From contig JAVDPC010000002.1 of NCBI GenBank assembly GCA_031296915.1, positions 290,460 through 354,459 on the forward strand: 64,000 nucleotides of DNA. The letters run 5' to 3'. The first letter of the stretch is position 1. Every line of letters starts with the position of its first letter. The translations under genes and the position numbers were made by a program. This DNA is from Cerasicoccus frondis. GTDB taxonomy: Bacteria > Verrucomicrobiota > Verrucomicrobiia > Opitutales > Cerasicoccaceae. The notes beneath the pieces are model-generated. The model was not told the DNA's origin. It saw only the letters and a list, made by a program, of their open reading frames with translations, and did no database searches. Of this stretch, positions 1-64,000 are shown piece after piece.

Positions 1-2129
1 TCGTATAACACAAAAACACTATGCAGGAAATCATTTGTAGCCGTGAACGATTGCCATATCTCTTCTGATTGATTGAAGGTGGCAGTAAAAGCCAAAAAAC
101 TCGAGGCCATCACTTCTGGCACGATATCAGAAGGTTGAAGCGAATCGACCACCAAACTAAAGCTAAGATAGTCATCAGGCGTTCCGCCCAAACGTGAAAA
201 AAGCGGGCTAAGGTCCAAGCGATCACCTTCTCCTTCTGCGAAATCCTTAATGATCTTATTTCCGCTCGCCGGATAAAATTGAAATACATCCTCCCCCGCA
301 CCACCAGCGATGACGTCATCTCCGGCGCCCATACGGAAAACATCTTCACCCGGTGAGCCAATAAGCGTATCGTTGCCCCAACCGCTGGCTATGATATGGG
401 CTGAGGATGTGGCGCCGCTCAGGTCCAACTCCACCGGCGATGTCAATGCGCGCAAGTCCCATAGCTTATAGAGATAGTTTGAAAGTAGATAATCAGCCAC
501 ACGGCTTTCAATCTCCGCAGAGAGCACGCGATCGAACAATACGAGCTCAAATATCTGTCCATCGGAGAAAAACTGTGAAGCCGCCCCCTCCGTGACAAGG
601 CACTCAGCGCCCACCGTAGGGAAAGCAGCCGGAAGGCTCGATTCCTGTTTCCAAGAATAAGCCAGTGATCCGTCAAATAAGTTACGGAGAATTCCCAATT
701 GGTCGTCACTCGTAACGCTAAAAAAATTATATGCATTCTTCAGAGGAGCGCTAACCGCAACCTGATCATCCTCCATTAATTGCAGGCTCTTACGATATGG
801 TTCATCGCCTCCGGTCAAACTAAGGCGAAAGTGTCCACAATTTAGAAGCGTCATGCGATCAGATGTTGCTGCGCCAAAGGAAGACGGCGGGTAAAAGGCA
901 ACGAACAAGCTATAATCAGAGTTAAGGAGCTCCCGGTCATCCCAGAAAAGGAAATCATCCAAATCAAAATCGAATGTTGGGTATGATGTATAAGGGACAA
1001 CGCCGAGGCTGGGATCGTGGCCATCGTCAGGTAGCCAATACAAATTTTGGTCATTGCCTGACAGGTCAATTACCTTTCCATCGTTCGCATTGAACGCATC
1101 TGCCTGATCAGCGTCAAACCAAGCCACTGGCGCGCTCTGGTTTAGGGAGGCGGGCGAAAATGCTTCCACCATCACGCTCAAATCACCGTATGTCGTTGGC
1201 GTTGCGTCAGCATTATCAGTGATGCTAAATACGATGGGGGCGTCGATGAAACTAGCGGCCACCTCAATAAATATGCCCCCCTGCTTCATTGATCCCAGAG
1301 TGAAGGAGTCATTTATGCCAAGTATTTCGCCCCCAAAACATCGGCCGATAGAAAGCCCAGCCGGGATCGATTGCAGAGTAAAAATGAGCTCAGAGTCCTC
1401 ACTATCCGCATCCTGCACCTGAAGATATAAACCAGATACGCCACCCAAGGTTACATCGATGGAGCTAGTCAGCAATTGAGGGGTCAGATTGGAACTAGTG
1501 GGATCGGAACCTTTGCCAAACTCCGCTGCATTATTCCAGCCATCCTCGTCGCCATCTAGCGCTGCATCTCCTGCGTAGTATGGGTTCAGGCCGTAGCGCA
1601 TTTCCCACAAATCGGGCATGCCATCGCCATCGGAATCCAACACGTCTAAATTCACCATCAGATCGAGTTCGATCTCCTCCATCTTCAGATCAAACCGCGT
1701 TTTCAGAATCGCCATATCACCATCGAGCGGAAACACAGGCGCCCCATTCAACGTAATCTCGCCGATTTCATATTCACTAAGTTCTGGCAAGACCATCAGC
1801 GTATCGCCTAAGACGTCGCTAACCGGCAGATAGGTCAACTCATACTCCAACCAATAAGAAAAGATTCCATCGGTCCCGGATGGCTTTAAATCCGTGGTCA
1901 GTGTAACCGCATTGCTTGGGTTGATGCTATTGACTAAGGTAACGGAGAGCTCGCCTTCGAACAATTGGAGCGATGTGCTATCAGAAAACTGAAAGACCTT
2001 ACCGAAAAGCACAAGGGGGGGCTCAGTAAAGCCGTTATCCTGCGCCCAGCCTGCGGACGGTCTACACGCCAAAATCAAAATAAGCCCCATGAGGACCCTG
2101 TAGCAGGAAATACAACTATAGCTATTCAT
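1..2129 (-). CDS. secreted TSP3/LamG-like/RTX repeat protein, partial (3' end beyond the window)
   Basis: Minus-strand reading frame open from the ATG at 2129 to the left edge (about 709 residues visible, no stop). The N-terminus has a hydrophobic segment (RVLMGLILILACRPSAGWAQ) that fits a signal peptide. Around residues 160-210 is an acidic calcium-binding-like motif (DSDGDGMPDLWE ... GLNP ... DGDEDGWNN) of the thrombospondin type 3 kind. Residues about 340-555 read as a concanavalin/LamG-like domain. Near residues 575-625 are RTX-type glycine/aspartate nonapeptides (GNDTLIGSPGEDVF, GAGDDVIAGGAGEDVF) followed by the usual FxxxEGDRLDLS transition. Family knowledge: RTX repeats bind calcium outside the cell and often precede a type I secretion signal. 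It starts 42 bp after the giant gene's stop, so it is probably the third gene of that operon. A surface or exported calcium-dependent protein is inferred; the substrate is unknown. Confidence 0.85.
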   Translation of the reverse strand, partial: MNSYSCISCYRVLMGLILILACRPSAGWAQDNGFTEPPLVLFGKVFQFSDSTSLQLFEGELSVTLVNSINPSNAVTLTTDLKPSGTDGIFSYWLEYELTYLPVSDVLGDTLMVLPELSEYEIGEITLNGAPVFPLDGDMAILKTRFDLKMEEIELDLMVNLDVLDSDGDGMPDLWEMRYGLNPYYAGDAALDGDEDGWNNAAEFGKGSDPTSSNLTPQLLTSSIDVTLGGVSGLYLQVQDADSEDSELIFTLQSIPAGLSIGRCFGGEILGINDSFTLGSMKQGGIFIEVAASFIDAPIVFSITDNADATPTTYGDLSVMVEAFSPASLNQSAPVAWFDADQADAFNANDGKVIDLSGNDQNLYWLPDDGHDPSLGVVPYTSYPTFDFDLDDFLFWDDRELLNSDYSLFVAFYPPSSFGAATSDRMTLLNCGHFRLSLTGGDEPYRKSLQLMEDDQVAVSAPLKNAYNFFSVTSDDQLGILRNLFDGSLAYSWKQESSLPAAFPTVGAECLVTEGAASQFFSDGQIFELVLFDRVLSAEIESRVADYLLSNYLYKLWDLRALTSPVELDLSGATSSAHIIASGWGNDTLIGSPGEDVFRMGAGDDVIAGGAGEDVFQFYPASGNKIIKDFAEGEGDRLDLSPLFSRLGGTPDDYLSFSLVVDSLQPSDIVPEVMASSFLAFTATFNQSEEIWQSFTATNDFLHSVFVLY

Positions 2130-2171
2130 AACACTACCGATGAAATCATTGTTGGCGCCTTCCCTATTAAA

Positions 2172-5100
2172 CTAGAGCCCAGCATTGGAAAAAGTTTCGA
2201 AGGCTAATTTGATGTCACTGACGTTCTCAACAAACTGGTCTAATCCATACTCGTTATCGCCGTGCAGGTAGTTACCGGGAATAATCAGCATCCACCGTGT
2301 GTTCCATACCGAACGGCCAATTAAACGTGTATTGGGCATCATCTCCTCAATGGAAACCACCTCTTCACCACTACTATGATAGGCGCGGAAGGCGCTGAAC
2401 CGCTTAATGTCGACAAAACTCCCATTCACTGAGTCAACCGAGGGAATATAGCCAACGTCCTCCAGGTGGCTGTCGTTGATGGGCAGCACATTCGGTATCG
2501 TCTGCTCAAGGATGTTCCAAGTGCGCGTCGTGGGCTCTTCTGCATCCGCTAAGCGAAGCACATCCGTACCAACTGGAATGAGATAACAACGAGGAGTCGT
2601 GGCGACCTCCGCATCATTGTAACCCTCGAACCAAACGCCCACCGAGCTAATTTTGGTCGCATAGACGGAGGGATCGTAAGCGTGGTCCTCTCCTCCTAAT
2701 TTGTGACCGAAGAAGTTCTTATTCGCGAATATCTCGGTGCCAAATTCAATCACAATCCCCGGCAATGGGCCTTCATCCCGACTCAGAGGCGGACGACAGA
2801 ATCGGCCGAACTCCGGAAGAGCCCACAGATCATCTACGCGCCGCGCCTGCAGGGCTTTCTTCCAGCGCTCATCGCTGTAATAATTACCTTCCTTGATCCG
2901 AAAGTATTCCTTGCGCAGAGAGATGTACCCCGTCTCTAACTGCGGGTTGTTAATGCCCAATTGCCCTTCCAAGCGTTCGTAGTTAAGCTTCAGCGTTGCT
3001 AGGGCTTCAGCGATACCGCCAAGACCGATACGCGGCTCTTCGCGATACCAGTGCCCCAGTGAGCGTTCCTTGATAAGACTCTCCAGCAACGACGTCACTG
3101 CATCAGGAGAATCCGGTGAAAGGCTGGTCTCGTATTCGTAAGCTTTCGCTGCCAGCCAGGCATAGCGAAGGGCATTCTCAAAGGCGTTGCGGTATTTACC
3201 TAGAGCTTCATTTCGCGCGATGCGGTAAAGCATATCCGAATAGCGATGTCGTTGAGCCTTTGATGCAAGGATCATGTTAAAGGCTTCACGCTGATCTAGG
3301 AGTCGAAAGCCTTCAGCTAATTTTGTCTTCAATTCCTGAGACTTTATCTGCAATGCCTGCGCTTTTTCAGCAATGTCCAATCGCTTTGCCTCTTCCTCAG
3401 TCAGGAGGCGCCCCAAATCTGAACCAGCCGAGGCCAAGTCTGCAAATTCAGATGATTTCCACGAATCCCATTCAAAGCGAAGTGCATCAATATCTTGACT
3501 AGTTTGGTTTAAGTGACGTGCCAGTCGCGTAGCTTCCCACCACTGATAAAAACTCTGCGATATGATCCAATCGCTGACTTTGGACGTCATTCGAGCTGCG
3601 AAAGTCAAATCGTTGGACACTCCGTTTACGGTTGGATATCCTGTATCTTTGATCTTTTGATAGTACTTTATAAATTCAAAATTCGTTTCAAAAAACTGCT
3701 CTTGGGCGTAAAGCACATTATCCAATGCTTCGAATAGAGCTTGCCCGGCAAAATACTCTCCCCATCGATGACTCTGGCGTTTGTAATTGCGCAGTAGGTT
3801 TTCCACGGTATCCGTGAGTATCGCAGCTTCTTCCAGATATTGTTCGTATTCGCGAATGCTTTCATGGAGTATGATTTCTTCTTGTAGCATTTCTCCGAGC
3901 AATATCTGGATTTCTCCGTATGCTGATCGCTTCCCCCAATCCGAGACCCCATCCCCGTTGGAATCTGGAACCTGAAATGCATAGTCCTCCGTACTGACGA
4001 AATATGCTTCGGTGGACAAAGTTGGATCTGACGATATGCTCATCAGGCCAAGGTCACTATAGAAATCCTCCGCCTCAAAATTGCCAGGGCTTTCTATATC
4101 ATTGAGCGATACAGAACTAAGCAGATAGTCATTTTTAAAGTTAGTTTTAAATTCGCTGGCTTCATCAGTTATTTCAATATACTCCTGAGCAGTATCGGGA
4201 ATGAGCGTATTAAAATCTACCGTATCGATATATAAATAAAGTTTCGTATCAGGTCCAATGTAGCCCTCTTCATAGATTTGCCCCGGCCCGATAGTACCTT
4301 CATATGGTCTGCCGAAGATTTCGATTAATCGGTTGCGGTAATCAATGTCCTGCCGAAGCGCCTCGATCTGCAAAGTCCGCGTGTCATCGGCAATACTGCG
4401 CAAGTCATTACCGGCGGCAATTGAGTATTCAAGCGCCTTGAGCGCATTGTGCGCCGCATCCTCAGCCTTGTCGTAAACTTGCTCAAAGTGGCTTCGCCCA
4501 TCATCATTAAAGGCAAAAGCATCAATATCAAAAATCATCGCATCGGGATCAAAACCCAACGGATTAAGCCCATCGCAGGCGTGGTCCAAGGCGATCTGAA
4601 GCTCATAGCCACTCATCGCAATTTCGGATATCTCAGCCTCGTTGGCGCGACGATCAATCTGATCAAGATCTTCCAACTCGGCGTCATTGGCTTCATCCGC
4701 ATCCGCTGGAACGAGCGCGTTCGCCACTACCCAATCAAATAAGGTAGCCTGTCCAGTCCTCTTACCCCACTCGGAAACGCCCCAGGCACGCGTTTCATCA
4801 GCATCGGTGTAACCCTGCCATTGGCCATCGGGGTCCTCAGTGTAGGCTTGGCGGTACGTGGCCCGAATAATCTCTACGGCCGCACTCGCTTTAGCTGCGG
4901 CAATACGAGCAAAGGACTTTTCATCCAGAAAATCGACTTCGATGACGTTGTCCAGCAGGGAGTAAAGTTCACTTCGACTTTGCCAATCAAAAGCAGGATG
5001 CTGCAACAACTCATAATGCATTCCCAGTGCGGAAAGAAAGTGCCCCCAGGCGTCTCCATGCCCCATGGGATAAAGTTCCGCAGCGTCATACTCGTTAATG

Positions 5101-8100
5101 AAGCCGTCCTCGTTGACATCCTGTATATTGTATTCCGCGTTGTAAGCCGCCTCTCCCTCTCCTTTAGTGTAATTCCAAAACAGACGATTGTAGCTGGGAT
5201 ACGCTTTGACATAATCGGCGCCTCGGAGCAGAGCCATTTCTTCCTGGAGTAGGCTTGAAACCAATCCATGGAACGCGTGCAGGTAAGCGTTAACCGAATC
5301 AATTTCCCCACCGCCATCATAAGCAGTAACGGTCATCGATATAGTCGGGTCCTGATAATCCGAGTATGCCTCACGGGCGTGGAGCTCATACAAAAACGCC
5401 AAGCGCGTTGCTGCAAATAATAGCGCCTGATTAGTGCCATCTGTCGAAGCTCCATCGATATCGAGCGTCAACGATTTGGCGCGATGGAGAATCGTTTCAT
5501 AGAGTGCGATCAAACCGACATCCTCAATGACGTCCTTGTCAGAATTGAGCGCAACATCGCCCACATACGGCCCCCCGGCTATCTGCAACTGACTGGAGTA
5601 TGTCGCCGGACTTTCATTGCCATAAAAATCGGTGTAACGCGCCTCATAAGGATTTACGCGATCAAGCACACGCTTGACCCATCCCATAATCAACTGCGGA
5701 ATATATGAATAACTCCCATCCGATTGGTATTGCGGCGAATTGGACGCCCCAGCCCATTGAAAGGGAACACGATTTCGGGGACTATCGTCGACTGTAAATC
5801 TGTCATCCTGGTCATTGATATCAACTAGCCTCCAGGAAGCATCTGCGACTAAGCCATTCGTCGTATCATTGCCCAAGCCGATATCATTTGCGTCATTAAC
5901 AGCATCGAGCTCGTCCCTTTCCCCATATCGCACGTAGAATAGCTTGTCGGATAAGGCAATATCCGGCCTTCCTCTAAATTCGATCTGATGCAAACCTAAC
6001 CCTTGAGTATAGAGCTGCCATTCTGGATCGTAGTCGCCCGAAGAGGGATCTTCTTGCGGTAGGCCCACATTGTCCAACGCATCGACTTCCCGCATCCACC
6101 ACTGATAATAAACATCTTCCGTGTTCGCGCCAAAGTCTCCTGAGTGGCGGAGGTTGATCTTTTCATCGAACACATCCTGAGCTTCGACCATTTTTATGCC
6201 TCCACGATATCGCTCCTCACCGATTTGGATAATGTGGATTGCGACCGCTCCGCCAGCATCAACATGATTATTCTCCAATAGCGTAATGTAAGCAGGTTCA
6301 TCCGAGCTTGACGTTAAAAGCTTGGGATTGGGAACTAAGGCCGCCCCCGTTCCCAGGCTACGTAAAGGATGGTAATCGCCATAGAGCGCCAGCTTAGCAG
6401 CGTCCGATGAAACATCGACATTCGCGTAACCAACAAGCCCATAACTAGCGTCATAATGGAGCGGTTGCGTCTCCAAATACGGTAGTTCATTGGCATTTAA
6501 GACGTCGAAGTCGGCAGGCTGCATTCCTGAAAGGAAAACATGCCCAGTCCGGTTGTCCGAATGGACATCCGCAGGATTGTATGTCTCCGCATCACTAAAC
6601 TCAATATATGATGGATTTTGTGACATCATATAAATTTCGTCTATCGCGGAGAATATAGCCTCACTGCCCCCCAATCCGATATCATCAATGAGCCAATCCA
6701 CAGTGAGGAATTCATACTCGCTTTCGGTTAAGACATTAGGCTCCAAGATGTGGAGTGAGATGGGCATTGCTATAAGGTCTGGATCACCACTTTCAAGATC
6801 ATTAAGCCGACCGCGAAAGACCAATTCCCCGGTCAATGAGTCGTAGTAAAATCGCTTCTGCAGCGAACCGGCCAAGCCTTTGAAATACCAGCGTGATCCA
6901 ACCACCAATATGTTCTCCGTGTAGGCCGGCGTCAACGCATCCGGCAAGTTTGACTGGGGCAGGTCTACTACGTAGCGATCCAAAGGGCGTATAAGTCTAG
7001 CAGAAAAGTGATCGAGGAATTCTTGACTATAATTCATCGCTGGATGCACGCTATCGTAAACCACCTCTCCAGCTGCCCATGCCACCACTCCAGGCAAACC
7101 TTCAGCCCCTGAATTTTCATTGAAGTATTCGCCGCCGGGATAGGTAACCGTCTCCCCCCGCTTGAGCACGGGGTAGTCATCGCGCCAATAGGTATGATAA
7201 TCCACAATGACCGAGGTCGTCGTTTTTGGGTCAAAAAATTCCCGCGATTCTGGAAGCCAGGCTAATGGCGTGCCCGTATTCACGTCGTTGATACCGTCAA
7301 AGTTTTCCTGGCTGCCAGTTTCAAACCAAAAGTCGTCCCGCATGGGGTACCAGTAGCGATAAAAGAAATTTCCATTTCCCGATACACACCAAGTATTGTC
7401 GTTTATATCGTTCCAGATAGTACGCTGAATGAAGTTGTAGCTATTCGGCAAGTTACCCCCCGATTGCTCTTCTAATATGGCCGCCCCGATAACGCGATTC
7501 AGCGGATATGGGGGAATGAGAATATCGCCAGCAAAGTACGGATAATAGAAATCGTATGTAGGGTCAGATGGTTGCGCTAACGATTCGCCAAGGCTATCAA
7601 CAGGCCCGTGTGTTGTCGGATCGAGCGCGGGAAATGGCTCGGCCCCCGAGCGGGTTTCCTCCACCTTGTACGCAGCCATTCTCCATTCTTCCGTATCGAG
7701 ATCCTGATAATCCACGAGCACCCAGGGCTCGGAAGTAAACTCCTCTGGGTTGTTGTCGTTTGTATCCAGATCGGAGTCGTTCAATCCGTATCGGTTGATC
7801 TTATTTTGCAGTGCGAAGGCGGCATCCTGGCCGAGAATAAAGCCAATATCCCCCGTTAGCTGATCCTTAATTGAAGGCGCGATCAACGCGTGTTCTTCAT
7901 TAGGATTATAACCTGCGTATTCGGGATAAGGCTGATTGTAGATAGTCAACCCACCAAACTGAGCCGGGTCGAAGACCAGTTGGTCATCACCATTCGCATC
8001 GACGCCCTCAGTGCCGAGACGGCTGGCCACATAAATACGCTTGTCTGCATGTTCGCCCTTACTGGGGAATTCCACAGTATCGTAGGTCACAAGCGCATGC

Positions 8101-11100
8101 GGCCAAGCAACATTCGGATGTAGATACTCCTCGGAGAATTTCAAAGCCTCGTACGGATTTTCATAATAATAAATGGCCAATCCCTCCTCGAAGACACCGT
8201 CCCAATTAACGGGATAAATTGGCCCCCAGGCACCAACGTCGGACTCGCGGTCATACAGCGAAGCGTTGTAATTACTAATACGATTATGAATATATCCAGA
8301 CCCCAACCCAGCGGTGTCCAGTCGTGATAGAATCCGTGTCGCAACTTCAGCATGAGCGTCAGCTTGTGGATAACCAAAGAGCGGCCGCGAATCGGTCGGC
8401 ATAAGAGAATATTTATTCTCCCCCCCCTCACCCCAGTTCTCATTGATAAAGCCGCAAAAAATCGCATCGCTACCACTGGCATTGATTGTGCCTTCATTAT
8501 CGATATCGATATAATTTCCACTGCCTTGACTGACACCATGGTCAAAGCTGAAGTAGAAATCAAGGTTGCTGGCGAGACTGTCTTCTATCATAGAGGCTGA
8601 TCGAATCTGGTCTGCAGTCCACAGTTCATCTACCGCCACAAATGAATCGATATAGCCATTGAGAGTAGTTAAGTAGTGTCCATGGATACCTCGACCAAGC
8701 GCGAGAGCAGATGCTTCTGGCGAGTTTGAGTAAAAGACTTCTTCACCCACCATGATACCATCCATGTATAGCTTAAGGTGATTCTCTGATGAATCAAAAG
8801 TGACTGCCCAGTAGTGCCAGCCATCATCTACTACTACATCATGAAATCTGTTTTCAGTGCTAAATCCAGAGTGGCCGAAATATCTTTCGCCAATATAAGG
8901 AACGCGTGCATCTTCGTCGACGCCAGAGCCTCGAAAACCAAATTCCGTCAGTGTATAGCCATCATAGTAATTAAGCCTGGATACAAACGCGATTCGATTA
9001 GCAGTGTCATCCGAAACCTCATCATCAAGCTTACACCAAAAAGCGATGGTTAAATCCTGATTTTCCACAAAGGCCAATTTGGGATTGCTTCCTCCAGACA
9101 TGAGTATGAAACCCGCATCCATCTCATCATTGACATAAAGGGCTTGTCTCTGATCGTCTTGAATTTCAGCGCTAGACACCATGCTGCCAACCGCTTCACT
9201 TGACTCGACGATTCGCACCGCGAATGCTTCACTGCTCGAATCGCCGATAGCCACGTTTGAGGGATCGGGTGTGTAGTTGAAAAGCAGTACGCTGCGGCCC
9301 GACTCAGTAGCCATAAACTCACCGGAATCACTGTCGGTAACTGACGAAGCTTCGGTATAGGTCTGTTCTACAAAAAACCAGCGATCAGCATCATTCGCAT
9401 CAAGTTGAACTGGAGGCGTTTTTTCTTCCTGCACATTATATAGGTAATTATAGTGAGCAGTCGGGGACCCGGGAAAGGCGTCGCTCACATCCTCAAAAGT
9501 CACGCTTTTAGTCGCAGCGCCATTCACGTCCATTTGGCTGCCATCTTCATTCTCTAGGAACCAATAAGCTTGCTCCGTATCACCTGGAAATCCCGAAATG
9601 ATTTCGACCAAGAAGGACTCATCCTGAATTTCATCCTGCCACTCCAAGCGATAGATGCCCGGCTGCAGTGGCAGTAATTGCTCTCCAACCTCATCCCATT
9701 GTATCTTAAGACTGCTTCCAGTTCCTTCATCGCTTTCAAAAAGTCGCTGTTCTTCTAGCAGACTCGGGCCAGAGCCATATTTTTCGAGCACCGCGCCATC
9801 TGGTAAATTCGGCACAAGCTGAAGATTTGCCGCAGTGGAATCAGATACATCCAAGACATCTCCCAGCGGCACAATTGCTCGAAAGCGAGTTTTGTCATAG
9901 AGAAACGTAAGACTACCAGTATTGTCGACATTGCTCACAAGAAATTCACGCGTAACGTTGCCGCTCTCATCGATGCTGTCTTCAAGGCTATAGAATTCGG
10001 GACAATCGATAAAGAGCCCAAGTTTACCGGTCACACCATTCAATGAGTAGCGACGATCATCTGTACGATAACGTGAGCCGACAATTACATCACAACCGCC
10101 TTTCACCCAATAGCTGCTAGAACTGTCCTGAATTACGTCATTAACGTCACCTTCGGAAGAAACGAAAGCCAAACCGGTGAAATGGGAGCCTGAAAGCCCG
10201 TCTTCACTAAGTCCGTGAGTGGTATTTAGCGTAATTTGGAACTGCAGATCCCAACTGAAAATAATCCTTAGCCAGTCATTAATGATATAATTTCCGGTGG
10301 AAGCGCGACTGCCACTCTGCAATGGTCTTTTGGTAAATGTATATGGGAAAAGCTCATCGACTAAGCCTTGTGATTCCACACCAGGAATCAGGACGGAAGC
10401 AGAAATATATTTGAACTCAACCGAGTTGCTCGCGGTGGACAAATTGTTGTCAGACACCCAAGCATCAACACTCACGACATCTCCGACTTCGTCATATGAT
10501 ACGTCATCGAAGGTCATTTCCAGCTCCAGGCCTTGGGCTTGTCCGGCGTAATCCTGCGTCTTCATGCTATCGACCACATCGCTCATATCGAGCGCGCGTC
10601 CCCAAACACGAAAATTATCCATACAGGCGTTTAGATGATGATATCCATCATGACTCCCAATCCATAAACATGTTTGTAAGGGAGTGTGTTGATCAACTAG
10701 ATAGTCCTCTGTCGCAAACAACTCACCATCGATGTACAGGCCTATCGCGCTACTATTGTTGTTGGTGAGATCGAAAGACACGCTGACCACATAATGATGC
10801 CAATCCCCATCAGTTACCTTATCCGTGTGCCAATCATGAATAGAGGAGCTATTCAACCCGAAGCCAATAAACCTTAGTCTATTTTCACTAGGCTTACAGG
10901 TCATAATTAGATAATCACCGTTCTGGCCAGTGTGCGTGTAGTCTTTAAGAAAGATACGTTCCTCTGTGTTTGAAGTCGACTCCTCATGTCGCATCCAAAA
11001 GTCAAAAGTAAATCCGTCACCGCTAATATCAACGCCCGAATCACCAGCTACAGGTTCCAAACCTCCCTTTCCTCCAAATTCATCTTTGATCTTACCGCTG

Positions 11101-12476
11101 AGCTGGATGAAGCGATAATCGTTAGTTGAAGTTACGGCATTTTCAACTCGCCAATCCGTCATCGAATATCTCACACCGTAGGTTCCAGTTGCGTTTGCTT
11201 GCAACACAGAGGCACTGAGTTCTGTCCCTGGCTTTATCCACTTCTTGCCGATCGTATTATGGGTCGTTCCGTTGTCCTCGGTAATTTCGGGATCTCCCAT
11301 ATCATCCAAAGAGTCATCGACTCCTGCATATTCCACGATGACGGCGTATTCAATTTCCCATTCCCATGTGAAACTAATATCGGCTGTCAAAGGTAGTTCT
11401 ATCGAAAGGGTGTCTGTAGTGCCAGACTGCTCATCGGATCCACCAGCCTTGTATTTATACCCAACACAGACCGCTCGATAGTAGGCCTGCTCGATAATAC
11501 CAATCAAATCCACATCGTCACTGAAGCCGAGTTCGTTCCCAAATTGATCAAGATAAACGTATTGGGGAGCGCTAAATGTTAGCGTATCGCTTGCATGAAA
11601 ATCAAAATTCATTGCCTGACCAACTGCTGGCGACACCGCTGAGGAGCCATAGTCAGACATTACAGATACATTGATTATATATGGAGGCTGATAGCCCGGC
11701 AATAGCTCTGGATTAGCATTTTTTTCAATAGAGTACTCTGAGAATCCATAAGTGACTTTCCTTCCATTCCGGACATTCTTGTCCGCATATACTGGTGGTG
11801 TTTCAGTCAGATTTTCGAAATCGAAATGACCTTGAAAAGCACTACTCCCTTGGTCGATTTTGCTAGGACCATATAAACGTATTATCGAAATCTCATCTTT
11901 AATGGTATCATTTACATCTTTCCAAATCATCAAATCATCGACCAACAGGCCCTTGTCAGTCATATGCTTACCGATTTCTGTCCCACCAAGCTGATCGATA
12001 GAAATGCCATCAGCACCAATTACAAATATATCATGAGGTTCATTAAACGACTCACTGTTAATAGTACCCAGAACTTGACCATCCATGAGCGTTTCAACAC
12101 TTATTTTGCTGCTCGCGGCATCATAGCTATAATACACCTCAACAAAATGCCAGCTGCCATCATCGATATGTAGCAGCCTTCTCCCGTAATCATAATCGGT
12201 CCATATACCCCCGATATCATAATACTCATGTATCTCCTGATCAGCTAGGTAATCGTCTGTGTATGCTTTAATCCAAAATGCGATGGAGTATGCATCAGAT
12301 TCCCCCAAGGTCGCCTCATCCAAGAGAATAATCTCGCCAGGCTGCACCAATGTAGACTCATCACTGGAGGTCAGGTGCTTTGTTTCTCTCAGATGAAGAA
12401 CCCGATTCGCCCAAGCGTGGGAAGACATGCACACAGCAGCGATTACAAAGCACAAAATAGAAAAGCAGGATTTCAT
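2172..12476 (-). CDS. giant secreted LamG protein with a Tc-toxin-A-like helical C-terminus
   Basis: 3434 residues from the ATG at 12476; a TTG 30 bp upstream would also keep the frame, but the ATG gives a clean signal peptide (MKSCFSILCFVIAAVCM ... AWA). Three LamG/concanavalin-like domains are readable at about residues 25-240, 455-635 and 1110-1300, each with the DGxWHxxxVxxD and xLYxDG pattern. An EF-hand-like DVNEDGFINEYD lies near 2460. From about 2750 the protein is strongly helical with long heptad-like stretches (around 2860-2900 and 3030-3130). The last 250 residues follow the order seen in TcA subunits: helix with AWLAAKAYEYE, helix, short 'LPEFGRFCRPPL' segment, 'ATKISSVGVWFEGY' and a final beta region (WMLIIPGNYLHG). 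A link to the Tc-toxin pore/TcB-binding region is inferred from this resemblance only; no enzyme motif is visible. It lies 40 bp after the 620-residue gene. Confidence 0.85.
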   Translation of the reverse strand: MKSCFSILCFVIAAVCMSSHAWANRVLHLRETKHLTSSDESTLVQPGEIILLDEATLGESDAYSIAFWIKAYTDDYLADQEIHEYYDIGGIWTDYDYGRRLLHIDDGSWHFVEVYYSYDAASSKISVETLMDGQVLGTINSESFNEPHDIFVIGADGISIDQLGGTEIGKHMTDKGLLVDDLMIWKDVNDTIKDEISIIRLYGPSKIDQGSSAFQGHFDFENLTETPPVYADKNVRNGRKVTYGFSEYSIEKNANPELLPGYQPPYIINVSVMSDYGSSAVSPAVGQAMNFDFHASDTLTFSAPQYVYLDQFGNELGFSDDVDLIGIIEQAYYRAVCVGYKYKAGGSDEQSGTTDTLSIELPLTADISFTWEWEIEYAVIVEYAGVDDSLDDMGDPEITEDNGTTHNTIGKKWIKPGTELSASVLQANATGTYGVRYSMTDWRVENAVTSTNDYRFIQLSGKIKDEFGGKGGLEPVAGDSGVDISGDGFTFDFWMRHEESTSNTEERIFLKDYTHTGQNGDYLIMTCKPSENRLRFIGFGLNSSSIHDWHTDKVTDGDWHHYVVSVSFDLTNNNSSAIGLYIDGELFATEDYLVDQHTPLQTCLWIGSHDGYHHLNACMDNFRVWGRALDMSDVVDSMKTQDYAGQAQGLELEMTFDDVSYDEVGDVVSVDAWVSDNNLSTASNSVEFKYISASVLIPGVESQGLVDELFPYTFTKRPLQSGSRASTGNYIINDWLRIIFSWDLQFQITLNTTHGLSEDGLSGSHFTGLAFVSSEGDVNDVIQDSSSSYWVKGGCDVIVGSRYRTDDRRYSLNGVTGKLGLFIDCPEFYSLEDSIDESGNVTREFLVSNVDNTGSLTFLYDKTRFRAIVPLGDVLDVSDSTAANLQLVPNLPDGAVLEKYGSGPSLLEEQRLFESDEGTGSSLKIQWDEVGEQLLPLQPGIYRLEWQDEIQDESFLVEIISGFPGDTEQAYWFLENEDGSQMDVNGAATKSVTFEDVSDAFPGSPTAHYNYLYNVQEEKTPPVQLDANDADRWFFVEQTYTEASSVTDSDSGEFMATESGRSVLLFNYTPDPSNVAIGDSSSEAFAVRIVESSEAVGSMVSSAEIQDDQRQALYVNDEMDAGFILMSGGSNPKLAFVENQDLTIAFWCKLDDEVSDDTANRIAFVSRLNYYDGYTLTEFGFRGSGVDEDARVPYIGERYFGHSGFSTENRFHDVVVDDGWHYWAVTFDSSENHLKLYMDGIMVGEEVFYSNSPEASALALGRGIHGHYLTTLNGYIDSFVAVDELWTADQIRSASMIEDSLASNLDFYFSFDHGVSQGSGNYIDIDNEGTINASGSDAIFCGFINENWGEGGENKYSLMPTDSRPLFGYPQADAHAEVATRILSRLDTAGLGSGYIHNRISNYNASLYDRESDVGAWGPIYPVNWDGVFEEGLAIYYYENPYEALKFSEEYLHPNVAWPHALVTYDTVEFPSKGEHADKRIYVASRLGTEGVDANGDDQLVFDPAQFGGLTIYNQPYPEYAGYNPNEEHALIAPSIKDQLTGDIGFILGQDAAFALQNKINRYGLNDSDLDTNDNNPEEFTSEPWVLVDYQDLDTEEWRMAAYKVEETRSGAEPFPALDPTTHGPVDSLGESLAQPSDPTYDFYYPYFAGDILIPPYPLNRVIGAAILEEQSGGNLPNSYNFIQRTIWNDINDNTWCVSGNGNFFYRYWYPMRDDFWFETGSQENFDGINDVNTGTPLAWLPESREFFDPKTTTSVIVDYHTYWRDDYPVLKRGETVTYPGGEYFNENSGAEGLPGVVAWAAGEVVYDSVHPAMNYSQEFLDHFSARLIRPLDRYVVDLPQSNLPDALTPAYTENILVVGSRWYFKGLAGSLQKRFYYDSLTGELVFRGRLNDLESGDPDLIAMPISLHILEPNVLTESEYEFLTVDWLIDDIGLGGSEAIFSAIDEIYMMSQNPSYIEFSDAETYNPADVHSDNRTGHVFLSGMQPADFDVLNANELPYLETQPLHYDASYGLVGYANVDVSSDAAKLALYGDYHPLRSLGTGAALVPNPKLLTSSSDEPAYITLLENNHVDAGGAVAIHIIQIGEERYRGGIKMVEAQDVFDEKINLRHSGDFGANTEDVYYQWWMREVDALDNVGLPQEDPSSGDYDPEWQLYTQGLGLHQIEFRGRPDIALSDKLFYVRYGERDELDAVNDANDIGLGNDTTNGLVADASWRLVDINDQDDRFTVDDSPRNRVPFQWAGASNSPQYQSDGSYSYIPQLIMGWVKRVLDRVNPYEARYTDFYGNESPATYSSQLQIAGGPYVGDVALNSDKDVIEDVGLIALYETILHRAKSLTLDIDGASTDGTNQALLFAATRLAFLYELHAREAYSDYQDPTISMTVTAYDGGGEIDSVNAYLHAFHGLVSSLLQEEMALLRGADYVKAYPSYNRLFWNYTKGEGEAAYNAEYNIQDVNEDGFINEYDAAELYPMGHGDAWGHFLSALGMHYELLQHPAFDWQSRSELYSLLDNVIEVDFLDEKSFARIAAAKASAAVEIIRATYRQAYTEDPDGQWQGYTDADETRAWGVSEWGKRTGQATLFDWVVANALVPADADEANDAELEDLDQIDRRANEAEISEIAMSGYELQIALDHACDGLNPLGFDPDAMIFDIDAFAFNDDGRSHFEQVYDKAEDAAHNALKALEYSIAAGNDLRSIADDTRTLQIEALRQDIDYRNRLIEIFGRPYEGTIGPGQIYEEGYIGPDTKLYLYIDTVDFNTLIPDTAQEYIEITDEASEFKTNFKNDYLLSSVSLNDIESPGNFEAEDFYSDLGLMSISSDPTLSTEAYFVSTEDYAFQVPDSNGDGVSDWGKRSAYGEIQILLGEMLQEEIILHESIREYEQYLEEAAILTDTVENLLRNYKRQSHRWGEYFAGQALFEALDNVLYAQEQFFETNFEFIKYYQKIKDTGYPTVNGVSNDLTFAARMTSKVSDWIISQSFYQWWEATRLARHLNQTSQDIDALRFEWDSWKSSEFADLASAGSDLGRLLTEEEAKRLDIAEKAQALQIKSQELKTKLAEGFRLLDQREAFNMILASKAQRHRYSDMLYRIARNEALGKYRNAFENALRYAWLAAKAYEYETSLSPDSPDAVTSLLESLIKERSLGHWYREEPRIGLGGIAEALATLKLNYERLEGQLGINNPQLETGYISLRKEYFRIKEGNYYSDERWKKALQARRVDDLWALPEFGRFCRPPLSRDEGPLPGIVIEFGTEIFANKNFFGHKLGGEDHAYDPSVYATKISSVGVWFEGYNDAEVATTPRCYLIPVGTDVLRLADAEEPTTRTWNILEQTIPNVLPINDSHLEDVGYIPSVDSVNGSFVDIKRFSAFRAYHSSGEEVVSIEEMMPNTRLIGRSVWNTRWMLIIPGNYLHGDNEYGLDQFVENVSDIKLAFETFSNAGL

Positions 12477-12516
12477 GGCAGAACAGCAAGATGGTAAAGT
12501 CAGCAAATCATTTGCT

Positions 12517-14379
12517 TTAATTGATATCTGATATCTCCGAGATGCGTTCGAGTCGGAGCGCTCCTCGTATCGAAATAGGAAACGCAGCTAAACCTTCGAC
12601 AGTTTCTTCGTAGACGCCCGTCAACAGACCACTTTGGAAGCGGTCGTCGAATTGAACCAAGATGGCTCGCTCAATCGCATATCCAACGGCGTGTTTCTTA
12701 TGAAATACGTGCCGAAACGGATTACTGCGATGAAAAGAATCCAACACCAACGGCGCATTGGCTGACGTCTGAGTAATCGCGCCGGGACCCACGCCTCCTT
12801 CCAATGGCCACGATAGCTCATATTCTTCAACCAGATCTATTGGACGGCTCGTTTGCGCATTGATGTATCTCAAAACATGGCCAGCAGTCAGATCGCTAGC
12901 CTGATGGATCTCGTCTTGAAAGGTGTCGAGCAACTCGTCCTCCAAGCCAGCTTGCACGGCGGGATCATTATTGCGCGGCATGTCATAACTCGCGGTCTCA
13001 ATGCGCTTACCAACCAGCTTCCCGTTCCGCTCCTCAACTCCTTCAAAGTACGGAATCTTGTTTTGATCGACCACCAGCACAAGTTCACCCACCTCATCAT
13101 CAGCCGCCGTCTCTTGCTGCATCAGCGTCACGCTGGCCAATAATGCTGGCTGACCAGCGCTATCGACATGAAGGATGAGACGCATCGGATAAGCAGAAAT
13201 CGCATCCGCCCAGGGGTGACCAGCCTCACTGATGCTAGTCACTTCCTTAAAAGTGACTTCACCCACCCAGAGCCCTGCGTATGCGGAATCAGCACCCCCT
13301 GGGCTTGCATCAGAGATCGAACTATTGCCCGCCGACATCGGCAGCCAGTAATAGAGATTGTTTCCAACTATAACGCGGTATAAGTTTTCTCTCTCGCTAA
13401 GGCTGCTCGACCAATCCCGATGAGCGCCTAAGACAACGAAATCCGTGTCGCCAGATGCGATGTCAAAAGATACGCTGGTCAGTTGGTCGTTTTGCCCAAC
13501 GTTGTAACTGAGCGTCTCTGGATCAGACTCAATTTCGTAAATCTTAAGTTCATCGGTGTAAGCGCTTTGCGCCGAAGTTGCAGGCGTCACTTTTTCGATG
13601 ATCAGTTGCTGAGGTTGAGACGAGACATTGGAGAACACAATGTCTTCGCGCAAAACCGAGATCGTATCCGCACCATTGCCTAGTGGATCAGTAATATCAA
13701 AATCCCCAGCGCCGCTACCGAAATCCAATTCACGTATAGAACCGAAATCAAATCGAATGGGGCCAGCAAACGAAGTCGGCCCGTCACAATAAATCCAGTA
13801 GGCGACATTGGGCTCCATCGAGTCACTGCCTGAAATGCCTTCCCATTGCCCGCTAGCAGTCAACCGGAACATGCGACTCGTCGGGAATACATCAGAAACA
13901 TCCTCAAAAAACTGAGCGAATGTAACCCCCGAAGTGAGTTGAAATCCAACTAAGTTATAAGCGTCCTCAGACCAATCGAAAAGGCTATGCCAGGCCTCGC
14001 CAGTCACTGACACTTGAATGTCACTTTCCGCAAAAATCAGATAAGCTTGATATCCCCTGACGAGAGATAGCGTTTGCTCGCCAAGCTTGGAGTTGCGTCG
14101 CCATGTCAACCAACGCTCATCGTTGTAGTATTTATCGGTTGTTTCCGAAATAAACTCCGACGTGCCAGCTGGTAAGCGCAACGTGGCAACGGCCGAAACA
14201 GCTGTATCGATAAAGACCTCTTCAACCGGTAAGCTCTCACCGTTTTCATTAACCGGATCGACCTCCAACCAAACAGCGTTCCAACCGGATCGAAGAGAAA
14301 TAACCTGAGTATAAGTTACGGCCGATAACTCCAAACTAGCAAGCAAGCAGGTTACGATAAAGGCAGGCAGGTTTTTCAT
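12517..14379 (-). CDS. secreted protein of unknown function, operon partner of the giant LamG protein
   Basis: 620 residues, ATG at 14379, with an N-terminal signal peptide (MKNLPAFIVTCLLASLELSA). The mature start carries a distinctive RSGWNAVWLEVDP motif, followed by beta-rich sequence with no recognisable catalytic motif. A second conspicuous block is GLWVGEVTF with LILHVD and KIPYFEG further on (about residues 370-450). It is the first gene after the 194-bp gap below the kinase gene and ends 40 bp before the giant protein's ATG, so co-transcription is likely. I do not recognise a named family. Its fixed position directly upstream of a giant secreted protein suggests a partner role such as assembly, surface anchoring or binding, but that is inference. 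Confidence 0.85.
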   Translation of the reverse strand: MKNLPAFIVTCLLASLELSAVTYTQVISLRSGWNAVWLEVDPVNENGESLPVEEVFIDTAVSAVATLRLPAGTSEFISETTDKYYNDERWLTWRRNSKLGEQTLSLVRGYQAYLIFAESDIQVSVTGEAWHSLFDWSEDAYNLVGFQLTSGVTFAQFFEDVSDVFPTSRMFRLTASGQWEGISGSDSMEPNVAYWIYCDGPTSFAGPIRFDFGSIRELDFGSGAGDFDITDPLGNGADTISVLREDIVFSNVSSQPQQLIIEKVTPATSAQSAYTDELKIYEIESDPETLSYNVGQNDQLTSVSFDIASGDTDFVVLGAHRDWSSSLSERENLYRVIVGNNLYYWLPMSAGNSSISDASPGGADSAYAGLWVGEVTFKEVTSISEAGHPWADAISAYPMRLILHVDSAGQPALLASVTLMQQETAADDEVGELVLVVDQNKIPYFEGVEERNGKLVGKRIETASYDMPRNNDPAVQAGLEDELLDTFQDEIHQASDLTAGHVLRYINAQTSRPIDLVEEYELSWPLEGGVGPGAITQTSANAPLVLDSFHRSNPFRHVFHKKHAVGYAIERAILVQFDDRFQSGLLTGVYEETVEGLAAFPISIRGALRLERISEISDIN

Positions 14380-14573
14380 GAGTAGGCCAGCAGTTCACCA
14401 TACCGCTACCTATTTATTTCAGAGAGCGATCCGACGAATGCTATGTTAACAGAATGATTATGGCAGTAAGTGAAACTATCGATGCGTTGACCGTGAAATG
14501 TCTAACATCAGCGTGGTTTAACTGAATACACGCATTTAGCTTCGTGAAGCCGCCAAAATTTTCTTGGAAAACT
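14380..14573 (-). promoter_or_regulatory. 194-bp gap, likely promoter region of the giant-protein operon
   Basis: There is no gene here. The only structure seen is a 12-bp palindrome GCTTCGTGAAGC at 14539-14550, just below the kinase stop, which could be a weak terminator or protein-binding site. This is the largest non-coding gap between the kinase and the operon on the same strand, so a promoter is plausible. No clear -35/-10 pair could be assigned. Confidence 0.35.
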
Positions 14574-17500
14574 TCAGGGCCGCCCTTCGCCCCCATAGAG
14601 AGATGCAGCGAGCAACATTCCAGCTGTTGCGTCCCAGATGATTAATCTGCCATCATCGCCTACAGAAGCGAAACGGCTTCCACCTGGCCCCCAGGCAAGG
14701 TCATTTACAGCCCCCTCATGTCCCTCCAAAGAAAGCACCAGCTCTCCGCTTTGGACATCCCATAATCGAATTTCGCCGCGGCTGCCTCCCGTCAACAGCC
14801 GGTCGCCAGAAGGGTTCCAAGCAATTGCCCGCACTCCTTCTTGATTTGCATGAATGCTTTCGATCGGGGCGCCTGCCTCTATGGACCAAATAACAACAGA
14901 GCCGCTACTACTACCAATAGCAAACGCATCACTATTTGGGCTCCACGCATGAATGTATTCCCTGCCCCCATCGCCAGGCTCCAACTTGTCGAAAATAATT
15001 TCGCCAGTCTCCGCGTCCCACAGTGTCACGCGGCCCAAATCACCACTAGCGAGCACCATTCGACTATCCGGGCTCAGTGATAATGCTCGGAAATTTGCAT
15101 AGGGCATTACGGTCGGCGCCTCAAACTCAACTAACTCATCAGACGTCAGTAGATCCCACCCGACTACTTTGCCATCTTTATCGCAAGCATACAAGTGGTC
15201 ATGCTTCGTCCAAGCAAGGGCACGCAATGACTCCAATTCAACTGGCAGTTGACCACGTGACCCAGCGAGACCTACGCCATACATTCTAACGTTGATATTC
15301 TCATTGCCAAACTTTCCCTTCCGTTCAACTGCAATGCCTCCCTTGGTTGGACTCCAGGCAAAGGCGGTCTTTCTACTGAAATGTTTAATCTGATGAGTCA
15401 GGTGATGTTTCCCCTCTAGCCAACGAATAATAAAAACTTCTCCATGTTCAGACAGGCAATCTATCCGGGCGTCGTCTTGGCTCCATCTAACCGAGGTCAA
15501 CGCACCGGGGCACTCCATCGCGACAATTGAGCTCGGTGGCAAATTGTAACGAACGAGCCTACCCCCACCCGCTGCTTCACCGATTGCAATGGTGTAAGCA
15601 TCCGCACTCCATGCAATTGAAGTTGGCTCATGACCATCCCATTTCAACCGAGTCACTTCAGAGGCGTTGAGATCAACACGCATAACATCATCAACACCTT
15701 CGCTAGTATAAGCTAAAGCGCCTCCGTTTGGATTCCAGGCAATATCATTTACAGCGGCAGGCGCACACTCATCCCACGAAAACAAAAGTTGCCCACTTGA
15801 AACCCTCCAAACACAGACCATACCGCCCTGACAACCTGTAGCGAGCAAAGCGCCGCTGCTCGGCCAATCCATGCATGTCACCTTGCCCAGATGCCCACGA
15901 TAACGCGCAGGCGCCTCATTGATATTTTCCACTTCCCAAACAAGAACATCATTTGAATCGCCGATTCCGGCAATATGCTGCCCGCTTGGACTCCAAGAAA
16001 TTTGCTCTAGCCATTCCACTTGCACATTGATATTTTCAATTATTTCACAGGATTGAATCTGCTTAGAATAACGCCATATACAAAGTTCCCCCGTCGCATC
16101 GAGCGTCGCCAGGCGCAAGCCATCGGGCGCCCAAGCAAATGAGCGATATGCATGCTCTGCTGGAAGCGATGCCAACGGCGCTGCGTCACCAGGCTGCCAA
16201 AACGTTATTCTACCTGAATCACTTAGAGTTGCGATGAGTTGTCCATCTGGGCTAAATTGAGAAAATAGATGACCTTCCTTGTCTTGCCACCTCTGCATCA
16301 ACTCACCTGTCAGAGAATTGCACGCTGCGGTACCGTCGTGATCGCTATAAAGCACCGATTGTCCGTGTGGTGAAAATTCCAATGAGTTAACCGCGGACTT
16401 CGTCGAAAACACTTTGCCCAATTGGCAGAGCTCGCCAAGCAAGTAGAACCATTCCCACCCGCGAACATCGGTCTCGTCTCCCTGAGGGACCCACGCCGTT
16501 AACAAGCCCTCAGAGACGAATTTCTCCACATCGCGAAAACGATTTGTGCGTTCCAGATAGCGCATACTGGCGTCGTATTCATGACGACGGCTAGTCGCAG
16601 GCTGCTGAAACGCACGTTCCTTCAAACGTTCTGCATCAGCATGGGCTTCCTTTTCGATCTCCTGCGTATGGATCGATTCTTGCCGCAGAGCTCCCTGTCT
16701 CAGCCCAAGCAGGGAACCTCCTATTACCAGAAGAAAGATCAATAAGCCGCCGATCGATGCAAGAGCCGCATGTAGCAGATGACGCCTCGTCCACGTTTTA
16801 AGACGCTCGCTTGGCGTTTGCTGACGGGCCATGATAGGCTCACCGCCCAACCACGCGTCCAAATCTAAGGCCAGCGCCTCCGCAGACTGATAGCGCTTCT
16901 CTGGCTGCTTCTCCAAGCACTTCAGGACAATTGTCTCGAGGTCTCGATCAACGGCAGCATTTAACTTGCGCGGTGAAGTCGGCAGCTTTTCCCGCACCAT
17001 CTGCAGTGTTGCGAGGATCGACTGCGCACGAAAAGGAGGCGCTCCAGTGAGCAACTGATACAAGATCGCGCCAATTCCGTAGATATCGGATAAAACAGAG
17101 TACTTGCCCGGCTCACCACTAGCCACCTCCGGCGCCATATACTGAGGCGTGCCCATTATTTGGCCAGTCAGCGTCAGGTTATCACTCCGGTCAAGGTAGC
17201 AGGCCAAGCCAAAATCACTTACGTGCGGCTGGCCAGCATCATCGAGCAGAATATTATCCGGCTTGAGATCGCGATGAATGATTCCCTTCTGATGCGCAAA
17301 AGAGACCGCCCGCGTAACGGTGAGCGTCAATTCTACACTCTCTCTTTCAGAGTAGGCCCGTTGCGCAATGCGCCCCCCCAGAGTCCCTCCGCCATGCAAA
17401 GCCATGCTATAGAAGTAATTGCCCTCATAAACGCCAACTTCATAAACAGGCACTACATTCGGATGGACCAGTTGGGCAGCAGACTCAGCCTCCAACTGGA

Positions 17501-17933
17501 ATCTCTTTCGCTGCTCAGGCAAGGCAAATGAAGAACCTAGGAAAATCTTAATCGCAACATCGCGCTTCAAATTGAGCTGCCTGGCCCGATAGACGACCCC
17601 CATGCTTCCACGCCCAAGCTCTTCCAATAGTTCATAGTTGCCGAAAGAACGAGCTTCGACATCCAGCTCAATCGTATACTTATACTCGTGGGCTATCGCA
17701 CGAGCAATTGCCTTTCGCTCATCCAGAATTAAATCTTCAAGGGAGGCGTCAACAAGCGAGGCGGCGCTACTCTCCGAAGCCTCGAGAAGGGACTCAATCT
17801 CCGCACGCAGCACCGTGTCAACGCCGCAAACATCATCCAAATATTGTGATCGTGAATGCCCCTCATCAATCTCGATCGCTTCAAGAAAAATTTCTTTCTC
17901 CGACCGAGCCCTATTCTGTTCCTCGTCTAACAT
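14574..17933 (-). CDS. transmembrane Ser/Thr protein kinase with C-terminal WD40 repeats
   Basis: 1119 residues, ATG at 17933. A Hanks-type kinase domain occupies about residues 100-365. It has the glycine loop GRGSMG (108-113), lysine in VAIKI (129), HRDLKPDN (220-227), DFG (240-242) and APE (267-269), so all catalytic residues are present. One membrane helix follows at about 387-411 (LLHAALASIGGLLIFLLVIG), then a short linker with coiled-coil character and about 600 residues of WD40 repeats (recurring LAW.P.G..L.., VWD/LWD endings). By family knowledge the kinase faces the cytoplasm and the WD40 part the periplasm. The next upstream gene is an ECF sigma factor of the kinase-linked type, a pairing known from Planctomycetes and Verrucomicrobia in which the kinase is thought to control the sigma factor. 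It may gate the secreted-protein operon just below, which is inference. Confidence 0.95.
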   Translation of the reverse strand: MLDEEQNRARSEKEIFLEAIEIDEGHSRSQYLDDVCGVDTVLRAEIESLLEASESSAASLVDASLEDLILDERKAIARAIAHEYKYTIELDVEARSFGNYELLEELGRGSMGVVYRARQLNLKRDVAIKIFLGSSFALPEQRKRFQLEAESAAQLVHPNVVPVYEVGVYEGNYFYSMALHGGGTLGGRIAQRAYSERESVELTLTVTRAVSFAHQKGIIHRDLKPDNILLDDAGQPHVSDFGLACYLDRSDNLTLTGQIMGTPQYMAPEVASGEPGKYSVLSDIYGIGAILYQLLTGAPPFRAQSILATLQMVREKLPTSPRKLNAAVDRDLETIVLKCLEKQPEKRYQSAEALALDLDAWLGGEPIMARQQTPSERLKTWTRRHLLHAALASIGGLLIFLLVIGGSLLGLRQGALRQESIHTQEIEKEAHADAERLKERAFQQPATSRRHEYDASMRYLERTNRFRDVEKFVSEGLLTAWVPQGDETDVRGWEWFYLLGELCQLGKVFSTKSAVNSLEFSPHGQSVLYSDHDGTAACNSLTGELMQRWQDKEGHLFSQFSPDGQLIATLSDSGRITFWQPGDAAPLASLPAEHAYRSFAWAPDGLRLATLDATGELCIWRYSKQIQSCEIIENINVQVEWLEQISWSPSGQHIAGIGDSNDVLVWEVENINEAPARYRGHLGKVTCMDWPSSGALLATGCQGGMVCVWRVSSGQLLFSWDECAPAAVNDIAWNPNGGALAYTSEGVDDVMRVDLNASEVTRLKWDGHEPTSIAWSADAYTIAIGEAAGGGRLVRYNLPPSSIVAMECPGALTSVRWSQDDARIDCLSEHGEVFIIRWLEGKHHLTHQIKHFSRKTAFAWSPTKGGIAVERKGKFGNENINVRMYGVGLAGSRGQLPVELESLRALAWTKHDHLYACDKDGKVVGWDLLTSDELVEFEAPTVMPYANFRALSLSPDSRMVLASGDLGRVTLWDAETGEIIFDKLEPGDGGREYIHAWSPNSDAFAIGSSSGSVVIWSIEAGAPIESIHANQEGVRAIAWNPSGDRLLTGGSRGEIRLWDVQSGELVLSLEGHEGAVNDLAWGPGGSRFASVGDDGRLIIWDATAGMLLAASLYGGEGRP

Positions 17934-18006
17934 GCGTATTATTATTATTAATACGCTTTTTTTAGGGCTTAAATTTTATTTTAACAAAATTGTAACGAAC
18001 GCTGTA

Positions 18007-18552
18007 TCATACCAGCATGGAAATTTTTCGACTCAGCCAAGCCTTTGCATAAGCCCATTGACGCTGCACAGTGCGAGCGGACACGCCATTCGCCAAAGCT
18101 ATTTCCTCCATGCTTAGACCAACAAAAAAGCGCAGCTTGACGACGTCTGCGACTGAGCGGTCCACTCTTTCCAGTGCGTCAAGCGCTTCATTGATATTCT
18201 CCAGTCGAGGATCATTCGTTATTTCCTGAAAGCCATCATCGGAAAAATCAACTCGTTCGAATTCGCCACCTCGCTTCAATGACTTCTTTGCTCTTATTCG
18301 ATCAATTATAATGCGCCTCATCGCTTCAGCTGCCACACTGTAGAACTCACGCTCACTACGCCACTTGGGCTCACTGCCTTCCTTACGCATCCGAATGTAA
18401 GCTTCGTGGAGCAAAGCAGTGCCACTCAAGGTCTGGTTATTACTGTATTTAAGCTTGTACGCAGCCAGTCTCCTTAACTCTTCGTAAAGTTGAGGAAACA
18501 AAGAATCAGTTGATCGCAATCCGCCTTCTCGACTACTCTCGCTCATACACAT
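18007..18552 (-). CDS. ECF-type RNA polymerase sigma factor (Sigma70_ECF family)
   Basis: 181 residues; ATGs at 18552 and 18546 are both possible. The N-terminal half has the region 2 signature of the TIGR02999/Sigma70_ECF group (LYEELRRLAAYKL ... LLHEAYIRM ... FYSVAAEAMRRIIIDRIR). The C-terminal half is a region 4 helix-turn-helix (VVKLRFFVGLSMEEIALANG ... TVQRQWAYAKAWL). There is no anti-sigma gene next to it; instead a membrane Ser/Thr kinase follows 73 bp downstream. In this group of sigma factors phosphorylation by the neighbouring kinase is the proposed control. The targets are unknown; the genes directly below on the same strand are the natural candidates. Confidence 0.95.
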   Translation of the reverse strand: MCMSESSREGGLRSTDSLFPQLYEELRRLAAYKLKYSNNQTLSGTALLHEAYIRMRKEGSEPKWRSEREFYSVAAEAMRRIIIDRIRAKKSLKRGGEFERVDFSDDGFQEITNDPRLENINEALDALERVDRSVADVVKLRFFVGLSMEEIALANGVSARTVQRQWAYAKAWLSRKISMLV

Positions 18553-18719
18553 GCCTATGTCGCATGTGAATTACTAGCGCAAATTCACAATTACTCGTTC
18601 TTCAAATGTTTTCCCAAATGGCGCCCATTTGTCGCGTAAATAGAAGTGACCAGCTCAATCCCGCATTGCTGGACACGAATAATCACTGCAGCCCGATCGG
18701 GCAAGTTAGATGAAAACGC

Positions 18720-19619
18720 CTACAAACCATCCGATTTCACGGATATCTCAACGCCAGAATACATACTTTCCAGAAAGTCTGAATGAATGGCCTCTCGTCG
18801 CACTTGAATAATTTCTCTCCGCAGAGCATTCCTTGCAAAATCGAATGGGATGATGCGTTCTGGTTCCACCTCGAGAACTCTGACCAGGAAAACACCTTCC
18901 GGCTTAACAAAAACCTGACTCATTTCTCCGCTTTCTAGCGACTGCGCAATTTCCGCTATCGCTTGTTTCCACTTATCATGACTCACACCAACTTGAAGCC
19001 AGCCCACAATCCCCCCTTTGAATCGGGAGGCATGATCTTCCGAATGCGTAATTGACAATTCCCCAAACCCCTCTTCCGGCTTCAGCCGTCGGTTTTCCAT
19101 CACTGCTCGAGCTTCGATCAATCGCCCACGATAGCGTTCTTCAAGCTCAGCAACACCCCGACTATCCAACCACAATACCGCCACCTTTTGCTTCGACGGT
19201 TGCATGAATCGCTTACCTGAATTTTCATATGCATCCCTTAGATCTTGCTCAGATACAATCGAAGATTCAGCGACTTTCGGTAAAAGACTTTCCTCCTTCA
19301 ATCGGGCAATTAAAATACTCTCGTGCGTTTCACGAACTAGCCAATCATCCTCTAAACCTGCCGTTTTAGCTTTCTCAGCTAAAACGGCCCGCTCAATCAG
19401 AGAATCCAATAATCGCTTTTTCGCGGCTTGCGAATCATCGTCACGTTCCTCCTTAGCCCAGTAATAATTAAACTCAGTTTGAGTTATCAAACGGCCATTC
19501 ACCGTCGCCAGCACGTCCTCCATCTGCGCCTCTCGCTGCTCCCGGCAATCCGTCAGAGACAACACCACCAGCAGCATCGCTGCGCCAACGAGAATGCCTG
19601 AAAGAATTCGATTCTTCAT
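18720..19619 (-). CDS. parvulin-type peptidyl-prolyl isomerase (PpiC/SurA-like), membrane-anchored
   Basis: 299 residues from the ATG at 19619 (MKNRILSG); an ATG 12 bp upstream gives four extra residues. It begins with a hydrophobic segment (ILVGAAMLLVVLSLTDC) whose cysteine may be a lipoprotein site, although the box is atypical (Asp before Cys). SurA-like helices follow (VNGRLITQTEFNYYW, LDSLIERAVLAEKA), and then a rotamase domain from about residue 135 (KVAVLWLD ... GGIVGWLQVG ... LESGEMSQVFVKPEGVFLVRVLEV). Known role of the family: folding chaperone and cis-trans proline isomerase for exported proteins. It sits upstream of the ECF gene on the same strand, separated by 167 bp. A link to folding of the giant secreted proteins is possible but unproven. 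Confidence 0.9.
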   Translation of the reverse strand: MKNRILSGILVGAAMLLVVLSLTDCREQREAQMEDVLATVNGRLITQTEFNYYWAKEERDDDSQAAKKRLLDSLIERAVLAEKAKTAGLEDDWLVRETHESILIARLKEESLLPKVAESSIVSEQDLRDAYENSGKRFMQPSKQKVAVLWLDSRGVAELEERYRGRLIEARAVMENRRLKPEEGFGELSITHSEDHASRFKGGIVGWLQVGVSHDKWKQAIAEIAQSLESGEMSQVFVKPEGVFLVRVLEVEPERIIPFDFARNALRREIIQVRREAIHSDFLESMYSGVEISVKSDGL

Positions 19620-19631
19620 TAATATCACCAT

Positions 19632-19979
19632 ATTAAACTAGTCGCTATTCGAGTAAGCGTCACCGATACCCTGATTAATTATGCACCACAGTTTATCTTC
19701 TCGGGTGTATATTCCTAAGATCAACCGCCATATAGGTAGAAACGCAAAACTTCACTCAAACCCGCCAACTATCTAAGTCCGGCGATTGGCCAAGCCAACG
19801 CAGTTTTTCAACCACGAAGGACACGAAACCCGCGGTGCCTGCTTCCTGCGCTCTGAGTCCTTCGTGGTTAAATCTACGCCACGCTGGCCCAGCGCCGAAA
19901 AGCCTTATGCTGTATTTTGCAAAAGCCTTATCCCTCCCTGGATCGCCCAGAACTCTGTATGATAAGCTCATGATTGACC
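19632..19979. other. intergenic stretch with an inverted repeat
   Basis: No convincing gene is seen between the isomerase start and the phosphoesterase stop. It contains a perfect 13-bp inverted repeat described separately. The short reading frame across it (19756-19971, minus) simply reads through the repeat and has no protein character. Confidence 0.6.
19810..19869. repeat. REP-like inverted repeat (CCACGAAGGAC arms)
   Basis: AACCACGAAGGAC at 19810-19822 is matched by its exact reverse complement GTCCTTCGTGGTT at 19857-19869, with a 34-nt spacer. There is no T-tract on either side, so it is more likely an intergenic repeat element than a rho-independent terminator. Repeats with a 'CCTTCGTGG' core are commonly scattered between genes in bacteria of this type; this is recollection, not a search result. 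Confidence 0.6.
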
Positions 19980-19984
19980 AGTAT

Positions 19985-20740
19985 CTAAGTTTTAACCTCT
20001 AAGCTAGAATCGGCGTCGAGCAATGCGTAACAGGTCTGACGCCCATCAATGCACCAAGAGCGACCATTCTGCCGCGCGCCGAAAACAGAGCTCGTGTGCC
20101 CAACGATTTGCGGCCAAGGAAGATCGTCCTGAAACTCTTCGTCCCAATCCAGCCAGGTGACGCCACCAATACTGACGTCGCCACCTCGGCATTTTCCGGC
20201 CATTAGCAAATCATCATTGCCCATACCAATCCTTTCGAGGGACTCTCGGCATCTCTCATCGAATGCGGCTAATGGGTGAGACGTTTCAGCAAATTCAACC
20301 CAATATTTATGCGCCACCCCCGCATGACTGATCATGTAACCGTTAACGAATTGAAATAATCGGCATGCCGACCAGAAACCATCGCTCAGCAGCTTGTTGA
20401 TCTTTCTTCCTTTGCTATTCGTATAACCCGAAACCTTGTAAGATAGATTTTTCGGATTCTGAAAATGAATGAAGCGATGCCTTCCTTCCAAATAAGGAAC
20501 GTCATGATTGCCCAATAAAAACGTGACCCTGTCCTTGTATAGCTCCTGAAGCTCCTGCAAGAAACGACAGGTTTCGGGAACCGAAGCAGCATTCTTGGAC
20601 TTGGTGTCAAAGTAATCTCCCCCGAGCAGCAGATGAGAAAATCCGCCCTCCTCAGCCTCCAAGACACGACGCGCCCATTCGACATCTTGATGGATGTCGA
20701 ATATTAATAAGCATCGTTCGGTTTGGAGGCAGTGGATCAT
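19985..20740 (-). CDS. calcineurin-type metallophosphoesterase
   Basis: 251 residues from the ATG at 20740; the TTG nine bases upstream is less likely. The metal-binding motifs are in the right order: DIHQD near the start, GGDYFD at about 40, GNHD at about 80, then SHAG at about 140 and VGHT near 220. This matches the DxH / GDxxD / GNHD / GH / GHT pattern of the family. The substrate cannot be told from sequence; relatives hydrolyse phosphomonoesters, diphosphates or nucleotides in the cytoplasm. It starts 5 bp after the stop of a decayed exonuclease gene, suggesting they once formed a pair. Confidence 0.9.
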   Translation of the reverse strand: MIHCLQTERCLLIFDIHQDVEWARRVLEAEEGGFSHLLLGGDYFDTKSKNAASVPETCRFLQELQELYKDRVTFLLGNHDVPYLEGRHRFIHFQNPKNLSYKVSGYTNSKGRKINKLLSDGFWSACRLFQFVNGYMISHAGVAHKYWVEFAETSHPLAAFDERCRESLERIGMGNDDLLMAGKCRGGDVSIGGVTWLDWDEEFQDDLPWPQIVGHTSSVFGARQNGRSWCIDGRQTCYALLDADSSLEVKT

Positions 20741-20745
20741 CGTTC

Positions 20746-21026
20746 TCAAAGCTTAATCTTTAGATCAACCTCTTCGATAATTTCAAAGAATGCTTCGGCA
20801 TTACCCTTGGCGTCATCAACTGGATCGTGCGCATTCATCGCCTTGCGAAGGCGCTTGAAGCTTTTGAAGCAATCTCTGATCGCTCCTTTGTAGAGAGAAC
20901 CAAGGTTCGTGGAAGAAAACCCAAAAGGATTCTCACCAACATAATGGTGAAAATACTAGTTGATGAATTGCAATCGAATCCGTTGTTATCGGAAATGAAC
21001 ATAGGCTTTCCATTAAAGAAACAACG
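20746..21026 (-). pseudogene. remnant of a 3'-5' exonuclease (DnaQ-like fold)
   Basis: The minus strand encodes recognisable exonuclease pieces in two frames. Frame one gives GKPMFISDNNGFD. Frame two continues with QFIN-stop-YFHHY, then VGENPFGFSSTNLGSLYKG and a C-terminus NAHDPVDDAKGNAEAFFEI ending at 20746. The last piece carries the HxxxxD motif III of DEDD exonucleases. A single G appears lost at GATTG(G)CAA (about 20975) and a tyrosine codon has become TAG. The N-terminal part is gone: the isomerase gene's 3' end lies over where it would be. The gene is inactive on this sequence. Confidence 0.7.
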
Positions 21027-21819
21027 TTCTCAGAGAATTCAGCGCAATCCTTATATCGGGCAACTCCGGATGCCAAAACCTTTCCCACTCTAAACTAACT
21101 GGACCAGGAAACTCGCTATCAACTAAAGTTGCCAGAAGACCTTCAAATGGAAAGTCGCCCTGCCCAGGTAGGACATATTCAGGAGCTCCTGTTTGTGGAT
21201 TAGGCGCTGGGCTGTCCTTGATATGAATATGCCTAACCCAATCCGAGATTGATCGCCAAGTTAGAAGTGGCTCCTCCTGACCTTTGAACCACGTATGATG
21301 CGAGTCCCAGAGTAGATTCACTGGCTGGCTCAATCTATTTTGCAATCGAAGAATGGTCTCACTGGTCAGCAATGTGGAATGCGTCTCGATCAGAACATCG
21401 ACTTGCCAGCCTTCGGCAGCTCTTAAGCTCTCCCACCAGTTGACAAAGCTCTGGGCGATTCGAAAATCGCTTGCTGAACCGTCAGCCTGTCCATCAAACA
21501 CCCTCATATGCGGAATACTCAAAGCGTCCGCCCATGGCGCCAATCTCTGCAATTCAGACCAGCTTTCGCGCGAGTAGTCAAACAAGCGAGCAGATGTTCC
21601 TAAACAGCTGACAGGCACTTTCATCAATTTCGTAGAAGGATTGGCTAAGCTTACAGAGCCGAATTGCCGCTCAAGGAGCCCTAATAAATCCGTGCTGCCC
21701 AACAATGCCCGTATCTCAATAGAGGACATGCCGTACTCTTTAGCCAGATGCTGCACCTCCATCCACGAGAGGTTTCCACAGCCCAGTGTCGAGAAGGCCC
21801 AATTGAGCTTCGTTGCCAT
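21013..21819 (-). CDS. sugar phosphate isomerase/epimerase (AP endonuclease family 2 TIM barrel)
   Basis: 268 residues, ATG at 21819. The sequence has the family layout: N-terminal strand LNWAFSTLGCG, GMSSIEIR at about 30, IPHMRVF (conserved in strand 4), LIETHSTLL with a metal-binding-type glutamate, LLWDSHHTW, VRHIHIKDS and a C-terminal GPVSLEWERFWHPEL. These supply the usual Glu, Asp-His, His and Glu metal ligands. Relatives interconvert ketoses or act on inositol derivatives in the cytoplasm. Its ATG lies directly next to the stop of the DUF1961 gene, so it is the last gene of the symporter operon. Its exact substrate is not predictable. Confidence 0.9.
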   Translation of the reverse strand: MATKLNWAFSTLGCGNLSWMEVQHLAKEYGMSSIEIRALLGSTDLLGLLERQFGSVSLANPSTKLMKVPVSCLGTSARLFDYSRESWSELQRLAPWADALSIPHMRVFDGQADGSASDFRIAQSFVNWWESLRAAEGWQVDVLIETHSTLLTSETILRLQNRLSQPVNLLWDSHHTWFKGQEEPLLTWRSISDWVRHIHIKDSPAPNPQTGAPEYVLPGQGDFPFEGLLATLVDSEFPGPVSLEWERFWHPELPDIRIALNSLRTLFL

Positions 21820-22551
21820 TTACAGCTTGCTGTCGAGAATTTCGCCGATCCTCACCGACTCATAATTCACGGATGAAAACCAAGTCCGCAGAGCAAACCA
21901 CCCTCCTGGCAAAGCATCATCCACGTGGTAGTCGTGAATCTTTTCTCCGTTAATGTAGTAGCGCACACGGTCTCCGTTGATGATGATCAAAAAGCGATAT
22001 TCCTGCCCTGGCTCGGCGCGCTGGTTTGGGCTTTCATGAATAAGATTAAATCCAGGGTTGAGGCGCGCTCGGCTCCACCCTGGCGTTATGCCGCCGGTGA
22101 AGGTAATCAAATGGTTCGGCAACTCATGATACTCTTTGTAAATGCCTTCACGGCCAAAGCGAAGCGCCGAGCCATCCGATTCGCGGGCATGAATAAAGAA
22201 GTTCAAATTGCAGGCATTGTTTTCAACCACGGCATCCGTAGACGCTTGGACATCGATAACAATATTCTCAGATAACTCTTCCTTCCACCAAACCGTAACC
22301 CCTGCCTCCTGGCGATTGTCATCTATCAGACGAACCTTCAACTGATCGGCCTCTGCATAGACCCGTGGCCCCTGGGTTTCCACAAACCAACGCTCTTCCC
22401 ATCCGTCGTCACCGAAGTCTTCATCCACGATCCATTCGACTTCCAATTTTTCATTATCTGGAGTTTCCATAGTTATTGGAGCAGCCTCCACGGCTGCGGC
22501 TGTTGCAAAAATTGATATGAACAGTGTGAGCAATCTCTGATTAGTTATCAT
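21820..22551 (-). CDS. secreted DUF1961 (YesU-like) protein
   Basis: 243 residues from the ATG at 22551, which overlaps the symporter's stop by 11 bp; an in-frame TTG-type start further up would extend into the symporter gene and is unlikely. The signal peptide is MITNQRLLTLFISIFATAAAVEA. The mature part is a beta-sandwich-like sequence with KEYHELPNHL, HESPNQRAEPG, INGDRVRYYINGEKI and GGWFALRTW, the pattern of DUF1961 (Bacillus YesU, from a rhamnogalacturonan locus). The family probably binds or processes carbohydrate; no reaction is established. It is translationally coupled to the symporter and the isomerase, so it belongs to the same sugar pathway. Confidence 0.8.
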   Translation of the reverse strand: MITNQRLLTLFISIFATAAAVEAAPITMETPDNEKLEVEWIVDEDFGDDGWEERWFVETQGPRVYAEADQLKVRLIDDNRQEAGVTVWWKEELSENIVIDVQASTDAVVENNACNLNFFIHARESDGSALRFGREGIYKEYHELPNHLITFTGGITPGWSRARLNPGFNLIHESPNQRAEPGQEYRFLIIINGDRVRYYINGEKIHDYHVDDALPGGWFALRTWFSSVNYESVRIGEILDSKL

Positions 22552-24307
22552 TATCCAAATCCTTTCCCAAAGCGGTGGGCTGAAGACGACGGGCGGCCCA
22601 TAACATGAGCACAGACACAAACCCGATCACCGTTGCCAGCCCCAAGATCCACAAGCGATCTATCAGCGGATTGGGCAACAAGGCAAGTAGCACAACGAAA
22701 AACGCCATAACCGCCGCCCCCCGGCCAAGAATCCGCAATTGGCTAAAGTCCGTGGCGCCTCCGATTTCTTTCTCGAAGTCGACCGGTCGATACATCAACT
22801 CAAAGAACTCATTCGTGCGACGACGGTCTGCCTCACTCACGTTCTTCCAGAAAGGCATCGTGGCGAAAAAGGCAATGGTGGACACCGTAGTCGTCAGGAA
22901 AAACTTCTCCTGAAATGTCCAGGAAAGCCCCGTAATCGGTATTTCAAAATAGCCGATTAAGCCAGCGGCGAAACCGATGATGATCGTGCACATCGCTGAC
23001 CAACGTGGCACGCGGCGCACTAGCAACCCAAAGAACATGGGCACCATCATCGGGATAAATGCGGTTTGCAGCAAGAGCATCAGTTCGAACATACCTTTGC
23101 CCTCCACTTGCGAGAAATAAACAGCCGATGCGATTACCAGCACCCCAAGGCCAAAGCTGATCCAACGACTCAAACGCAATGCTTGCTCTGGTGAGTCCAA
23201 CTTCGCTTTCAAGCGGCGGGAAATACGTGGCAACAAGTCTAGGACAATAATCGCGGCGTTAGCGTTTAAGCCCGTATCAAGTGTACTCATCGTCGCTGAA
23301 AACATCGCCACCACAATCAACGCCGCTAGGCCCGTCGGTAGCATTTTCACACTTACAAATGCATAGGACGCCTCTTCGGGCTTAGTAAGCGCATAGCCCA
23401 AAATCTCTTGCTCAAACAGAATGCGACCAGTCATCGGCGGCACCAACCAAATCCAGGAGCCAATCAACATGAGCAAGCAAGTAAACAGAGCTGCCTTCGC
23501 AGCCTCGCGCCCATCCTTGGCCGCGAAATAACGGCGAGCGCCATAAATCGTATTGCCGCTAATGATGTTCTGCGCGGAAACCGCCAACATCCATCCAATC
23601 GTAAACGCGCCGGCGGCATGGTTTGGGTTAAAATCAACGAACTGAAAATCTTTTTGTAAACCGCTGCTTTCAATCGCGTCAAAGAATCCGCCAACACCAC
23701 CAAAATAAACGAGACAAAGAATGCCGACCAATAGCGTGACAGCCATCAACAAGACGCTCTGTAAATAGTCCGTCGCCATCACCGCCCAGCTGCCGCCGGA
23801 AACGGAATAGAAGACCACAATCAACCCCACAAAGCAGATGGTGCCCGCAACGGGAAAACCAAAGAAGGCGGCGCAAAAGATCGCCAGCCCATAGAGTGTC
23901 AATCCGCTCCCCAGCACTTGTAGCATCACATTGGCTACCGCGTACAGCACTCGCGTCCGTTCATCGTAGCGCAAACCAATTGCCTCTGGGACCGTTGTTA
24001 CGCGAAGTTGCCGAAACCAGGCGGCAAAGCAAATAAAGTTCAGAAAGAATCCCAGCGCGCCACCGATGTAAATTGCCATCACGGTCCACCCTGCATTAAA
24101 GGCCGCGCCAGCGGCGCCAGTGAAAGTCCAAGCGCTGAAGGCAGACATGAAGGCGCTCGATCCCACCATCCACCAAGCGCCCCGACTTCCGGAGCGGAAG
24201 TAATCGGAGACGTTGTTGTTGGCGCGGCTGAATACCCAGCCGATCCCCGCCATTAAAAACAGATAGCTGAGGATTACCGCAGCATCGATAATATGATTAT
24301 CAGACAT
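22541..24307 (-). CDS. sodium/solute symporter (SSS family)
   Basis: 588 residues, ATG at 24307. Thirteen or so hydrophobic helices are seen, starting IIDAAVILSYLFLMAGIGWVF, with family signatures: SDYFRSG near residue 35, SAFSAWTFTGAAG near 57, the GGSWAVMATDYLQ block near 175 and MFSATMSTLDTGLNANAAI near 340. The SSS family uses the sodium gradient to import sugars, sugar acids or similar compounds through the inner membrane. It is a clear paralogue of the symporter at 38455 with the same C-terminal 'MYRPVDFEKEIG' segment (there MHRPIDFAKEVG). It lies between a dehydrogenase and a DUF1961 gene, so the substrate is likely an oligosaccharide breakdown product of the locus. Confidence 0.95.
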   Translation of the reverse strand: MSDNHIIDAAVILSYLFLMAGIGWVFSRANNNVSDYFRSGSRGAWWMVGSSAFMSAFSAWTFTGAAGAAFNAGWTVMAIYIGGALGFFLNFICFAAWFRQLRVTTVPEAIGLRYDERTRVLYAVANVMLQVLGSGLTLYGLAIFCAAFFGFPVAGTICFVGLIVVFYSVSGGSWAVMATDYLQSVLLMAVTLLVGILCLVYFGGVGGFFDAIESSGLQKDFQFVDFNPNHAAGAFTIGWMLAVSAQNIISGNTIYGARRYFAAKDGREAAKAALFTCLLMLIGSWIWLVPPMTGRILFEQEILGYALTKPEEASYAFVSVKMLPTGLAALIVVAMFSATMSTLDTGLNANAAIIVLDLLPRISRRLKAKLDSPEQALRLSRWISFGLGVLVIASAVYFSQVEGKGMFELMLLLQTAFIPMMVPMFFGLLVRRVPRWSAMCTIIIGFAAGLIGYFEIPITGLSWTFQEKFFLTTTVSTIAFFATMPFWKNVSEADRRRTNEFFELMYRPVDFEKEIGGATDFSQLRILGRGAAVMAFFVVLLALLPNPLIDRLWILGLATVIGFVSVLMLWAARRLQPTALGKDLDNDN

Positions 24308-24352
24308 TTACAGGTCAGAGTGCAGACGTGCCCAATGGCAAGCGTCCAGGGG

Positions 24353-25408
24353 TTAGGTCGCACGATCGAAATCGCTCAACGACAAGCGGTCGCTAACGGC
24401 GCGGCCTTCAAAAAAGGCAATGAGATTACTGACGGCCAATTCGCCGCATTTTAAATATTGGTCAAATGTGGGACCGGCGATATGCGGTGACAAAATGGTG
24501 TGTGGGGCATCAAAAAACGGATCAGCCGCAGATATTGGCTCAGTCGTCACCACATCCAGCGCAATGCGTAAGCGCCCAGCTTCTGCAATTAAAGCAGCTT
24601 CATCAACAACAGCACCACGGCCTACGTTCACAAAGACAGAGTCGTCGGCCAAAAGAGCAATTAAGTCCCCGGTCACACTTCGCTCCGATTTCTCAGTGAG
24701 GGTTTCACACTCGAATAACACATCACTACTGCGGAAGAGATCGCGAATAGATTCACAGGCACGAACGCCATGAGCCTCGATAAACTCCGAAGGAACCCCA
24801 TCGGAATAGGCGCAGATCTTTACTTGAAATGGCTCTAAGAGCTTTACCAAAGCACGGGCGATTCGCCCAAAGCCGTGCAATCCCACCTGGCGACCAAACA
24901 ACGTTTCCGTAGAGAGCTCAACCGCCTGATAACGAATGCTGCCGTCGCCCGCTTGAATAAAGGATCGCCAGTTATATAATCCACGTAGAGCCGCAAGCGC
25001 TAAAAGCAAAGCATGCTCAGCGACCTGCGCACAGGCCAGATCTCCCCAGTTGCTGACGATGCCGCCGAGTTCGAGAAAACGACGCGGCGCCACATGCCGA
25101 ACTGAACCCGTCAAATGGCAGATGTACTGCAATGCACGTCGGCTATCCCCAACAAACGACAACGGCAGTGATGGAGTCGACCAGCAAGAAACCAGCACGT
25201 GCGGATCCCAGTCACACAAACATGCGTTCCACTCATCCGCGGAACAGTCGGACGTATCCACGAACTGGCAATCAACTCCATTCAGTTCGACCCCTTTCAG
25301 CATCGGCAGAAAAAACGCACTTTCTTGCGAATTGAGCGCCAAGAGTAGACGCTTTTGAGCAGTCGATGCAGCATTACCTGCCAACGCCATTGGCTTCATA
25401 AGACTCAT
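24353..25408 (-). CDS. D-isomer specific 2-hydroxyacid dehydrogenase family protein
   Basis: About 351 residues from the ATG at 25408 (MSLMKPM); the frame extends upstream but there it overlaps the pseudopilin gene, and ATG 25399 is also possible. The Rossmann motif is VGLHGFGRIARAL; the catalytic triad positions are the Arg in VNVGRGAVVDE, the Glu in LDVVTTEP and the His in SPHIAGP, so it looks active. Family role: NAD(P)H-dependent interconversion of 2-hydroxy- and 2-keto acids in the cytoplasm. It follows the pseudopilin by 20 bp and precedes the symporter by 45 bp. A second family member lies at 46722 in the other locus, so both sugar pathways seem to need this step. Confidence 0.9.
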   Translation of the reverse strand: MSLMKPMALAGNAASTAQKRLLLALNSQESAFFLPMLKGVELNGVDCQFVDTSDCSADEWNACLCDWDPHVLVSCWSTPSLPLSFVGDSRRALQYICHLTGSVRHVAPRRFLELGGIVSNWGDLACAQVAEHALLLALAALRGLYNWRSFIQAGDGSIRYQAVELSTETLFGRQVGLHGFGRIARALVKLLEPFQVKICAYSDGVPSEFIEAHGVRACESIRDLFRSSDVLFECETLTEKSERSVTGDLIALLADDSVFVNVGRGAVVDEAALIAEAGRLRIALDVVTTEPISAADPFFDAPHTILSPHIAGPTFDQYLKCGELAVSNLIAFFEGRAVSDRLSLSDFDRAT

Positions 25409-25428
25409 AAGGATACTAGCTGATATTG

Positions 25429-26082
25429 CTACTCGACAAGTTCGCGTCCAACGCTCCAATCGAAAAACAGTGTGACACGGAACTTGCCATGTGCGGGCTC
25501 CTCTAAAAATGAACTGGCATTCCAACCCGACACATCCGGGTGTAATCGATCAACTTCCTGCAATGCCCAATCTTCCCGCAGATCATACGTTGCTATTTGC
25601 TGTAAGGTTAAAGGCGCAACCGCGGGTGTGCCATCAGACTTCTCGGGATAGCCAAACGGAGGACGTCCGGATTGACCTGCAAGGCGCACACTTCTCTGCA
25701 CTAAGTATGCATTTACCGTATCAGACTCCCGATTCGCCAGGTAGGCAGGATTAGACAATACATCCGGCTCTACCCACGTATTACTCGGCTCTGGAATATC
25801 CAAGTAAGGCCAAAGAAAATAACCGAGCAAGCCAGTAGAGTTACTCTTGTATTTGGGGAATTGCCCATAATTTAATGGCCCAGGTAAACTACCATCGTGA
25901 TCATTGGCATACATTTGCATTGCCGCGCCAATTGATCTCAGGTTGGACGTCGCCACAGTCGCATCGGCCTGCTTGCGAACTGTCTGAAGACCTGCTAAAA
26001 CCATAGCGCCAAGTATTCCGATGACCGCGAGGCAGGTAAGTAGTTCAACGAGGGTAAAGCCAAGGGGGGTATTCTTCTTCAT
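25429..26082 (-). CDS. type II secretion-type pseudopilin (prepilin N-methylation motif)
   Basis: 217 residues, ATG at 26082. It starts with a short basic leader and the prepilin cleavage/methylation motif GFTLVELLTCLAVIGILGAMV, cleaved after Gly by a prepilin peptidase, then the conserved TVATSNLRSIGAAMQMYANDHDGSLP segment typical of the short pseudopilins (DUF1559-like group) of Verrucomicrobia and Planctomycetes. The C-terminus ends FDWSVGREL rather than the usual H-x9-DG motif. A GTGCACACTGTTGTC site lies 48 bp upstream. Its place inside a sugar operon, with a counterpart in the other locus, suggests a surface fibre or secretion role tied to polysaccharide use, which is inference. Confidence 0.9.
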   Translation of the reverse strand: MKKNTPLGFTLVELLTCLAVIGILGAMVLAGLQTVRKQADATVATSNLRSIGAAMQMYANDHDGSLPGPLNYGQFPKYKSNSTGLLGYFLWPYLDIPEPSNTWVEPDVLSNPAYLANRESDTVNAYLVQRSVRLAGQSGRPPFGYPEKSDGTPAVAPLTLQQIATYDLREDWALQEVDRLHPDVSGWNASSFLEEPAHGKFRVTLFFDWSVGRELVE

Positions 26083-26129
26083 TGCTTAGGAGTAAATTAG
26101 ATTTTTTAGAGAACGACAAACAGCGGGGC

Positions 26130-26144
26130 GTGCACACTGTTGTC
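26130..26144. promoter_or_regulatory. candidate LacI operator (GTGCACAyTGTTG type) before the pseudopilin
   Basis: GTGCACACTGTTGTC, closely matching the sites at 30509 and 31572 next to the LacI gene at 30540. It lies in the 67-bp gap upstream of the pseudopilin/dehydrogenase/symporter genes. Assignment to that LacI regulator is inferred from the shared motif. Confidence 0.45.
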
Positions 26145-26149
26145 CTAGG

Positions 26150-27535
26150 CTAAGAGACTGTTGCAGATGCATGCGCTCGGCGCTCTCCCTCCACATCGTC
26201 AAACCAGTTCTGCAGCTTGAGCATAAGCCCGTCGACAATCTCCGGGTAATTTGCGGCAAGGTTTTGCTGTTCGCCGGGATCATTGGCGAGGTTGTATAAC
26301 TCTGGCTTGGAAGGCGCCGAAAGCGTCCGCTCGGGCATGGGCGCTGTCAGCCAATAAGGGTTAAAACTTTCTGGCTCATTCAGGAGGCGACGGTCAATTG
26401 CCATTTCCTCGGCATCGGTCTCCATGGCTTCAGGGATGACCGGACGGACGAGCTTCCAATTTCCCTCGCGGGCAGCTGCATTACACGCAACCTCTGGACC
26501 ATAGCGGTTCCACTGCCAGAAACGCAGCGGCTGCTCAGCTTGCGGAGAGTTATCGCGGAGCGCAGACCATACATCAACGCCATCCAAGGGCAGCGGCGAC
26601 TCATCCTCAATGCCACAAGCGGTGAGCAGCGTAGGCAACAAATCGCACGAATGCACCAAGCCGTGAAAATCTCCATTGCGCTCCATGCCATCCGGCCATC
26701 GCACCACCATGGGTAAACGGATGCCGCCTTCATAAACGTGCATTTTACCTTCACGTAAATGCGCGTTAAAACGCTCCATTCGGTGATCCAGATTCGGGCC
26801 ATTGTCACTGGTAAAAATCAGCAAGGTATTGTCATCGATACCCTGCTCCACAAGCGTATCTCGTAGCGATGCCAAGGCTCGGTCCAGTCGCGAAATCATC
26901 GCATAAACTAGAGCCTGTTCTTTGGTAAAACGCCCGCTTTCGGTATATGGACGCAGGTCCTCCTCGGGCGCTTGCAGAGGCGTGTGAGGCGCATTGTAGG
27001 CAAGGTATAGGAAGAACGGTTCTTGTCGGTGGCGGCGTATAAAATCATTCGCCTCTGCGGCCAGCACATCCGTCAGGTAACAACCATCGGAAATGAATGG
27101 GCTGCCATTACGCTCCATGCGCCAATCATAGTAGTCCATGAGCCCATGCCGAAATCCGGTAAACTCATCGAACCCTCTTTGATTGGGGTGATACTCAGCC
27201 CCCACTGCTCCGTTGTGCCATTTACCAACCAGACCTGTGGCGTAACCCGCGGAGCGAAAGACGTCGGCCATGGTTCGCTCACGTAGATGCAAGCGGTCCA
27301 ACCCGCGACTTTCACGCATGTCGATGGCTCCAGTACGGTGCGGATAACGCCCCGTCAAGAAGCCCGCGCGGGATGGCGTGCACACGGCCGACGCAGCATA
27401 GTGCTGGCTGCAACAGACCCCCTCGGCAACCAACTGGTCCAGCGCAGGTGTGTGCACGCGCCCCTCACTGAAGCATCCGAAATCACCGAAGCCCATGTCA
27501 TCAGCCATGACTACGATTACGTTCGGGCGGCTCAT
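26150..27535 (-). CDS. S1-type sulfatase, apparently without a signal peptide
   Basis: 461 residues from the ATG at 27535 (MSRPNVIVVM), one base after the lyase stop; the ATG at 27547 would add four residues. The metal site DD is at 12-13. The C-T-P-S-R motif at 52-56 holds the cysteine that is matured to formylglycine, followed by GFLTGRYPHR. Further active-site elements are KWHNG, the TSDNGP block and KLVRP. Known reaction: hydrolysis of sulfate esters. The domain begins at residue 3, so no secretion signal is visible, which points to a cytoplasmic enzyme acting on imported sulfated sugars. It lies next to a heparinase II/III-like lyase, which supports a sulfated uronic-acid polysaccharide as substrate. 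Confidence 0.95.
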   Translation of the reverse strand: MSRPNVIVVMADDMGFGDFGCFSEGRVHTPALDQLVAEGVCCSQHYAASAVCTPSRAGFLTGRYPHRTGAIDMRESRGLDRLHLRERTMADVFRSAGYATGLVGKWHNGAVGAEYHPNQRGFDEFTGFRHGLMDYYDWRMERNGSPFISDGCYLTDVLAAEANDFIRRHRQEPFFLYLAYNAPHTPLQAPEEDLRPYTESGRFTKEQALVYAMISRLDRALASLRDTLVEQGIDDNTLLIFTSDNGPNLDHRMERFNAHLREGKMHVYEGGIRLPMVVRWPDGMERNGDFHGLVHSCDLLPTLLTACGIEDESPLPLDGVDVWSALRDNSPQAEQPLRFWQWNRYGPEVACNAAAREGNWKLVRPVIPEAMETDAEEMAIDRRLLNEPESFNPYWLTAPMPERTLSAPSKPELYNLANDPGEQQNLAANYPEIVDGLMLKLQNWFDDVEGERRAHASATVS

Positions 27536-27536
27536 C

Positions 27537-29831
27537 TTATTGCCCATCCTTCAGTTGAATTGTCTGCGACTTTTTGCCAACCAACGTAATGGTTACCTTG
27601 GTTGCATCGCCTTCACTGGTCTCAACTTGCCATTGCCCGCTCTCATCAAGCGCCAGGCACACCTGCCCGGCTCGATCGAGAACGATTGAAATGTCATCTG
27701 CATGCAAAGAGGATCCAGCAATACCGACAGCCATAAGGGACTCGCCTTCATCACGCAAAATGTAGGAATAGTTTCCATCCAAAGCGTCATCGCCAACAAT
27801 CCAAACCGAGCAAGTCATTTGACCGTCGCTCATATCTAGGCGATGCCCCGGCCCGCGGTTTACTTTGAAATCATCGGCTTCATCATCTTTGCCTTGTATC
27901 CCAAGCGCCGTGAAGAATTCAAAGTTGTTCTGTTTGGGAGATGCAAGTTCCAGGTGATAGCCGCGTTGCTGCGTGCGTGAACGCGTTGGCTTCGGGTCGG
28001 TCTCCACAATAGTCGGTGCTATTCTCGCTTCCACATCGACCAAGCTTTCAATAACCAACTTGCCAGGATAATTCTTCATCACGAATCGACTATCACTGAT
28101 TTCTTCAGCTGCCCGATCGGTGTGCAGTCGCCACTGATAAGCATGCGGAAGGTTGGACTCAAGTTGATCCAGAATCACTACGTAACGCCCTTCCAGCATC
28201 AGCAATCGACGATGCATTTTCGTCATTTCCAACGAGTCTTTGTACGCTGCCTGGAAAATAGCCGTGGACGCTGCAACTCGTGGCGCCGTCCACACATCAG
28301 TCATATGGATTTTGTTGTATTCACTATACGGCTTGCCACGGAAAGTCGTCCATGCCGCTCCTCCTTCATGTTGGCCAATTCCGTCGACTAGAATCGTGTT
28401 GTGGTCTGCGCTTTCTTTCGCACCCGTGTAGCCGGTGTCATTGGCCAGAAACACACCCTCTGCAAAAATCAAGAACGAGCCCGCATCCGGGTGAGCATGG
28501 CCCAATGAGGGTCTCCACTCCGGGTAACGCTCCAGCAATTCTGTAAAGTGATGCCCAGCCGGCGGCCCTGACTTAAATGCCAGCGCCGTGGCATTCGCAT
28601 CACGCCAATTATCACGCCAGTGTACGACTTCCATATCCGGAAAATAATGATAGGGCGGATAGTCTGCATACTGTGTCTGCATCGGCATCGACGCCTCAGG
28701 AACAGGTAGTTGCAACAACATGCCAAACACCGCATCGATTGTGTAGATGCCCACCATTTCAGCATGCTGGGGCGTTACATGGCGCAAGTAATCGCGCAGA
28801 AATTCAGGTCCGTCATGAGCGTTTAGCAGTAAGCTCGGAGCAACAAGTTTTACCCGCGTCGGCAAGGTGTGCCAAGGCCAGTCGTAGCCCGATTGAAAGC
28901 CTACTCCGTCGGACTCAACGCGTGGTCCCCAGTCGCCAAAGTCGAAGACGAACTCAGGATTCGGCAAGGTCATGTGGGCTAAATAAAGTGGCGCTTTACT
29001 GAAAGCATTCACGTCAAAAGCTGACCCGCCAACTGTCCTCTTCTGCGCGGCAGCAAATGCGGCGGGAAATTGAAAAGTATAGTTCCAATAGCTAAAGCCT
29101 TCAAAGAACCAACCATCCACAGCAATCGCATCCAAGGTGCGCTCCATCAAGTTTCCGGAAAACACGCCCCACTGCGCTGCTTCTGGATACTCGTCGACAA
29201 CTGTCATCGCCGCCACACCCAAACCACACACTGGGATGATCAGGTGGTTTTGCTCATAGGCATAGCGCTTCATGGCCGCCAGATCAGTGAATGATCGTTG
29301 GCCCTGGCGAATAATAGCATCACGCAAAGTCGATTCCAGCTCCTCATCGCCCTGCCCTTTCGTAACGTCGTAGGCGATCGACAAGCCCAGTAAGACATGG
29401 CCCGAGGTTAAGCCGATTGCACCTCCGATGGAATGCATTTCCGGCGGCTCATATTCGGCAATTAAAGGCAACCAATCATGCAAACGATTGAGGTATTTTT
29501 CTTCGCCAGTAATTCGCCAGGCTACGGCAATTTTGGCGATAATGATCGCATTGCGCTGGGCGCTCACGCCCTGGTCCAGAGGGACCGGATTCGCCGTCAT
29601 TTCAGCTCCACCATCTTCAGGCAGATAAATGGCGCACCATTCGGGATCTTCCTGGTAGCGGCGAGCAGCCGCTTCCATTTCCGCTGGCCCGGTGTAGAGC
29701 CTCGGATGCACGTTGCGCATCTCCTCTTTCAATTGGAAAGCCCCTTCAAAGAGCGCTTCGCGCGTCGCATCAGCAGTAGAATAAAGCGTCGTCATGAGGA
29801 AGATGCCAGCAAACGCCGCCAGTTGTTTCAT
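27537..29831 (-). CDS. heparinase II/III-like polysaccharide lyase, secreted
   Basis: 764 residues from the ATG at 29831 (MKQLAAFAGIFLMTTLYSTADA, a signal peptide); upstream ATG 29849 and TTG 29864 are alternatives. The N-terminal half is an alpha/alpha barrel-type sequence with HPRLYTGPAEMEA, YEQNHLI and FFEGFSYWNYTF, all typical of DUF4962/heparinase II/III-type lyases. The C-terminal half is the Hepar_II_III beta domain (GHAHPDAGSFLIFAEG, YDHNTI-like SADHNTILVDG, YQWRLHT). Conserved Asn/His/Tyr positions for beta-elimination at uronic acids are present, though not all could be assigned. The following gene is a sulfatase, overlapping or one base away. Function inferred: cleavage of a uronate-containing, probably sulfated, polysaccharide outside the cytoplasm. 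Confidence 0.88.
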   Translation of the reverse strand: MKQLAAFAGIFLMTTLYSTADATREALFEGAFQLKEEMRNVHPRLYTGPAEMEAAARRYQEDPEWCAIYLPEDGGAEMTANPVPLDQGVSAQRNAIIIAKIAVAWRITGEEKYLNRLHDWLPLIAEYEPPEMHSIGGAIGLTSGHVLLGLSIAYDVTKGQGDEELESTLRDAIIRQGQRSFTDLAAMKRYAYEQNHLIIPVCGLGVAAMTVVDEYPEAAQWGVFSGNLMERTLDAIAVDGWFFEGFSYWNYTFQFPAAFAAAQKRTVGGSAFDVNAFSKAPLYLAHMTLPNPEFVFDFGDWGPRVESDGVGFQSGYDWPWHTLPTRVKLVAPSLLLNAHDGPEFLRDYLRHVTPQHAEMVGIYTIDAVFGMLLQLPVPEASMPMQTQYADYPPYHYFPDMEVVHWRDNWRDANATALAFKSGPPAGHHFTELLERYPEWRPSLGHAHPDAGSFLIFAEGVFLANDTGYTGAKESADHNTILVDGIGQHEGGAAWTTFRGKPYSEYNKIHMTDVWTAPRVAASTAIFQAAYKDSLEMTKMHRRLLMLEGRYVVILDQLESNLPHAYQWRLHTDRAAEEISDSRFVMKNYPGKLVIESLVDVEARIAPTIVETDPKPTRSRTQQRGYHLELASPKQNNFEFFTALGIQGKDDEADDFKVNRGPGHRLDMSDGQMTCSVWIVGDDALDGNYSYILRDEGESLMAVGIAGSSLHADDISIVLDRAGQVCLALDESGQWQVETSEGDATKVTITLVGKKSQTIQLKDGQ

Positions 29832-29898
29832 CAGGGTAAAATAGTGCATGGTCAAAGAAGCCAACTTATCGTTACCTAGAAGATTCGGGAAGCGCGCC

Positions 29899-30426
29899 CT
29901 ATTGCCCGTTGGTTAGCTCCAACGATTCTAGGGTTAAATTAGATTCCGATGGATTCGAATAACTGGCATACACGCGGATACCCGATATGCGATCCTGCTC
30001 CGTCACTGCGTCCTTGTTCTTCGCGTTATCAGCCGTGACAAACTTCGACAGCGGAATCGAAAACTTATTGCTCTTTCCAGTCGAAAGCGGTGCTTTCGCA
30101 TAGAGCATCTTGCCGTTGTTGAAAAGGATAGTCAGCCCAAGGTGGTTCGGTTTCTCCATTGAGTCGACTAATACCTCCCCTGAAAGAACATAACTTTGAT
30201 TGAAGATTAGTTGGCCAGGAACGCGGACCGTAAAGGTATTCCACTTGCTTTCCACGGTTTGAGTTTCCGACTTCGTAATCGCCAAGACCGTTTCACCTGC
30301 GCCGGTGGACTCCGGTGAGAACTCAATCTGGCTTGCAGGATAGTTCAGGCTTTGCGCATTGAGTGCGGTTAATGAGATGCAAGTCAGTGCGGATGCCCAC
30401 ACGAGATTTCGTAGTTTTCCTATCAT
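29899..30426 (-). CDS. small secreted beta-sandwich protein, possibly carbohydrate-binding
   Basis: 175 residues, ATG at 30426, with a signal peptide (ALTCISLTALNAQS). The mature protein has alternating strands (FTVRVPGQLIFNQSYVLSGEVLV, LGLTILFNNGKMLYA, ISGIRVYASYSN ... LTLESLELTNGQ), a layout like carbohydrate-binding modules of the jelly-roll type. No catalytic motif is visible. It is the first gene downstream of the LacI gene, 67 bp before the lyase, with two candidate operator-type sites in the 113-bp gap above it. A role in binding the locus substrate is plausible but unproven. Confidence 0.8.
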   Translation of the reverse strand: MIGKLRNLVWASALTCISLTALNAQSLNYPASQIEFSPESTGAGETVLAITKSETQTVESKWNTFTVRVPGQLIFNQSYVLSGEVLVDSMEKPNHLGLTILFNNGKMLYAKAPLSTGKSNKFSIPLSKFVTADNAKNKDAVTEQDRISGIRVYASYSNPSESNLTLESLELTNGQ

Positions 30427-30464
30427 GTATCGGGTAGTAAGGGGTTAGTTGATTTCGTTGATAA

Positions 30465-30477
30465 GAACAGCATGTTC
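30465..30477. promoter_or_regulatory. palindrome GAACA-GCA-TGTTC upstream of the small secreted protein
   Basis: Perfect 5-bp arms with a 3-nt centre, 39 bp above the ATG at 30426. It could be an operator for a LacI or other dimeric regulator; no second copy was noticed. Confidence 0.35.
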
Positions 30478-30508
30478 GATAAGGATAATTTTCCCAAGCA
30501 TAGCTGAA

Positions 30509-30521
30509 TGCACATTGTAGC
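30509..30521. promoter_or_regulatory. candidate LacI operator TGCACATTGTAGC
   Basis: It shares the GCACATTGT core with the site before the LacI gene (31572, opposite orientation) and GCACACTGT at 26130. It lies between the LacI stop and the lyase-operon start. Confidence 0.45.
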
Positions 30522-30539
30522 ATAACTCAGCCGCCATCA

Positions 30540-31568
30540 TCAAATTCGCTTCTTCAAAGTAGTCCCAGCCTTCCAGGCCCCCTCGATTAAAAGGTACTGT
30601 GGCACTGCCGGAATACCGCGGTCATTCCGATGCAACATACCAACGAGAATGTCTACAGCCGCCTCGCCCATTTTATGAGAACTCTCATCAATGCCACTGA
30701 CCTTGCGCTTATGAGTCACCAGGGAGGGCGAGGCAAAACCAATGTCTTTCGGAATCGAATAGCCATGCTTTTCCAAGACATCGATCAACTCGTTGTAAGA
30801 AGAGATGACGACCTCCGGCTTATATCGCTCAACCCATCGGATAAACCCTTTCTCTTCAAAATCTTTCGGGCAATAAAGCGGCACTCGGATTTTCTTGGGC
30901 CAATGCTGCTGACAGGCCAAGAAGGCGCCTGACCATAAGTGAAACGTGCGAGCATCTCGATCTTTGGGCAAAGCAAACCCAATGCGCTCATAACCCAGCG
31001 CACGAACTGAATCGACGGTAATGACTAAAGCACGAAATGCATGGCTGGCCACTGTGTGCAAACTAGGCCAACCCAACGTGTAGCCAAAGGTCACAGCTGA
31101 AAACAACGACCAGTCCAAATCAATTCGTTCTCCCGTTTTTGGCTGAGGACAAATGAGTAAGCCCCTAATGTTTCGCGCTGCTAGTATGTTGCCTGCGCGC
31201 TTGGGCGTCATGTCCTCGGCGCGAAGCCAAAACTTCTCCAAAGCATAGCCAAGCTCGGCAGCTCGCTTCTTGGCGCCATCATGGTAGAGATTGAAAATTT
31301 CATGAGCTTCCAGTTCATCCGCAGTGTGACCATTGGTAACCCACGCCAGATTCCCCTGATAGCTGCGCGGCCCCTGCCGGGTTCGGTAGGCAGTCAAGGC
31401 CGAGAGCATGGGGTCCGGTACATAGCCAAGCTTATCAGCGATCTTGCGTATACGCTCAATGGTGGAAGTAGGGAGCTTGGGATGCCCGGCCAATGCCCTT
31501 GAAACAGTGGTATAATGCACGCCTGCCTCTGCTGCAATATCCCGAATCGTTACTTTGCGTTCCTTCAC
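30540..31568 (-). CDS. LacI-family transcriptional regulator
   Basis: 342 residues starting at GTG 31568 (frame begins MKERKVT). The helix-turn-helix is VTIRDIAAEAGVHYTTVSRALAG (about 6-28), followed by the hinge helix IADKLGYVPDPMLSALTAYR, a form typical of Verrucomicrobia. A periplasmic-binding-protein-like effector domain follows (SYQGNLAWVTNG ... GYERIGFALP ... ISSYNELIDVLEKHG ... GEAAVDILVGML). It is probably a repressor relieved by a sugar from the locus. The HTH differs from those of the LacI proteins at 37091 and 56778, which fits a different operator. It lies divergent to a PEP-CTERM gene and upstream of the lyase/sulfatase genes. Confidence 0.95.
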   Translation of the reverse strand: MKERKVTIRDIAAEAGVHYTTVSRALAGHPKLPTSTIERIRKIADKLGYVPDPMLSALTAYRTRQGPRSYQGNLAWVTNGHTADELEAHEIFNLYHDGAKKRAAELGYALEKFWLRAEDMTPKRAGNILAARNIRGLLICPQPKTGERIDLDWSLFSAVTFGYTLGWPSLHTVASHAFRALVITVDSVRALGYERIGFALPKDRDARTFHLWSGAFLACQQHWPKKIRVPLYCPKDFEEKGFIRWVERYKPEVVISSYNELIDVLEKHGYSIPKDIGFASPSLVTHKRKVSGIDESSHKMGEAAVDILVGMLHRNDRGIPAVPQYLLIEGAWKAGTTLKKRI

Positions 31569-31571
31569 AGC

Positions 31572-31585
31572 GCAACAATGTGCAC
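31572..31585. promoter_or_regulatory. candidate LacI operator GCAACAATGTGCAC
   Basis: Located 3 bp upstream of the LacI GTG start, in the divergent promoter region shared with the PEP-CTERM gene. Its reverse complement, GTGCACATTGTTGC, matches the sites at 30509 and 26130. It would allow autoregulation. Confidence 0.5.
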
Positions 31586-31662
31586 CAATAAGGATTTGAA
31601 GTCAACGGGTACATGATTTCTAAAATGCAAGTGTTCAACTAACCTCAAAGTAATTCTATAAT

Positions 31663-32430
31663 ATGATACCTCGCACCCTTCTTATCCTCCTTGCAACTGC
31701 CCCTCTTTTGTCAGCACAAACCACCCTGTTTACTGACAATTTTGACTCTTACACCCCAGGAGAAACACTTCCTTCAGTTTCTTGGGGTTCCGTCAACCCT
31801 TCAACCAGCTCAAGCGATGCAGCCATGGAAGTCGTCCTGGATGCCGGCGACTTTTTCGGCCAGGGAACATCCAACCAAGTACTTCATATCCTGGATGAAA
31901 GCGGTTCGCAAAATACGCGCGCAGATGCCGCTAACTTATCTTTTCAAGTCGCTACGCTGGAATTCGATTTCTATGAAGTCGGTGGTGTTTCCGGCACTCC
32001 ATGGCGCATAAGTTTCGGACTTAACAGCTCAGGAGTAGGCAATGTTTTTCAGGCAACCCTCAATAGCGGCAACCCTGGTAGCTACTCATTAGATGCCGCA
32101 CACAAAGCTCAAATCGTAGTAAATAGCTCAACCGAGACCGTCTTCTACGGAGGCACGAGCATTGCATCGATGCAATATCAACTTTGGATCGATGGCGTCC
32201 TCGTAACAGCCAACGGAGGCACCGCTTCGAACTTCATATCTGGATTTACTGCCGGGGATTCCATGACTGCCTTTCGCATCACAACAGACACCAGCGGCCT
32301 ATCCCAGGAAATGTATATCGACAACGTCACCCTTTATGATGGAGCCGTCATCCCTGAACCGTCGACCTGGGCTTTAATCACTGGACTGGTTGTCGGTTGT
32401 GCACTTATCTTTCGCCGACGGAGCAAATAG
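31663..32430 (+). CDS. PEP-CTERM sorted extracellular protein
   Basis: 255 residues, ATG at 31663, signal peptide MIPRTLLILLATAPLLSAQ. The body is a beta-sandwich-like sequence (FTDNFDSYTPGETLP at the start, common in Verrucomicrobial PEP-CTERM proteins; NVTLYDGAV near the end). The C-terminus is a full sorting signal: IPEPSTWAL, hydrophobic helix ITGLVVGCALIF, then RRRSK. By family knowledge such proteins are cut by an exosortase and placed on the surface or into exopolysaccharide. No enzyme motif is present. It is divergent from the LacI gene and may share its operator at 31572. Confidence 0.92.
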   Translation: MIPRTLLILLATAPLLSAQTTLFTDNFDSYTPGETLPSVSWGSVNPSTSSSDAAMEVVLDAGDFFGQGTSNQVLHILDESGSQNTRADAANLSFQVATLEFDFYEVGGVSGTPWRISFGLNSSGVGNVFQATLNSGNPGSYSLDAAHKAQIVVNSSTETVFYGGTSIASMQYQLWIDGVLVTANGGTASNFISGFTAGDSMTAFRITTDTSGLSQEMYIDNVTLYDGAVIPEPSTWALITGLVVGCALIFRRRSK

Positions 32431-32577
32431 GACATTGCCATCAAACTCTTGTAGCAGACATTGGCCCCGAGTTTGGCCAATGTTTAGCGAATCATCATTC
32501 TAAAATGAACGTGGTCGAGCTTACGCGAACTGATCCGCTTGAGTCGTTAGTCTGGCGCTTTAGAAAGAGCCCAGACC

Positions 32578-32757
32578 ATGAAAGGTAAACGATACACAAC
32601 CGAACAGAAGATCTGTATCCTGCGCAGCGCCGACCAGGAAGGCGTGAGCATCCAAGACGCCTGCGTGAGGCAGGCATCAGCGAACAGAGTCTCCATCACT
32701 GGAAGCGCGAGCTTGGGATGATGGAGCTCGATCAGGCGATCCGTGCCTTGGCATGAA
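32578..32757 (+). pseudogene. decayed IS3-type transposase orfA fragment
   Basis: The frame from ATG 32578 reads MKGKRYTTEQKICILRSAD ... SIQDAC, the classic start of an IS3/IS911-type helix-turn-helix protein. After a one-base loss near 32661 (TGC-CGT expected, TGCGT present) the other frame continues GISEQSLHHWKRELGMMELDQAI and ends at TGA by 32757. There is no orfB and no clear terminal repeat, so it is an inactive remnant. Confidence 0.75.
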
Positions 32758-32938
32758 GAAATCAAACAGGGCGGGAATTTCAAGGAGTCACCCTCACCAA
32801 TGGTCTCACATTTGCCAGACTTAGGGGGTCTTTAGTTGTCACAAAATGACAGGAAATGCGAAACGATTGAAATTCCCTAAAGCGTTGCTATTGAGCCGCT
32901 TAGTTCCTATTTGACTCAGCTTGACCGGGCGGGACAAA

Positions 32939-32963
32939 TGGTGCTCAGGGCGGGAGTCGAACC
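32939..32963 (-). repeat. tRNA 3'-end-like sequence, candidate att site (left copy)
   Basis: Read on the minus strand it gives GGTTCGACTCCCGC, then two variable bases and TGAGCACCA, i.e. the T-loop, the 3' part of the T-arm, the acceptor strand and CCA of a tRNA. The 5' part of the tRNA is missing and the T-stem does not pair, so it is not a gene. A 25-nt stretch differing at only two positions recurs in the same orientation at 60159-60183. Confidence 0.5.
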
Positions 32964-33167
32964 AGTATGAGACCTTCATTTCATTTCACTGAATTTCATT
33001 TCTCGTTACAAATCGACGCTTTGCAAAGTGGAAAAGCGGCCAGAAAATGCAGCTAAATGCATCAAAATAACCCAAGTTTGGCAAATATTTGGCAAATCAA
33101 AAGGCTGGCTCGCAGGGCAGGCTGTTGCCTCATCAACTGCGAACTTGAATGGGCTACAAACGCAGTC

Positions 33168-33195
33168 GTCGGTTCGATCCCGATAGGCTCCACCA
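33168..33195 (+). repeat. tRNA/tmRNA 3'-end-like fragment (T-arm, acceptor strand, CCA)
   Basis: GTCGG-TTCGATC-CCGAT forms a paired T-arm, followed by a 7-nt acceptor strand AGGCTCC and ACCA. The matching 5' acceptor (GGAGCCT) and other arms are absent from the upstream 250 bp, so only the 3' end remains. Ends of this type in GGCTCCACCA fit tmRNA (ssrA), a frequent integration target. tRNA versus tmRNA cannot be decided here. Confidence 0.4.
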
Positions 33196-33331
33196 TCTTA
33201 AATAACGGATAAAGGTGGTTATTAGAAACTTCGGGAGCGCTTGAAGATAAAGGGCAGTCTAGCTCAACTTCTCAATAAGCATATAACCTACTTAAGCCAT
33301 GAAATGGCCATTTGAGGTTTTCAATATTTGA

Positions 33332-33532
33332 ATGGCGCCGAACCGTCAGCTCAAGCAGTTGGCTGCAAACACCAAGCTTGAGACTGACCTTCCATACGAT
33401 AAATTGGAATAGCGCCTCATCGCTGATGGACAGGTGCTCCACTATGCAAGCGCGGACGCTAAAGAACCCGCAAGAGTTCTCCAGCTACAACAGGCCTTAA
33501 AGACAACTTAGATCATTCAGTACATGCGTTAG
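33332..33532 (+). pseudogene. 3'-terminal fragment of an FAD-dependent oxidoreductase gene
   Basis: The frame LKQLAANTKLETDLPYDKLE-stop-RLIADGQVLHYASADAKEPARVL matches the C-terminus of the intact protein ending at 59578 (LPYERLEQRLITDGQVLHYASEDAKEPARVL). A glutamine codon has become TAG and the original stop is lost. DNA similarity runs without gaps over 147 bp (33386-33532 against 59480-59626), including the flank ending AGTACATGCGTTA. Everything 5' of about 33340 is missing. Confidence 0.8.
33519..33532. promoter_or_regulatory. near-match LacI operator (AGTACATGCGTTAG)
   Basis: Right half ATGCGTTAG matches the CTAAC-N4-GTTAG consensus exactly; the left half has degenerated. It lies 47 bp before the start of the Verru_Chthon-like gene. 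Confidence 0.4.
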
Positions 33533-33578
33533 ATTGCACGTACTCGAATCTGGTGTATTTCCGCATCCTAATTATAGA

Positions 33579-36383
33579 ATGAAAAGAAATGCATCTGAGC
33601 AGTTCCTCGGTCATCAAAATGCCAACGGCAAACCTGCTTTCGCATTGGTGGTCGCACTTACTTTGATGAGCCTTTTTGTGCTGCTCGCGCTTAGCCTTTC
33701 ATCGCTGACTGCGGTCGAGCTGCGCACGTCATCAATTCAGCGAGACATGAATCACGCCCGGGAGAACGCACTCCTTGGCATGAAGACAGCGATCGCCCGC
33801 CTGCAAGAAACCCTTGGGCCGGACCAAAGGTTTACTGCGACGTCCGCGCTCATTGGCGAAAGCGATCAGCCTTACATCACCGGCGTTTGGAAGAAAGGCG
33901 CCACCGACGCGTTCACGTGGCTCGTCAGCGGAAACACCACCGCAAGCCCACTGGCCGTCTCCCCTTCAGCGCTACCCGATCCGGCAACTCAAGCTGACGG
34001 CGACGAAGTTTTCCTCGTCAATCTGGGTTCAGTATCCAGTGTCGAGCAGCGCATCAAAGTGGTGAAGGAAACGGTATCTCAAAGCAGTTCGCCCGGTCAC
34101 TACGCGTACTGGATCGGCGACGAAGGCGTCAAAGTCAGTGTAGGCATCAATGATGAAATTGATCAACTCGACTACGATAATTCGCGCCCGGAAAACATTC
34201 CCTACAACTCTCCGGGCGAAGGGCACGACTGGTCGGAACCAATACACCGCGACGAGCTACGTCAAATGACACAAAGCATCACCAATTTCTGGCAGCTACT
34301 CGGCCTCGAGCATGAAGATGTAGTCAACTCGTCAGACTTGGCCAATGTATCAACCTTGTCGTCTTCTTCTCTGCTACCCGGCAGCATCGATGCTGAAATT
34401 TGGAAAGATCATTTCCACACTTTAACGCCGCTCAGCCGGGCTGTTCATATCGACCACACCACGACAAACGGTTCATTAAAGAAAGACCTCTCAGACTCGC
34501 CGCAGCTTACTTCGTCATTCAAGCGCTTTTTGCGCAATCGCACGCAGGAACTCGATAGCGGCAACCGAGGCCACACGATCATCCCACACTCGGCGGCCAG
34601 CAGTGGTATTTTTCCGGCCTACTCGGTCGGGCCCGTCGTCACCGAGTTCGTGGTCCGGTATAATTTCTACCGTAATTACAATGGACGCCTTAACGTCCGA
34701 CAGGAGATGCAGGTGGAGCTATGGAACCCCTACGCCACGCCCATCCAGAGCACCTCCAAGGTATTGCTCAATCTAAGTGACTTGCCGGAAATGGAAGTCA
34801 CTGTCGGCGGGGAGTCTTATTCGGTCAATCTCGTCGACTACTTTGAGAGCGGCCCCTACGTGCCGCCCGGCATTGAGTGGGAGCCAGGCGAGATCAAGTG
34901 GCTAAAAGGCAGTGGTGGAAATCGCCAACTTGCTGTCGATGGCCCATCCCGCTCAGCGGAAATTCTCGATAGCTCTGGCTCTCCCATCGACATCCCCGAA
35001 CCAACGACGGCCGAACCACAAAGCATCCAGGTGAGCATTCCCGGACTAACAGGAGAAGCCGATGAACGGATTACGGTGTCGCTGGATACTCAGAACGACA
35101 CCATTGCAGAATACCGCCCAAACATAGCCTATCTGCAAGCCAATGTGAGCAATGCTTCACCAAGCCTCAGCAATAGTGGCTGGATGTTCGGCTACGCATT
35201 TGAAATGGATGATGACCTTGCTCGCTGGGTTGATGGTAGTCGCACGGACGCGGTGGACCCGCGGCGCAAAGACATGGACGTGGTGGATTTTGCGGATCCG
35301 GATTTCGAATACTGGTCTGACGATCCGGCCGATACTTTAGGCGCAATCAACTTGGCCGGCTCAGACACCTTTAATTCACAGCAGCGCTACATTCTGTTTG
35401 ATCTGCCGAGCCAAGAGCCCATATCGATTGGCGCGCTGACGCACCTCATCAGTGAGAAGCCACACATGCTGGGAAACACCTGGGGCGGCGCGGCGAATGA
35501 ATACTTTGATCAATACTTCATCTCGAGCCTGCCCCGTTGGCATGAGTGGAGCCTGGGCTCGCTGCCCATACTGCCAAACCGCTACATCGACTTCTACTTA
35601 TCAGGCGAATCGAACATTGAAATCGGCGACCCGTTTGCAGGTACAAGCGCCGATAGCGACTTCATATTTGATCTGCAACACGCGGCCAAATACCTCATGG
35701 TGCGTGGGGCGTTCAATGTGAACTCCGTTTCGACGGACGCCTGGAAATCAATGCTCGGCGGCATCAGCATATCCGGCTGGAAGCAAGAGAATGCCCAATC
35801 AAGCACAGACCTGCAACACGCATTCTTCAGGCATAGCTTTGGCGCTAAGCTGGTCCCGACGATGCCCAATGAAATCATCGAGTCGGCAACTGCCTACACC
35901 CGTAGTGGCGTCACCTTAACCACAGCGCAGGTCGATGCATTAGCAAATGCCGTAGTGACGATCATCCTTGATCGCGGGCGTCCCTACGAGAGCTTGAGCG
36001 AGTTCATCAATGCGGGGGTCATTGCTCAAGCGATTGAAGATGCTCAGATCAATCTCGAAGCCACGGAACTTGGCATCGCAAACAACTCACCGGCCATGCT
36101 CACCCAGGCCGATGTCATCAAAACCATCGCACCGATGCTAACCCCGCGCTCGGACACATTCCTAATCCGGAGCTACGGCGATGTGGTGGATCCATTCACC
36201 GGCGAAACCACGGCCCAAGTGTGGTGTGAGGCCGTTGTCCAACGAGTGCCAAGTTTGACCAGTCCTGCGACAGGTGTGCTCGCACCCGCTACGGACCCCC
36301 TGGCGCCGTCTCCTACGAAGTTCCCCTTTGGCAGAGAAATGAAGGTCCTCTCCTTCCGTTACTTAACCCCCGACGAAGTTTAG
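33579..36383 (+). CDS. Verru_Chthon cassette protein A-like surface/pilus-associated protein
   Basis: 934 residues from the ATG at 33579; a TTG at 33534 would overlap the operator-like site. It has a long basic leader followed by a pilin-like hydrophobic segment (GKPAFALVVALTLMSLFVLLALSLSSLTAVELRTSS). The sequence then reads MNHARENALLGMKTAIARLQETLGPDQR, as in Verru_Chthon cassette protein A (TIGR02600-type) and in type IV pilus assembly PilX-like proteins. The rest is a large extracellular part with helical and beta regions and a PYESLSEFINAG motif near the C-terminus. Family role is unknown; it is thought to join a pseudopilin-based envelope structure. The next gene starts 3 bp after its stop. 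It lies inside the sugar-regulon island. Confidence 0.8.
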   Translation: MKRNASEQFLGHQNANGKPAFALVVALTLMSLFVLLALSLSSLTAVELRTSSIQRDMNHARENALLGMKTAIARLQETLGPDQRFTATSALIGESDQPYITGVWKKGATDAFTWLVSGNTTASPLAVSPSALPDPATQADGDEVFLVNLGSVSSVEQRIKVVKETVSQSSSPGHYAYWIGDEGVKVSVGINDEIDQLDYDNSRPENIPYNSPGEGHDWSEPIHRDELRQMTQSITNFWQLLGLEHEDVVNSSDLANVSTLSSSSLLPGSIDAEIWKDHFHTLTPLSRAVHIDHTTTNGSLKKDLSDSPQLTSSFKRFLRNRTQELDSGNRGHTIIPHSAASSGIFPAYSVGPVVTEFVVRYNFYRNYNGRLNVRQEMQVELWNPYATPIQSTSKVLLNLSDLPEMEVTVGGESYSVNLVDYFESGPYVPPGIEWEPGEIKWLKGSGGNRQLAVDGPSRSAEILDSSGSPIDIPEPTTAEPQSIQVSIPGLTGEADERITVSLDTQNDTIAEYRPNIAYLQANVSNASPSLSNSGWMFGYAFEMDDDLARWVDGSRTDAVDPRRKDMDVVDFADPDFEYWSDDPADTLGAINLAGSDTFNSQQRYILFDLPSQEPISIGALTHLISEKPHMLGNTWGGAANEYFDQYFISSLPRWHEWSLGSLPILPNRYIDFYLSGESNIEIGDPFAGTSADSDFIFDLQHAAKYLMVRGAFNVNSVSTDAWKSMLGGISISGWKQENAQSSTDLQHAFFRHSFGAKLVPTMPNEIIESATAYTRSGVTLTTAQVDALANAVVTIILDRGRPYESLSEFINAGVIAQAIEDAQINLEATELGIANNSPAMLTQADVIKTIAPMLTPRSDTFLIRSYGDVVDPFTGETTAQVWCEAVVQRVPSLTSPATGVLAPATDPLAPSPTKFPFGREMKVLSFRYLTPDEV

Positions 36384-36386
36384 CGC

Positions 36387-37073
36387 ATGTCCAAGCATCT
36401 ATTCATCGCCTTAGGCCTCCTTCTCATTGCGACCCTTTCGCTCCATGCCCAACAGCGTCGATTTACTGTCGTTGCTCCTTATGGCGGCAAAGAGCTCAAG
36501 GAGCTTGGTTTCCTGGATGAAGATGGCGAATTCCAAAAGTTGAAATGGAGCCGCTCCCGACGCTCCCCCGAATACACTGCACCGCGCACGAATGATGTGC
36601 GTTTGGTGAAGCCGCACGTCAACGAGGAAGGCCGCACGGAGTATCTACCAGTGCTCGACCTTAACTGGCCGGGCAATACAAACCAGGCGCTGTTTGTGGT
36701 TGTTCAAGTCGATGGCGAAACACCTGCCCGGGTGATGGCAATCGATGACCGCGACGAAACATTTCCGCTCAACACCTTGAAAGTGCTCAATGGAATCGAC
36801 CAGACGATCTATGCGCTGGCCGGAGATAAGAAATTCCAACTCAACGCGGGCAAGCTATCCAAAGCATTCACCACCGAAAAGTATTTCCAAGTAGATGAAG
36901 ACGCACCCAATCCCGGCATGCCGATAGCGGTTGGCGTAAATGTCGACGGCCAGTATGACTTGCTTTATGCTGCCGGTGTTAGCGTGACGCCTCACAGCCG
37001 CGTGCTTTGCCTGGTGCTCCCGCCCAAGCAACAGGGCTCCACGCGCTATCAAGCACGCTTGCTCATACATTAA
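36387..37073 (+). CDS. secreted protein of unknown function, partner of the Verru_Chthon-like gene
   Basis: 228 residues, ATG at 36387, signal peptide MSKHLFIALGLLLIATLSLHAQ. It is a beta-rich sequence without catalytic motifs (RFTVVAPYGGKELKELGFLDEDGEF, LFVVVQVDGETPARVMAIDD, GVNVDGQYDLLYAAGVSVTPHSRVLCLVLPP). It starts 3 bp after the upstream stop, so it is in the same operon and probably works with it. I do not recognise a named family. Confidence 0.8.
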   Translation: MSKHLFIALGLLLIATLSLHAQQRRFTVVAPYGGKELKELGFLDEDGEFQKLKWSRSRRSPEYTAPRTNDVRLVKPHVNEEGRTEYLPVLDLNWPGNTNQALFVVVQVDGETPARVMAIDDRDETFPLNTLKVLNGIDQTIYALAGDKKFQLNAGKLSKAFTTEKYFQVDEDAPNPGMPIAVGVNVDGQYDLLYAAGVSVTPHSRVLCLVLPPKQQGSTRYQARLLIH

Positions 37074-37090
37074 AGTACTTTGACGATGCT

Positions 37091-38110
37091 TCACCGAACC
37101 GGGCGAAGCGTTGAGCCTTCGTTCCACTGCCCTTCCAGCAAGATATTCTTGGGGTCCGCAGGTATACCGCGTTCATCATGCTGAATGAGCTGGATCAACG
37201 TGTCCACTGCGGCAGCTCCAATTTGCTCAGACTTCTCAACCACCCCACTTAACTCCGGGTGCCTGAGCGGCGCCATCGGGCTTGCGATGCCAAGCTCTCC
37301 AGGGATATCCAAACCTAACTGCTGCACCACTGGCCACATCGGCGAAGTGATGATCACGGCGTCTGGTTTATGCTGTTTTTTCCATGCACTGAACTTAGTC
37401 GGAAAGTCTTCGTCTGTCAGTAGCTCAGGCAGAAATTCCAGACCATGGCTGCGACACCCACAGAGATAAGCAGACTGGCAATGTTCCAGCGTTTTTAAGT
37501 TCACTTCCTTGCTTCCCGCAAAGCCGATGCGCCGATAACCACGCTCTACCAGGCTATTAAAAATCGCCCGTGTCGCACGGATGTGAGACGGCGACACGCG
37601 GTGCATGATCGGCGTCCGAATCGTGTAACCAAAGGTAACGAGGCAATAGTCTTCGTAGGGTATATCGAAAACCTCCCCCTGCTTAGTCGGTGGACAGATA
37701 AAAATACCGCGGATGCCTCGCGCCTTTAAAATACTGTCCAATCGCTTAGCGCTGAGATTTTCCTGCAGCAGGTCGATTTTTTCGATATTGAACCCCAAAG
37801 CCTGCGCCCGCGCAAATGCTCCTTGGTAATATAGATTGTAGGTCGTGATCAGATGCCAGGGCCGCTCCTTGCTCGAATAGCTAATCCACGCTAAGGTCCC
37901 CTGATAATGCTGCGCCTCTTCATGGTTGCGGTATTTGGACAACGCCGAAAGCAGCGGATCCGGTCGATAACCCATCGACTCCGCAACCTCGCGCACATAG
38001 GCGCGCGTCTCCGGTGATACTGCCGGGCTCCCGTTCAGAGCCAGAGAAACAGTCGGGCGGCTAAGCCCTGCCTTTGCGGCAACATCTTTTTGTGTCGGTC
38101 GTCGGGGCAT
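37091..38110 (-). CDS. LacI-family regulator, first of two paralogues in the island
   Basis: 339 residues, ATG at 38110. The helix-turn-helix is TQKDVAAKAGLSRPTVSLALNG, followed by the hinge segment VAESMGYRPDPLLSALSKYR. The effector-binding domain runs from about residue 65 (YQGTLAWISYSS ... GYRRIGFAGS ... DAVIITSPMWPVV ... SEQIGAAAVDTLIQLI). Its DNA-binding part is almost the same as that of the LacI at 56778, so both should read the same operator. Two CTAAC-type palindromes (38198, 38278) lie in the divergent region shared with the symporter gene. Probably a repressor of this polysaccharide regulon, with autoregulation. The gene is convergent with the 36387 gene, with an 18-bp gap. Confidence 0.95.
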   Translation of the reverse strand: MPRRPTQKDVAAKAGLSRPTVSLALNGSPAVSPETRAYVREVAESMGYRPDPLLSALSKYRNHEEAQHYQGTLAWISYSSKERPWHLITTYNLYYQGAFARAQALGFNIEKIDLLQENLSAKRLDSILKARGIRGIFICPPTKQGEVFDIPYEDYCLVTFGYTIRTPIMHRVSPSHIRATRAIFNSLVERGYRRIGFAGSKEVNLKTLEHCQSAYLCGCRSHGLEFLPELLTDEDFPTKFSAWKKQHKPDAVIITSPMWPVVQQLGLDIPGELGIASPMAPLRHPELSGVVEKSEQIGAAAVDTLIQLIQHDERGIPADPKNILLEGQWNEGSTLRPVR

Positions 38111-38197
38111 TGGGTGTCATTGAATGGTTGTCATGCGCGGGGTATCAAAGTTGCCTCAATACAGCGAACGCCAACCGCCGCAGCAACGACCACGACG

Positions 38198-38211
38198 CTA
38201 ACATGTGTTAG
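38198..38211. promoter_or_regulatory. LacI-type operator CTAACATGTGTTAG
   Basis: Perfect CTAAC/GTTAG arms; one extra flanking pair (G/C) extends the symmetry. Between the LacI gene at 37091 and the symporter at 38455. Confidence 0.75.
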
Positions 38212-38277
38212 CTTACACTGTCATCAACACGATCCCCCACGCCGCCCCCACATTGCCAAGAGGATGTAGATCACCTT

Positions 38278-38291
38278 CTAACATGTGTCAG
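38278..38291. promoter_or_regulatory. LacI-type operator CTAACATGTGTCAG
   Basis: One mismatch in the right arm (GTCAG for GTTAG); flanking TT/AA extends the symmetry. It is exactly 80 bp from the operator at 38198. Confidence 0.65.
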
Positions 38292-38454
38292 AATTCCAAC
38301 CATAGACATTCCACGACGCTCGCAGATTACTGAGACTCCTTGCCCAACGACTCAGGTTAGTCGTAGTAAGATTAAAACCGCAGCATCGCGCTCAAACCTT
38401 TCGCCCCAACCGATACGAGCACCCAACCAAAGCTCACCCTCACTTCGCACAATC

Positions 38455-40212
38455 ATGTCGATTGAATACGCAACCATTTTAATCTACTTCATTTTTCTCG
38501 TCACCTTAGGCTACCTCGTCGCCAAAATGAATACCTCGGTCGACGATTATGTCCGCGGCGGTGCCAAGGGAACGTGGTGGATCGTGGGCTCAAGTATGTT
38601 CGTAGGCGGCATCAGTGCATTTACTTTTACGGGCAATGCATCGGCAGCGTTCAGCGCCGGTCCAACGTTTTTAGTCATCTACGCCGCCAATGTTATTGGC
38701 TTCCTGATCTGCATGATTCTTGGCCCTTGGTTCCGGCAAACGCGTGCGGAAACCTGGGCCGACGTGCTTCACGACAGATACGGCGTATCGGTGGAGCAGT
38801 TCTCAGCGATTCTGGGCGTTTGCCTCTCACCATTGGCAGCCGGCATTCAACTGTATGCACTGGCGGTGTTTGCTTCCTCAGCACTCGATCTCCCGGTTAC
38901 CTTGCTCATTTTTATTCTTGGTGGCATCGCCATCAGCTACTCCACCATGGGCGGGCGCTGGGGCGTCATGGCGACAGATTTTATTCAAGGCGTGCTGATG
39001 TTCGGGATGACACTCCTCGTGTTCTTCCTTTCGATTAAGGCCGTTGGTGGATGGGGTCAGTTTATCAACTACTTCAGTGATCCCCGCTTCGCCGAAGACT
39101 TCAAGTTCGTGAAAGCGCCCGGCGAATTCCATCAGGATAAATACAGCCTCAAGTGGATCATTGTCATCTTCTTCGTCCAGCTAAAGGGCTATATCAATCT
39201 CGGAACGGCTGGTCGTTTCTTGTCGGTCAAAGACGGTCCCTCCGCACGCAAGGCTGCGCTTCTGGCCGCAGTGTTGATGTTTGTGGGCAGCATCATCTGG
39301 TTCGTTCCTCCAATGGTCGCACGATTCCTGTTCGAAGCTGAGATTCAAGGCATGGACATCAAGGAACCGGCAACGGCAAGCTATTCCTACCTCGCTCAAC
39401 TGCTGTTGCCCAATGGCCTCATGGGTCTCATGTTGGCAGCCATGTTTGCCGCGACAATGAGTAGCCTGGACTCAAGCCTCAACGGCACGACAGGCGTCAT
39501 CGTAAAAAACATCATGCCTTGGGCTCGCAGCAAACTCGGCATGGGGGAAATGAGTTCAAAGCAGGGCGTGCGCTGGTGCCAATTTTTCACGGTCGGACTC
39601 GGTGCCGCGATTATCGCTGTCGCCTGCATCTTCTCGCGGCAAGAAAAGTTGGAGCTCTTCGACGCCTTTCTAATGATCGGCGCTGTAATCGGCGTCCCCC
39701 TTGGTTTACCCGTTTTACTCGGACTCTGGATCAAGCGCATATACTGGGGCAGCTATTTTGTGATCATCGCTGTCGCCCTGATTCCATCCATCTACTTCAC
39801 GTATGATTCAAGCGTCAACGATGCCAGCTGGTCCATACAGGATCGCATGATCTGGCTCTACATCTTTGGCGTCGCCGGCTTCTTAATCAGCCTTCCGATG
39901 TGGCGACTGGCCAAACAATCCGAGCGCTCAAGAATTGAAGCATTTTTTGAGCGCATGCATCGCCCAATCGACTTCGCAAAGGAAGTCGGCGAAGACAATG
40001 ATAGAGTTCAACTAAAGCTTCTAGGAGTATCATCTCTAGCAATGGCTGGCTTTGTTTTATTGCTATTATTTGTGCCCAACGATCTGACAGCCCGTCTTCA
40101 AATCCTAAGCCTGAGCTTGTTCATGGGTTCCATTGGCGGTCTGTTGATGGTCGCATATTATCGCAGAACGCCATCTCACCCCAATGTAAGAAACTGCTCC
40201 AATAAAGTGTGA
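38455..40212 (+). CDS. sodium/solute symporter (SSS family)
   Basis: 585 residues, ATG at 38455. Multi-helix membrane protein with family signatures: VDDYVRGG near 30, ISAFTFTGNASAAF near 60, GGRWGVMATDFIQG near 165 and MFAATMSSLDSSLNGTTGVI near 335. It is a close-type paralogue of the symporter at 22541. It imports a sugar or sugar acid with sodium across the inner membrane. Placed directly under two LacI-type operators, it is probably the uptake system for the final products of this regulon. It ends with a positively charged cytoplasmic tail. Confidence 0.95.
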   Translation: MSIEYATILIYFIFLVTLGYLVAKMNTSVDDYVRGGAKGTWWIVGSSMFVGGISAFTFTGNASAAFSAGPTFLVIYAANVIGFLICMILGPWFRQTRAETWADVLHDRYGVSVEQFSAILGVCLSPLAAGIQLYALAVFASSALDLPVTLLIFILGGIAISYSTMGGRWGVMATDFIQGVLMFGMTLLVFFLSIKAVGGWGQFINYFSDPRFAEDFKFVKAPGEFHQDKYSLKWIIVIFFVQLKGYINLGTAGRFLSVKDGPSARKAALLAAVLMFVGSIIWFVPPMVARFLFEAEIQGMDIKEPATASYSYLAQLLLPNGLMGLMLAAMFAATMSSLDSSLNGTTGVIVKNIMPWARSKLGMGEMSSKQGVRWCQFFTVGLGAAIIAVACIFSRQEKLELFDAFLMIGAVIGVPLGLPVLLGLWIKRIYWGSYFVIIAVALIPSIYFTYDSSVNDASWSIQDRMIWLYIFGVAGFLISLPMWRLAKQSERSRIEAFFERMHRPIDFAKEVGEDNDRVQLKLLGVSSLAMAGFVLLLLFVPNDLTARLQILSLSLFMGSIGGLLMVAYYRRTPSHPNVRNCSNKV

Positions 40213-40314
40213 TCCTGCGAGATAATTCCCACACACTTTAGGGATTGTCTGGGAATTCAAAATGTTGATGGTGCGCGAGAAAATGAATGCAGCACAAGGC
40301 GGCCAAAGCGATGT

Positions 40315-40440
40315 GGGCTGGAAGCCCATGAGCGCATGGCCAACGCAGTGAACTTTCATTTTCGCCGCATCGACTGACGGAAGGCTTTTTCCCTTCAGAT
40401 TCGTTGTCATGCGGTTCACAGGCTTCCAGCCTTGTGAACC
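40315..40440. repeat. pair of REP-like palindromes with GGCTGGAAGCC cores
   Basis: GGGCTGGAAGCCC at 40315-40327 and a longer hairpin at 40413-40440 (arms GGTTCACA and TGTGAACC around GGCT-TCC-AGCC) share the same core in opposite orientation. This resembles dispersed intergenic REP elements. There is no T-tract. Confidence 0.5.
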
Positions 40441-40697
40441 ACATTCCGCCTTTCTGAACTAAAAAATCCTTACCGCCATCAGCATTTTGAATTTCCAGAC
40501 ACTCCCTAGAACGACGGACAAAATTCTCACCATCCGCATTCTTGACTCTGAGCAGCTCAAAGCCGATTTGAAGCGTTGCGGTATAGACTACCGCACCGAA
40601 GACGGGGACTTGGACTGTTCACGCGCTGTGCTACAGGTTCGGCCATTGACGGGCCACGCAAGGGCAACCATACAATTTGCGCCAGTAAAAGTAATCT

Positions 40698-40711
40698 CTA
40701 ACTTGTGTAGG
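40698..40711. promoter_or_regulatory. degenerate LacI-type operator (CTAACTTGTGTAGG)
   Basis: The left arm is exact and the right arm GTAGG is imperfect. It is placed 64 bp before the glycosidase ATG, the position expected for the regulon. Confidence 0.3.
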
Positions 40712-40774
40712 AATTGTTTCCGCTTGTGTTTTAGCAGCGAACTTGGGTGGATAGCGTAAAGCTTTCTATAAACA

Positions 40775-42328
40775 ATGCTCAAGCCATCCCCTGAAATCTG
40801 TTCCCCATGGCGCGAGGTCGAGCTGATCTTTGCCGCTGTAAAGCACTATACGCAGCCTTACTTGGAAGTCGACGCCTACGTGGTTTTTACCCACGCGCCC
40901 AGCGGGCAAGTTTTACGGCGTCCTGCGTTTTGGGATGGAGGTTCTAGATGGCGCGTGCGATTCGCGTCACCAGAGAGCGAGGGGATTTGGTCATGGGAAT
41001 CATTTGCGTACGTCGATGATGTCGGCCTGGTTGGCCAACGAGGCAAGCTCGCGGCGCAGGCTACAGCAAGCAATAGCCTATTCGAACAACACGGGTTTTG
41101 GCGTATGTCTCCCGGCAAGCGTAACCTAGTTCACGCTGACGGCAAACCAGCGTTACTCTGCGGAGATACTGCTTGGGCGTTGCCTTGGCGCGCGACGATT
41201 GAGCAAGCGGAGGTTTACGCGAATGACCGTCAACGTAAGGGTTATAACGCCGCGCTGCTAATGGTGGTTCAGCCAGACATGAACGCCGAGGGCCCTGATT
41301 CCCGTATGGAGGATTACGGCTTTGCTCGTGGTTTTGATGATCTCTGCTCCGGACATCTAAACGAGCTACGCCCAGACTTTTTCCAATACTTCGATCGCTT
41401 AGTCGATGTGCTGCTGGACCATGAAATTGTGCCGGTCTACCAGCCCGTATTCCACGGATATGGTTGGAAGGGCAAACAAGTTGCCGGGCAAGTGGTTTCC
41501 GGCGAGGAATATGTGCGCTTTTGCCGATACATTGTAGCGCGTTATGGCGCGCGTCCGGCGATTTACCTCGTGGGAGCCGACGACTATGGCTTGCTTGATT
41601 CAGTGCGTGCCGGCGGCGAGATGGTTCATGCCTCAGATTGCTACGACCAACCTACTGGCGTACATTACAACCCAATGGCGCTAAACCGCAGTTGGCAGGC
41701 ATGTGACTGGCTAGACTTTCAATGGTGTCAGACCGGGCACGGCGAGGAGCATTTGCCCGAACGCGTGATGGACATGTGGCATCAGCAGCCGGTCAAAGCA
41801 GTGTGCAATGCCGAGCCCACCTACGAGCGAATGGGCGGCTACAAGGCTGAGGGCTGGTGGCAGGGGCACGAGGCTTGGAGCAACCTTTGCGCGGGCGGCA
41901 CGATGGGGGTTGTCTATGGCGCCGCCTCGCTCTGGCAATGGCGCCTCCACAAGGACGAGCCGGGACACGAGAGTTGGTGCGCGGACCCAGATGCTGGCTG
42001 GGAAAAAGCGTTGAACTTCGAGGGCTCGAATTATCCGGGCGTTGTACGACGCATTCTCGAGCAATATGACTTCACTGACATGCACCCGGATTGGCGGTCT
42101 ATCACCGGTAAGCGCGGCTTGGCGGCAGGTAATCGTTTCCTGCTGGTGTACTCAGAGCATGATGGCGATATCTTTACGGGGTCTCTAGGCGATGCGCCGG
42201 ATGGCTACCGTGTTTACTGTGCGCGGACCGGCGAAGTATTGTCCGCAGGGAAGCGTACTAGCTGTAGCAGTATTGCTGTGGAAAAAGGTCGTCCGGCGGT
42301 GATTGTTTTCAGCGATGAACTTGCCTGA
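40775..42328 (+). CDS. DUF5060/DUF4038 glycoside hydrolase (apiosidase-like, GH140-type)
   Basis: 517 residues, ATG at 40775. An N-terminal beta domain (about 1-95; PSGQVLRRPAFWDGGSRWRVRFASPESEGIWSW pattern) matches DUF5060. A TIM-barrel domain follows (VHADGKPALLCGDTAWALPWRA ... ERQRKGYNAALLMV-like stretch ... FFQYFDRLVDVLLDHEIVPV ... YGARPAIYLVGADDYG). The motif AVCNAEPTYERMG and a C-terminal YRVYCARTGEVL strand complete the DUF4038/apiosidase-like pattern. Candidate catalytic acids are the D in VGADDYG and the E in NAEPTYE. No signal peptide is visible, so it probably acts in the cytoplasm on imported oligosaccharides. Members of this group attack side chains of pectin-like polymers. Confidence 0.9.
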   Translation: MLKPSPEICSPWREVELIFAAVKHYTQPYLEVDAYVVFTHAPSGQVLRRPAFWDGGSRWRVRFASPESEGIWSWESFAYVDDVGLVGQRGKLAAQATASNSLFEQHGFWRMSPGKRNLVHADGKPALLCGDTAWALPWRATIEQAEVYANDRQRKGYNAALLMVVQPDMNAEGPDSRMEDYGFARGFDDLCSGHLNELRPDFFQYFDRLVDVLLDHEIVPVYQPVFHGYGWKGKQVAGQVVSGEEYVRFCRYIVARYGARPAIYLVGADDYGLLDSVRAGGEMVHASDCYDQPTGVHYNPMALNRSWQACDWLDFQWCQTGHGEEHLPERVMDMWHQQPVKAVCNAEPTYERMGGYKAEGWWQGHEAWSNLCAGGTMGVVYGAASLWQWRLHKDEPGHESWCADPDAGWEKALNFEGSNYPGVVRRILEQYDFTDMHPDWRSITGKRGLAAGNRFLLVYSEHDGDIFTGSLGDAPDGYRVYCARTGEVLSAGKRTSCSSIAVEKGRPAVIVFSDELA

Positions 42329-42698
42329 CAACGGAGTAAAAAACAGCCAGCCGTAAATCTCTCAGTTGACGGGAACTAAACCGGCCGGCTCGGCCACAAT
42401 TGCTCTTTTGCCAGAAATCAAAAGCTAAAGAGATTGCAGCCAGTTTAGATAAAACTTTGGGACTGCGAGCCCTAACAAGCGTTAGAAGTGGTGACATTGC
42501 TCAAGGCGTTCATTTTGAAAGTATGTATGCACTGCACTTACCCTTACATTCTCAATTTAATGCCAGATTGCCATACTATCAGCGTGTGCTTTTTACCAGT
42601 TGGAAGACTCAATCATATTGATTTTCCCAAAGCACAACAGCAGGCACGAGAATAGAAATCAAAACGGCTCTTAACTCCCTGAAATAGCAAATAGCACC
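42329..42698. other. 370-bp control region before a PEP-CTERM gene
   Basis: No gene. The only structured element seen is the operator at 42472. Confidence 0.5.
42472..42485. promoter_or_regulatory. LacI-type operator CTAACAAGCGTTAG
   Basis: Perfect CTAAC-N4-GTTAG palindrome upstream of the PEP-CTERM gene at 42699 (214 bp). Confidence 0.7.
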
Positions 42699-43484
42699 AT
42701 GAAACCAAATAATCGCCTTATGGCCGCCCTTTCCGTTGGCGTCGCTGCTTCGAGCTTGGCCTATGCTCAGACCTCTGCCTATCTGTTCGATTTCAACACA
42801 ACGCAATCTGGTTCTTACCCCGATGCTTCGACCTGGAATATTTATGCTGAACCCGGTGATATATCCGGAGCAGTCAGTGATACTAGCGGAGACTCAAGCG
42901 CTGGCGTAATACTAGGATTTTCCGGCGACTTCATTGATTCAACCGGCACTGGGCTGTATAATGATAATGGTCCAGCATGGACGGACGCCAATGCGCCAGC
43001 AGGGGACTTTTTCTGGACGGGGACGAACCTGAGCTCAGTTAGTGAATTTACCCTTTCCCTAACGGGACTCAGCCAAGGCTCAATGATCGCCCTGGACATT
43101 TTTGCCAGCCGGAATTCCGGTAATGCTCTCTTGGGCTTCTACGAATACTCCATCGATAATGGTGCTTCCTGGAATGGTTTTACTGTGTTAGATAACACTG
43201 GTAGCGCGGTAACTACCGATGGTTGGGGCGTTAATACTACTCAGACCCAGGAATTCGATCTCGATAATGATGGTTTTGAGATTGGCCGGTATATGAACAT
43301 CGCCAATGTTTCCATTGGCTCGGCCGAATCAATACAGGTTCGTGTGACCAAACCTGCGAATACGTCGAGCTACGTCGGCATTAACTCAATGCAGTTTATG
43401 GTATCTATACCAGAGCCTTCAACCTATGCATTGATTTTCGGGTTACTCTTGGGCGGAATGGCGATCCTTAGGGCTCGCCGCTAA
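42699..43484 (+). CDS. PEP-CTERM sorted extracellular protein
   Basis: 261 residues, ATG at 42699, signal peptide LMAALSVGVAASSLAYAQ. The mature part is glycine/serine/aspartate-rich and beta-type (YLFDFNTTQSGSYP at the start; LSSVSEFTLSLTGLSQGSMIALDIFASRN, GFYEYSIDNGASW). It has the complete C-terminal sorting signal IPEPSTYAL, helix IFGLLLGGMAIL and RARR. It is probably placed on the cell surface through exosortase. No enzyme motif. A perfect LacI-type operator lies upstream and a strong terminator directly downstream, so it is a single-gene unit. Confidence 0.92.
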   Translation: MKPNNRLMAALSVGVAASSLAYAQTSAYLFDFNTTQSGSYPDASTWNIYAEPGDISGAVSDTSGDSSAGVILGFSGDFIDSTGTGLYNDNGPAWTDANAPAGDFFWTGTNLSSVSEFTLSLTGLSQGSMIALDIFASRNSGNALLGFYEYSIDNGASWNGFTVLDNTGSAVTTDGWGVNTTQTQEFDLDNDGFEIGRYMNIANVSIGSAESIQVRVTKPANTSSYVGINSMQFMVSIPEPSTYALIFGLLLGGMAILRARR

Positions 43485-43502
43485 GAAGTATACATATAAT
43501 TT

Positions 43503-43535
43503 AGCCTCGGACGCCAATGTGGTCCGAGGCTTTTT
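43503..43535 (+). terminator. rho-independent terminator after the PEP-CTERM gene
   Basis: Perfect 10-bp stem AGCCTCGGAC / GTCCGAGGCT with a 9-nt loop, followed by TTTT, 18 bp after the stop codon. Confidence 0.9.
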
Positions 43536-43870
43536 GTTGTCAAAGTGATAGACGCATTCGGAGCTCTTTGTGCTCTATTATCAATGATATGACATTGTTT
43601 TATGGTCTCCATGCCTATCACCGGTCGACAGCATTGGTTTCTTGAGGAATAGCTGTTTGAACTACCATACAGTTAATTGCCTGTAGTCAATGCATCTGCT
43701 TCCGATTCATTACTATGCGAGGCACTTCACCAGTGATGGTAACAGAAGATTCTGACCAGGCGTTAAATACGGTCAAACGGAGTGCTTCAGCTTGTCGTTG
43801 TCTCTGAATTCTTTGCCCCCGCCGTATCGTCAGCCAACATTCAAATCGCGACTGCATGTAGCCACAAAAG
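43536..43870. other. intergenic stretch between convergent units
   Basis: About 335 bp between two terminators; no gene or repeat supported. Confidence 0.5.
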
Positions 43871-43900
43871 AGGCGGAGCACCCAGCTGGTGGCTCCGCCC
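43871..43900 (-). terminator. terminator of the pseudopilin gene (minus strand)
   Basis: Arms GGCGGAGC and GCTCCGCC (8 bp) extend with ACC/GGT around an AGCT-containing loop; on the minus strand CTCTTTT follows. It lies 31 bp after the restored pseudopilin stop. Confidence 0.75.
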
Positions 43901-43930
43901 TATTGATCCCCCTTGGGGATTGAAATATTC

Positions 43931-44676
43931 TTATGGATAGATGGGATTCACGTTCTTCTCCAGAACTTCATCCTGGTGTCGCTTTTCAACGTGACCATCC
44001 ATAAAGAAAAACTTGGCCTCACCATGTTCATCCCAGCGAATATCGCCGCCCCCCCCGTGCCTGGGTCGATTGGTTTGTCTGCATTAGATGGATTGTAATT
44101 ACCGCTCCAACTACCAGACCAAGAGAATGATTCACTGTGGAGCAAGTCGCCCCATGGTGTGCCAGTTGGGGAATCAACCCCGGCGTCAGCAAGTAGTATC
44201 TGTCGTCCCGGGTTAAACTGCCTCATTAAGTTATTGCATCGTCGCAGTGCTTTTGGAGCTGCTCCACCGCCATTTTCATCACCATTTCCTCGAGTAACAG
44301 CGCCCAAGGGTGCGAAGTGGTATTTAACATTGGGTGAAACCGTTCCATCGTGTATCGCTGCGGTGTCGTGAAATGCATTGGACCATTCATTGGGGTAGTC
44401 TTCGTATCCGCCATCAGTAATGATAGCGTTTACTTTGCGGTCCCACATATCTCGTTTGCTTGCGCCATGAATGGAAGGCAACTCTCCATTATTGTCTTGG
44501 GCGACGAGCAGATAGGCTAAGCCGACTTGGCGAATATTGCTGAGGGATTCAGTTTGGAGTGCGCTACGACGGATGCTCCCGACTGTAGGTATGAGAATCG
44601 CTGCAAGGATGGCGATTATAGCGACGACGGTCAGTAGTTCAACCAAGGTAAAGCCAGGATTGTGATCTTTATTCAT
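43931..44676 (-). CDS. type II secretion-type pseudopilin, frameshifted in a G8 tract
   Basis: ATG at 44676 (MNKDHNPGFTLVELL). It has a prepilin motif GFTLVELLTVVAIIAILAAILIP, then ALQTESLSNIRQVGLAYLLVAQDNNGELP, the usual pseudopilin layout of these bacteria. At 44049-44056 the coding strand has eight consecutive G. As it stands the frame runs on to an aberrant tail ending at 43948. One extra G (or two fewer) restores a normal C-terminus: GGDIRWDEHGEAKFFFMDGHVEKRHQDEVL, with the family's DGH block, ending at TAA 43931. The cause may be phase variation, a real mutation or a sequencing error. A CTAACCCATGTTAG operator lies 68 bp upstream, so it is part of the sugar regulon. Confidence 0.85.
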
Positions 44677-44743
44677 GGGGATGAGGTAATTTTTGATTCC
44701 TAACAATTTACACCGAACTGGCAATTCGGCAATTTTGCGCGAG

Positions 44744-44757
44744 CTAACCCATGTTAG
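44744..44757. promoter_or_regulatory. LacI-type operator CTAACCCATGTTAG
   Basis: Perfect CTAAC-N4-GTTAG palindrome 68 bp upstream of the pseudopilin ATG. Confidence 0.7.
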
Positions 44758-44957
44758 AGTATTTGTAGACAAGCGAGAAGGAACGGATAATGGGCGCGAC
44801 GATGGGAAGAATGTGGGTTCATTGCGTTCTTTCGCTTTGAAGTCCTATCTGCGAAAGACTGAGATCGTGGATCTCCGCCGAAGAATTCCGGCCCTTGGCG
44901 TCATCGTATTGTGTCGCATTGGCGCCATCCGATGTGTTGTGTATGCCCCCCGAACAT

Positions 44958-44971
44958 CGAACATGCGTTAG
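44958..44971. promoter_or_regulatory. near-match LacI operator CGAACATGCGTTAG
   Basis: One mismatch in the left arm. It lies about 100 bp before the plus-strand Pectate_lyase_3 gene at 45074, within the 397-bp divergent region that otherwise holds only the 44744 operator. Confidence 0.55.
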
Positions 44972-45073
44972 GCGGCAGTAGCTTTGTTCGGGCTCAGGGC
45001 CAGTCTAGGTTGGCTCATCTCAGACACCGTGTCTAATTGCATAGCAACCCTTCATGTCAGTTTGTAAACCCGA

Positions 45074-46612
45074 ATGAACGCTCGCACCCCCTCTCAGAAA
45101 TCATGGTTAAGTATACTCTGTGGAATGATCGCCGCCAGCGCACTTTTTGCAGAAACACCCCCAAGCGCTCCAGCAACGTATTCTCAGCTCTGGGGCGAGA
45201 ACGGGGAACTCTGGTCACCGGTTGGCCGACTGCCTGACTTTTCTTTCGCGGGGTACCACTTCGGCGAAGACCCGATTCCAGACATCCCGGTCGTGTGCAG
45301 CGTGAAGGATTTCGGAGCCAAGGGAGATGGCGTGCACGACGACACGCAGGCCTTCATTGACGCCATTGCCGCGACGGACGCTGGCGTGATTGAAATCCCG
45401 GCCGGTCGCTATGTCATCCTGGACATCATTTGGATTCGCAAGCCCAACGTCGTCTTGCGCGGCGCCGGGCCAGATCAGACAATCTTGTATTGCCCACTGC
45501 CACTCGAGACGGTGAAGCCCCACCCAAGTAAAACCGGGAGCGGCGAGAGTGTTTCGGAATATTCCTGGGCAGGGGGATTTCTGTGGATGGAAGGTCGCTA
45601 CAGCGAGCAAGAGCTGAGTCCCATTACCTCGACAAACGAGCGCGGCGACCGCGAAATAACCGTGGAATCTACAGATGATTTAAACGTCGGTGATGTCGTT
45701 TGCGTCAAAGTGGTCGAGGACGAGCAGGGTACGCTCATGGCCTATTTACACGATGGCGCCCCGGGCAGGGTACACAAGATTCGGCAACGTGAAGTCAGCA
45801 ACCGTATGTTCAGCCGCATCAGTGAGATTCGCGGTAACATTGTTGTCTTGGAACGCGCACTCACGGTTGATCTTCGCCCTGAATGGAAGCCGCAGTTGAT
45901 GCGGCAGACCTCGGACGTCAAAGAATGCGGCATTGAAGATCTGGCCATCGAGTTTCCAATCACTCCGACGCGGCCGCATCACTATGAGTACGGTTACAAT
46001 GGCATTGAGTTTCGCCGCACGATGAACTGCTGGGTGCGGAATGTGCGGATCAAAAATGCTGACAGCAGCATCATTCTGTTCGGACGCTTTTGCACGGTTG
46101 ATGGTCTCGTCCTTGAGTCCGAGCGCCCCGAATTGGACGGCGTTACCGGCCACCATGGCGTCACCATGGGTTACGATTGTGTGCTCGAAAACTTCGATAT
46201 CCAGACGCGGTTCATCCATGACATCACCGTGGACACCTTTTCCTCGGGCAACGTCGTCAAGAACGGCAAAGGCGTGAACCTATCACTCGATCACCACCGC
46301 CGCGCCCCCTATCAGAATTTATACACGAACCTCGATCTTGGGAAAGGAACTGAGACCTGGACTTCCGGCGGCGCTGGCGGTCTGGGCAATCACGCCGCAG
46401 CGCGAAACACCTTCTGGCGTCTCATTGCCGAAACCGACCAAACTTTTCCACCCCGCGGCTTTGGCCCAGAGGCCCTGAATTTTATCGGCCTCCAGACACA
46501 CCAAAAGTCGATTTTGCAGCCCGATGGCATTTGGTTCGAAGCCATCCCACCCGCAGAGCTTGAGCCAGCAGACTTGCACGCCGCCCAGCTCAAGAAGCGT
46601 CTGGGAAAATGA
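45074..46612 (+). CDS. Pectate_lyase_3 (right-handed beta-helix) protein, secreted
   Basis: 512 residues, ATG at 45074, with an N-terminal hydrophobic export segment (SILCGMIAASALFAE). From about residue 75 the family signature is clear: VKDFGAKGDGVHDDTQAFIDAIAA, then VIEIPAGRYVILDIIWI and VVLRGAGPDQTILYCPL, as in GH28/GH55/PL-type beta-helices. Central repeats contain CGIEDLAIEF and CVLENFDIQTRFIHDITVDTFSSGNVVKNGKG. Catalytic residues cannot be fixed by eye. Relatives cleave pectin-like or other uronic-acid polymers. It resembles the proteins at 47848 and 51947, so three beta-helix enzymes act in the same regulon. Confidence 0.88.
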   Translation: MNARTPSQKSWLSILCGMIAASALFAETPPSAPATYSQLWGENGELWSPVGRLPDFSFAGYHFGEDPIPDIPVVCSVKDFGAKGDGVHDDTQAFIDAIAATDAGVIEIPAGRYVILDIIWIRKPNVVLRGAGPDQTILYCPLPLETVKPHPSKTGSGESVSEYSWAGGFLWMEGRYSEQELSPITSTNERGDREITVESTDDLNVGDVVCVKVVEDEQGTLMAYLHDGAPGRVHKIRQREVSNRMFSRISEIRGNIVVLERALTVDLRPEWKPQLMRQTSDVKECGIEDLAIEFPITPTRPHHYEYGYNGIEFRRTMNCWVRNVRIKNADSSIILFGRFCTVDGLVLESERPELDGVTGHHGVTMGYDCVLENFDIQTRFIHDITVDTFSSGNVVKNGKGVNLSLDHHRRAPYQNLYTNLDLGKGTETWTSGGAGGLGNHAAARNTFWRLIAETDQTFPPRGFGPEALNFIGLQTHQKSILQPDGIWFEAIPPAELEPADLHAAQLKKRLGK

Positions 46613-46721
46613 GCCAATGCGCCCGACTCAACATCGGCAGCAGCCAACTCAAACGAGATAGCAAATTTCGGTTCGCAGTCATGACCGGCTGGCTGTTCGG
46701 TTCGTTAAAACAGGTGGCAGC

Positions 46722-47729
46722 TCACGCCATTGTTTTTAGAATCGATTCCGTCACTTCGTGCTTCAGTGGCAAGCCACAGAGGCATCGCTCCAACTCATCG
46801 ACCATGTAGGCGCCCATACGTCGGCATTCACCATTAATACTGCCCGCAATGTGCGGAGTGATCGTCACGTTAGTCAGATCCCAAAGCGGATTCTCTGCGT
46901 TCTCCGGCTCATCGGAAGTCACATCGAGAATGGCCTCCAGATCCTGCCGTTTTTGAAGCACTTGCAGCAGAACGGCCTCATCAATGAGATCTCCACGAGC
47001 CGTATTGACAAGCGTGGCATACGGCTTCATCGACTCCAACAGCTCACGGCCAACGAGACGCCTCGTCTCTGGCAAGCTGGGGCAATGCAGGCTGATCACA
47101 TCGCAATTGGAGAATATATCCTCTAACGAAGTGAGCTTCGCGCCAAGCGCAGCCGCGTCCGTATCAGCAATGAAAGGATCGTAGGCTGATACATGGAGCG
47201 TATGCTCTCGATCCAGCATGCCAGCGACCCGTTTGCCAACAGCGCCGAGGGATACTAAGCCTACCTTGGACCGATAAACACCAGGCGCATGCGGTGGCTT
47301 GGACCACTCACGACTCAGAAAGGTTTCACGCTGACTTCGCCAGAAATGTTTGAGGCTCAGAACAATCAAAGAGTGAGCAAACTCTGCTGTGGGAATCGCA
47401 TTCGCCTCCCATGCCGATGACACGCCAATGCCCCGCAACCTCGCCGCCTCCGTGTAAAAGTTCCGCACGGACCCTGACCCGTAAAAGACATGCCGCAAAG
47501 CCGGCGCCGAATCGAGGAACTCCTCATCCAGCACGGGCATGCCCCAGCCGGAAAGAATGTATTCCACCCGCCGCAATAGGTCACGGTAGTCCCGCCAATT
47601 GTCGTTCGTCAATTGGACATCAAGCGGATTGGTCAACTCTCGAACCTGCTGCTGCGCTTCTTGGCTATATATTTGCTCCAGCCCACCAACACGCAGGACA
47701 AAGGCGCTTATAGGTCTTGTATCGCTCAT
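46722..47729 (-). CDS. D-isomer specific 2-hydroxyacid dehydrogenase family protein
   Basis: 335 residues, ATG at 47729. The NAD-binding motif is VGLVSLGAVGKRVAGML; catalytic positions are the Arg in VNTARGDLIDE, the Glu in VTSDEPENAENPL and the His in ITPHIAGS, so it is probably active. It reduces a 2-keto acid or oxidises a 2-hydroxy acid in the cytoplasm. A perfect operator (47820) lies 91 bp upstream. It is a distant relative of the enzyme at 24353, placed in the equivalent position of the other locus. The substrate is unknown; a sugar-acid breakdown step is likely. Confidence 0.93.
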   Translation of the reverse strand: MSDTRPISAFVLRVGGLEQIYSQEAQQQVRELTNPLDVQLTNDNWRDYRDLLRRVEYILSGWGMPVLDEEFLDSAPALRHVFYGSGSVRNFYTEAARLRGIGVSSAWEANAIPTAEFAHSLIVLSLKHFWRSQRETFLSREWSKPPHAPGVYRSKVGLVSLGAVGKRVAGMLDREHTLHVSAYDPFIADTDAAALGAKLTSLEDIFSNCDVISLHCPSLPETRRLVGRELLESMKPYATLVNTARGDLIDEAVLLQVLQKRQDLEAILDVTSDEPENAENPLWDLTNVTITPHIAGSINGECRRMGAYMVDELERCLCGLPLKHEVTESILKTMA

Positions 47730-47819
47730 CTAATCTATACGGTAAGCCAGCGAACGGATTGCTGATTTGTTACCTCAACAATCATTCAACAAGCTGACTC
47801 ATCGGCAAACGGGCCAACA

Positions 47820-47833
47820 CTAACACATGTTAG
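47820..47833. promoter_or_regulatory. LacI-type operator CTAACACATGTTAG
   Basis: Perfect CTAAC-N4-GTTAG palindrome between the dehydrogenase start and the end of the next gene. Confidence 0.75.
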
Positions 47834-47847
47834 CCCGATGCCATAAG

Positions 47848-50706
47848 TCATTCAGCCAAAGCTTGGACTTCATCCGGGAAGAGACAGACGTCAAATAGTT
47901 GAACCGCATCCATGAGACCTTCAAAGCGAAACCCGCCCCAGATGGTTCCCAATTCCAGTTCTTTATTGGACGCGTCTATCGAGCCGGAAATTGCGCTCGC
48001 CCCGATCTCAGTACCGTCCAGGTAAACTAACAATTGTGTTCCATCATAGGTCATCGCCACATGCGCCCATATATTGGCCTGAATCGACGCCCCCATGGTG
48101 TTCGGCGAAATATAAATTACCCAGGATCCTCCGATGCGCAGGCCACAGCGTAACCGGAGACCATACGTCCCCGGATAGAGATACATGTAGTATGCTGTAT
48201 TGCGGCCGATAACACATTGATTGGTGGAGTCATCGTATGGCTTAACCCAGGCAGCCAGGCTCAAGGCAGAACCGCAATCCAGCAAGGGCGAGTCCGCAAT
48301 CACCACCTCATCATTCACGCCATCGAATCCAAGCGCATAGACGCCTCGAACACTATCCGTGCTATAGGCAGCACCATTAATCACGGCATCCAGCTGGTTA
48401 GGTCCGCTGTCCAACGCCGTAACGCCTGCTCCCTCCTCAAACGCATACGCAGCTAGACTAGTCGGCAACACTGATGCCAACCAGTCACCAGAGTATAACA
48501 GACCGATTCCGGCTTGGTCTATCGCTACATCGAAGATGGCAATGTCATCCATATCGCCTTCGAAGCGGTAACCGTTCCAGATCGTGCCGAACTCCAAGCC
48601 ATCGTTGCTGTTATACAACGTCCCACTGATTGCAGATGATCCAGCAACTTCGCCATCCAGATAGACCAGAAGCTCACTGCCGTCATAGGTCACCGCAACA
48701 TGTGTCCATACATTCTCATCAACGGCATTCGATGAAGTAGTCGTGTAGGTAACCCAACTTGCGCCAATGCGCAAACCAACACGCACGCGCGCACTGCTGC
48801 CATTACCATACAGCTGGACGTAATACGCGCTATTCTTTCCAATGATGCATTGGTTCTTATTTGCGTCATCCGTACGAACCCAAGCGGACAAAGTAAAGCC
48901 TTCGCCTAGACTAAGCTCGGGCTGATCGGCAACAAACACTTCGTCCGAACTCCCGTTAAAATTTAACGCGATCGAGCTATTATGGCTACTGCCAACGTAA
49001 GTCGCGCCGCTGATGACGCCGTCAAAGTAGTTCTCGCTGAGGTCGGTGAGCAGGCCAGCATTCTGGTCTTCGGCATCATAATACACTACCGGCGTAAAGA
49101 GGGCCTCAAGATAGCCTGACGACGTGGTCACAACGGCTGGCTCCGTAGGGGGCGTTTGCCCGGTGAGCGAATACCAGCGATCCTCAGCCGGCAGACGATC
49201 GGCGACCCCCAAAGTTGGCCCATGCAGCGGCCAGGGTTTGCTCCCCATGAAGGCTGGCTTTGCAGACAAATAAAGGGATTCGGGCAATGCGGCATCATAG
49301 TCCGCGTCCCACTCGACAATGCCAGATTTACCGTTCAAGTTACCGGTTACGATGGTCGTGGGGGCAACATCCACATGTATGTCAATCGGGTCGCCTGCAC
49401 TGAGCTCATTGCCCACGACATTGCCAATAATACTCGCCCAATCACTGGTTTCAGCCACATGAATTCCGGCATACCCGGCATCAGGCTTAGTGGCGTAATT
49501 ACGAAATGCCGTGTTCCACGGGTTCGAGCCATGCACGTTATCGAGGAAAAGTTGGATCACTTTATTGCCCTCCCACAACGTATAATTGGCCATCGACCCA
49601 TGCGCGGACATATCCGAGAACACACAATGCGAACAAACTTCACTGTGGGGATCCCGTGAAAAGTTATAGCCGAACACATTGCCACTTCCTCCGGTTTGCA
49701 CCACGTATGAATGCCGCAGATGGTTTGCAGTATTGTCTTCAATCAAATTCAACGTCGAACGGTCTTGAGCCACAATGCCATAGCCATACCCGCCTGTATC
49801 ACGCCACGTATCATTAACCACACAACCACGGACCTCGCACTGTAAAGATCGCGCTAGCCGAATGTGGTGCGCATAAGTCTTTTCAGACCAAACGTCTTTC
49901 ACCCAACATTCATGCGCTGAATATAAAAAGAGGTTAATGCCAGCGCCGTTAGCATCATCAAGCATACGGTCAACAGTCAGCGTTTCGACTCCCGCATGAT
50001 AGACCGGGCTTTGGGCGCGAATCTTGGGATTAAAGGAAGTTGAAAACTCCAGGAACAGCGGGTGCTTCAGCGTAACCTGCGTTCCATTCACACTGACGAT
50101 CTCGTTAACCATACCCGTCTGGCGGTCCGTCCATGATTCATAGCCTTTGTAACCCATTTGGTAGACGGCCGGATCGTTGTCCTGCTTAATTTCGACTATG
50201 CGACCAGGAACAAACTTAGTGCTGTCGATCGATGCCAGAGTCAGCACAGTGCTCCCAGCCGAAAGGCCTCCGGTTATATCAAACTCTGCCGAGGAATTTG
50301 AATAAGAGCCAATAAAAATTCCGTGCTCGCTGTGATCCATTTTCAAAACCGTACCCATGCGGCTCTCTCCGCGGATCACCACTTGACTGGGCACATGCAA
50401 GGTGTCGGTCAGGTAGTAGTCGCCATCAGGCAGGTAGACCGCTTGTCCTTGCGGACATGCGTCTATCGCTGCTTGAATAGCGGCGGTGTCATCGGCGACA
50501 CCATCGCCTACAGCGCCATAGTTGATCGCATTAACGCCAACACTATAAGTCGGAATACCGCCCGGCAAACCAGCGTCCGCCCAAGGCGCCATGCGGTCAG
50601 CAGGCACAAGCTCCGCGTTAAGATGAGCATTGAAGAGAATCGTAGATAGAAGGCTGAAGACAACCCGAGCAGACCAATTACTGGACTTCATGATTAATGT
50701 ATTCAT
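47848..50706 (-). CDS. Pectate_lyase_3 protein with two C-terminal LamG domains
   Basis: 952 residues from the ATG at 50706 (ATG 50691 also possible). The export signal lies in WSARVVFSLLSTILFNAHLNAE. From about residue 50 comes the beta-helix signature YGAVGDGVADDTAAIQAAIDACPQGQAVYLPDGDYYLTDTL and VVIRGESRMGTVL. Two tandem LamG_3 domains follow at about 560-740 and 770-950, both with LxLAAWVxxxDxxxNQCxIG, YDGxxLLVYLDG and a final FDVxx segment, and evidently a duplication. Such modules bind or present carbohydrate. The protein is secreted; the substrate is inferred to be the polymer of the regulon. A CTAACGCAGGTTAG operator lies 129 bp upstream. Confidence 0.9.
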   Translation of the reverse strand: MNTLIMKSSNWSARVVFSLLSTILFNAHLNAELVPADRMAPWADAGLPGGIPTYSVGVNAINYGAVGDGVADDTAAIQAAIDACPQGQAVYLPDGDYYLTDTLHVPSQVVIRGESRMGTVLKMDHSEHGIFIGSYSNSSAEFDITGGLSAGSTVLTLASIDSTKFVPGRIVEIKQDNDPAVYQMGYKGYESWTDRQTGMVNEIVSVNGTQVTLKHPLFLEFSTSFNPKIRAQSPVYHAGVETLTVDRMLDDANGAGINLFLYSAHECWVKDVWSEKTYAHHIRLARSLQCEVRGCVVNDTWRDTGGYGYGIVAQDRSTLNLIEDNTANHLRHSYVVQTGGSGNVFGYNFSRDPHSEVCSHCVFSDMSAHGSMANYTLWEGNKVIQLFLDNVHGSNPWNTAFRNYATKPDAGYAGIHVAETSDWASIIGNVVGNELSAGDPIDIHVDVAPTTIVTGNLNGKSGIVEWDADYDAALPESLYLSAKPAFMGSKPWPLHGPTLGVADRLPAEDRWYSLTGQTPPTEPAVVTTSSGYLEALFTPVVYYDAEDQNAGLLTDLSENYFDGVISGATYVGSSHNSSIALNFNGSSDEVFVADQPELSLGEGFTLSAWVRTDDANKNQCIIGKNSAYYVQLYGNGSSARVRVGLRIGASWVTYTTTSSNAVDENVWTHVAVTYDGSELLVYLDGEVAGSSAISGTLYNSNDGLEFGTIWNGYRFEGDMDDIAIFDVAIDQAGIGLLYSGDWLASVLPTSLAAYAFEEGAGVTALDSGPNQLDAVINGAAYSTDSVRGVYALGFDGVNDEVVIADSPLLDCGSALSLAAWVKPYDDSTNQCVIGRNTAYYMYLYPGTYGLRLRCGLRIGGSWVIYISPNTMGASIQANIWAHVAMTYDGTQLLVYLDGTEIGASAISGSIDASNKELELGTIWGGFRFEGLMDAVQLFDVCLFPDEVQALAE

Positions 50707-50834
50707 AGCAACGTTTGCATATGCGCCAAAATCGTAAGCGCCGTAGCTCAATGGGGTTAATTTGAGGTGTATATCCTCACGCGAGGAACGAACTAAGCTT
50801 AGTTTAACTCACCACTTTGCCGATGCTCTCATGC

Positions 50835-50848
50835 CTAACGCAGGTTAG
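50835..50848. promoter_or_regulatory. LacI-type operator CTAACGCAGGTTAG
   Basis: Perfect arms; upstream of the beta-helix/LamG gene starting at 50706. Confidence 0.7.
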
Positions 50849-50856
50849 TCCGTTCA

Positions 50857-50889
50857 AAAAAAGCCCGTCTGCTGATCCAATAAACGGGC
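50857..50889 (-). terminator. terminator of the 51119-54557 operon
   Basis: On the minus strand GCCCGT and ACGGGC form a stem that is followed by seven T; about 230 bp after the stop at 51119. Confidence 0.75.
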
Positions 50890-51118
50890 GTGCCAATAGT
50901 CAGAATATTCCGAATGCCCATCATCCCTAAGTTACCCAACCCCTAGGTGTATTGTGTCGGAACACCATCTTGGTTTTGCGATGCAAAACACTCCTTGGCT
51001 GTGTCTCAACTCACATAGAGGTTGTGACTACCTCCTATTTTCAGTTCGTGGCGTTTGAGTAGGCCTTTACTTGGGTGCTTCGATCATGACGCAGTCGTAA
51101 TCGGGCGTTCCTAGCAAA

Positions 51119-51925
51119 CTACTTAGCTTCGCCTTTAGCTTCAAACGCAGCAATGCCCAGCATGTAGGGAGATGTTGGCGTAGCGTTGCCAAACCACTGG
51201 TCTTCCTCCACATAAAGTCCAACTGCCATAACGTCGCTCAAATCGAGAGAGTTGTATTCAGCCGATCTGTCATCGAAATTTAGATTATCCTCTGGATGAT
51301 AAGGCGCCCACTTAACACCGACCAAATTCTGTTTCCCGATTTCACTAGAGCCGCTGTTGGTCATGTTAAAATCGAAATCCGACACATAATACACGCCGCC
51401 AATTTCAACCACATAGCGACCGCTCACATTGCGCTCAGAACCAGTGAAGTACGTATTCCACTTCACGGATAATCCATCGATTCGAACGTCACCTTTGTTG
51501 AATGGCTTTTTGAAATCTTCCTTTTTAAAAATAATGACAACGTGCAAGGCCATCTCTGCATCAGCCCATCCATTTTTGCTGTAGCACTGCATCGTAATCG
51601 GATGAGAGCCTTGGTGATTGAAACGAATTTGTTCGCGGTTGAATATCCATTCCGGGTTGGTGGATTCAAACTGATAGCCGCCGTAGATGGATGGACCAGA
51701 ATAGCCAGAATACACATTGTTTTTCAACAAGGGCTCTTTGGCGCTAAACTCCACAACTTTCACATTGGGAGCGGATATGGACTGATCCGCATAACGGTCA
51801 AAATCAATATCATACTCGATGCCATACTCCGAGGGTTCGTAAGACACGACCACATCACTGGCCGACAAGCACAGAGTAAACATTGCCAACATTGGCAAGA
51901 TGAGATTTGAAGGGAGGTTTTTCAT
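51119..51925 (-). CDS. secreted protein related to the neighbouring PEP-CTERM protein but lacking the sorting signal
   Basis: 268 residues, ATG at 51925, signal peptide LILPMLAMFTLCLSAS. It aligns along its length with the protein at 54763: GPSIYGGYQFES and FNREQIR here against GPVFYGGYQFSS and FSRQQIR there; ALHVVIIFKKEDF against SLHAAFLFKQEDF; GRYVVEIGGVYYVSDF against GRFLVEVGGSFYVSNS. The C-terminus ends LGIAAFEAKGEAK with no PEP motif, helix or arginine cluster. So one paralogue should be released or periplasmic while the other is surface-sorted. No enzyme motif; the fold looks like a beta-sandwich, perhaps carbohydrate-binding. It is the last gene of the four-gene operon, 21 bp after the previous stop. 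Confidence 0.85.
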   Translation of the reverse strand: MKNLPSNLILPMLAMFTLCLSASDVVVSYEPSEYGIEYDIDFDRYADQSISAPNVKVVEFSAKEPLLKNNVYSGYSGPSIYGGYQFESTNPEWIFNREQIRFNHQGSHPITMQCYSKNGWADAEMALHVVIIFKKEDFKKPFNKGDVRIDGLSVKWNTYFTGSERNVSGRYVVEIGGVYYVSDFDFNMTNSGSSEIGKQNLVGVKWAPYHPEDNLNFDDRSAEYNSLDLSDVMAVGLYVEEDQWFGNATPTSPYMLGIAAFEAKGEAK

Positions 51926-51946
51926 AGATATATCTTTCGTAAAGTG

Positions 51947-53776
51947 TTACTTGCCGCTCAGTTTGATTTTCCGGGAGCCAAAGACTGCCACTAAGCCAAC
52001 CAACACAATCAGACCACCGAAGTATATGAAGACTGAATCCCCACCCTCGCTGTCCTCATTCTTGGAGTTCGCTGATTCCGCGATCGTAAGCGTTGGTTCA
52101 ACGTCTGGCGCGGAGTCCATAGTGGGTGTCGCAACGTTTTTGCTGCGTAGCTTCAGGTCAGCTTGAACGGCGACTTTACCTTGATTCAGGCGTAACTTCA
52201 GCTGTTCCTCATATAGCGACTGCGGATAAAGCCTCTCCCACTCGCCAGAGCCTTCTACATAATCCCAGGGCAGGGTGCCTTGGTACTGTGCCTCAAGCCA
52301 ATCGAGCCTGGGTTTATCAAGGTCCACTTTGGTATATGTGCGCAGCGAGTCGGACAGGCCAATTAAATAGCCCCATCCATATTGCGCAGAGCGAATTTCG
52401 CCATCGCCGCTACAGTTCCAATAAACAGATTCAGTAACCGTGTGCCCAGCACCGCCACTTTTTTCCCCGCGGTTCATGCCATGCCAGCCATCGTTTATCA
52501 CACAGGAGTCCACCAGGTTGGCGATCGCAAGAGAGTGATGAAAATCGGATGGGCCCAAGTTATTATTAAAGTCGCTCAGCGAACCTCCGGTCGATTCGCA
52601 TCGGAGGTAAACGTTGCCCACGTTACCGAACAACCAGCTTGCAGTGTAATTGTGGCGACCGCCAATCCCCTTACAATCAACCGTCAACACATCATTGCCG
52701 CCCTCCACGACATAGAGGTAACCATGCCCTCCGCCATCCCTTCGCTGAGCATAGTAAAATCCGCAGTCTTGAAGCGTGATGCGCTTGCAACGAATCACTA
52801 CGATCCCTTTGTCATAGACTTGATACTTCGCATCATAGCCCTCTCCGATGGGCAACATCGACTCCACGTTTCGAGTCCAACAATTCTTTGCATCGATAAA
52901 CCGGATCAGCTCACGCCGGACATCTTGTGACAACGTCTCCACCACCCCCTCACGCATCGCATTAGTAATAGAAAGGTCCTCAACGCCACATTCCTCCAGC
53001 AGATGCGTTCGCCTTTTGATAGACGCCATATCACGCACCTTGATTGGATACCGCACTGGAGTATCCAGAGTCACCTTATGTGGCTCGCTGGATGTGTCCA
53101 CGGCTTCGACATTGGCCTGAAAGAACGTCATCCACTTGCCGTTATGCGGCTTCCATACCCCGGTCATGCCATGCTCTTCAATGAACTCATCCGATATGAT
53201 CCATCCCACATCAACGTCATCGCCAACCTTTAGGTCACTCGCGTTCTCCACCCAGACATCCTTGCTCAAACGTGGGGTATCTTTGACCAGCAGCTTACTT
53301 ACATCCGTTTTGTTTTCGCCAGCGAATCGAATCGCCGTCACCCTTTTCTCTGCTTCATCAACAAACTGCAACCGGGTCTTCCCCACACCATTACCACGTA
53401 TAACGACGCCATCGCGATTTACATTCAAGCCACTGCTAAAATAGTAATGCCCCTCGGGCAAATAGACCACACCGCCTCCCGCTGCCTCTGCCGCATCAAT
53501 GGTCGCCTGAACGCTGACCGTTGAATCCTCTACACCTGTATTATCAGCGCCAAACTGCTCCACAGCATTAAAGACCGGGCCCTTAATTGTTGGTATTGGC
53601 TTTTCCCCACTATGATAGCCGGCATAAGAAAAATCGTGCAGAAAGCGCCCTTCCTCATCCGACAACCCGGGAGTCCAGTTCTCTGGAAAAAGATGACTAC
53701 GCCAAACACCACTTTGCGCATTCAAGCCCGCGTGAAGCAGCGCCAAGATCAGGGTAAAAAAGTATGACTTAAACAT
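51947..53776 (-). CDS. Pectate_lyase_3 protein with a C-terminal membrane helix
   Basis: 609 residues, ATG at 53776, signal peptide SYFFTLILALLHAGLNAQ. The beta-helix signature starts near residue 65: VEQFGADNTGVEDSTVSVQATIDAAEAAGGGVVYLPEGHYYFSSGL and VVIRGNGVGKTRLQFV. Central repeats include CGVEDLSITNA and CWTRNVESM. The last 30 residues are an acidic linker (NSKNEDSEGGDS), a helix VFIYFGGLIVLVGLVAVF and basic GSRKIKLSGK. This is a tripartite tail that could be a sorting or anchoring signal without a PEP motif. It probably attacks the regulon's uronic-acid polymer at the cell surface. Third gene of the operon, 11 bp after the deacetylase stop. Confidence 0.9.
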   Translation of the reverse strand: MFKSYFFTLILALLHAGLNAQSGVWRSHLFPENWTPGLSDEEGRFLHDFSYAGYHSGEKPIPTIKGPVFNAVEQFGADNTGVEDSTVSVQATIDAAEAAGGGVVYLPEGHYYFSSGLNVNRDGVVIRGNGVGKTRLQFVDEAEKRVTAIRFAGENKTDVSKLLVKDTPRLSKDVWVENASDLKVGDDVDVGWIISDEFIEEHGMTGVWKPHNGKWMTFFQANVEAVDTSSEPHKVTLDTPVRYPIKVRDMASIKRRTHLLEECGVEDLSITNAMREGVVETLSQDVRRELIRFIDAKNCWTRNVESMLPIGEGYDAKYQVYDKGIVVIRCKRITLQDCGFYYAQRRDGGGHGYLYVVEGGNDVLTVDCKGIGGRHNYTASWLFGNVGNVYLRCESTGGSLSDFNNNLGPSDFHHSLAIANLVDSCVINDGWHGMNRGEKSGGAGHTVTESVYWNCSGDGEIRSAQYGWGYLIGLSDSLRTYTKVDLDKPRLDWLEAQYQGTLPWDYVEGSGEWERLYPQSLYEEQLKLRLNQGKVAVQADLKLRSKNVATPTMDSAPDVEPTLTIAESANSKNEDSEGGDSVFIYFGGLIVLVGLVAVFGSRKIKLSGK

Positions 53777-53787
53777 GTAACGACTGA

Positions 53788-54557
53788 CTAAGCTTCTGGT
53801 GAAAAATCCCGTGGCAGCGCGAACGTTGCACCCTGTTCACGCAGGTAGGAAACAATTTTGATAAATTCGGCAAACTCACTTTCATCCCACATTCCTGGAT
53901 GGCCCTGCAGGACCAAGGGAGACTTCGGCGGATTGCTTTCGTAGCTTTTTTTGAAGACCTCGAAATCTACGTGGCCGACTTTAGGCTCGAGATTCACTTT
54001 GTAGTCGCGTTTCAAGCTCTTAGCGCCTTGTACTGATTTACCCGAACCATACAGCCAGACGTTCAGTTCAGGAAATTGGCCCAGCGCAATTCGCGTGTCG
54101 TCATCCACTGCATTGAATGGCGCGCCGAAGGTGGAAAATGTCACCCAAGTTTTTCGCGCCCTAATCGTTGCGAGTCGCCAATGTGCTTCAGTTGATGCTC
54201 AAGTCCACTGTTGGAGAACTCGGACACCTTAGCATCGCCATCCATCCAACGTTTATGATCGTAACCGTGATTCCACAATTCAATAAGGTCGCTACTGCTC
54301 CAAGCCGTTAGCGTTTGAAAGTAGGCTGGCTGGTCCCCCTCCAGCGAATCACAGATAATGCCCATCGAGACAGGCACCTGCTCCTCAATCGCAAAATCAT
54401 AAAGGCGCTGCCAGCGCTCTGGCACATCACCATGCCTCGCGCACACATCATCCATTTTGAACACAACGACCGTCACTGGTGTTGGTTCAACCGCGAGAAT
54501 ACTGATTGGCAAAAGGCTCAACAACAAGCCTGGGAGAATTCGAAAAAGCCTGGGCAT
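53788..54557 (-). pseudogene. polysaccharide deacetylase-like protein, split by a one-base frameshift
   Basis: Two overlapping frames encode one protein. The first, from ATG 54557 (MPRLFRILPGLLLSLLPISIL, a signal peptide), reads VTVVVFKMDDVCARHGDVP and LIELWNHGYDHKRW, with the Asp-Asp and the H-x3-4-H-type metal ligands of NodB/DUF2334-like deacetylases. It ends REKLG-stop at 54141. The second frame overlaps by four bases and continues VTFSTFGAPFNAVDDDTRIAL ... LVLQGHPGMWDESEFAEF, the expected C-terminal half with its HPGMWD motif. A run of three G where four are needed (about 54145) explains the break. Removal of acetyl groups from the substrate is the inferred role. It could be decayed, or an error in the sequence. 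Confidence 0.8.
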
Positions 54558-54622
54558 TACAATGATATCGGGTATGCCATTCATCCGATTACAGAAGCAC
54601 GGTTTTGACAATTGGGCCTACG

Positions 54623-54636
54623 CTAACAGATGTTAG
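54623..54636. promoter_or_regulatory. LacI-type operator CTAACAGATGTTAG
   Basis: Perfect arms; 66 bp before the deacetylase ATG, so it would control the four-gene operon 54557-51119. Confidence 0.75.
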
Positions 54637-54707
54637 ACTTGCACGTGCCGTATAAGCGAAATCACCTCCCAATGCGTATTTCAACAAGCATACGCGCGAA
54701 AATAAAA

Positions 54708-54738
54708 GAAGCCATGTGACATGAAATCACATGGCTTC
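54708..54738 (-). terminator. terminator of the PEP-CTERM gene at 54763
   Basis: Perfect 12-bp stem GAAGCCATGTGA / TCACATGGCTTC with a 7-nt loop; on the minus strand a T-rich tail (TTTTATTTT) follows. Confidence 0.9.
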
Positions 54739-54762
54739 CAAGCTGAGATACTGAGTAGAAAT

Positions 54763-55602
54763 TTATCTATACCGACGACGCATCAATGCCCCACCCAAAA
54801 CTACAGCGCCGAGCAATAAAGCATACACGCTTGGTTCTGGCACAGTTATTCCAACTACCTCAAAGGTTTCAATACCCATACCGAATGGAGTCGTCGCAGC
54901 GCTTCCTGCAAAACTGTCCCTTTCCACATAAAATCCAGCGCCCGTCACATTCTCCAGAGCCAATGCCCCAAAGCTGGAATTTTGATCGAAGTTGAGGCTG
55001 GTGAATGGATCGTAGGCAGCCCAGGTCTCAGTGGATAGCGCTGCAGCGTCCAACACCAAGGACGTCGTCCCGGAAACGTTCATAGTGCTGTTCGATACAT
55101 AGAAGCTACCACCGACTTCCACCAAGAAGCGTCCCGTTCCAGCTCCGAATGAATTGCTGGACATCGAAAGTCCCTCTATGAGGTTGGCCCCACTCTGGTA
55201 GCCGGGCAAAAAGTCTTCCTGCTTGAATAAGAAGGCAGCGTGCAAAGACAACGTACTCCCATCCCATCCGGTTGGACTATAAGTTTGCAGGTATATCCGA
55301 TCTAAAGGATCAGAATTGCGGATTTGTTGTCGCGAGAATTGGCCATCCACAGTCGAACTGCTGAATTGATATCCGCCATAAAATACTGGACCGGTGTAGT
55401 TCGATGAAGGACTTAACACTTCATCCAGATCATAGTTCAAGGTGTAGGTATACGGGCCGGATCCACTACTGGTGGCAGATCGGGAAAAACTAACGACAGA
55501 GTCTGATATATAGTCGCCACCATAGCTCAATAAGGTGTCAGCTGACAAAGGTATGGAGATAGCGAGCCATAAGGCTCCAAGGAGAGGAAGTTTACTATTC
55601 AT
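54763..55602 (-). CDS. PEP-CTERM sorted extracellular protein
   Basis: 279 residues, ATG at 55602, signal peptide LLGALWLAISIPLSAD. It is a paralogue of the protein at 51119 with the same YGGYQF, SLHAAFLFKQEDF and GRFLVEVGGSFYVSN blocks. It adds the complete sorting signal at its end: VPEPSVYAL, helix LLGAVVLGGALM and RRRYR. Exosortase processing and a surface location are expected. No enzyme motif. It is a single-gene unit with its own operator (55684) and a strong terminator. The two paralogues probably serve the same ligand in different places. Confidence 0.92.
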   Translation of the reverse strand: MNSKLPLLGALWLAISIPLSADTLLSYGGDYISDSVVSFSRSATSSGSGPYTYTLNYDLDEVLSPSSNYTGPVFYGGYQFSSSTVDGQFSRQQIRNSDPLDRIYLQTYSPTGWDGSTLSLHAAFLFKQEDFLPGYQSGANLIEGLSMSSNSFGAGTGRFLVEVGGSFYVSNSTMNVSGTTSLVLDAAALSTETWAAYDPFTSLNFDQNSSFGALALENVTGAGFYVERDSFAGSAATTPFGMGIETFEVVGITVPEPSVYALLLGAVVLGGALMRRRYR

Positions 55603-55683
55603 GGGGCTGATATTTTTAGGTGAAATCGTTTAACAACACCTATCAGGCTACTTAATCTTCTCGCAAACAGAAGAATTACGCAC

Positions 55684-55697
55684 CTAACGCATGTTAG
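55684..55697. promoter_or_regulatory. LacI-type operator CTAACGCATGTTAG
   Basis: Perfect arms, 82 bp before the PEP-CTERM ATG at 55602. Confidence 0.75.
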
Positions 55698-55755
55698 ACA
55701 GCGTGGGACTTGGGAATCTGACCGGACAGACTGAGCCAACTCTCGCTCAAGAATT

Positions 55756-55769
55756 CTTACAAGCGTTAG
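55756..55769. promoter_or_regulatory. near-match LacI operator CTTACAAGCGTTAG
   Basis: One mismatch in the left arm; 48 bp before the plus-strand PEP-CTERM gene at 55818. Confidence 0.55.
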
Positions 55770-55817
55770 ACCTACTAATGTGGCAGTAGATGAGCAGATA
55801 CCTTGGGCTGCTGCACA

Positions 55818-56702
55818 ATGAAAACAATAGCATATACCCTACCCATCACCCTTCTTGCATTCTCTAATCTAGTGGCCCAGACGAGTTGGACCAACGCTGG
55901 CGGCGATTCACTTATCAGCAACTCAAGCAACTGGGACAACGGACTCCCCAGTCTGTCGAGCCTTGGCACAATTGATAATGGCGACACGGTTGAAATGACT
56001 GAGCGCCAACAATTGGACAACAAGGACTACCTCGTGACCAATGGCTCAACCATCCATGTCGACAGCGGCATCAACGGCGTAAGATGGGACGGCGGCAGCA
56101 TCACCCTCACCGGAGGTAATCTGGACAGCGACTACACCAGCCTGTTCACCATCGGGCGTGACTCTGATGCGAACCCAACAACCTTGAACATCAACGACGG
56201 CTCCACGGCAACATTCGCCGGTGCGCTGATTGTCGGACGCCTTTCACAAGGCTTTGTCAATCAGTCTGGCAATAGCACAGTAACCATTGACGGCACGCTT
56301 CGCCTACAAGAAAACTCCAACACAGTCGTTTCGGGCAACATCTATAATCTGTCCGGTGGTTCGGTTACCGCAACGGATCTCGACGTGCGCGACCGTAATC
56401 TGGACAACTCCAACTACTTCAACTTTACCAGTGGAAGTACAGGGCAACTAACCATCGTAGGAGCCAGCATCTTCGATTTCGATGCCTACATCACCGATGG
56501 ACGCATCCGCCTGAACGACAATCCAAACAGCGACACCGGCGATTTCTCAGTCAGCTCAGAAGTCATCGGTCCCGATACGTTCACGACGCTGAGCCTGACC
56601 ACTGTGCCTGAGCCAAGCTCCTACGCGTTGATGGCTGGCGCCGCGATTTCCGGAATCATTCTCTTGCGACGCCAGCGCGGCCTGAGCGGACAGATTAAAT
56701 GA
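55818..56702 (+). CDS. PEP-CTERM protein with autotransporter-like beta-helix repeats
   Basis: 294 residues from the ATG at 55818; the longer frame from TTG 55803 is less likely. The signal peptide is MKTIAYTLPITLLAFSNLVAQ. The start of the mature protein, SWTNAGGDSLISNSSNWDNGLPS, is the common opening of Verrucomicrobial beta-helix proteins. It is followed by short repeats around 'LNINDGSTATFAGALIVGR', 'VTIDGTLRL' and 'YNLSGGSVTATDLDV'. It ends with the sorting signal VPEPSSYAL, a helix and RRQRG. Surface display is expected; no catalytic motif is present. It is controlled by the near-match operator at 55756 and followed by a weak terminator. Confidence 0.9.
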   Translation: MKTIAYTLPITLLAFSNLVAQTSWTNAGGDSLISNSSNWDNGLPSLSSLGTIDNGDTVEMTERQQLDNKDYLVTNGSTIHVDSGINGVRWDGGSITLTGGNLDSDYTSLFTIGRDSDANPTTLNINDGSTATFAGALIVGRLSQGFVNQSGNSTVTIDGTLRLQENSNTVVSGNIYNLSGGSVTATDLDVRDRNLDNSNYFNFTSGSTGQLTIVGASIFDFDAYITDGRIRLNDNPNSDTGDFSVSSEVIGPDTFTTLSLTTVPEPSSYALMAGAAISGIILLRRQRGLSGQIK

Positions 56703-56741
56703 AAAGTGCTCAAGAACTTCAAAGAATCGAATTTATCAAGA

Positions 56742-56764
56742 CAGGCAGTGTAACAAGTTGCCTG
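56742..56764 (+). terminator. weak terminator after the PEP-CTERM gene
   Basis: CAGGCA/TGCCTG stem with an 11-nt loop followed by AATTTTGTTTT on the plus strand. Confidence 0.5.
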
Positions 56765-56777
56765 AATTTTGTTTTAC

Positions 56778-57806
56778 TCAGACTGACTGATCGAGAGGCG
56801 GCACGGTGGTTCCTTCATTCCAACGGCCTTCGATGAGAATATTCTGCGGATCGGTTGGAATGCCTCGATCGTCCTGTTGAATTAAGTGTATCAAAGTGTC
56901 GACGGCAGCAGATCCAATCTGCTCGGACTTCTCAATCACACCAGTTAACTCTGGGTAATGAACCGGTGTCATCGGACTTGCAACCGCTAGGTCTTCAGGG
57001 ATTCGAAACTTCGAGCCTCGAATCAATGGCCACAATGGGGACGTGAAAATCACTGCGTCGAAGCGATGCTTCTCAACCCAATCTTCAAACTGATCGGTCG
57101 TCATATCATCATCAACCAGCTCTGGTAGAATCTCCAAGTTATACTTTCGACACCCGCAAAGATACACCGAAAGGCAATGTTCCTGAGTTTTAATGTTAAC
57201 TTCATGGCTTCCGGCAAAACCAATGCGCCGATAGCCTTGACTGGCAAAACGGTCGAAGATTGACCATGTCGCCCGATAGTGGGACGACGTCACGCGGTGC
57301 ATCGCCGGCTCTCGTATCGTATACCCAAAGGTAACGAATGCATAGTCATCGAAGGGCAAATTAAATTGTTGATCCTGCCACACAGGCGGGCAGACCAACA
57401 TTCCACGAATGCCTCGAGCATCTAAAATGCCGCTCAGGCGCTTAGCACTCAATTCCTGCTGAAAAGCATCAAATATCTCAATATTGAAGCCCACGCGTTC
57501 TGCCCTCATACGAGCACCCTCGTAATATGCCGCGTAAGGCGTAATCTTGTTCCAAAGCATATCTTCGCTGGAATAGCTAACCCAGGCCAGCGTGCCGCGA
57601 TAGTGCTCAGACTCTTCCTGCAAACGGTATTTGGACAACGCCGACAACATTGGATCCGGACTATAGCCTAACGATTCAGCCACTTCGCGGACATAACGGC
57701 GAGTCTGCTCCGAAACCGCTGAACTGCCTTTCAGTGCGAGCGAAACGGTAGGGCGACTCAAGCCAGCCTTCTTCGCGATATCCGATTGAGTGATACGACG
57801 CGGCAT
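56778..57806 (-). CDS. LacI-family regulator, second of two paralogues in the island
   Basis: 342 residues, ATG at 57806. Its helix-turn-helix TQSDIAKKAGLSRPTVSLALKG and hinge VAESLGYSPDPMLSALSKYR are nearly the same as in the LacI at 37091. The effector domain is also homologous (YRGTLAWVSYSS ... GYRRIGFAGSHEVNIKTQEHC ... DAVIFTSPLWPLI ... SEQIGSAAVDTLIHLI) but clearly diverged. Two regulators that read one operator but may sense different sugars are inferred. It is divergent to the FAD oxidoreductase gene with a perfect operator between them. Confidence 0.95.
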   Translation of the reverse strand: MPRRITQSDIAKKAGLSRPTVSLALKGSSAVSEQTRRYVREVAESLGYSPDPMLSALSKYRLQEESEHYRGTLAWVSYSSEDMLWNKITPYAAYYEGARMRAERVGFNIEIFDAFQQELSAKRLSGILDARGIRGMLVCPPVWQDQQFNLPFDDYAFVTFGYTIREPAMHRVTSSHYRATWSIFDRFASQGYRRIGFAGSHEVNIKTQEHCLSVYLCGCRKYNLEILPELVDDDMTTDQFEDWVEKHRFDAVIFTSPLWPLIRGSKFRIPEDLAVASPMTPVHYPELTGVIEKSEQIGSAAVDTLIHLIQQDDRGIPTDPQNILIEGRWNEGTTVPPLDQSV

Positions 57807-57872
57807 GGGCTTATTCCAAATGAGTTGGAGTCCGGTTTAGGTCACGAAACATGTAGGGTAAATCCTACACTT

Positions 57873-57886
57873 CTAACATGCGTTAG
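57873..57886. promoter_or_regulatory. LacI-type operator CTAACATGCGTTAG
   Basis: Perfect arms, between the divergent LacI (57806) and FAD oxidoreductase (57953) genes. Confidence 0.75.
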
Positions 57887-57952
57887 CAGGTGGTCAATTG
57901 TCAATCGTGAGGCATCGCAGAACCATGCATCCTCGATCCCAATCAAACTCCT

Positions 57953-59578
57953 ATGCACCCTATTGAGAATTTCGACATAGCAATCTACGGCGGAACATCC
58001 TCCGCTATCATCGCCGCCGTTCAGGCAAAAATACAACAGAAGACCGTCGTCATAATCAGTCCGGACCGCCACTTAGGCGGGCTGAGCAGCGGAGGCCTCG
58101 GCTATTCCGACACGGGCGAAAAGCATGTCATTGGTGGGCTGTCCCGCGAGTTCTATCACCGGATCTGGCAGCATTATCAGTCCGATGACGCCTGGACCTG
58201 GGAGCGCAAGGAAGATTACGGAAACGTTGGCCAATGCATTCCGGCGATCGATTCAGAGATGAAAACCATGTGGATTTTCGAGCCACATGTAGCCGAGAGA
58301 GTATTTGAAGACTTCATTGCCGAATACGGCATACCGGTTTATCGCGAAGAATTTCTCGATCGCCAATCGGGCGTCACCAAAGAAAACAACCGCATTGTTT
58401 CCATCACCACGCTTTCTGGAAAAACCATCGCCGCCAAAATGTTTATCGACGCCACTTATGAGGGCGACCTGATGGCGAGCGCCGGAGTCTCCTACGCCAT
58501 TGGTCGCGAGTCATGCGCTACCTATGGTGAAGAATGGAATGGCATTCAAACTGGCGTCCTGCACCACAACCACCACTTTGGCGTCATCGATCAAGGCGTC
58601 AGCCCCTACCGCACACCGGGCGATCCCGAGAGCGGACTACTTCCCTACATCAGCCCTGAGCCGCCGGGAGCATTCGGAGATGCAGACCATCGCGTTCAAG
58701 CCTACTGCTATCGCATGTGCTTCAGCAAGCATCCGGATAATCGCGTGCCATTCCCCAAGCCGCCAAATTACAATCCGGATGACTACGCCCTGCTGACCCG
58801 CATCTTTGAGTCTGGCTGGCGCAGCGTTTTCAACAAGTTTGACCCAATCCCCAATTTAAAAACCGACACCAACAATCATGGCCCGATGAGCTCAGATTTC
58901 ATCGGCGGTAACTACGGCTACCCCGATGGCAGTTACACCCAGCGCGAGGAGATCATCGAAGCTCATAAACACTACCAACAGGGCTTGCTCTACTTCCTGT
59001 CCAATGCGCCGCAAACGCCCGCAGAAATTCGTGGGGAAATGCAATGCTACGGACTCGCCGCCGATGAGTTTACTGACAACGACCACTGGCCACATCAACT
59101 ATACATTCGCGAAGCCCGCCGCATGGTTGGTGAATACGTCCTAACTGAGAACGAATTACTGAAACGCAGACCAACACCGAATTCTGTCGGCATGGGTTCC
59201 TACCCGCTTGATTCTCATAACACACAACGTTACATCGCTCCAGAAGGCTACGTGCAAAACGAGGGCGACATCGGCGTCAAGATGAATGGCCCCTACGCCA
59301 TTCCTTATGGCTCGCTGACACCACGAAAGGAGCAATGCGAGAATCTAATCGTACCGGTTTGCGTTTCCAGTTCGCACATTGCATTCGGTTCCATTCGCAT
59401 GGAGCCGGTTTTCATGATCCTTGGCCAATCGGCAGCCACCGCCGCCGCACTAGCCATCGAGCAGCAATGCGCGCTGCAAGACCTTCCCTACGAAAGGTTG
59501 GAACAGCGACTCATTACTGATGGTCAGGTGCTCCACTATGCAAGCGAGGACGCTAAAGAACCCGCAAGAGTTCTCTAG
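57953..59578 (+). CDS. FAD-dependent oxidoreductase (FAD_oxidored family)
   Basis: 541 residues, ATG at 57953. The dinucleotide-binding start is IENFDIAIYGGTSSAIIAAVQAKIQ with the GGxxSA loop, followed by VVIISPDRHLGGLSSGGLGYSDTG, the hallmark of FAD_oxidored proteins. Further family blocks are KMFIDATYEGDLMASAGVSY, the cysteine-containing RMCFSKHP, NYGYPDGSY, and IRMEPVFMILGQSAATAAALAIEQ near the end. No signal peptide. Such proteins are common in Verrucomicrobial and Planctomycete sugar loci; the reaction is not established, perhaps oxidation of a sugar unit. Its last 33 codons and flank are duplicated at 33386, so a second copy once existed. Confidence 0.92.
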   Translation: MHPIENFDIAIYGGTSSAIIAAVQAKIQQKTVVIISPDRHLGGLSSGGLGYSDTGEKHVIGGLSREFYHRIWQHYQSDDAWTWERKEDYGNVGQCIPAIDSEMKTMWIFEPHVAERVFEDFIAEYGIPVYREEFLDRQSGVTKENNRIVSITTLSGKTIAAKMFIDATYEGDLMASAGVSYAIGRESCATYGEEWNGIQTGVLHHNHHFGVIDQGVSPYRTPGDPESGLLPYISPEPPGAFGDADHRVQAYCYRMCFSKHPDNRVPFPKPPNYNPDDYALLTRIFESGWRSVFNKFDPIPNLKTDTNNHGPMSSDFIGGNYGYPDGSYTQREEIIEAHKHYQQGLLYFLSNAPQTPAEIRGEMQCYGLAADEFTDNDHWPHQLYIREARRMVGEYVLTENELLKRRPTPNSVGMGSYPLDSHNTQRYIAPEGYVQNEGDIGVKMNGPYAIPYGSLTPRKEQCENLIVPVCVSSSHIAFGSIRMEPVFMILGQSAATAAALAIEQQCALQDLPYERLEQRLITDGQVLHYASEDAKEPARVL

Positions 59579-59979
59579 CAACAATAGGCCCCAAAGGCGG
59601 CTTAGTTCATGCAGTACATGCGTTATACAACCCAACATTAGCGCGAATTTCGCGCCATTCGGGTCAAATGTAGATTTCAAACATTGACCAGTATCCATGC
59701 AACGCCATGCCATTGCCCATACCGCACGATTGATTTTATTGCCCCCAATCGCGGCGATATCTGTATCCATTTCGTTCATCGGTCTTGGTTCGCTCTCCGA
59801 ACCTTCCCTAGAGCCGTAAATTAAATGTTCAAAAATATACTACGCCATCCCCCACAAACTTGAGCGAGGGGCCATCTAGGGTAGATGGCATGTCTCGTAG
59901 GGAAACAGGGGCAAAAGCTACCTTATGTGTGATGCACATCCCACTCTGCTTTAGGCCAAACCCTTACCTTGTTGTGGTT

Positions 59980-60070
59980 GAAGCGTCGACGACGCTTAAT
60001 TGGAGTGTCGGCAACACTTAGGGCAACAGTCGGCGATGCTTAGTCTGACAGTCGCCGATACTTAGTGGGC
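59980..60070. repeat. four tandem imperfect mini-palindromes with TCG-CGA and CTTA cores
   Basis: Successive units of about 22-24 bp read AAGCGTCGACGACGCTTAA, AGTGTCGGCAACACTTAGG, CAGTCGGCGATGCTTAG and CAGTCGCCGATACTTAG. Each ends in CTTA and has a small hairpin or its remains. This is degenerate tandem repetition, not a CRISPR array (no constant repeat, no spacers of fixed size). Confidence 0.6.
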
Positions 60071-60158
60071 GCTCAGAACTCATTTCATTTAAATGCATTT
60101 GTTTGCGCTTCTATTCAGGCGAATTTGCGCAAAGCAATTCATATTCAACAATTTGCGT

Positions 60159-60183
60159 TGGTGCTCATTGCGGGAGTCGAACC
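60159..60183 (-). repeat. tRNA 3'-end-like sequence, candidate att site (right copy)
   Basis: It matches the left copy at 32939-32963 at all but two of 25 positions and in the same orientation. On the minus strand it reads GGTTCGACTCCCGC, two variable bases, TGAGCACCA. The rest of a tRNA is not present. Confidence 0.5.
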
Positions 60184-60264
60184 CTCGACCGAACCCCCTG
60201 AAGCCCTTTATTCATGGGAAATAGCTGCCGAAGAAGGCGATTCCCCCACTCATAGCCCCACTCA

Positions 60265-60294
60265 GGACTGTCCCCGATGATCCCGAACTGTCCC
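60265..60294. repeat. paired RACTGTCCC repeats
   Basis: GGACTGTCCCC (60265-60275) and GAACTGTCCC (60285-60294), direct repeats 20 bp apart. Such motifs flank REP-associated transposase genes in many genomes; none is present here, so this may be a relic. Confidence 0.35.
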
Positions 60295-60629
60295 AGATTC
60301 GTGGAACAAATTGTCGAAGGATCTGAACCATGCATTTTGGCGCTTGCAAAGCCGCACATTGAAATAGAGATCCTCCCTACAGCATGAAGCACCAAAGCCC
60401 GGGTTTGTATATATGCAGCGGTTCGTTCGCGTAAGGGACGGAAATGAGGTTAACTGAAGTAGCTTGCTTCGTGGCAAATTGCCATAGGAGCTTACCAAAG
60501 GAATGTGACGACATGGGTGATTTTCTGACTGAAAGCATAAAAACCAAGCCTTTCCGCCTAATTTAAACAGCGTATTCTCTCGTTTTGCGTTGTTTTTCAA
60601 CGCATTACACTTAAAACGCACAGTTGTAT

Positions 60630-62285
60630 ATGGACCCAAAACTGAGGAAATCCCTAGGCAGATACGACACCCCACGGCCAATTGCACAAGCAATGTCCAA
60701 TTGGGCGATACGCAGCTCAACGGACCGTGTTCTCGAGCCCAGCGTCGGCGGTGGCTCCATTGTCAGAAGTATTGCAAGCAGATTAGAAGACCTCGGCGCA
60801 ACTTCCACAGAAAACCAAATATACGGATGCGATGTAGATCCAGCAGCGCTACAGGAAACCACTAAATATTGTGCCCCATACAAATTTCAGCTATCGGAAA
60901 CAGACTTTTTGGCAGCTACGGTTAGCTCCATGGGTGGTGAAGCCTTCGATGCAATCGTAGCAAATCCACCATATACACGTCTGCATGAAATGGCCGAAGA
61001 AGTTCGGACAAGCGCAAGGAATGGCATAATTCCTAAGAAAATCATCGATAAACGCTCTAGCCTCTGGGCTTACTTTACACTTCACGCATTTAGCTTCATT
61101 AAAAACGGCGGAAGAATGGCCCTACTTCTTCCAGAAAGCATTTTGCATGTTCAGTATGGCAAACAGATACTAGAGTGGATTTCTAAGCACTGCAACCGAT
61201 GCATAGCGATAAGCATTCGAGAGCGGTGCTTTGTGAACGACGGCGCTCAAGCTAGAGTAGTAGGTGTCTTGATTGACGATATATGCTCCGAGAAACAAAA
61301 AAGAACAAGCATTGAATTAATCGAGTGCACAACCGCCACCGAATTCATTTCAATGATCAATTCCATTGAGGCAAAACCAAACAGGCAATATCCAACCATC
61401 AATGGCCACACAGTTCCATATTTGATTGATAACGCAGCTAGCGCAATAGAGCGCATGGATAAATGCCCAGATTTAAAAAAGCTCAAAGATTATGCAGTTG
61501 TTCGAATAGGAGTGGTCACTGGAAATAATGAATTTTTCGTTTTGAATGGCCACCAAAAGAAAGCCAGTAAACTCAGTAAGCGTCACTTCAAACGTATAGT
61601 TGCTAGATTCTCTGACCTAGACCCTTTTTTAGAATTCGACAAGATAGATGACGCCGATGCGCTTGATATAAAGTCTTGGCTCCTATGCGCCAATCCAAGC
61701 AGTATTGACAAGCATCTAGCAGACTACCTCTCCACTTACGGTGAGGATCTTATTAAAGATAACAAAACCTTTTCTAAGAGGTCCTACTGGGCTGCACCCA
61801 CTCTAGGCGAAATCCCTGATGCATTTCTCCGCTACATGGGAAAGAAAGGGACACGACTGGTCTTGAATAACGCTGGATATTATTGCACAAACAGCATTCA
61901 TTGCGTGTTCTTCAATAAGAAGGTGACCCTTTCCCTCAGCAGAGCCATTTGCCTCGCATTTTATTCGAGTTACTGCCAGCTCTCATCAGAGTTTGAAGGA
62001 CGCCAATACGGCTCAGGTGTCCTGAAGCTAGAACCTTCTGAAGCGCTTGAACTACAATTTCCAATGAACCATAATCTTCAAAGAGCTTTAAACAGGAGCT
62101 GGAGTAAAATCTCTGAAGCTTATGACGCACACGGGGCAGATAGAGTCAGAGACTACGTAGATTCACTTGTTGAAAAACATTGCCCAAAACTGGTTTCTAG
62201 AATTTCGCTAAAAAAAACTAAGAGCCTTCTAGATGCCGCAACCTTCAGGAGATGCGGAAAAAAGGAGTTTTCAGATACCATATAA
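60630..62285 (+). CDS. N6-adenine DNA methyltransferase (type II/Eco57I-like group)
   Basis: 551 residues from the ATG at 60630; a TTG six bases upstream is the only alternative nearby. It starts RKSLGRYDTPRPIAQAM, the usual entry of N-6 methylases. The S-adenosylmethionine motif I is VLEPSVGGGSIV (about 34-45, in place of DPACGSG), an acidic CDVDP follows near 68-71, and the catalytic motif IV is NPPY at 112-115. Motifs GGRMALLLPESIL and the ARVVGVLI block are typical. The C-terminal half (about 280-540) would be the target-recognition region. It methylates adenine in DNA as part of a restriction or defence system. The DNA is visibly more A/T-rich than in the sugar loci. It ends tail-to-tail with a minus-strand gene, overlapping 15 bp. 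Confidence 0.9.
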   Translation: MDPKLRKSLGRYDTPRPIAQAMSNWAIRSSTDRVLEPSVGGGSIVRSIASRLEDLGATSTENQIYGCDVDPAALQETTKYCAPYKFQLSETDFLAATVSSMGGEAFDAIVANPPYTRLHEMAEEVRTSARNGIIPKKIIDKRSSLWAYFTLHAFSFIKNGGRMALLLPESILHVQYGKQILEWISKHCNRCIAISIRERCFVNDGAQARVVGVLIDDICSEKQKRTSIELIECTTATEFISMINSIEAKPNRQYPTINGHTVPYLIDNAASAIERMDKCPDLKKLKDYAVVRIGVVTGNNEFFVLNGHQKKASKLSKRHFKRIVARFSDLDPFLEFDKIDDADALDIKSWLLCANPSSIDKHLADYLSTYGEDLIKDNKTFSKRSYWAAPTLGEIPDAFLRYMGKKGTRLVLNNAGYYCTNSIHCVFFNKKVTLSLSRAICLAFYSSYCQLSSEFEGRQYGSGVLKLEPSEALELQFPMNHNLQRALNRSWSKISEAYDAHGADRVRDYVDSLVEKHCPKLVSRISLKKTKSLLDAATFRRCGKKEFSDTI

Positions 62286-62969
62286 AATTTCAATAATCGA
62301 TTCCTTTCTGCAGATTGATTGACGCGCCTGTTCGACAAAACAAGCCCACATACGCTCTTCGGCATCAATCACTATATTCTTCCACCAAGAGTCGTCCAAA
62401 AATGACTTAAACTCTTCCACGTCCGGAAACTCCAAAAAGGCATTGTGCCACAATATAGCAGTCGAATAAGGCAACGATAAGACCCTAGGCTTATCCAGCG
62501 ACTCATCCCAATCCTTTTGAAAACTGAGCTCGCTAGGTAACCTACCACCACATTGAATATGAGGCGATGGCTTCTGTTCACGCCCATTTGAATCAAAGTC
62601 ATGATCAAAATGCATTCGCGACTTAGCCCGACAGCCCCCCTCAATAATAGTCAGAGAATAAGTTGCAGTTGCTGGATTCGATGAGTTACTCCCCCCTCGC
62701 CTAAGAGATGTTCCAAGATGCAACCGGTGCCCCTCAAGAGGGTCCCCTAATTCAAATGAAATCGACACATCTAAATCACGATTCCCTCCAGTTGCACTAA
62801 ATGCACTTAGAGAGTTGAAGGCATTATGCCATTCACCGTTGTGCGGAAGTGAGAGTATGCGATTTTTTTGCCCCATCAGTTTGGAAATGAATATCAACTC
62901 GACCTCGCGAATATATTCATATGTTCGCGTATCACTGAATGAGTATTGTTTAACAGATTTTTTGGCCAT
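62271..62969 (-). CDS. protein of unknown function in the methyltransferase cassette
   Basis: 232 residues from the ATG at 62969 (MAKKSVKQYSF); its start overlaps the stop of the preceding gene by one base (TGATG), so translation is coupled. No signal peptide or membrane helix. Readable features are a basic/aromatic N-terminus with YIREVELIFISKLMG, a central block with HFDHDFDSNGREQKPSPHIQ (histidine/aspartate-rich, possible metal site) and QCGG, and a C-terminal helix ERMWACFVEQARQSIC. I do not recognise a family. Its overlap with the receiver-like gene and its convergent arrangement with a DNA methyltransferase suggest a shared restriction or defence role, which is inference. Confidence 0.75.
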   Translation of the reverse strand: MAKKSVKQYSFSDTRTYEYIREVELIFISKLMGQKNRILSLPHNGEWHNAFNSLSAFSATGGNRDLDVSISFELGDPLEGHRLHLGTSLRRGGSNSSNPATATYSLTIIEGGCRAKSRMHFDHDFDSNGREQKPSPHIQCGGRLPSELSFQKDWDESLDKPRVLSLPYSTAILWHNAFLEFPDVEEFKSFLDDSWWKNIVIDAEERMWACFVEQARQSICRKESIIEILYGI

Positions 62970-63841
62970 CAATCTTCACTTACACCGTTATATATTAGTC
63001 GAGGCCTAAAACCAAAGTCCGGGTTGCTATCCCTTGCATCGACCACCGTATCTTTGAACAAACACTGCACTCTCTTATCTTCCTCACGCTCCTCATCGAT
63101 ATATGCAACCACATCCGGAATGAGCTCATCGCCGCCTCTCCCGTGTGCCTTTGAATACCACGTGGGCAAAACTCTGCTGTTGCCACACCTTCGGAGCAAT
63201 TCTTCCCTATAATGGTAGAGTGGCCGCGAGACAGCATGGCCTAAAATTCGCTCCACTGTTGGACGAACTTCCGATGTCCACCATCGCTTTCTCGCATCCG
63301 TAGCAAATATTCCCTTGTACTCAGTATCGACAAAAGCGCTGATTACGCGCTCAAGAGCAGAAACCCTAAGGCCAAGCATCGTAGCAAGCTCCAAGCTATC
63401 AGATAAAAATCCTGGAAGCGCCAATAACTCGTGCCACAGCCATCTACTCGCCGCATGTGGCGTTTCCTCATCCCAATTTACCCTTACCGCACTAGGCAGG
63501 GCTTCTACAAGCGTTGGGGCGATACTCAGAGGTGCCTTTAGGAGCTTCATCAACCTATCCTCCTCGCAAGCACCGCTATGGCTCTTTGCAATTGAAAATA
63601 TTTCAGAAAAGCCGAAGATAAGAGCTTTGAGTTCATGCCACGGTTCTTGAGTCGAGCAGAGTTTGTCTCGCGGGTAGAAGGTGAGGAAGTTCTCCATTCT
63701 AAACTTCGGAATATTCCTCTCGCTCTCAAAGCTTGTCCCAATGACAGGCAAACAAGGGTGGCTAGAACGTATGTCAGCTGCCCAAGTCGTTCCCAACTCT
63801 TTACGACCCAAATCGCCAACCCCCGGCAACTGATAGTCCAT
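62969..63841 (-). CDS. receiver-like protein with a C-terminal domain of unknown function, apparently 5'-truncated
   Basis: 290 residues from the ATG at 63841. The frame is open, without a standard start, up to 63970 and still encodes receiver-like sequence (IKQVSTRVKFEQFLAGIDRDSAAGIIMDYQLPG). The IIMDYQLPG block corresponds to the phosphorylated-Asp loop of response regulators, and CLPVIGTSFESE to their Thr/Ser strand. The first strand with the acidic pair is missing, so the protein is probably truncated or diverged. The remaining 200 residues are helical, with ERILGHAVSRPLYHYREELLRRCG and a terminal VVDARDSNPDFGFRPRLIYNG. It overlaps the next gene by one base. I cannot name the C-terminal family. 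Confidence 0.7.
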   Translation of the reverse strand: MDYQLPGVGDLGRKELGTTWAADIRSSHPCLPVIGTSFESERNIPKFRMENFLTFYPRDKLCSTQEPWHELKALIFGFSEIFSIAKSHSGACEEDRLMKLLKAPLSIAPTLVEALPSAVRVNWDEETPHAASRWLWHELLALPGFLSDSLELATMLGLRVSALERVISAFVDTEYKGIFATDARKRWWTSEVRPTVERILGHAVSRPLYHYREELLRRCGNSRVLPTWYSKAHGRGGDELIPDVVAYIDEEREEDKRVQCLFKDTVVDARDSNPDFGFRPRLIYNGVSED

Positions 63842-63936
63842 GATTATTCCGGCTGCGGAATCTCTATCAATTCCGGCCAGAAATTGCTCAAACTTTACTC
63901 GCGTACTAACCTGCTTAATAATTGGGGCTGACCTAG

Positions 63937-64000
63937 CTAAGCGCTTTGATTGGCCTCTCGAACCCAGTGTTTAAGCTGGTTGAGGAGCTGTTTGTGGTTG
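63937..64000 (-). CDS. C-terminal tail of a gene entering from the right, partial
   Basis: On the minus strand the last 20 codons NHKQLLNQLKHWVREANQSA end at TAG 63937, inside the 5' part of the receiver-like frame. This could be a helical C-terminus of an upstream gene or of an inserted element, but 20 codons could also be chance. Confidence 0.25.
   Translation of the reverse strand, partial: NHKQLLNQLKHWVREANQSA

What the first reader, a model, noticed from the sequence alone, without database searches (positions are those of the whole stretch)
33519..59626. A single LacI operator motif, CTAAC-N4-GTTAG, marks a 25-kb polysaccharide regulon
Seen directly: eight perfect copies (38198, 42472, 44744, 47820, 50835, 54623, 55684, 57873) and near matches at 38278, 44958, 55756, 33519 and 40698. 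Almost all lie in the gaps directly upstream of the transcription units. Two LacI paralogues in the region share almost the same recognition helix. The favoured centre is A/G-rich then YATG-like (ACAT, ATGT, GCAT, ATGC). Established: LacI-family proteins bind such palindromes as dimers. Inference: both regulators control all these genes, including pseudopilin, PEP-CTERM and Verru_Chthon-like genes.
Basis: partly seen in the sequence, partly recalled or inferred. Interest (0 to 1): 0.75.

Follow-up and report, generated by a model that had tools for sequence, protein, structure and literature searches.

The report
Sugar-repressor regulon with shared operator
A Verrucomicrobiota bacterium appears to switch a polysaccharide-eating gene cluster, together with pilin-like and cell-surface genes, through one repeated DNA site read by two closely related sugar repressors, and this branch of repressors seems to do without the central CG step that most surveyed relatives use.

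Summary
CTAAC-N4-GTTAG occurs exactly 9 times in the 5.8-Mb genome; 8 lie within 19.7 kb of the window, in gaps between genes. One other genome of 384 searched in the class, from another family, has close LacI relatives; it carries much of the gene set, three LacI genes and the same motif in the gaps. Of 47 LacI-type helices in the genome only these two read S-R-P-T-V-S-L. Blind palindrome searches in 106 stretches around LacI genes gave recurrent palindromes in 19: residue 22 = Leu/Met goes with T at half-site position 6 (12 of 12), Arg with G (4 of 6). This ties the motif to the LacI genes without proving binding. Best reading: a local, autoregulated LacI repressor regulon with paralogous repressors on one operator. 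What departs from the textbook: no CpG at the palindrome centre (1 of 61 sites where hinge residue 53 is Leu/Val), against 1173 of 1251 even-palindrome regulators in a survey of seven other phyla (PMC4052901). New variant of a known kind.

The parts
38198..38211 (.). operator, exact; 88 bp before lacI-A start, in the lacI-A/SSF divergent gap
38278..38291 (.). operator, one mismatch; 164 bp before SSF start
42472..42485 (.). operator, exact; 214 bp before a PEP-CTERM gene
44744..44757 (.). operator, exact; 68 bp before the pilin-like gene if it starts at 44676
   Evidence: distance by hand
44958..44971 (.). operator, one mismatch; 103 bp before the beta-helix gene 45074
   Evidence: distance by hand
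47820..47833 (.). operator, exact; 91 bp before the 2-hydroxyacid dehydrogenase gene
50835..50848 (.). operator, exact; 129 bp before the LamG/beta-helix gene
54623..54636 (.). operator, exact; 39 bp before the deacetylase / beta-helix / secreted-protein run of genes
55684..55697 (.). operator, exact; 82 bp before PEP-CTERM gene 54763-55602
55756..55769 (.). operator, one mismatch; 49 bp before PEP-CTERM gene 55818-56702
57873..57886. operator, exact; between lacI-B (67 bp) and the FAD oxidoreductase gene (67 bp, by hand)
40698..40711 (.). possible operator, two mismatches, before the apiosidase-like gene
   Evidence: not enriched as a class
33519..33532 (.). possible degenerate operator, three mismatches, before the 934-aa prepilin-like gene
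   Evidence: exact site before the G100 orthologue
37091..38110 (-). LacI-A (P0001)
   Evidence: PF00356 and PF13377
56778..57806 (-). LacI-B (P0002), 63% identical to LacI-A
33579..36383 (+). 934-aa protein with prepilin-like N-terminus (read by eye), no family hit; 56% identical in G100
36387..37073 (+). protein with signal-like N-terminus (by eye), no family; 57% identical in G100
38455..40212 (+). sodium:solute symporter; 62% identical in G100
40775..42328 (+). apiosidase-like (DUF4038 type) with DUF5060; no hit among the G100 ORFs compared
42699..43484 (+). PEP-CTERM protein; no hit among the G100 ORFs compared
43948..44676 (-). type II/IV pilin-like protein; 57% identical in G100
45074..46612 (+). 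beta-helix enzyme, weak partial hyaluronan-lyase-like match
46722..47729 (-). D-2-hydroxyacid dehydrogenase family; no hit among the G100 ORFs compared
47848..50706 (-). beta-helix protein with LamG-type domains; 59% identical in G100
51119..51925 (-). protein whose best G100 match is that of 54763-55602; no PEP-CTERM hit
51947..53776 (-). beta-helix enzyme; 58% identical in G100
53788..54611 (-). deacetylase-like gene read in two frames (weak DUF2334 match in the first piece, below cut-off)
54763..55602 (-). PEP-CTERM protein
55818..56702 (+). PEP-CTERM protein; 51% identical in G100
57953..59578 (+). FAD-dependent oxidoreductase; 73% identical in G100

Best explanation
CTAAC-N4-GTTAG is the operator of a local LacI-family regulon. 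Dimers of LacI-A and/or LacI-B, which have the same recognition helix, sit on sites in front of the transcription units of a polysaccharide-use island (12 of 14 units by my grouping have an exact or one-mismatch site, the other two a weak one), their own genes included. Most likely they repress, and a sugar released from the polymer, bound by the periplasmic-binding-protein-like domain, lifts repression (inferred from the family). Half-site letters are read by LacI positions 17, 18 and 22 (here Arg, Pro, Leu); the hinge helix, with Leu56 kept, inserts at a TG/CA step and not at the usual CpG, which would fit the replacement of the usual hinge alanine (position 53) by leucine. Shown: sites, their concentration, recurrence in a second genome, association of LacI residues with operator letters. 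Inferred: binding, repression, ligand, hinge insertion, sharing of sites by both paralogues.
For: 8 of 9 exact sites of the genome in 19.7 kb (binomial 1.6e-19 for that stretch, chosen after the fact, 1.5e-18 for the finding's own span). 11 of 11 exact/one-mismatch sites in gaps. A site in front of each lacI gene. LacI relatives at E<=1e-80 in 2 of 384 genomes of the class, own one included; the second, G100, of another family, has 14 of the 18 region proteins that I compared at 41-73% identity, three LacI with SRPTVS(L/M) and 6 of its 33 exact/one-mismatch sites in the 27 kb of that cluster (3.5e-8), while the one upstream gap that I aligned hardly aligns. In 53 other relatives the motif occurs 0-2 times exactly. 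Only LacI-A and -B of 47 LacI helices have S-R-P-T-V-S-L. Residue 22 Leu/Met with T6 in 12 of 12 stretches, Arg with G6 in 4 of 6 (Fisher 0.0007 and 0.005; without L156 0.001 and 0.006, without L156 and G100 0.0014 and 0.008). Two pairs of LacIs 33% and 35% identical with matching residues 17 and 18 share TTTAC and TTCTA half-sites.
Against: No binding or expression data. Arg22 fails twice: L180 has T6 and L185 A6. L185 holds a QSR LacI like L160 but a different palindrome (it also holds a second LacI, so the owner is unclear). Outside the tally, an Arg22 LacI in G047 sits beside an exact CTAAC-N4-GTTAG palindrome (L056; its hinge has Ala53 and the centre is CpG). The batch with a written prediction gave 3 hits of 20, all Leu/Met, so the Arg half was not retested. 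87 of 106 stretches gave no recurrent palindrome. The L156 operator is its second-ranked palindrome, taken up after I saw that it fits. L198 has Ala53 yet no CpG centre. In G100 no site with two or fewer mismatches precedes the FAD gene, and four region proteins (apiosidase-like, one PEP-CTERM, 2-hydroxyacid dehydrogenase, beta-helix 45074) have no orthologue among the ORFs compared. Promoter-like sites are no more common than chance (18 found, 19.1 expected), so placement relative to promoters is unknown. Conservation rests on one second genome.
Confidence: 0.87

Rival explanations
1. The sites are bound by another regulator coded in the island or elsewhere, and the two LacI genes are bystanders.
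For: No binding data. The genome has 47 LacI-type matches, and a third LacI lies at 30540-31568.
Against: The two genomes in which this LacI type was found among 384 both have the motif clustered around it, while 53 other relatives have 0-2 exact copies; the third LacI has Tyr17-Thr18-Arg22; sites precede both lacI genes; residue-to-letter association.
Confidence: 0.07
2. The two paralogues divide the sites: one takes some operators, the other the rest, by the N4 centre or flanks.
For: Centres vary (TG 4, CA 4, AG 2, GA 1 of 11 sites, listed); the DNA-binding parts differ at 12 of 61 positions.
Against: Residues 14-25, which hold the recognition helix, are identical, and the hinge stretch PDPxLSALSKYR differs at one position.
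Confidence: 0.25
3. The repeats are RNA hairpins or terminators in the gaps, not protein sites.
For: Two exact copies elsewhere, L051 in G041 and L101 in G100, are the core of longer inverted repeats with a GAAA/TTTC centre.
Against: In the window the flanks printed do not extend the pairing consistently, centres vary, and sites lie before starts.
Confidence: 0.03
4. LacI-A and -B activate, or repress some units and activate others as Cra does (recalled), from these sites.
For: Two sites lie 164 and 214 bp before the start.
Against: Most LacI-family members repress (recalled); the other nine sites lie 39-129 bp from starts (and by hand).
Confidence: 0.1

Closest known systems
LacI-family local regulons (survey: Ravcheev et al. 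2014, PMC4052901; abstract and passages seen)
   Same: Even palindrome, sites mostly 30-140 bp before starts, frequent autoregulation, sugar-use genes.
   Different: Central pair CG in 1173 of 1251 even-palindrome regulators there (49 different, 29 degenerate); here TG/CA mostly. Its seven phyla, as listed, do not include Verrucomicrobiota.
LacI recognition code of the TVSR group (Camas et al. 2010, PMC2978694; abstract and passages seen)
   Same: Half-site positions 5/4 linked to residues 17/18 and position 6 to residue 22 (LacI numbering); Arg22 with G6.
   Different: That code covers Arg22 proteins; 'TVSL' and 'TVSM' do not occur in its text. Here Leu/Met22 with T6. It calls exceptions to the hinge/central-CG link rare.
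Cra/FruR of enterobacteria (recalled, not tested)
   Same: Arg17 and a non-Arg residue 22; half-site beginning CT.
   Different: Global regulator; here a local island.
Alginate gene clusters of Verruconatronum alginivorum (PMC13274419; start of abstract and three passages seen)
   Same: Verrucomicrobiota; a pseudopilin among the 17 genes over-expressed on alginate against sucrose; some genes traced to Cerasicoccaceae.
   Different: Alginate lyases; 'LacI' does not occur in its text.

Membership tests
LacI/GalR transcription factors | LacI helix-turn-helix and periplasmic-binding-like sensor domain | tested here: met
   PF00356 and PF13377 above cut-off in both proteins
LacI/GalR transcription factors | Hinge leucine (LacI Leu56) | tested here: met
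LacI/GalR transcription factors | Hinge alanine (LacI Ala53); typical, not required | tested here: not met
   Leu in both; own genome L 18, V 10, I 2, A 11 of 45 aligned
LacI/GalR transcription factors | Even palindromic operator | tested here: met
LacI/GalR transcription factors | Central CpG in the operator; typical, with published exceptions | tested here: not met
   0 of 11 window sites, 1 of 6 in G100 (centres listed)
LacI/GalR transcription factors | Dimer binding to the operator | not testable with these tools
   needs a binding assay
Bacteroidota-type polysaccharide utilisation locus | SusC/SusD pair | tested here: not met
   no such Pfam hit in the 20 proteins given; the transporter is an SSF symporter
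Verru_Chthon cassette | Cassette proteins above NCBIfam cut-off | tested here: not met
   TIGR02596 26 bits of 70 for the pilin; none for the 934-aa protein (10 proteins given)
Pectin / rhamnogalacturonan degradation | Enzymes of defined pectin activity | tested here: inconclusive
   partial RHGA-type matches, apiosidase-like domain

The most novel reading that the evidence does not exclude
A large branch of LacI repressors in Opitutia (Verrucomicrobiota), with Leu or Val at hinge position 53 and often Leu or Met at helix position 22, reads operators by a shifted code (T at position 6) and without a central CpG; in the window this code drives a two-paralogue regulon joining polysaccharide enzymes to a dedicated pilin-like and PEP-CTERM surface set. 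In the window, G100, L221 and L230 a flexible pyrimidine-purine step takes the CpG's place; over all 13 stretches it is 34 of 61 sites, with none in four of them.
Probability: 0.5. Interest if true: 0.6.

Novelty: new variant of a known kind. Interest (0 to 1): 0.5.

Why it matters
It gives a first readable operator code for LacI proteins in a lineage that the survey read here does not cover (PMC4052901), in a genome with 47 LacI-type matches. That would let one assign regulons, and so substrates, to uncharacterised polysaccharide islands from sequence. It also tests a structural rule (hinge alanine plus central CpG) with natural exceptions, and it places pilin-like and PEP-CTERM genes of unknown role under the same switch as polysaccharide enzymes.

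Tried and rejected
The ninth exact site (C18) was followed: it lies between genes that I read by eye as mlaD-like and rsmE-like and recurs with the same letters in three same-genus genomes whose best match to LacI-B is 34-39% identical, so it is probably another element; no tRNA there. Exact sites in other relatives: 14 loci given, 13 printed; one (L056) has a LacI beside it, one (L051) is a hairpin core, three are the C18-type site. A first genome-contig scan with two LacIs found no relative; the second, with five, found G100's contig and Cerasicoccus arenae at 39%. A structure prediction was not run, since it would not show DNA choice. Promoter scan at chance level. Literature: 0 papers for Verrucomicrobia + LacI + operator + polysaccharide utilization, Verru_Chthon and Verrucomicrobiota + LacI + transcription factor binding. 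Searches gave listings (58, 59 and 77 cut short) in which no title or abstract start describes this code or regulon; that is no proof of absence.

Choices and dropped rows. The 60 stretches outside the own genome, window and G100 were chosen by me from the capped list (best matches to LacI-B), so they lean to Leu53 proteins. The LacI model found no LacI gene in 5 of the 106 stretches (L165, L193, L197; L239, L253), though most were taken for one. Of 16 stretches with a palindrome, L222 (tandem array) was dropped; for L156 the top hit (tandem array) was dropped and the second used; L230 was used at its second-ranked spacing (same sites). L185 was left out of the position-53 tally because its two LacI differ there. 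Searches missed 44744 and 44958 in the window because of ORF calling. The tally 1 of 61 leaves out L156 (0 of 4, sites). In the batch, the helices of five stretches had been seen, among them two of the three hits (L251, L258); their palindromes had not.

Full report
The sequence observation is right. Eight exact CTAAC-N4-GTTAG copies lie at the stated places, with three one-mismatch copies. The whole genome (5,805,120 bases, 69 contigs) has nine exact copies, eight of them in 38198-57886 of the window; the same pattern read backwards has six. With one mismatch there are 38 more, three in the region. Of the 35 elsewhere, 26 fall inside mechanical ORFs and 9 outside, whereas 11 of 11 regional sites are in gaps that make up 13% of the stretch by my gene list. 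The two outer near matches, 40698 and 33519, have two and three mismatches and are weak by themselves.

The region holds two LacI-family genes, 63% identical, each with the LacI helix domain and the periplasmic-binding-like sensor. Both read LSRPTVSLAL in the recognition helix. Among the 47 LacI-type matches, no other has S-R-P-T-V-S-L. The DNA-binding part (residues 1-61) is 49 of 61 identical and the rest 164 of 278, so sensing has drifted more than DNA reading. A site stands in front of each lacI gene (88 and 67 bp). Ten of the eleven sites lie 39-164 bp before a start and one 214 bp (44744 and 44958 by hand).

A second genome gives the main comparative support. Of 384 genomes of the class, only G000 and G100 have such a LacI at E<=1e-80. 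G100 belongs to another family of the order; its contig is PBYS01000084.1, titled a Puniceicoccaceae MAG. I took 40,000 of its 54,770 bases and compared 20 window proteins with 26 of the 29 ORFs listed. Of the 18 proteins of the region (the deacetylase counted as two pieces), 14 match at 41-73%: the 934-aa protein, its neighbour, both LacI (49-56% to each of three), the symporter, the pilin, two beta-helix proteins, both deacetylase pieces, two PEP-CTERM proteins, a related protein and the FAD oxidoreductase; the apiosidase-like enzyme, one PEP-CTERM protein and the 2-hydroxyacid dehydrogenase have no match and the beta-helix protein 45074 only 25-26% ones. Six of G100's 33 exact or one-mismatch sites lie in the 27 kb of this cluster. 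Of the 12 sites with up to two mismatches there, 10 lie between genes and 2 inside. The one upstream gap that I aligned hardly aligns, so the sites seem to have outlived their surroundings. The FAD gene of G100 has no such site.

To ask whether the LacI genes are the readers, I searched blindly for recurrent even palindromes in the gaps of stretches around LacI genes: 86 (16 with a hit; 0 of 172 shuffles) and 20 more (3 with a hit; 0 of 100 shuffles). The window gave the highest score. Taking the palindrome axis as the dimer axis, the consensus letter at half-site position 6 is T wherever residue 22 is Leu or Met (12 of 12: window, G100, L156, L159, L178, L198, L221, L230, L231, L251, L252, L258) and G in 4 of 6 with Arg (L158, L160, L174, L189; not L180, L185). 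The window and G100 are one regulon and not independent, and L156 was added after I saw it; without both the Fisher values are 0.0014 and 0.008. I wrote the expectation down before the last batch; its three hits, all Leu/Met, agreed, but no Arg case appeared. Two pairs of LacIs only 33% and 35% identical but with the same residues 17 and 18 share their half-sites, TTTAC (G000 and G030, different families) and TTCTA (G000 and G002, same genus). Against this, L160 and L185 both hold a Q-S-R LacI but have different palindromes; L185 has a second LacI. Camas et al. (PMC2978694, passages) link Arg at this residue with G6 and limit their code to Arg proteins; 'TVSL' and 'TVSM' do not occur in the text.

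The centre is the unusual part. Published LacI operators have a CG pair in the centre for 1173 of 1251 regulators with even palindromes (PMC4052901, passages; seven phyla, Verrucomicrobiota not among those listed), and the hinge alanine and leucine are tied to it (PMC2978694). Here the 11 window centres are TG 4, CA 4, AG 2, GA 1, and the six of G100 are TG 3, CA, TA, CG. In 13 stretches whose LacI has Leu or Val at hinge position 53, 1 of 61 sites has CpG, and L156 adds 0 of 4 (sites). With Ala53 it is 6 of 14: L180 5 of 5, L189 1 of 3, L198 0 of 6, so the link with residue 53 is suggestive only. A pyrimidine-purine step fills the centre in 14 of 17 window and G100 sites but in 34 of 61 over the 13 stretches, with none in L159, L174, L178 and L252, so a flexible step is not the rule everywhere. 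In this genome Leu or Val at 53 is commonest (28 of 45 aligned).

Function. The cluster looks like a polysaccharide-use island: SSF symporter, three beta-helix proteins, an apiosidase-like enzyme, a 2-hydroxyacid dehydrogenase and an FAD oxidoreductase. The substrate is open; pectin is one candidate, other uronate-rich polymers another (inference). Co-control of a pilin-like gene has a precedent: in Verruconatronum alginivorum a pseudopilin is over-expressed on alginate (PMC13274419, passages). Repression lifted by a sugar is inferred from the family. The window's genome shares a genus with G002, whose contig 5 has the length of a Cerasicoccus arenae record, so it is probably a Cerasicoccus-like bacterium (Verrucomicrobiota, Opitutia, Puniceicoccales).

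Verdict: a real, tight, local LacI regulon, of a known kind, with a new operator and a probable departure, shared by related LacI proteins, from the central CpG.

Noticed in passing
53788-54611 (-): A deacetylase-like gene is read in two overlapping frames here, while its G100 relative is one open frame; frameshift in the organism or in the assembly.
   Followed up: partly
30540-31568 (-): A third LacI (Y17-T18-R22, Leu53) divergent from a gene whose protein ends in a PEP-CTERM-like tail by eye; no recurrent palindrome found in the stretch around it (L177).
   Followed up: partly
G000 C18:101278; L046-L048: CTAACACCAGTTAG between mlaD-like and rsmE-like genes (named by eye), same letters in the four genomes of the genus that were searched; function unknown.
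   Followed up: partly
L051 and L101, about position 1501: A longer inverted repeat around CTAAC-TTTC/GAAA-GTTAG next to a gene that looks carB-like by eye, in G041 and G100.
   Followed up: no
L056, position 1501: In G047 a perfect long palindrome with the CTAAC-N4-GTTAG core and a CpG centre lies just before a LacI with R17-W18-R22 and an Ala53 hinge.
   Followed up: no
L198, L158, L221: Further strong local palindromes around other LacI genes: TTGGA-N4-TCCAA (5 exact), CGCAA-N4-TTGCG (5 exact), TTCTA-N4-TAGAA (4 exact).
   Followed up: partly
2172-12506 (-): A 3444-codon open frame, not examined.
   Followed up: no
60624-62285 (+): Eco57I-type DNA methyltransferase next to the island.
   Followed up: no
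L104, position 1501: In G100 a one-mismatch site with centre ATGC lies about 140 bases inside another pilin-like ORF (1359-1997).
   Followed up: no
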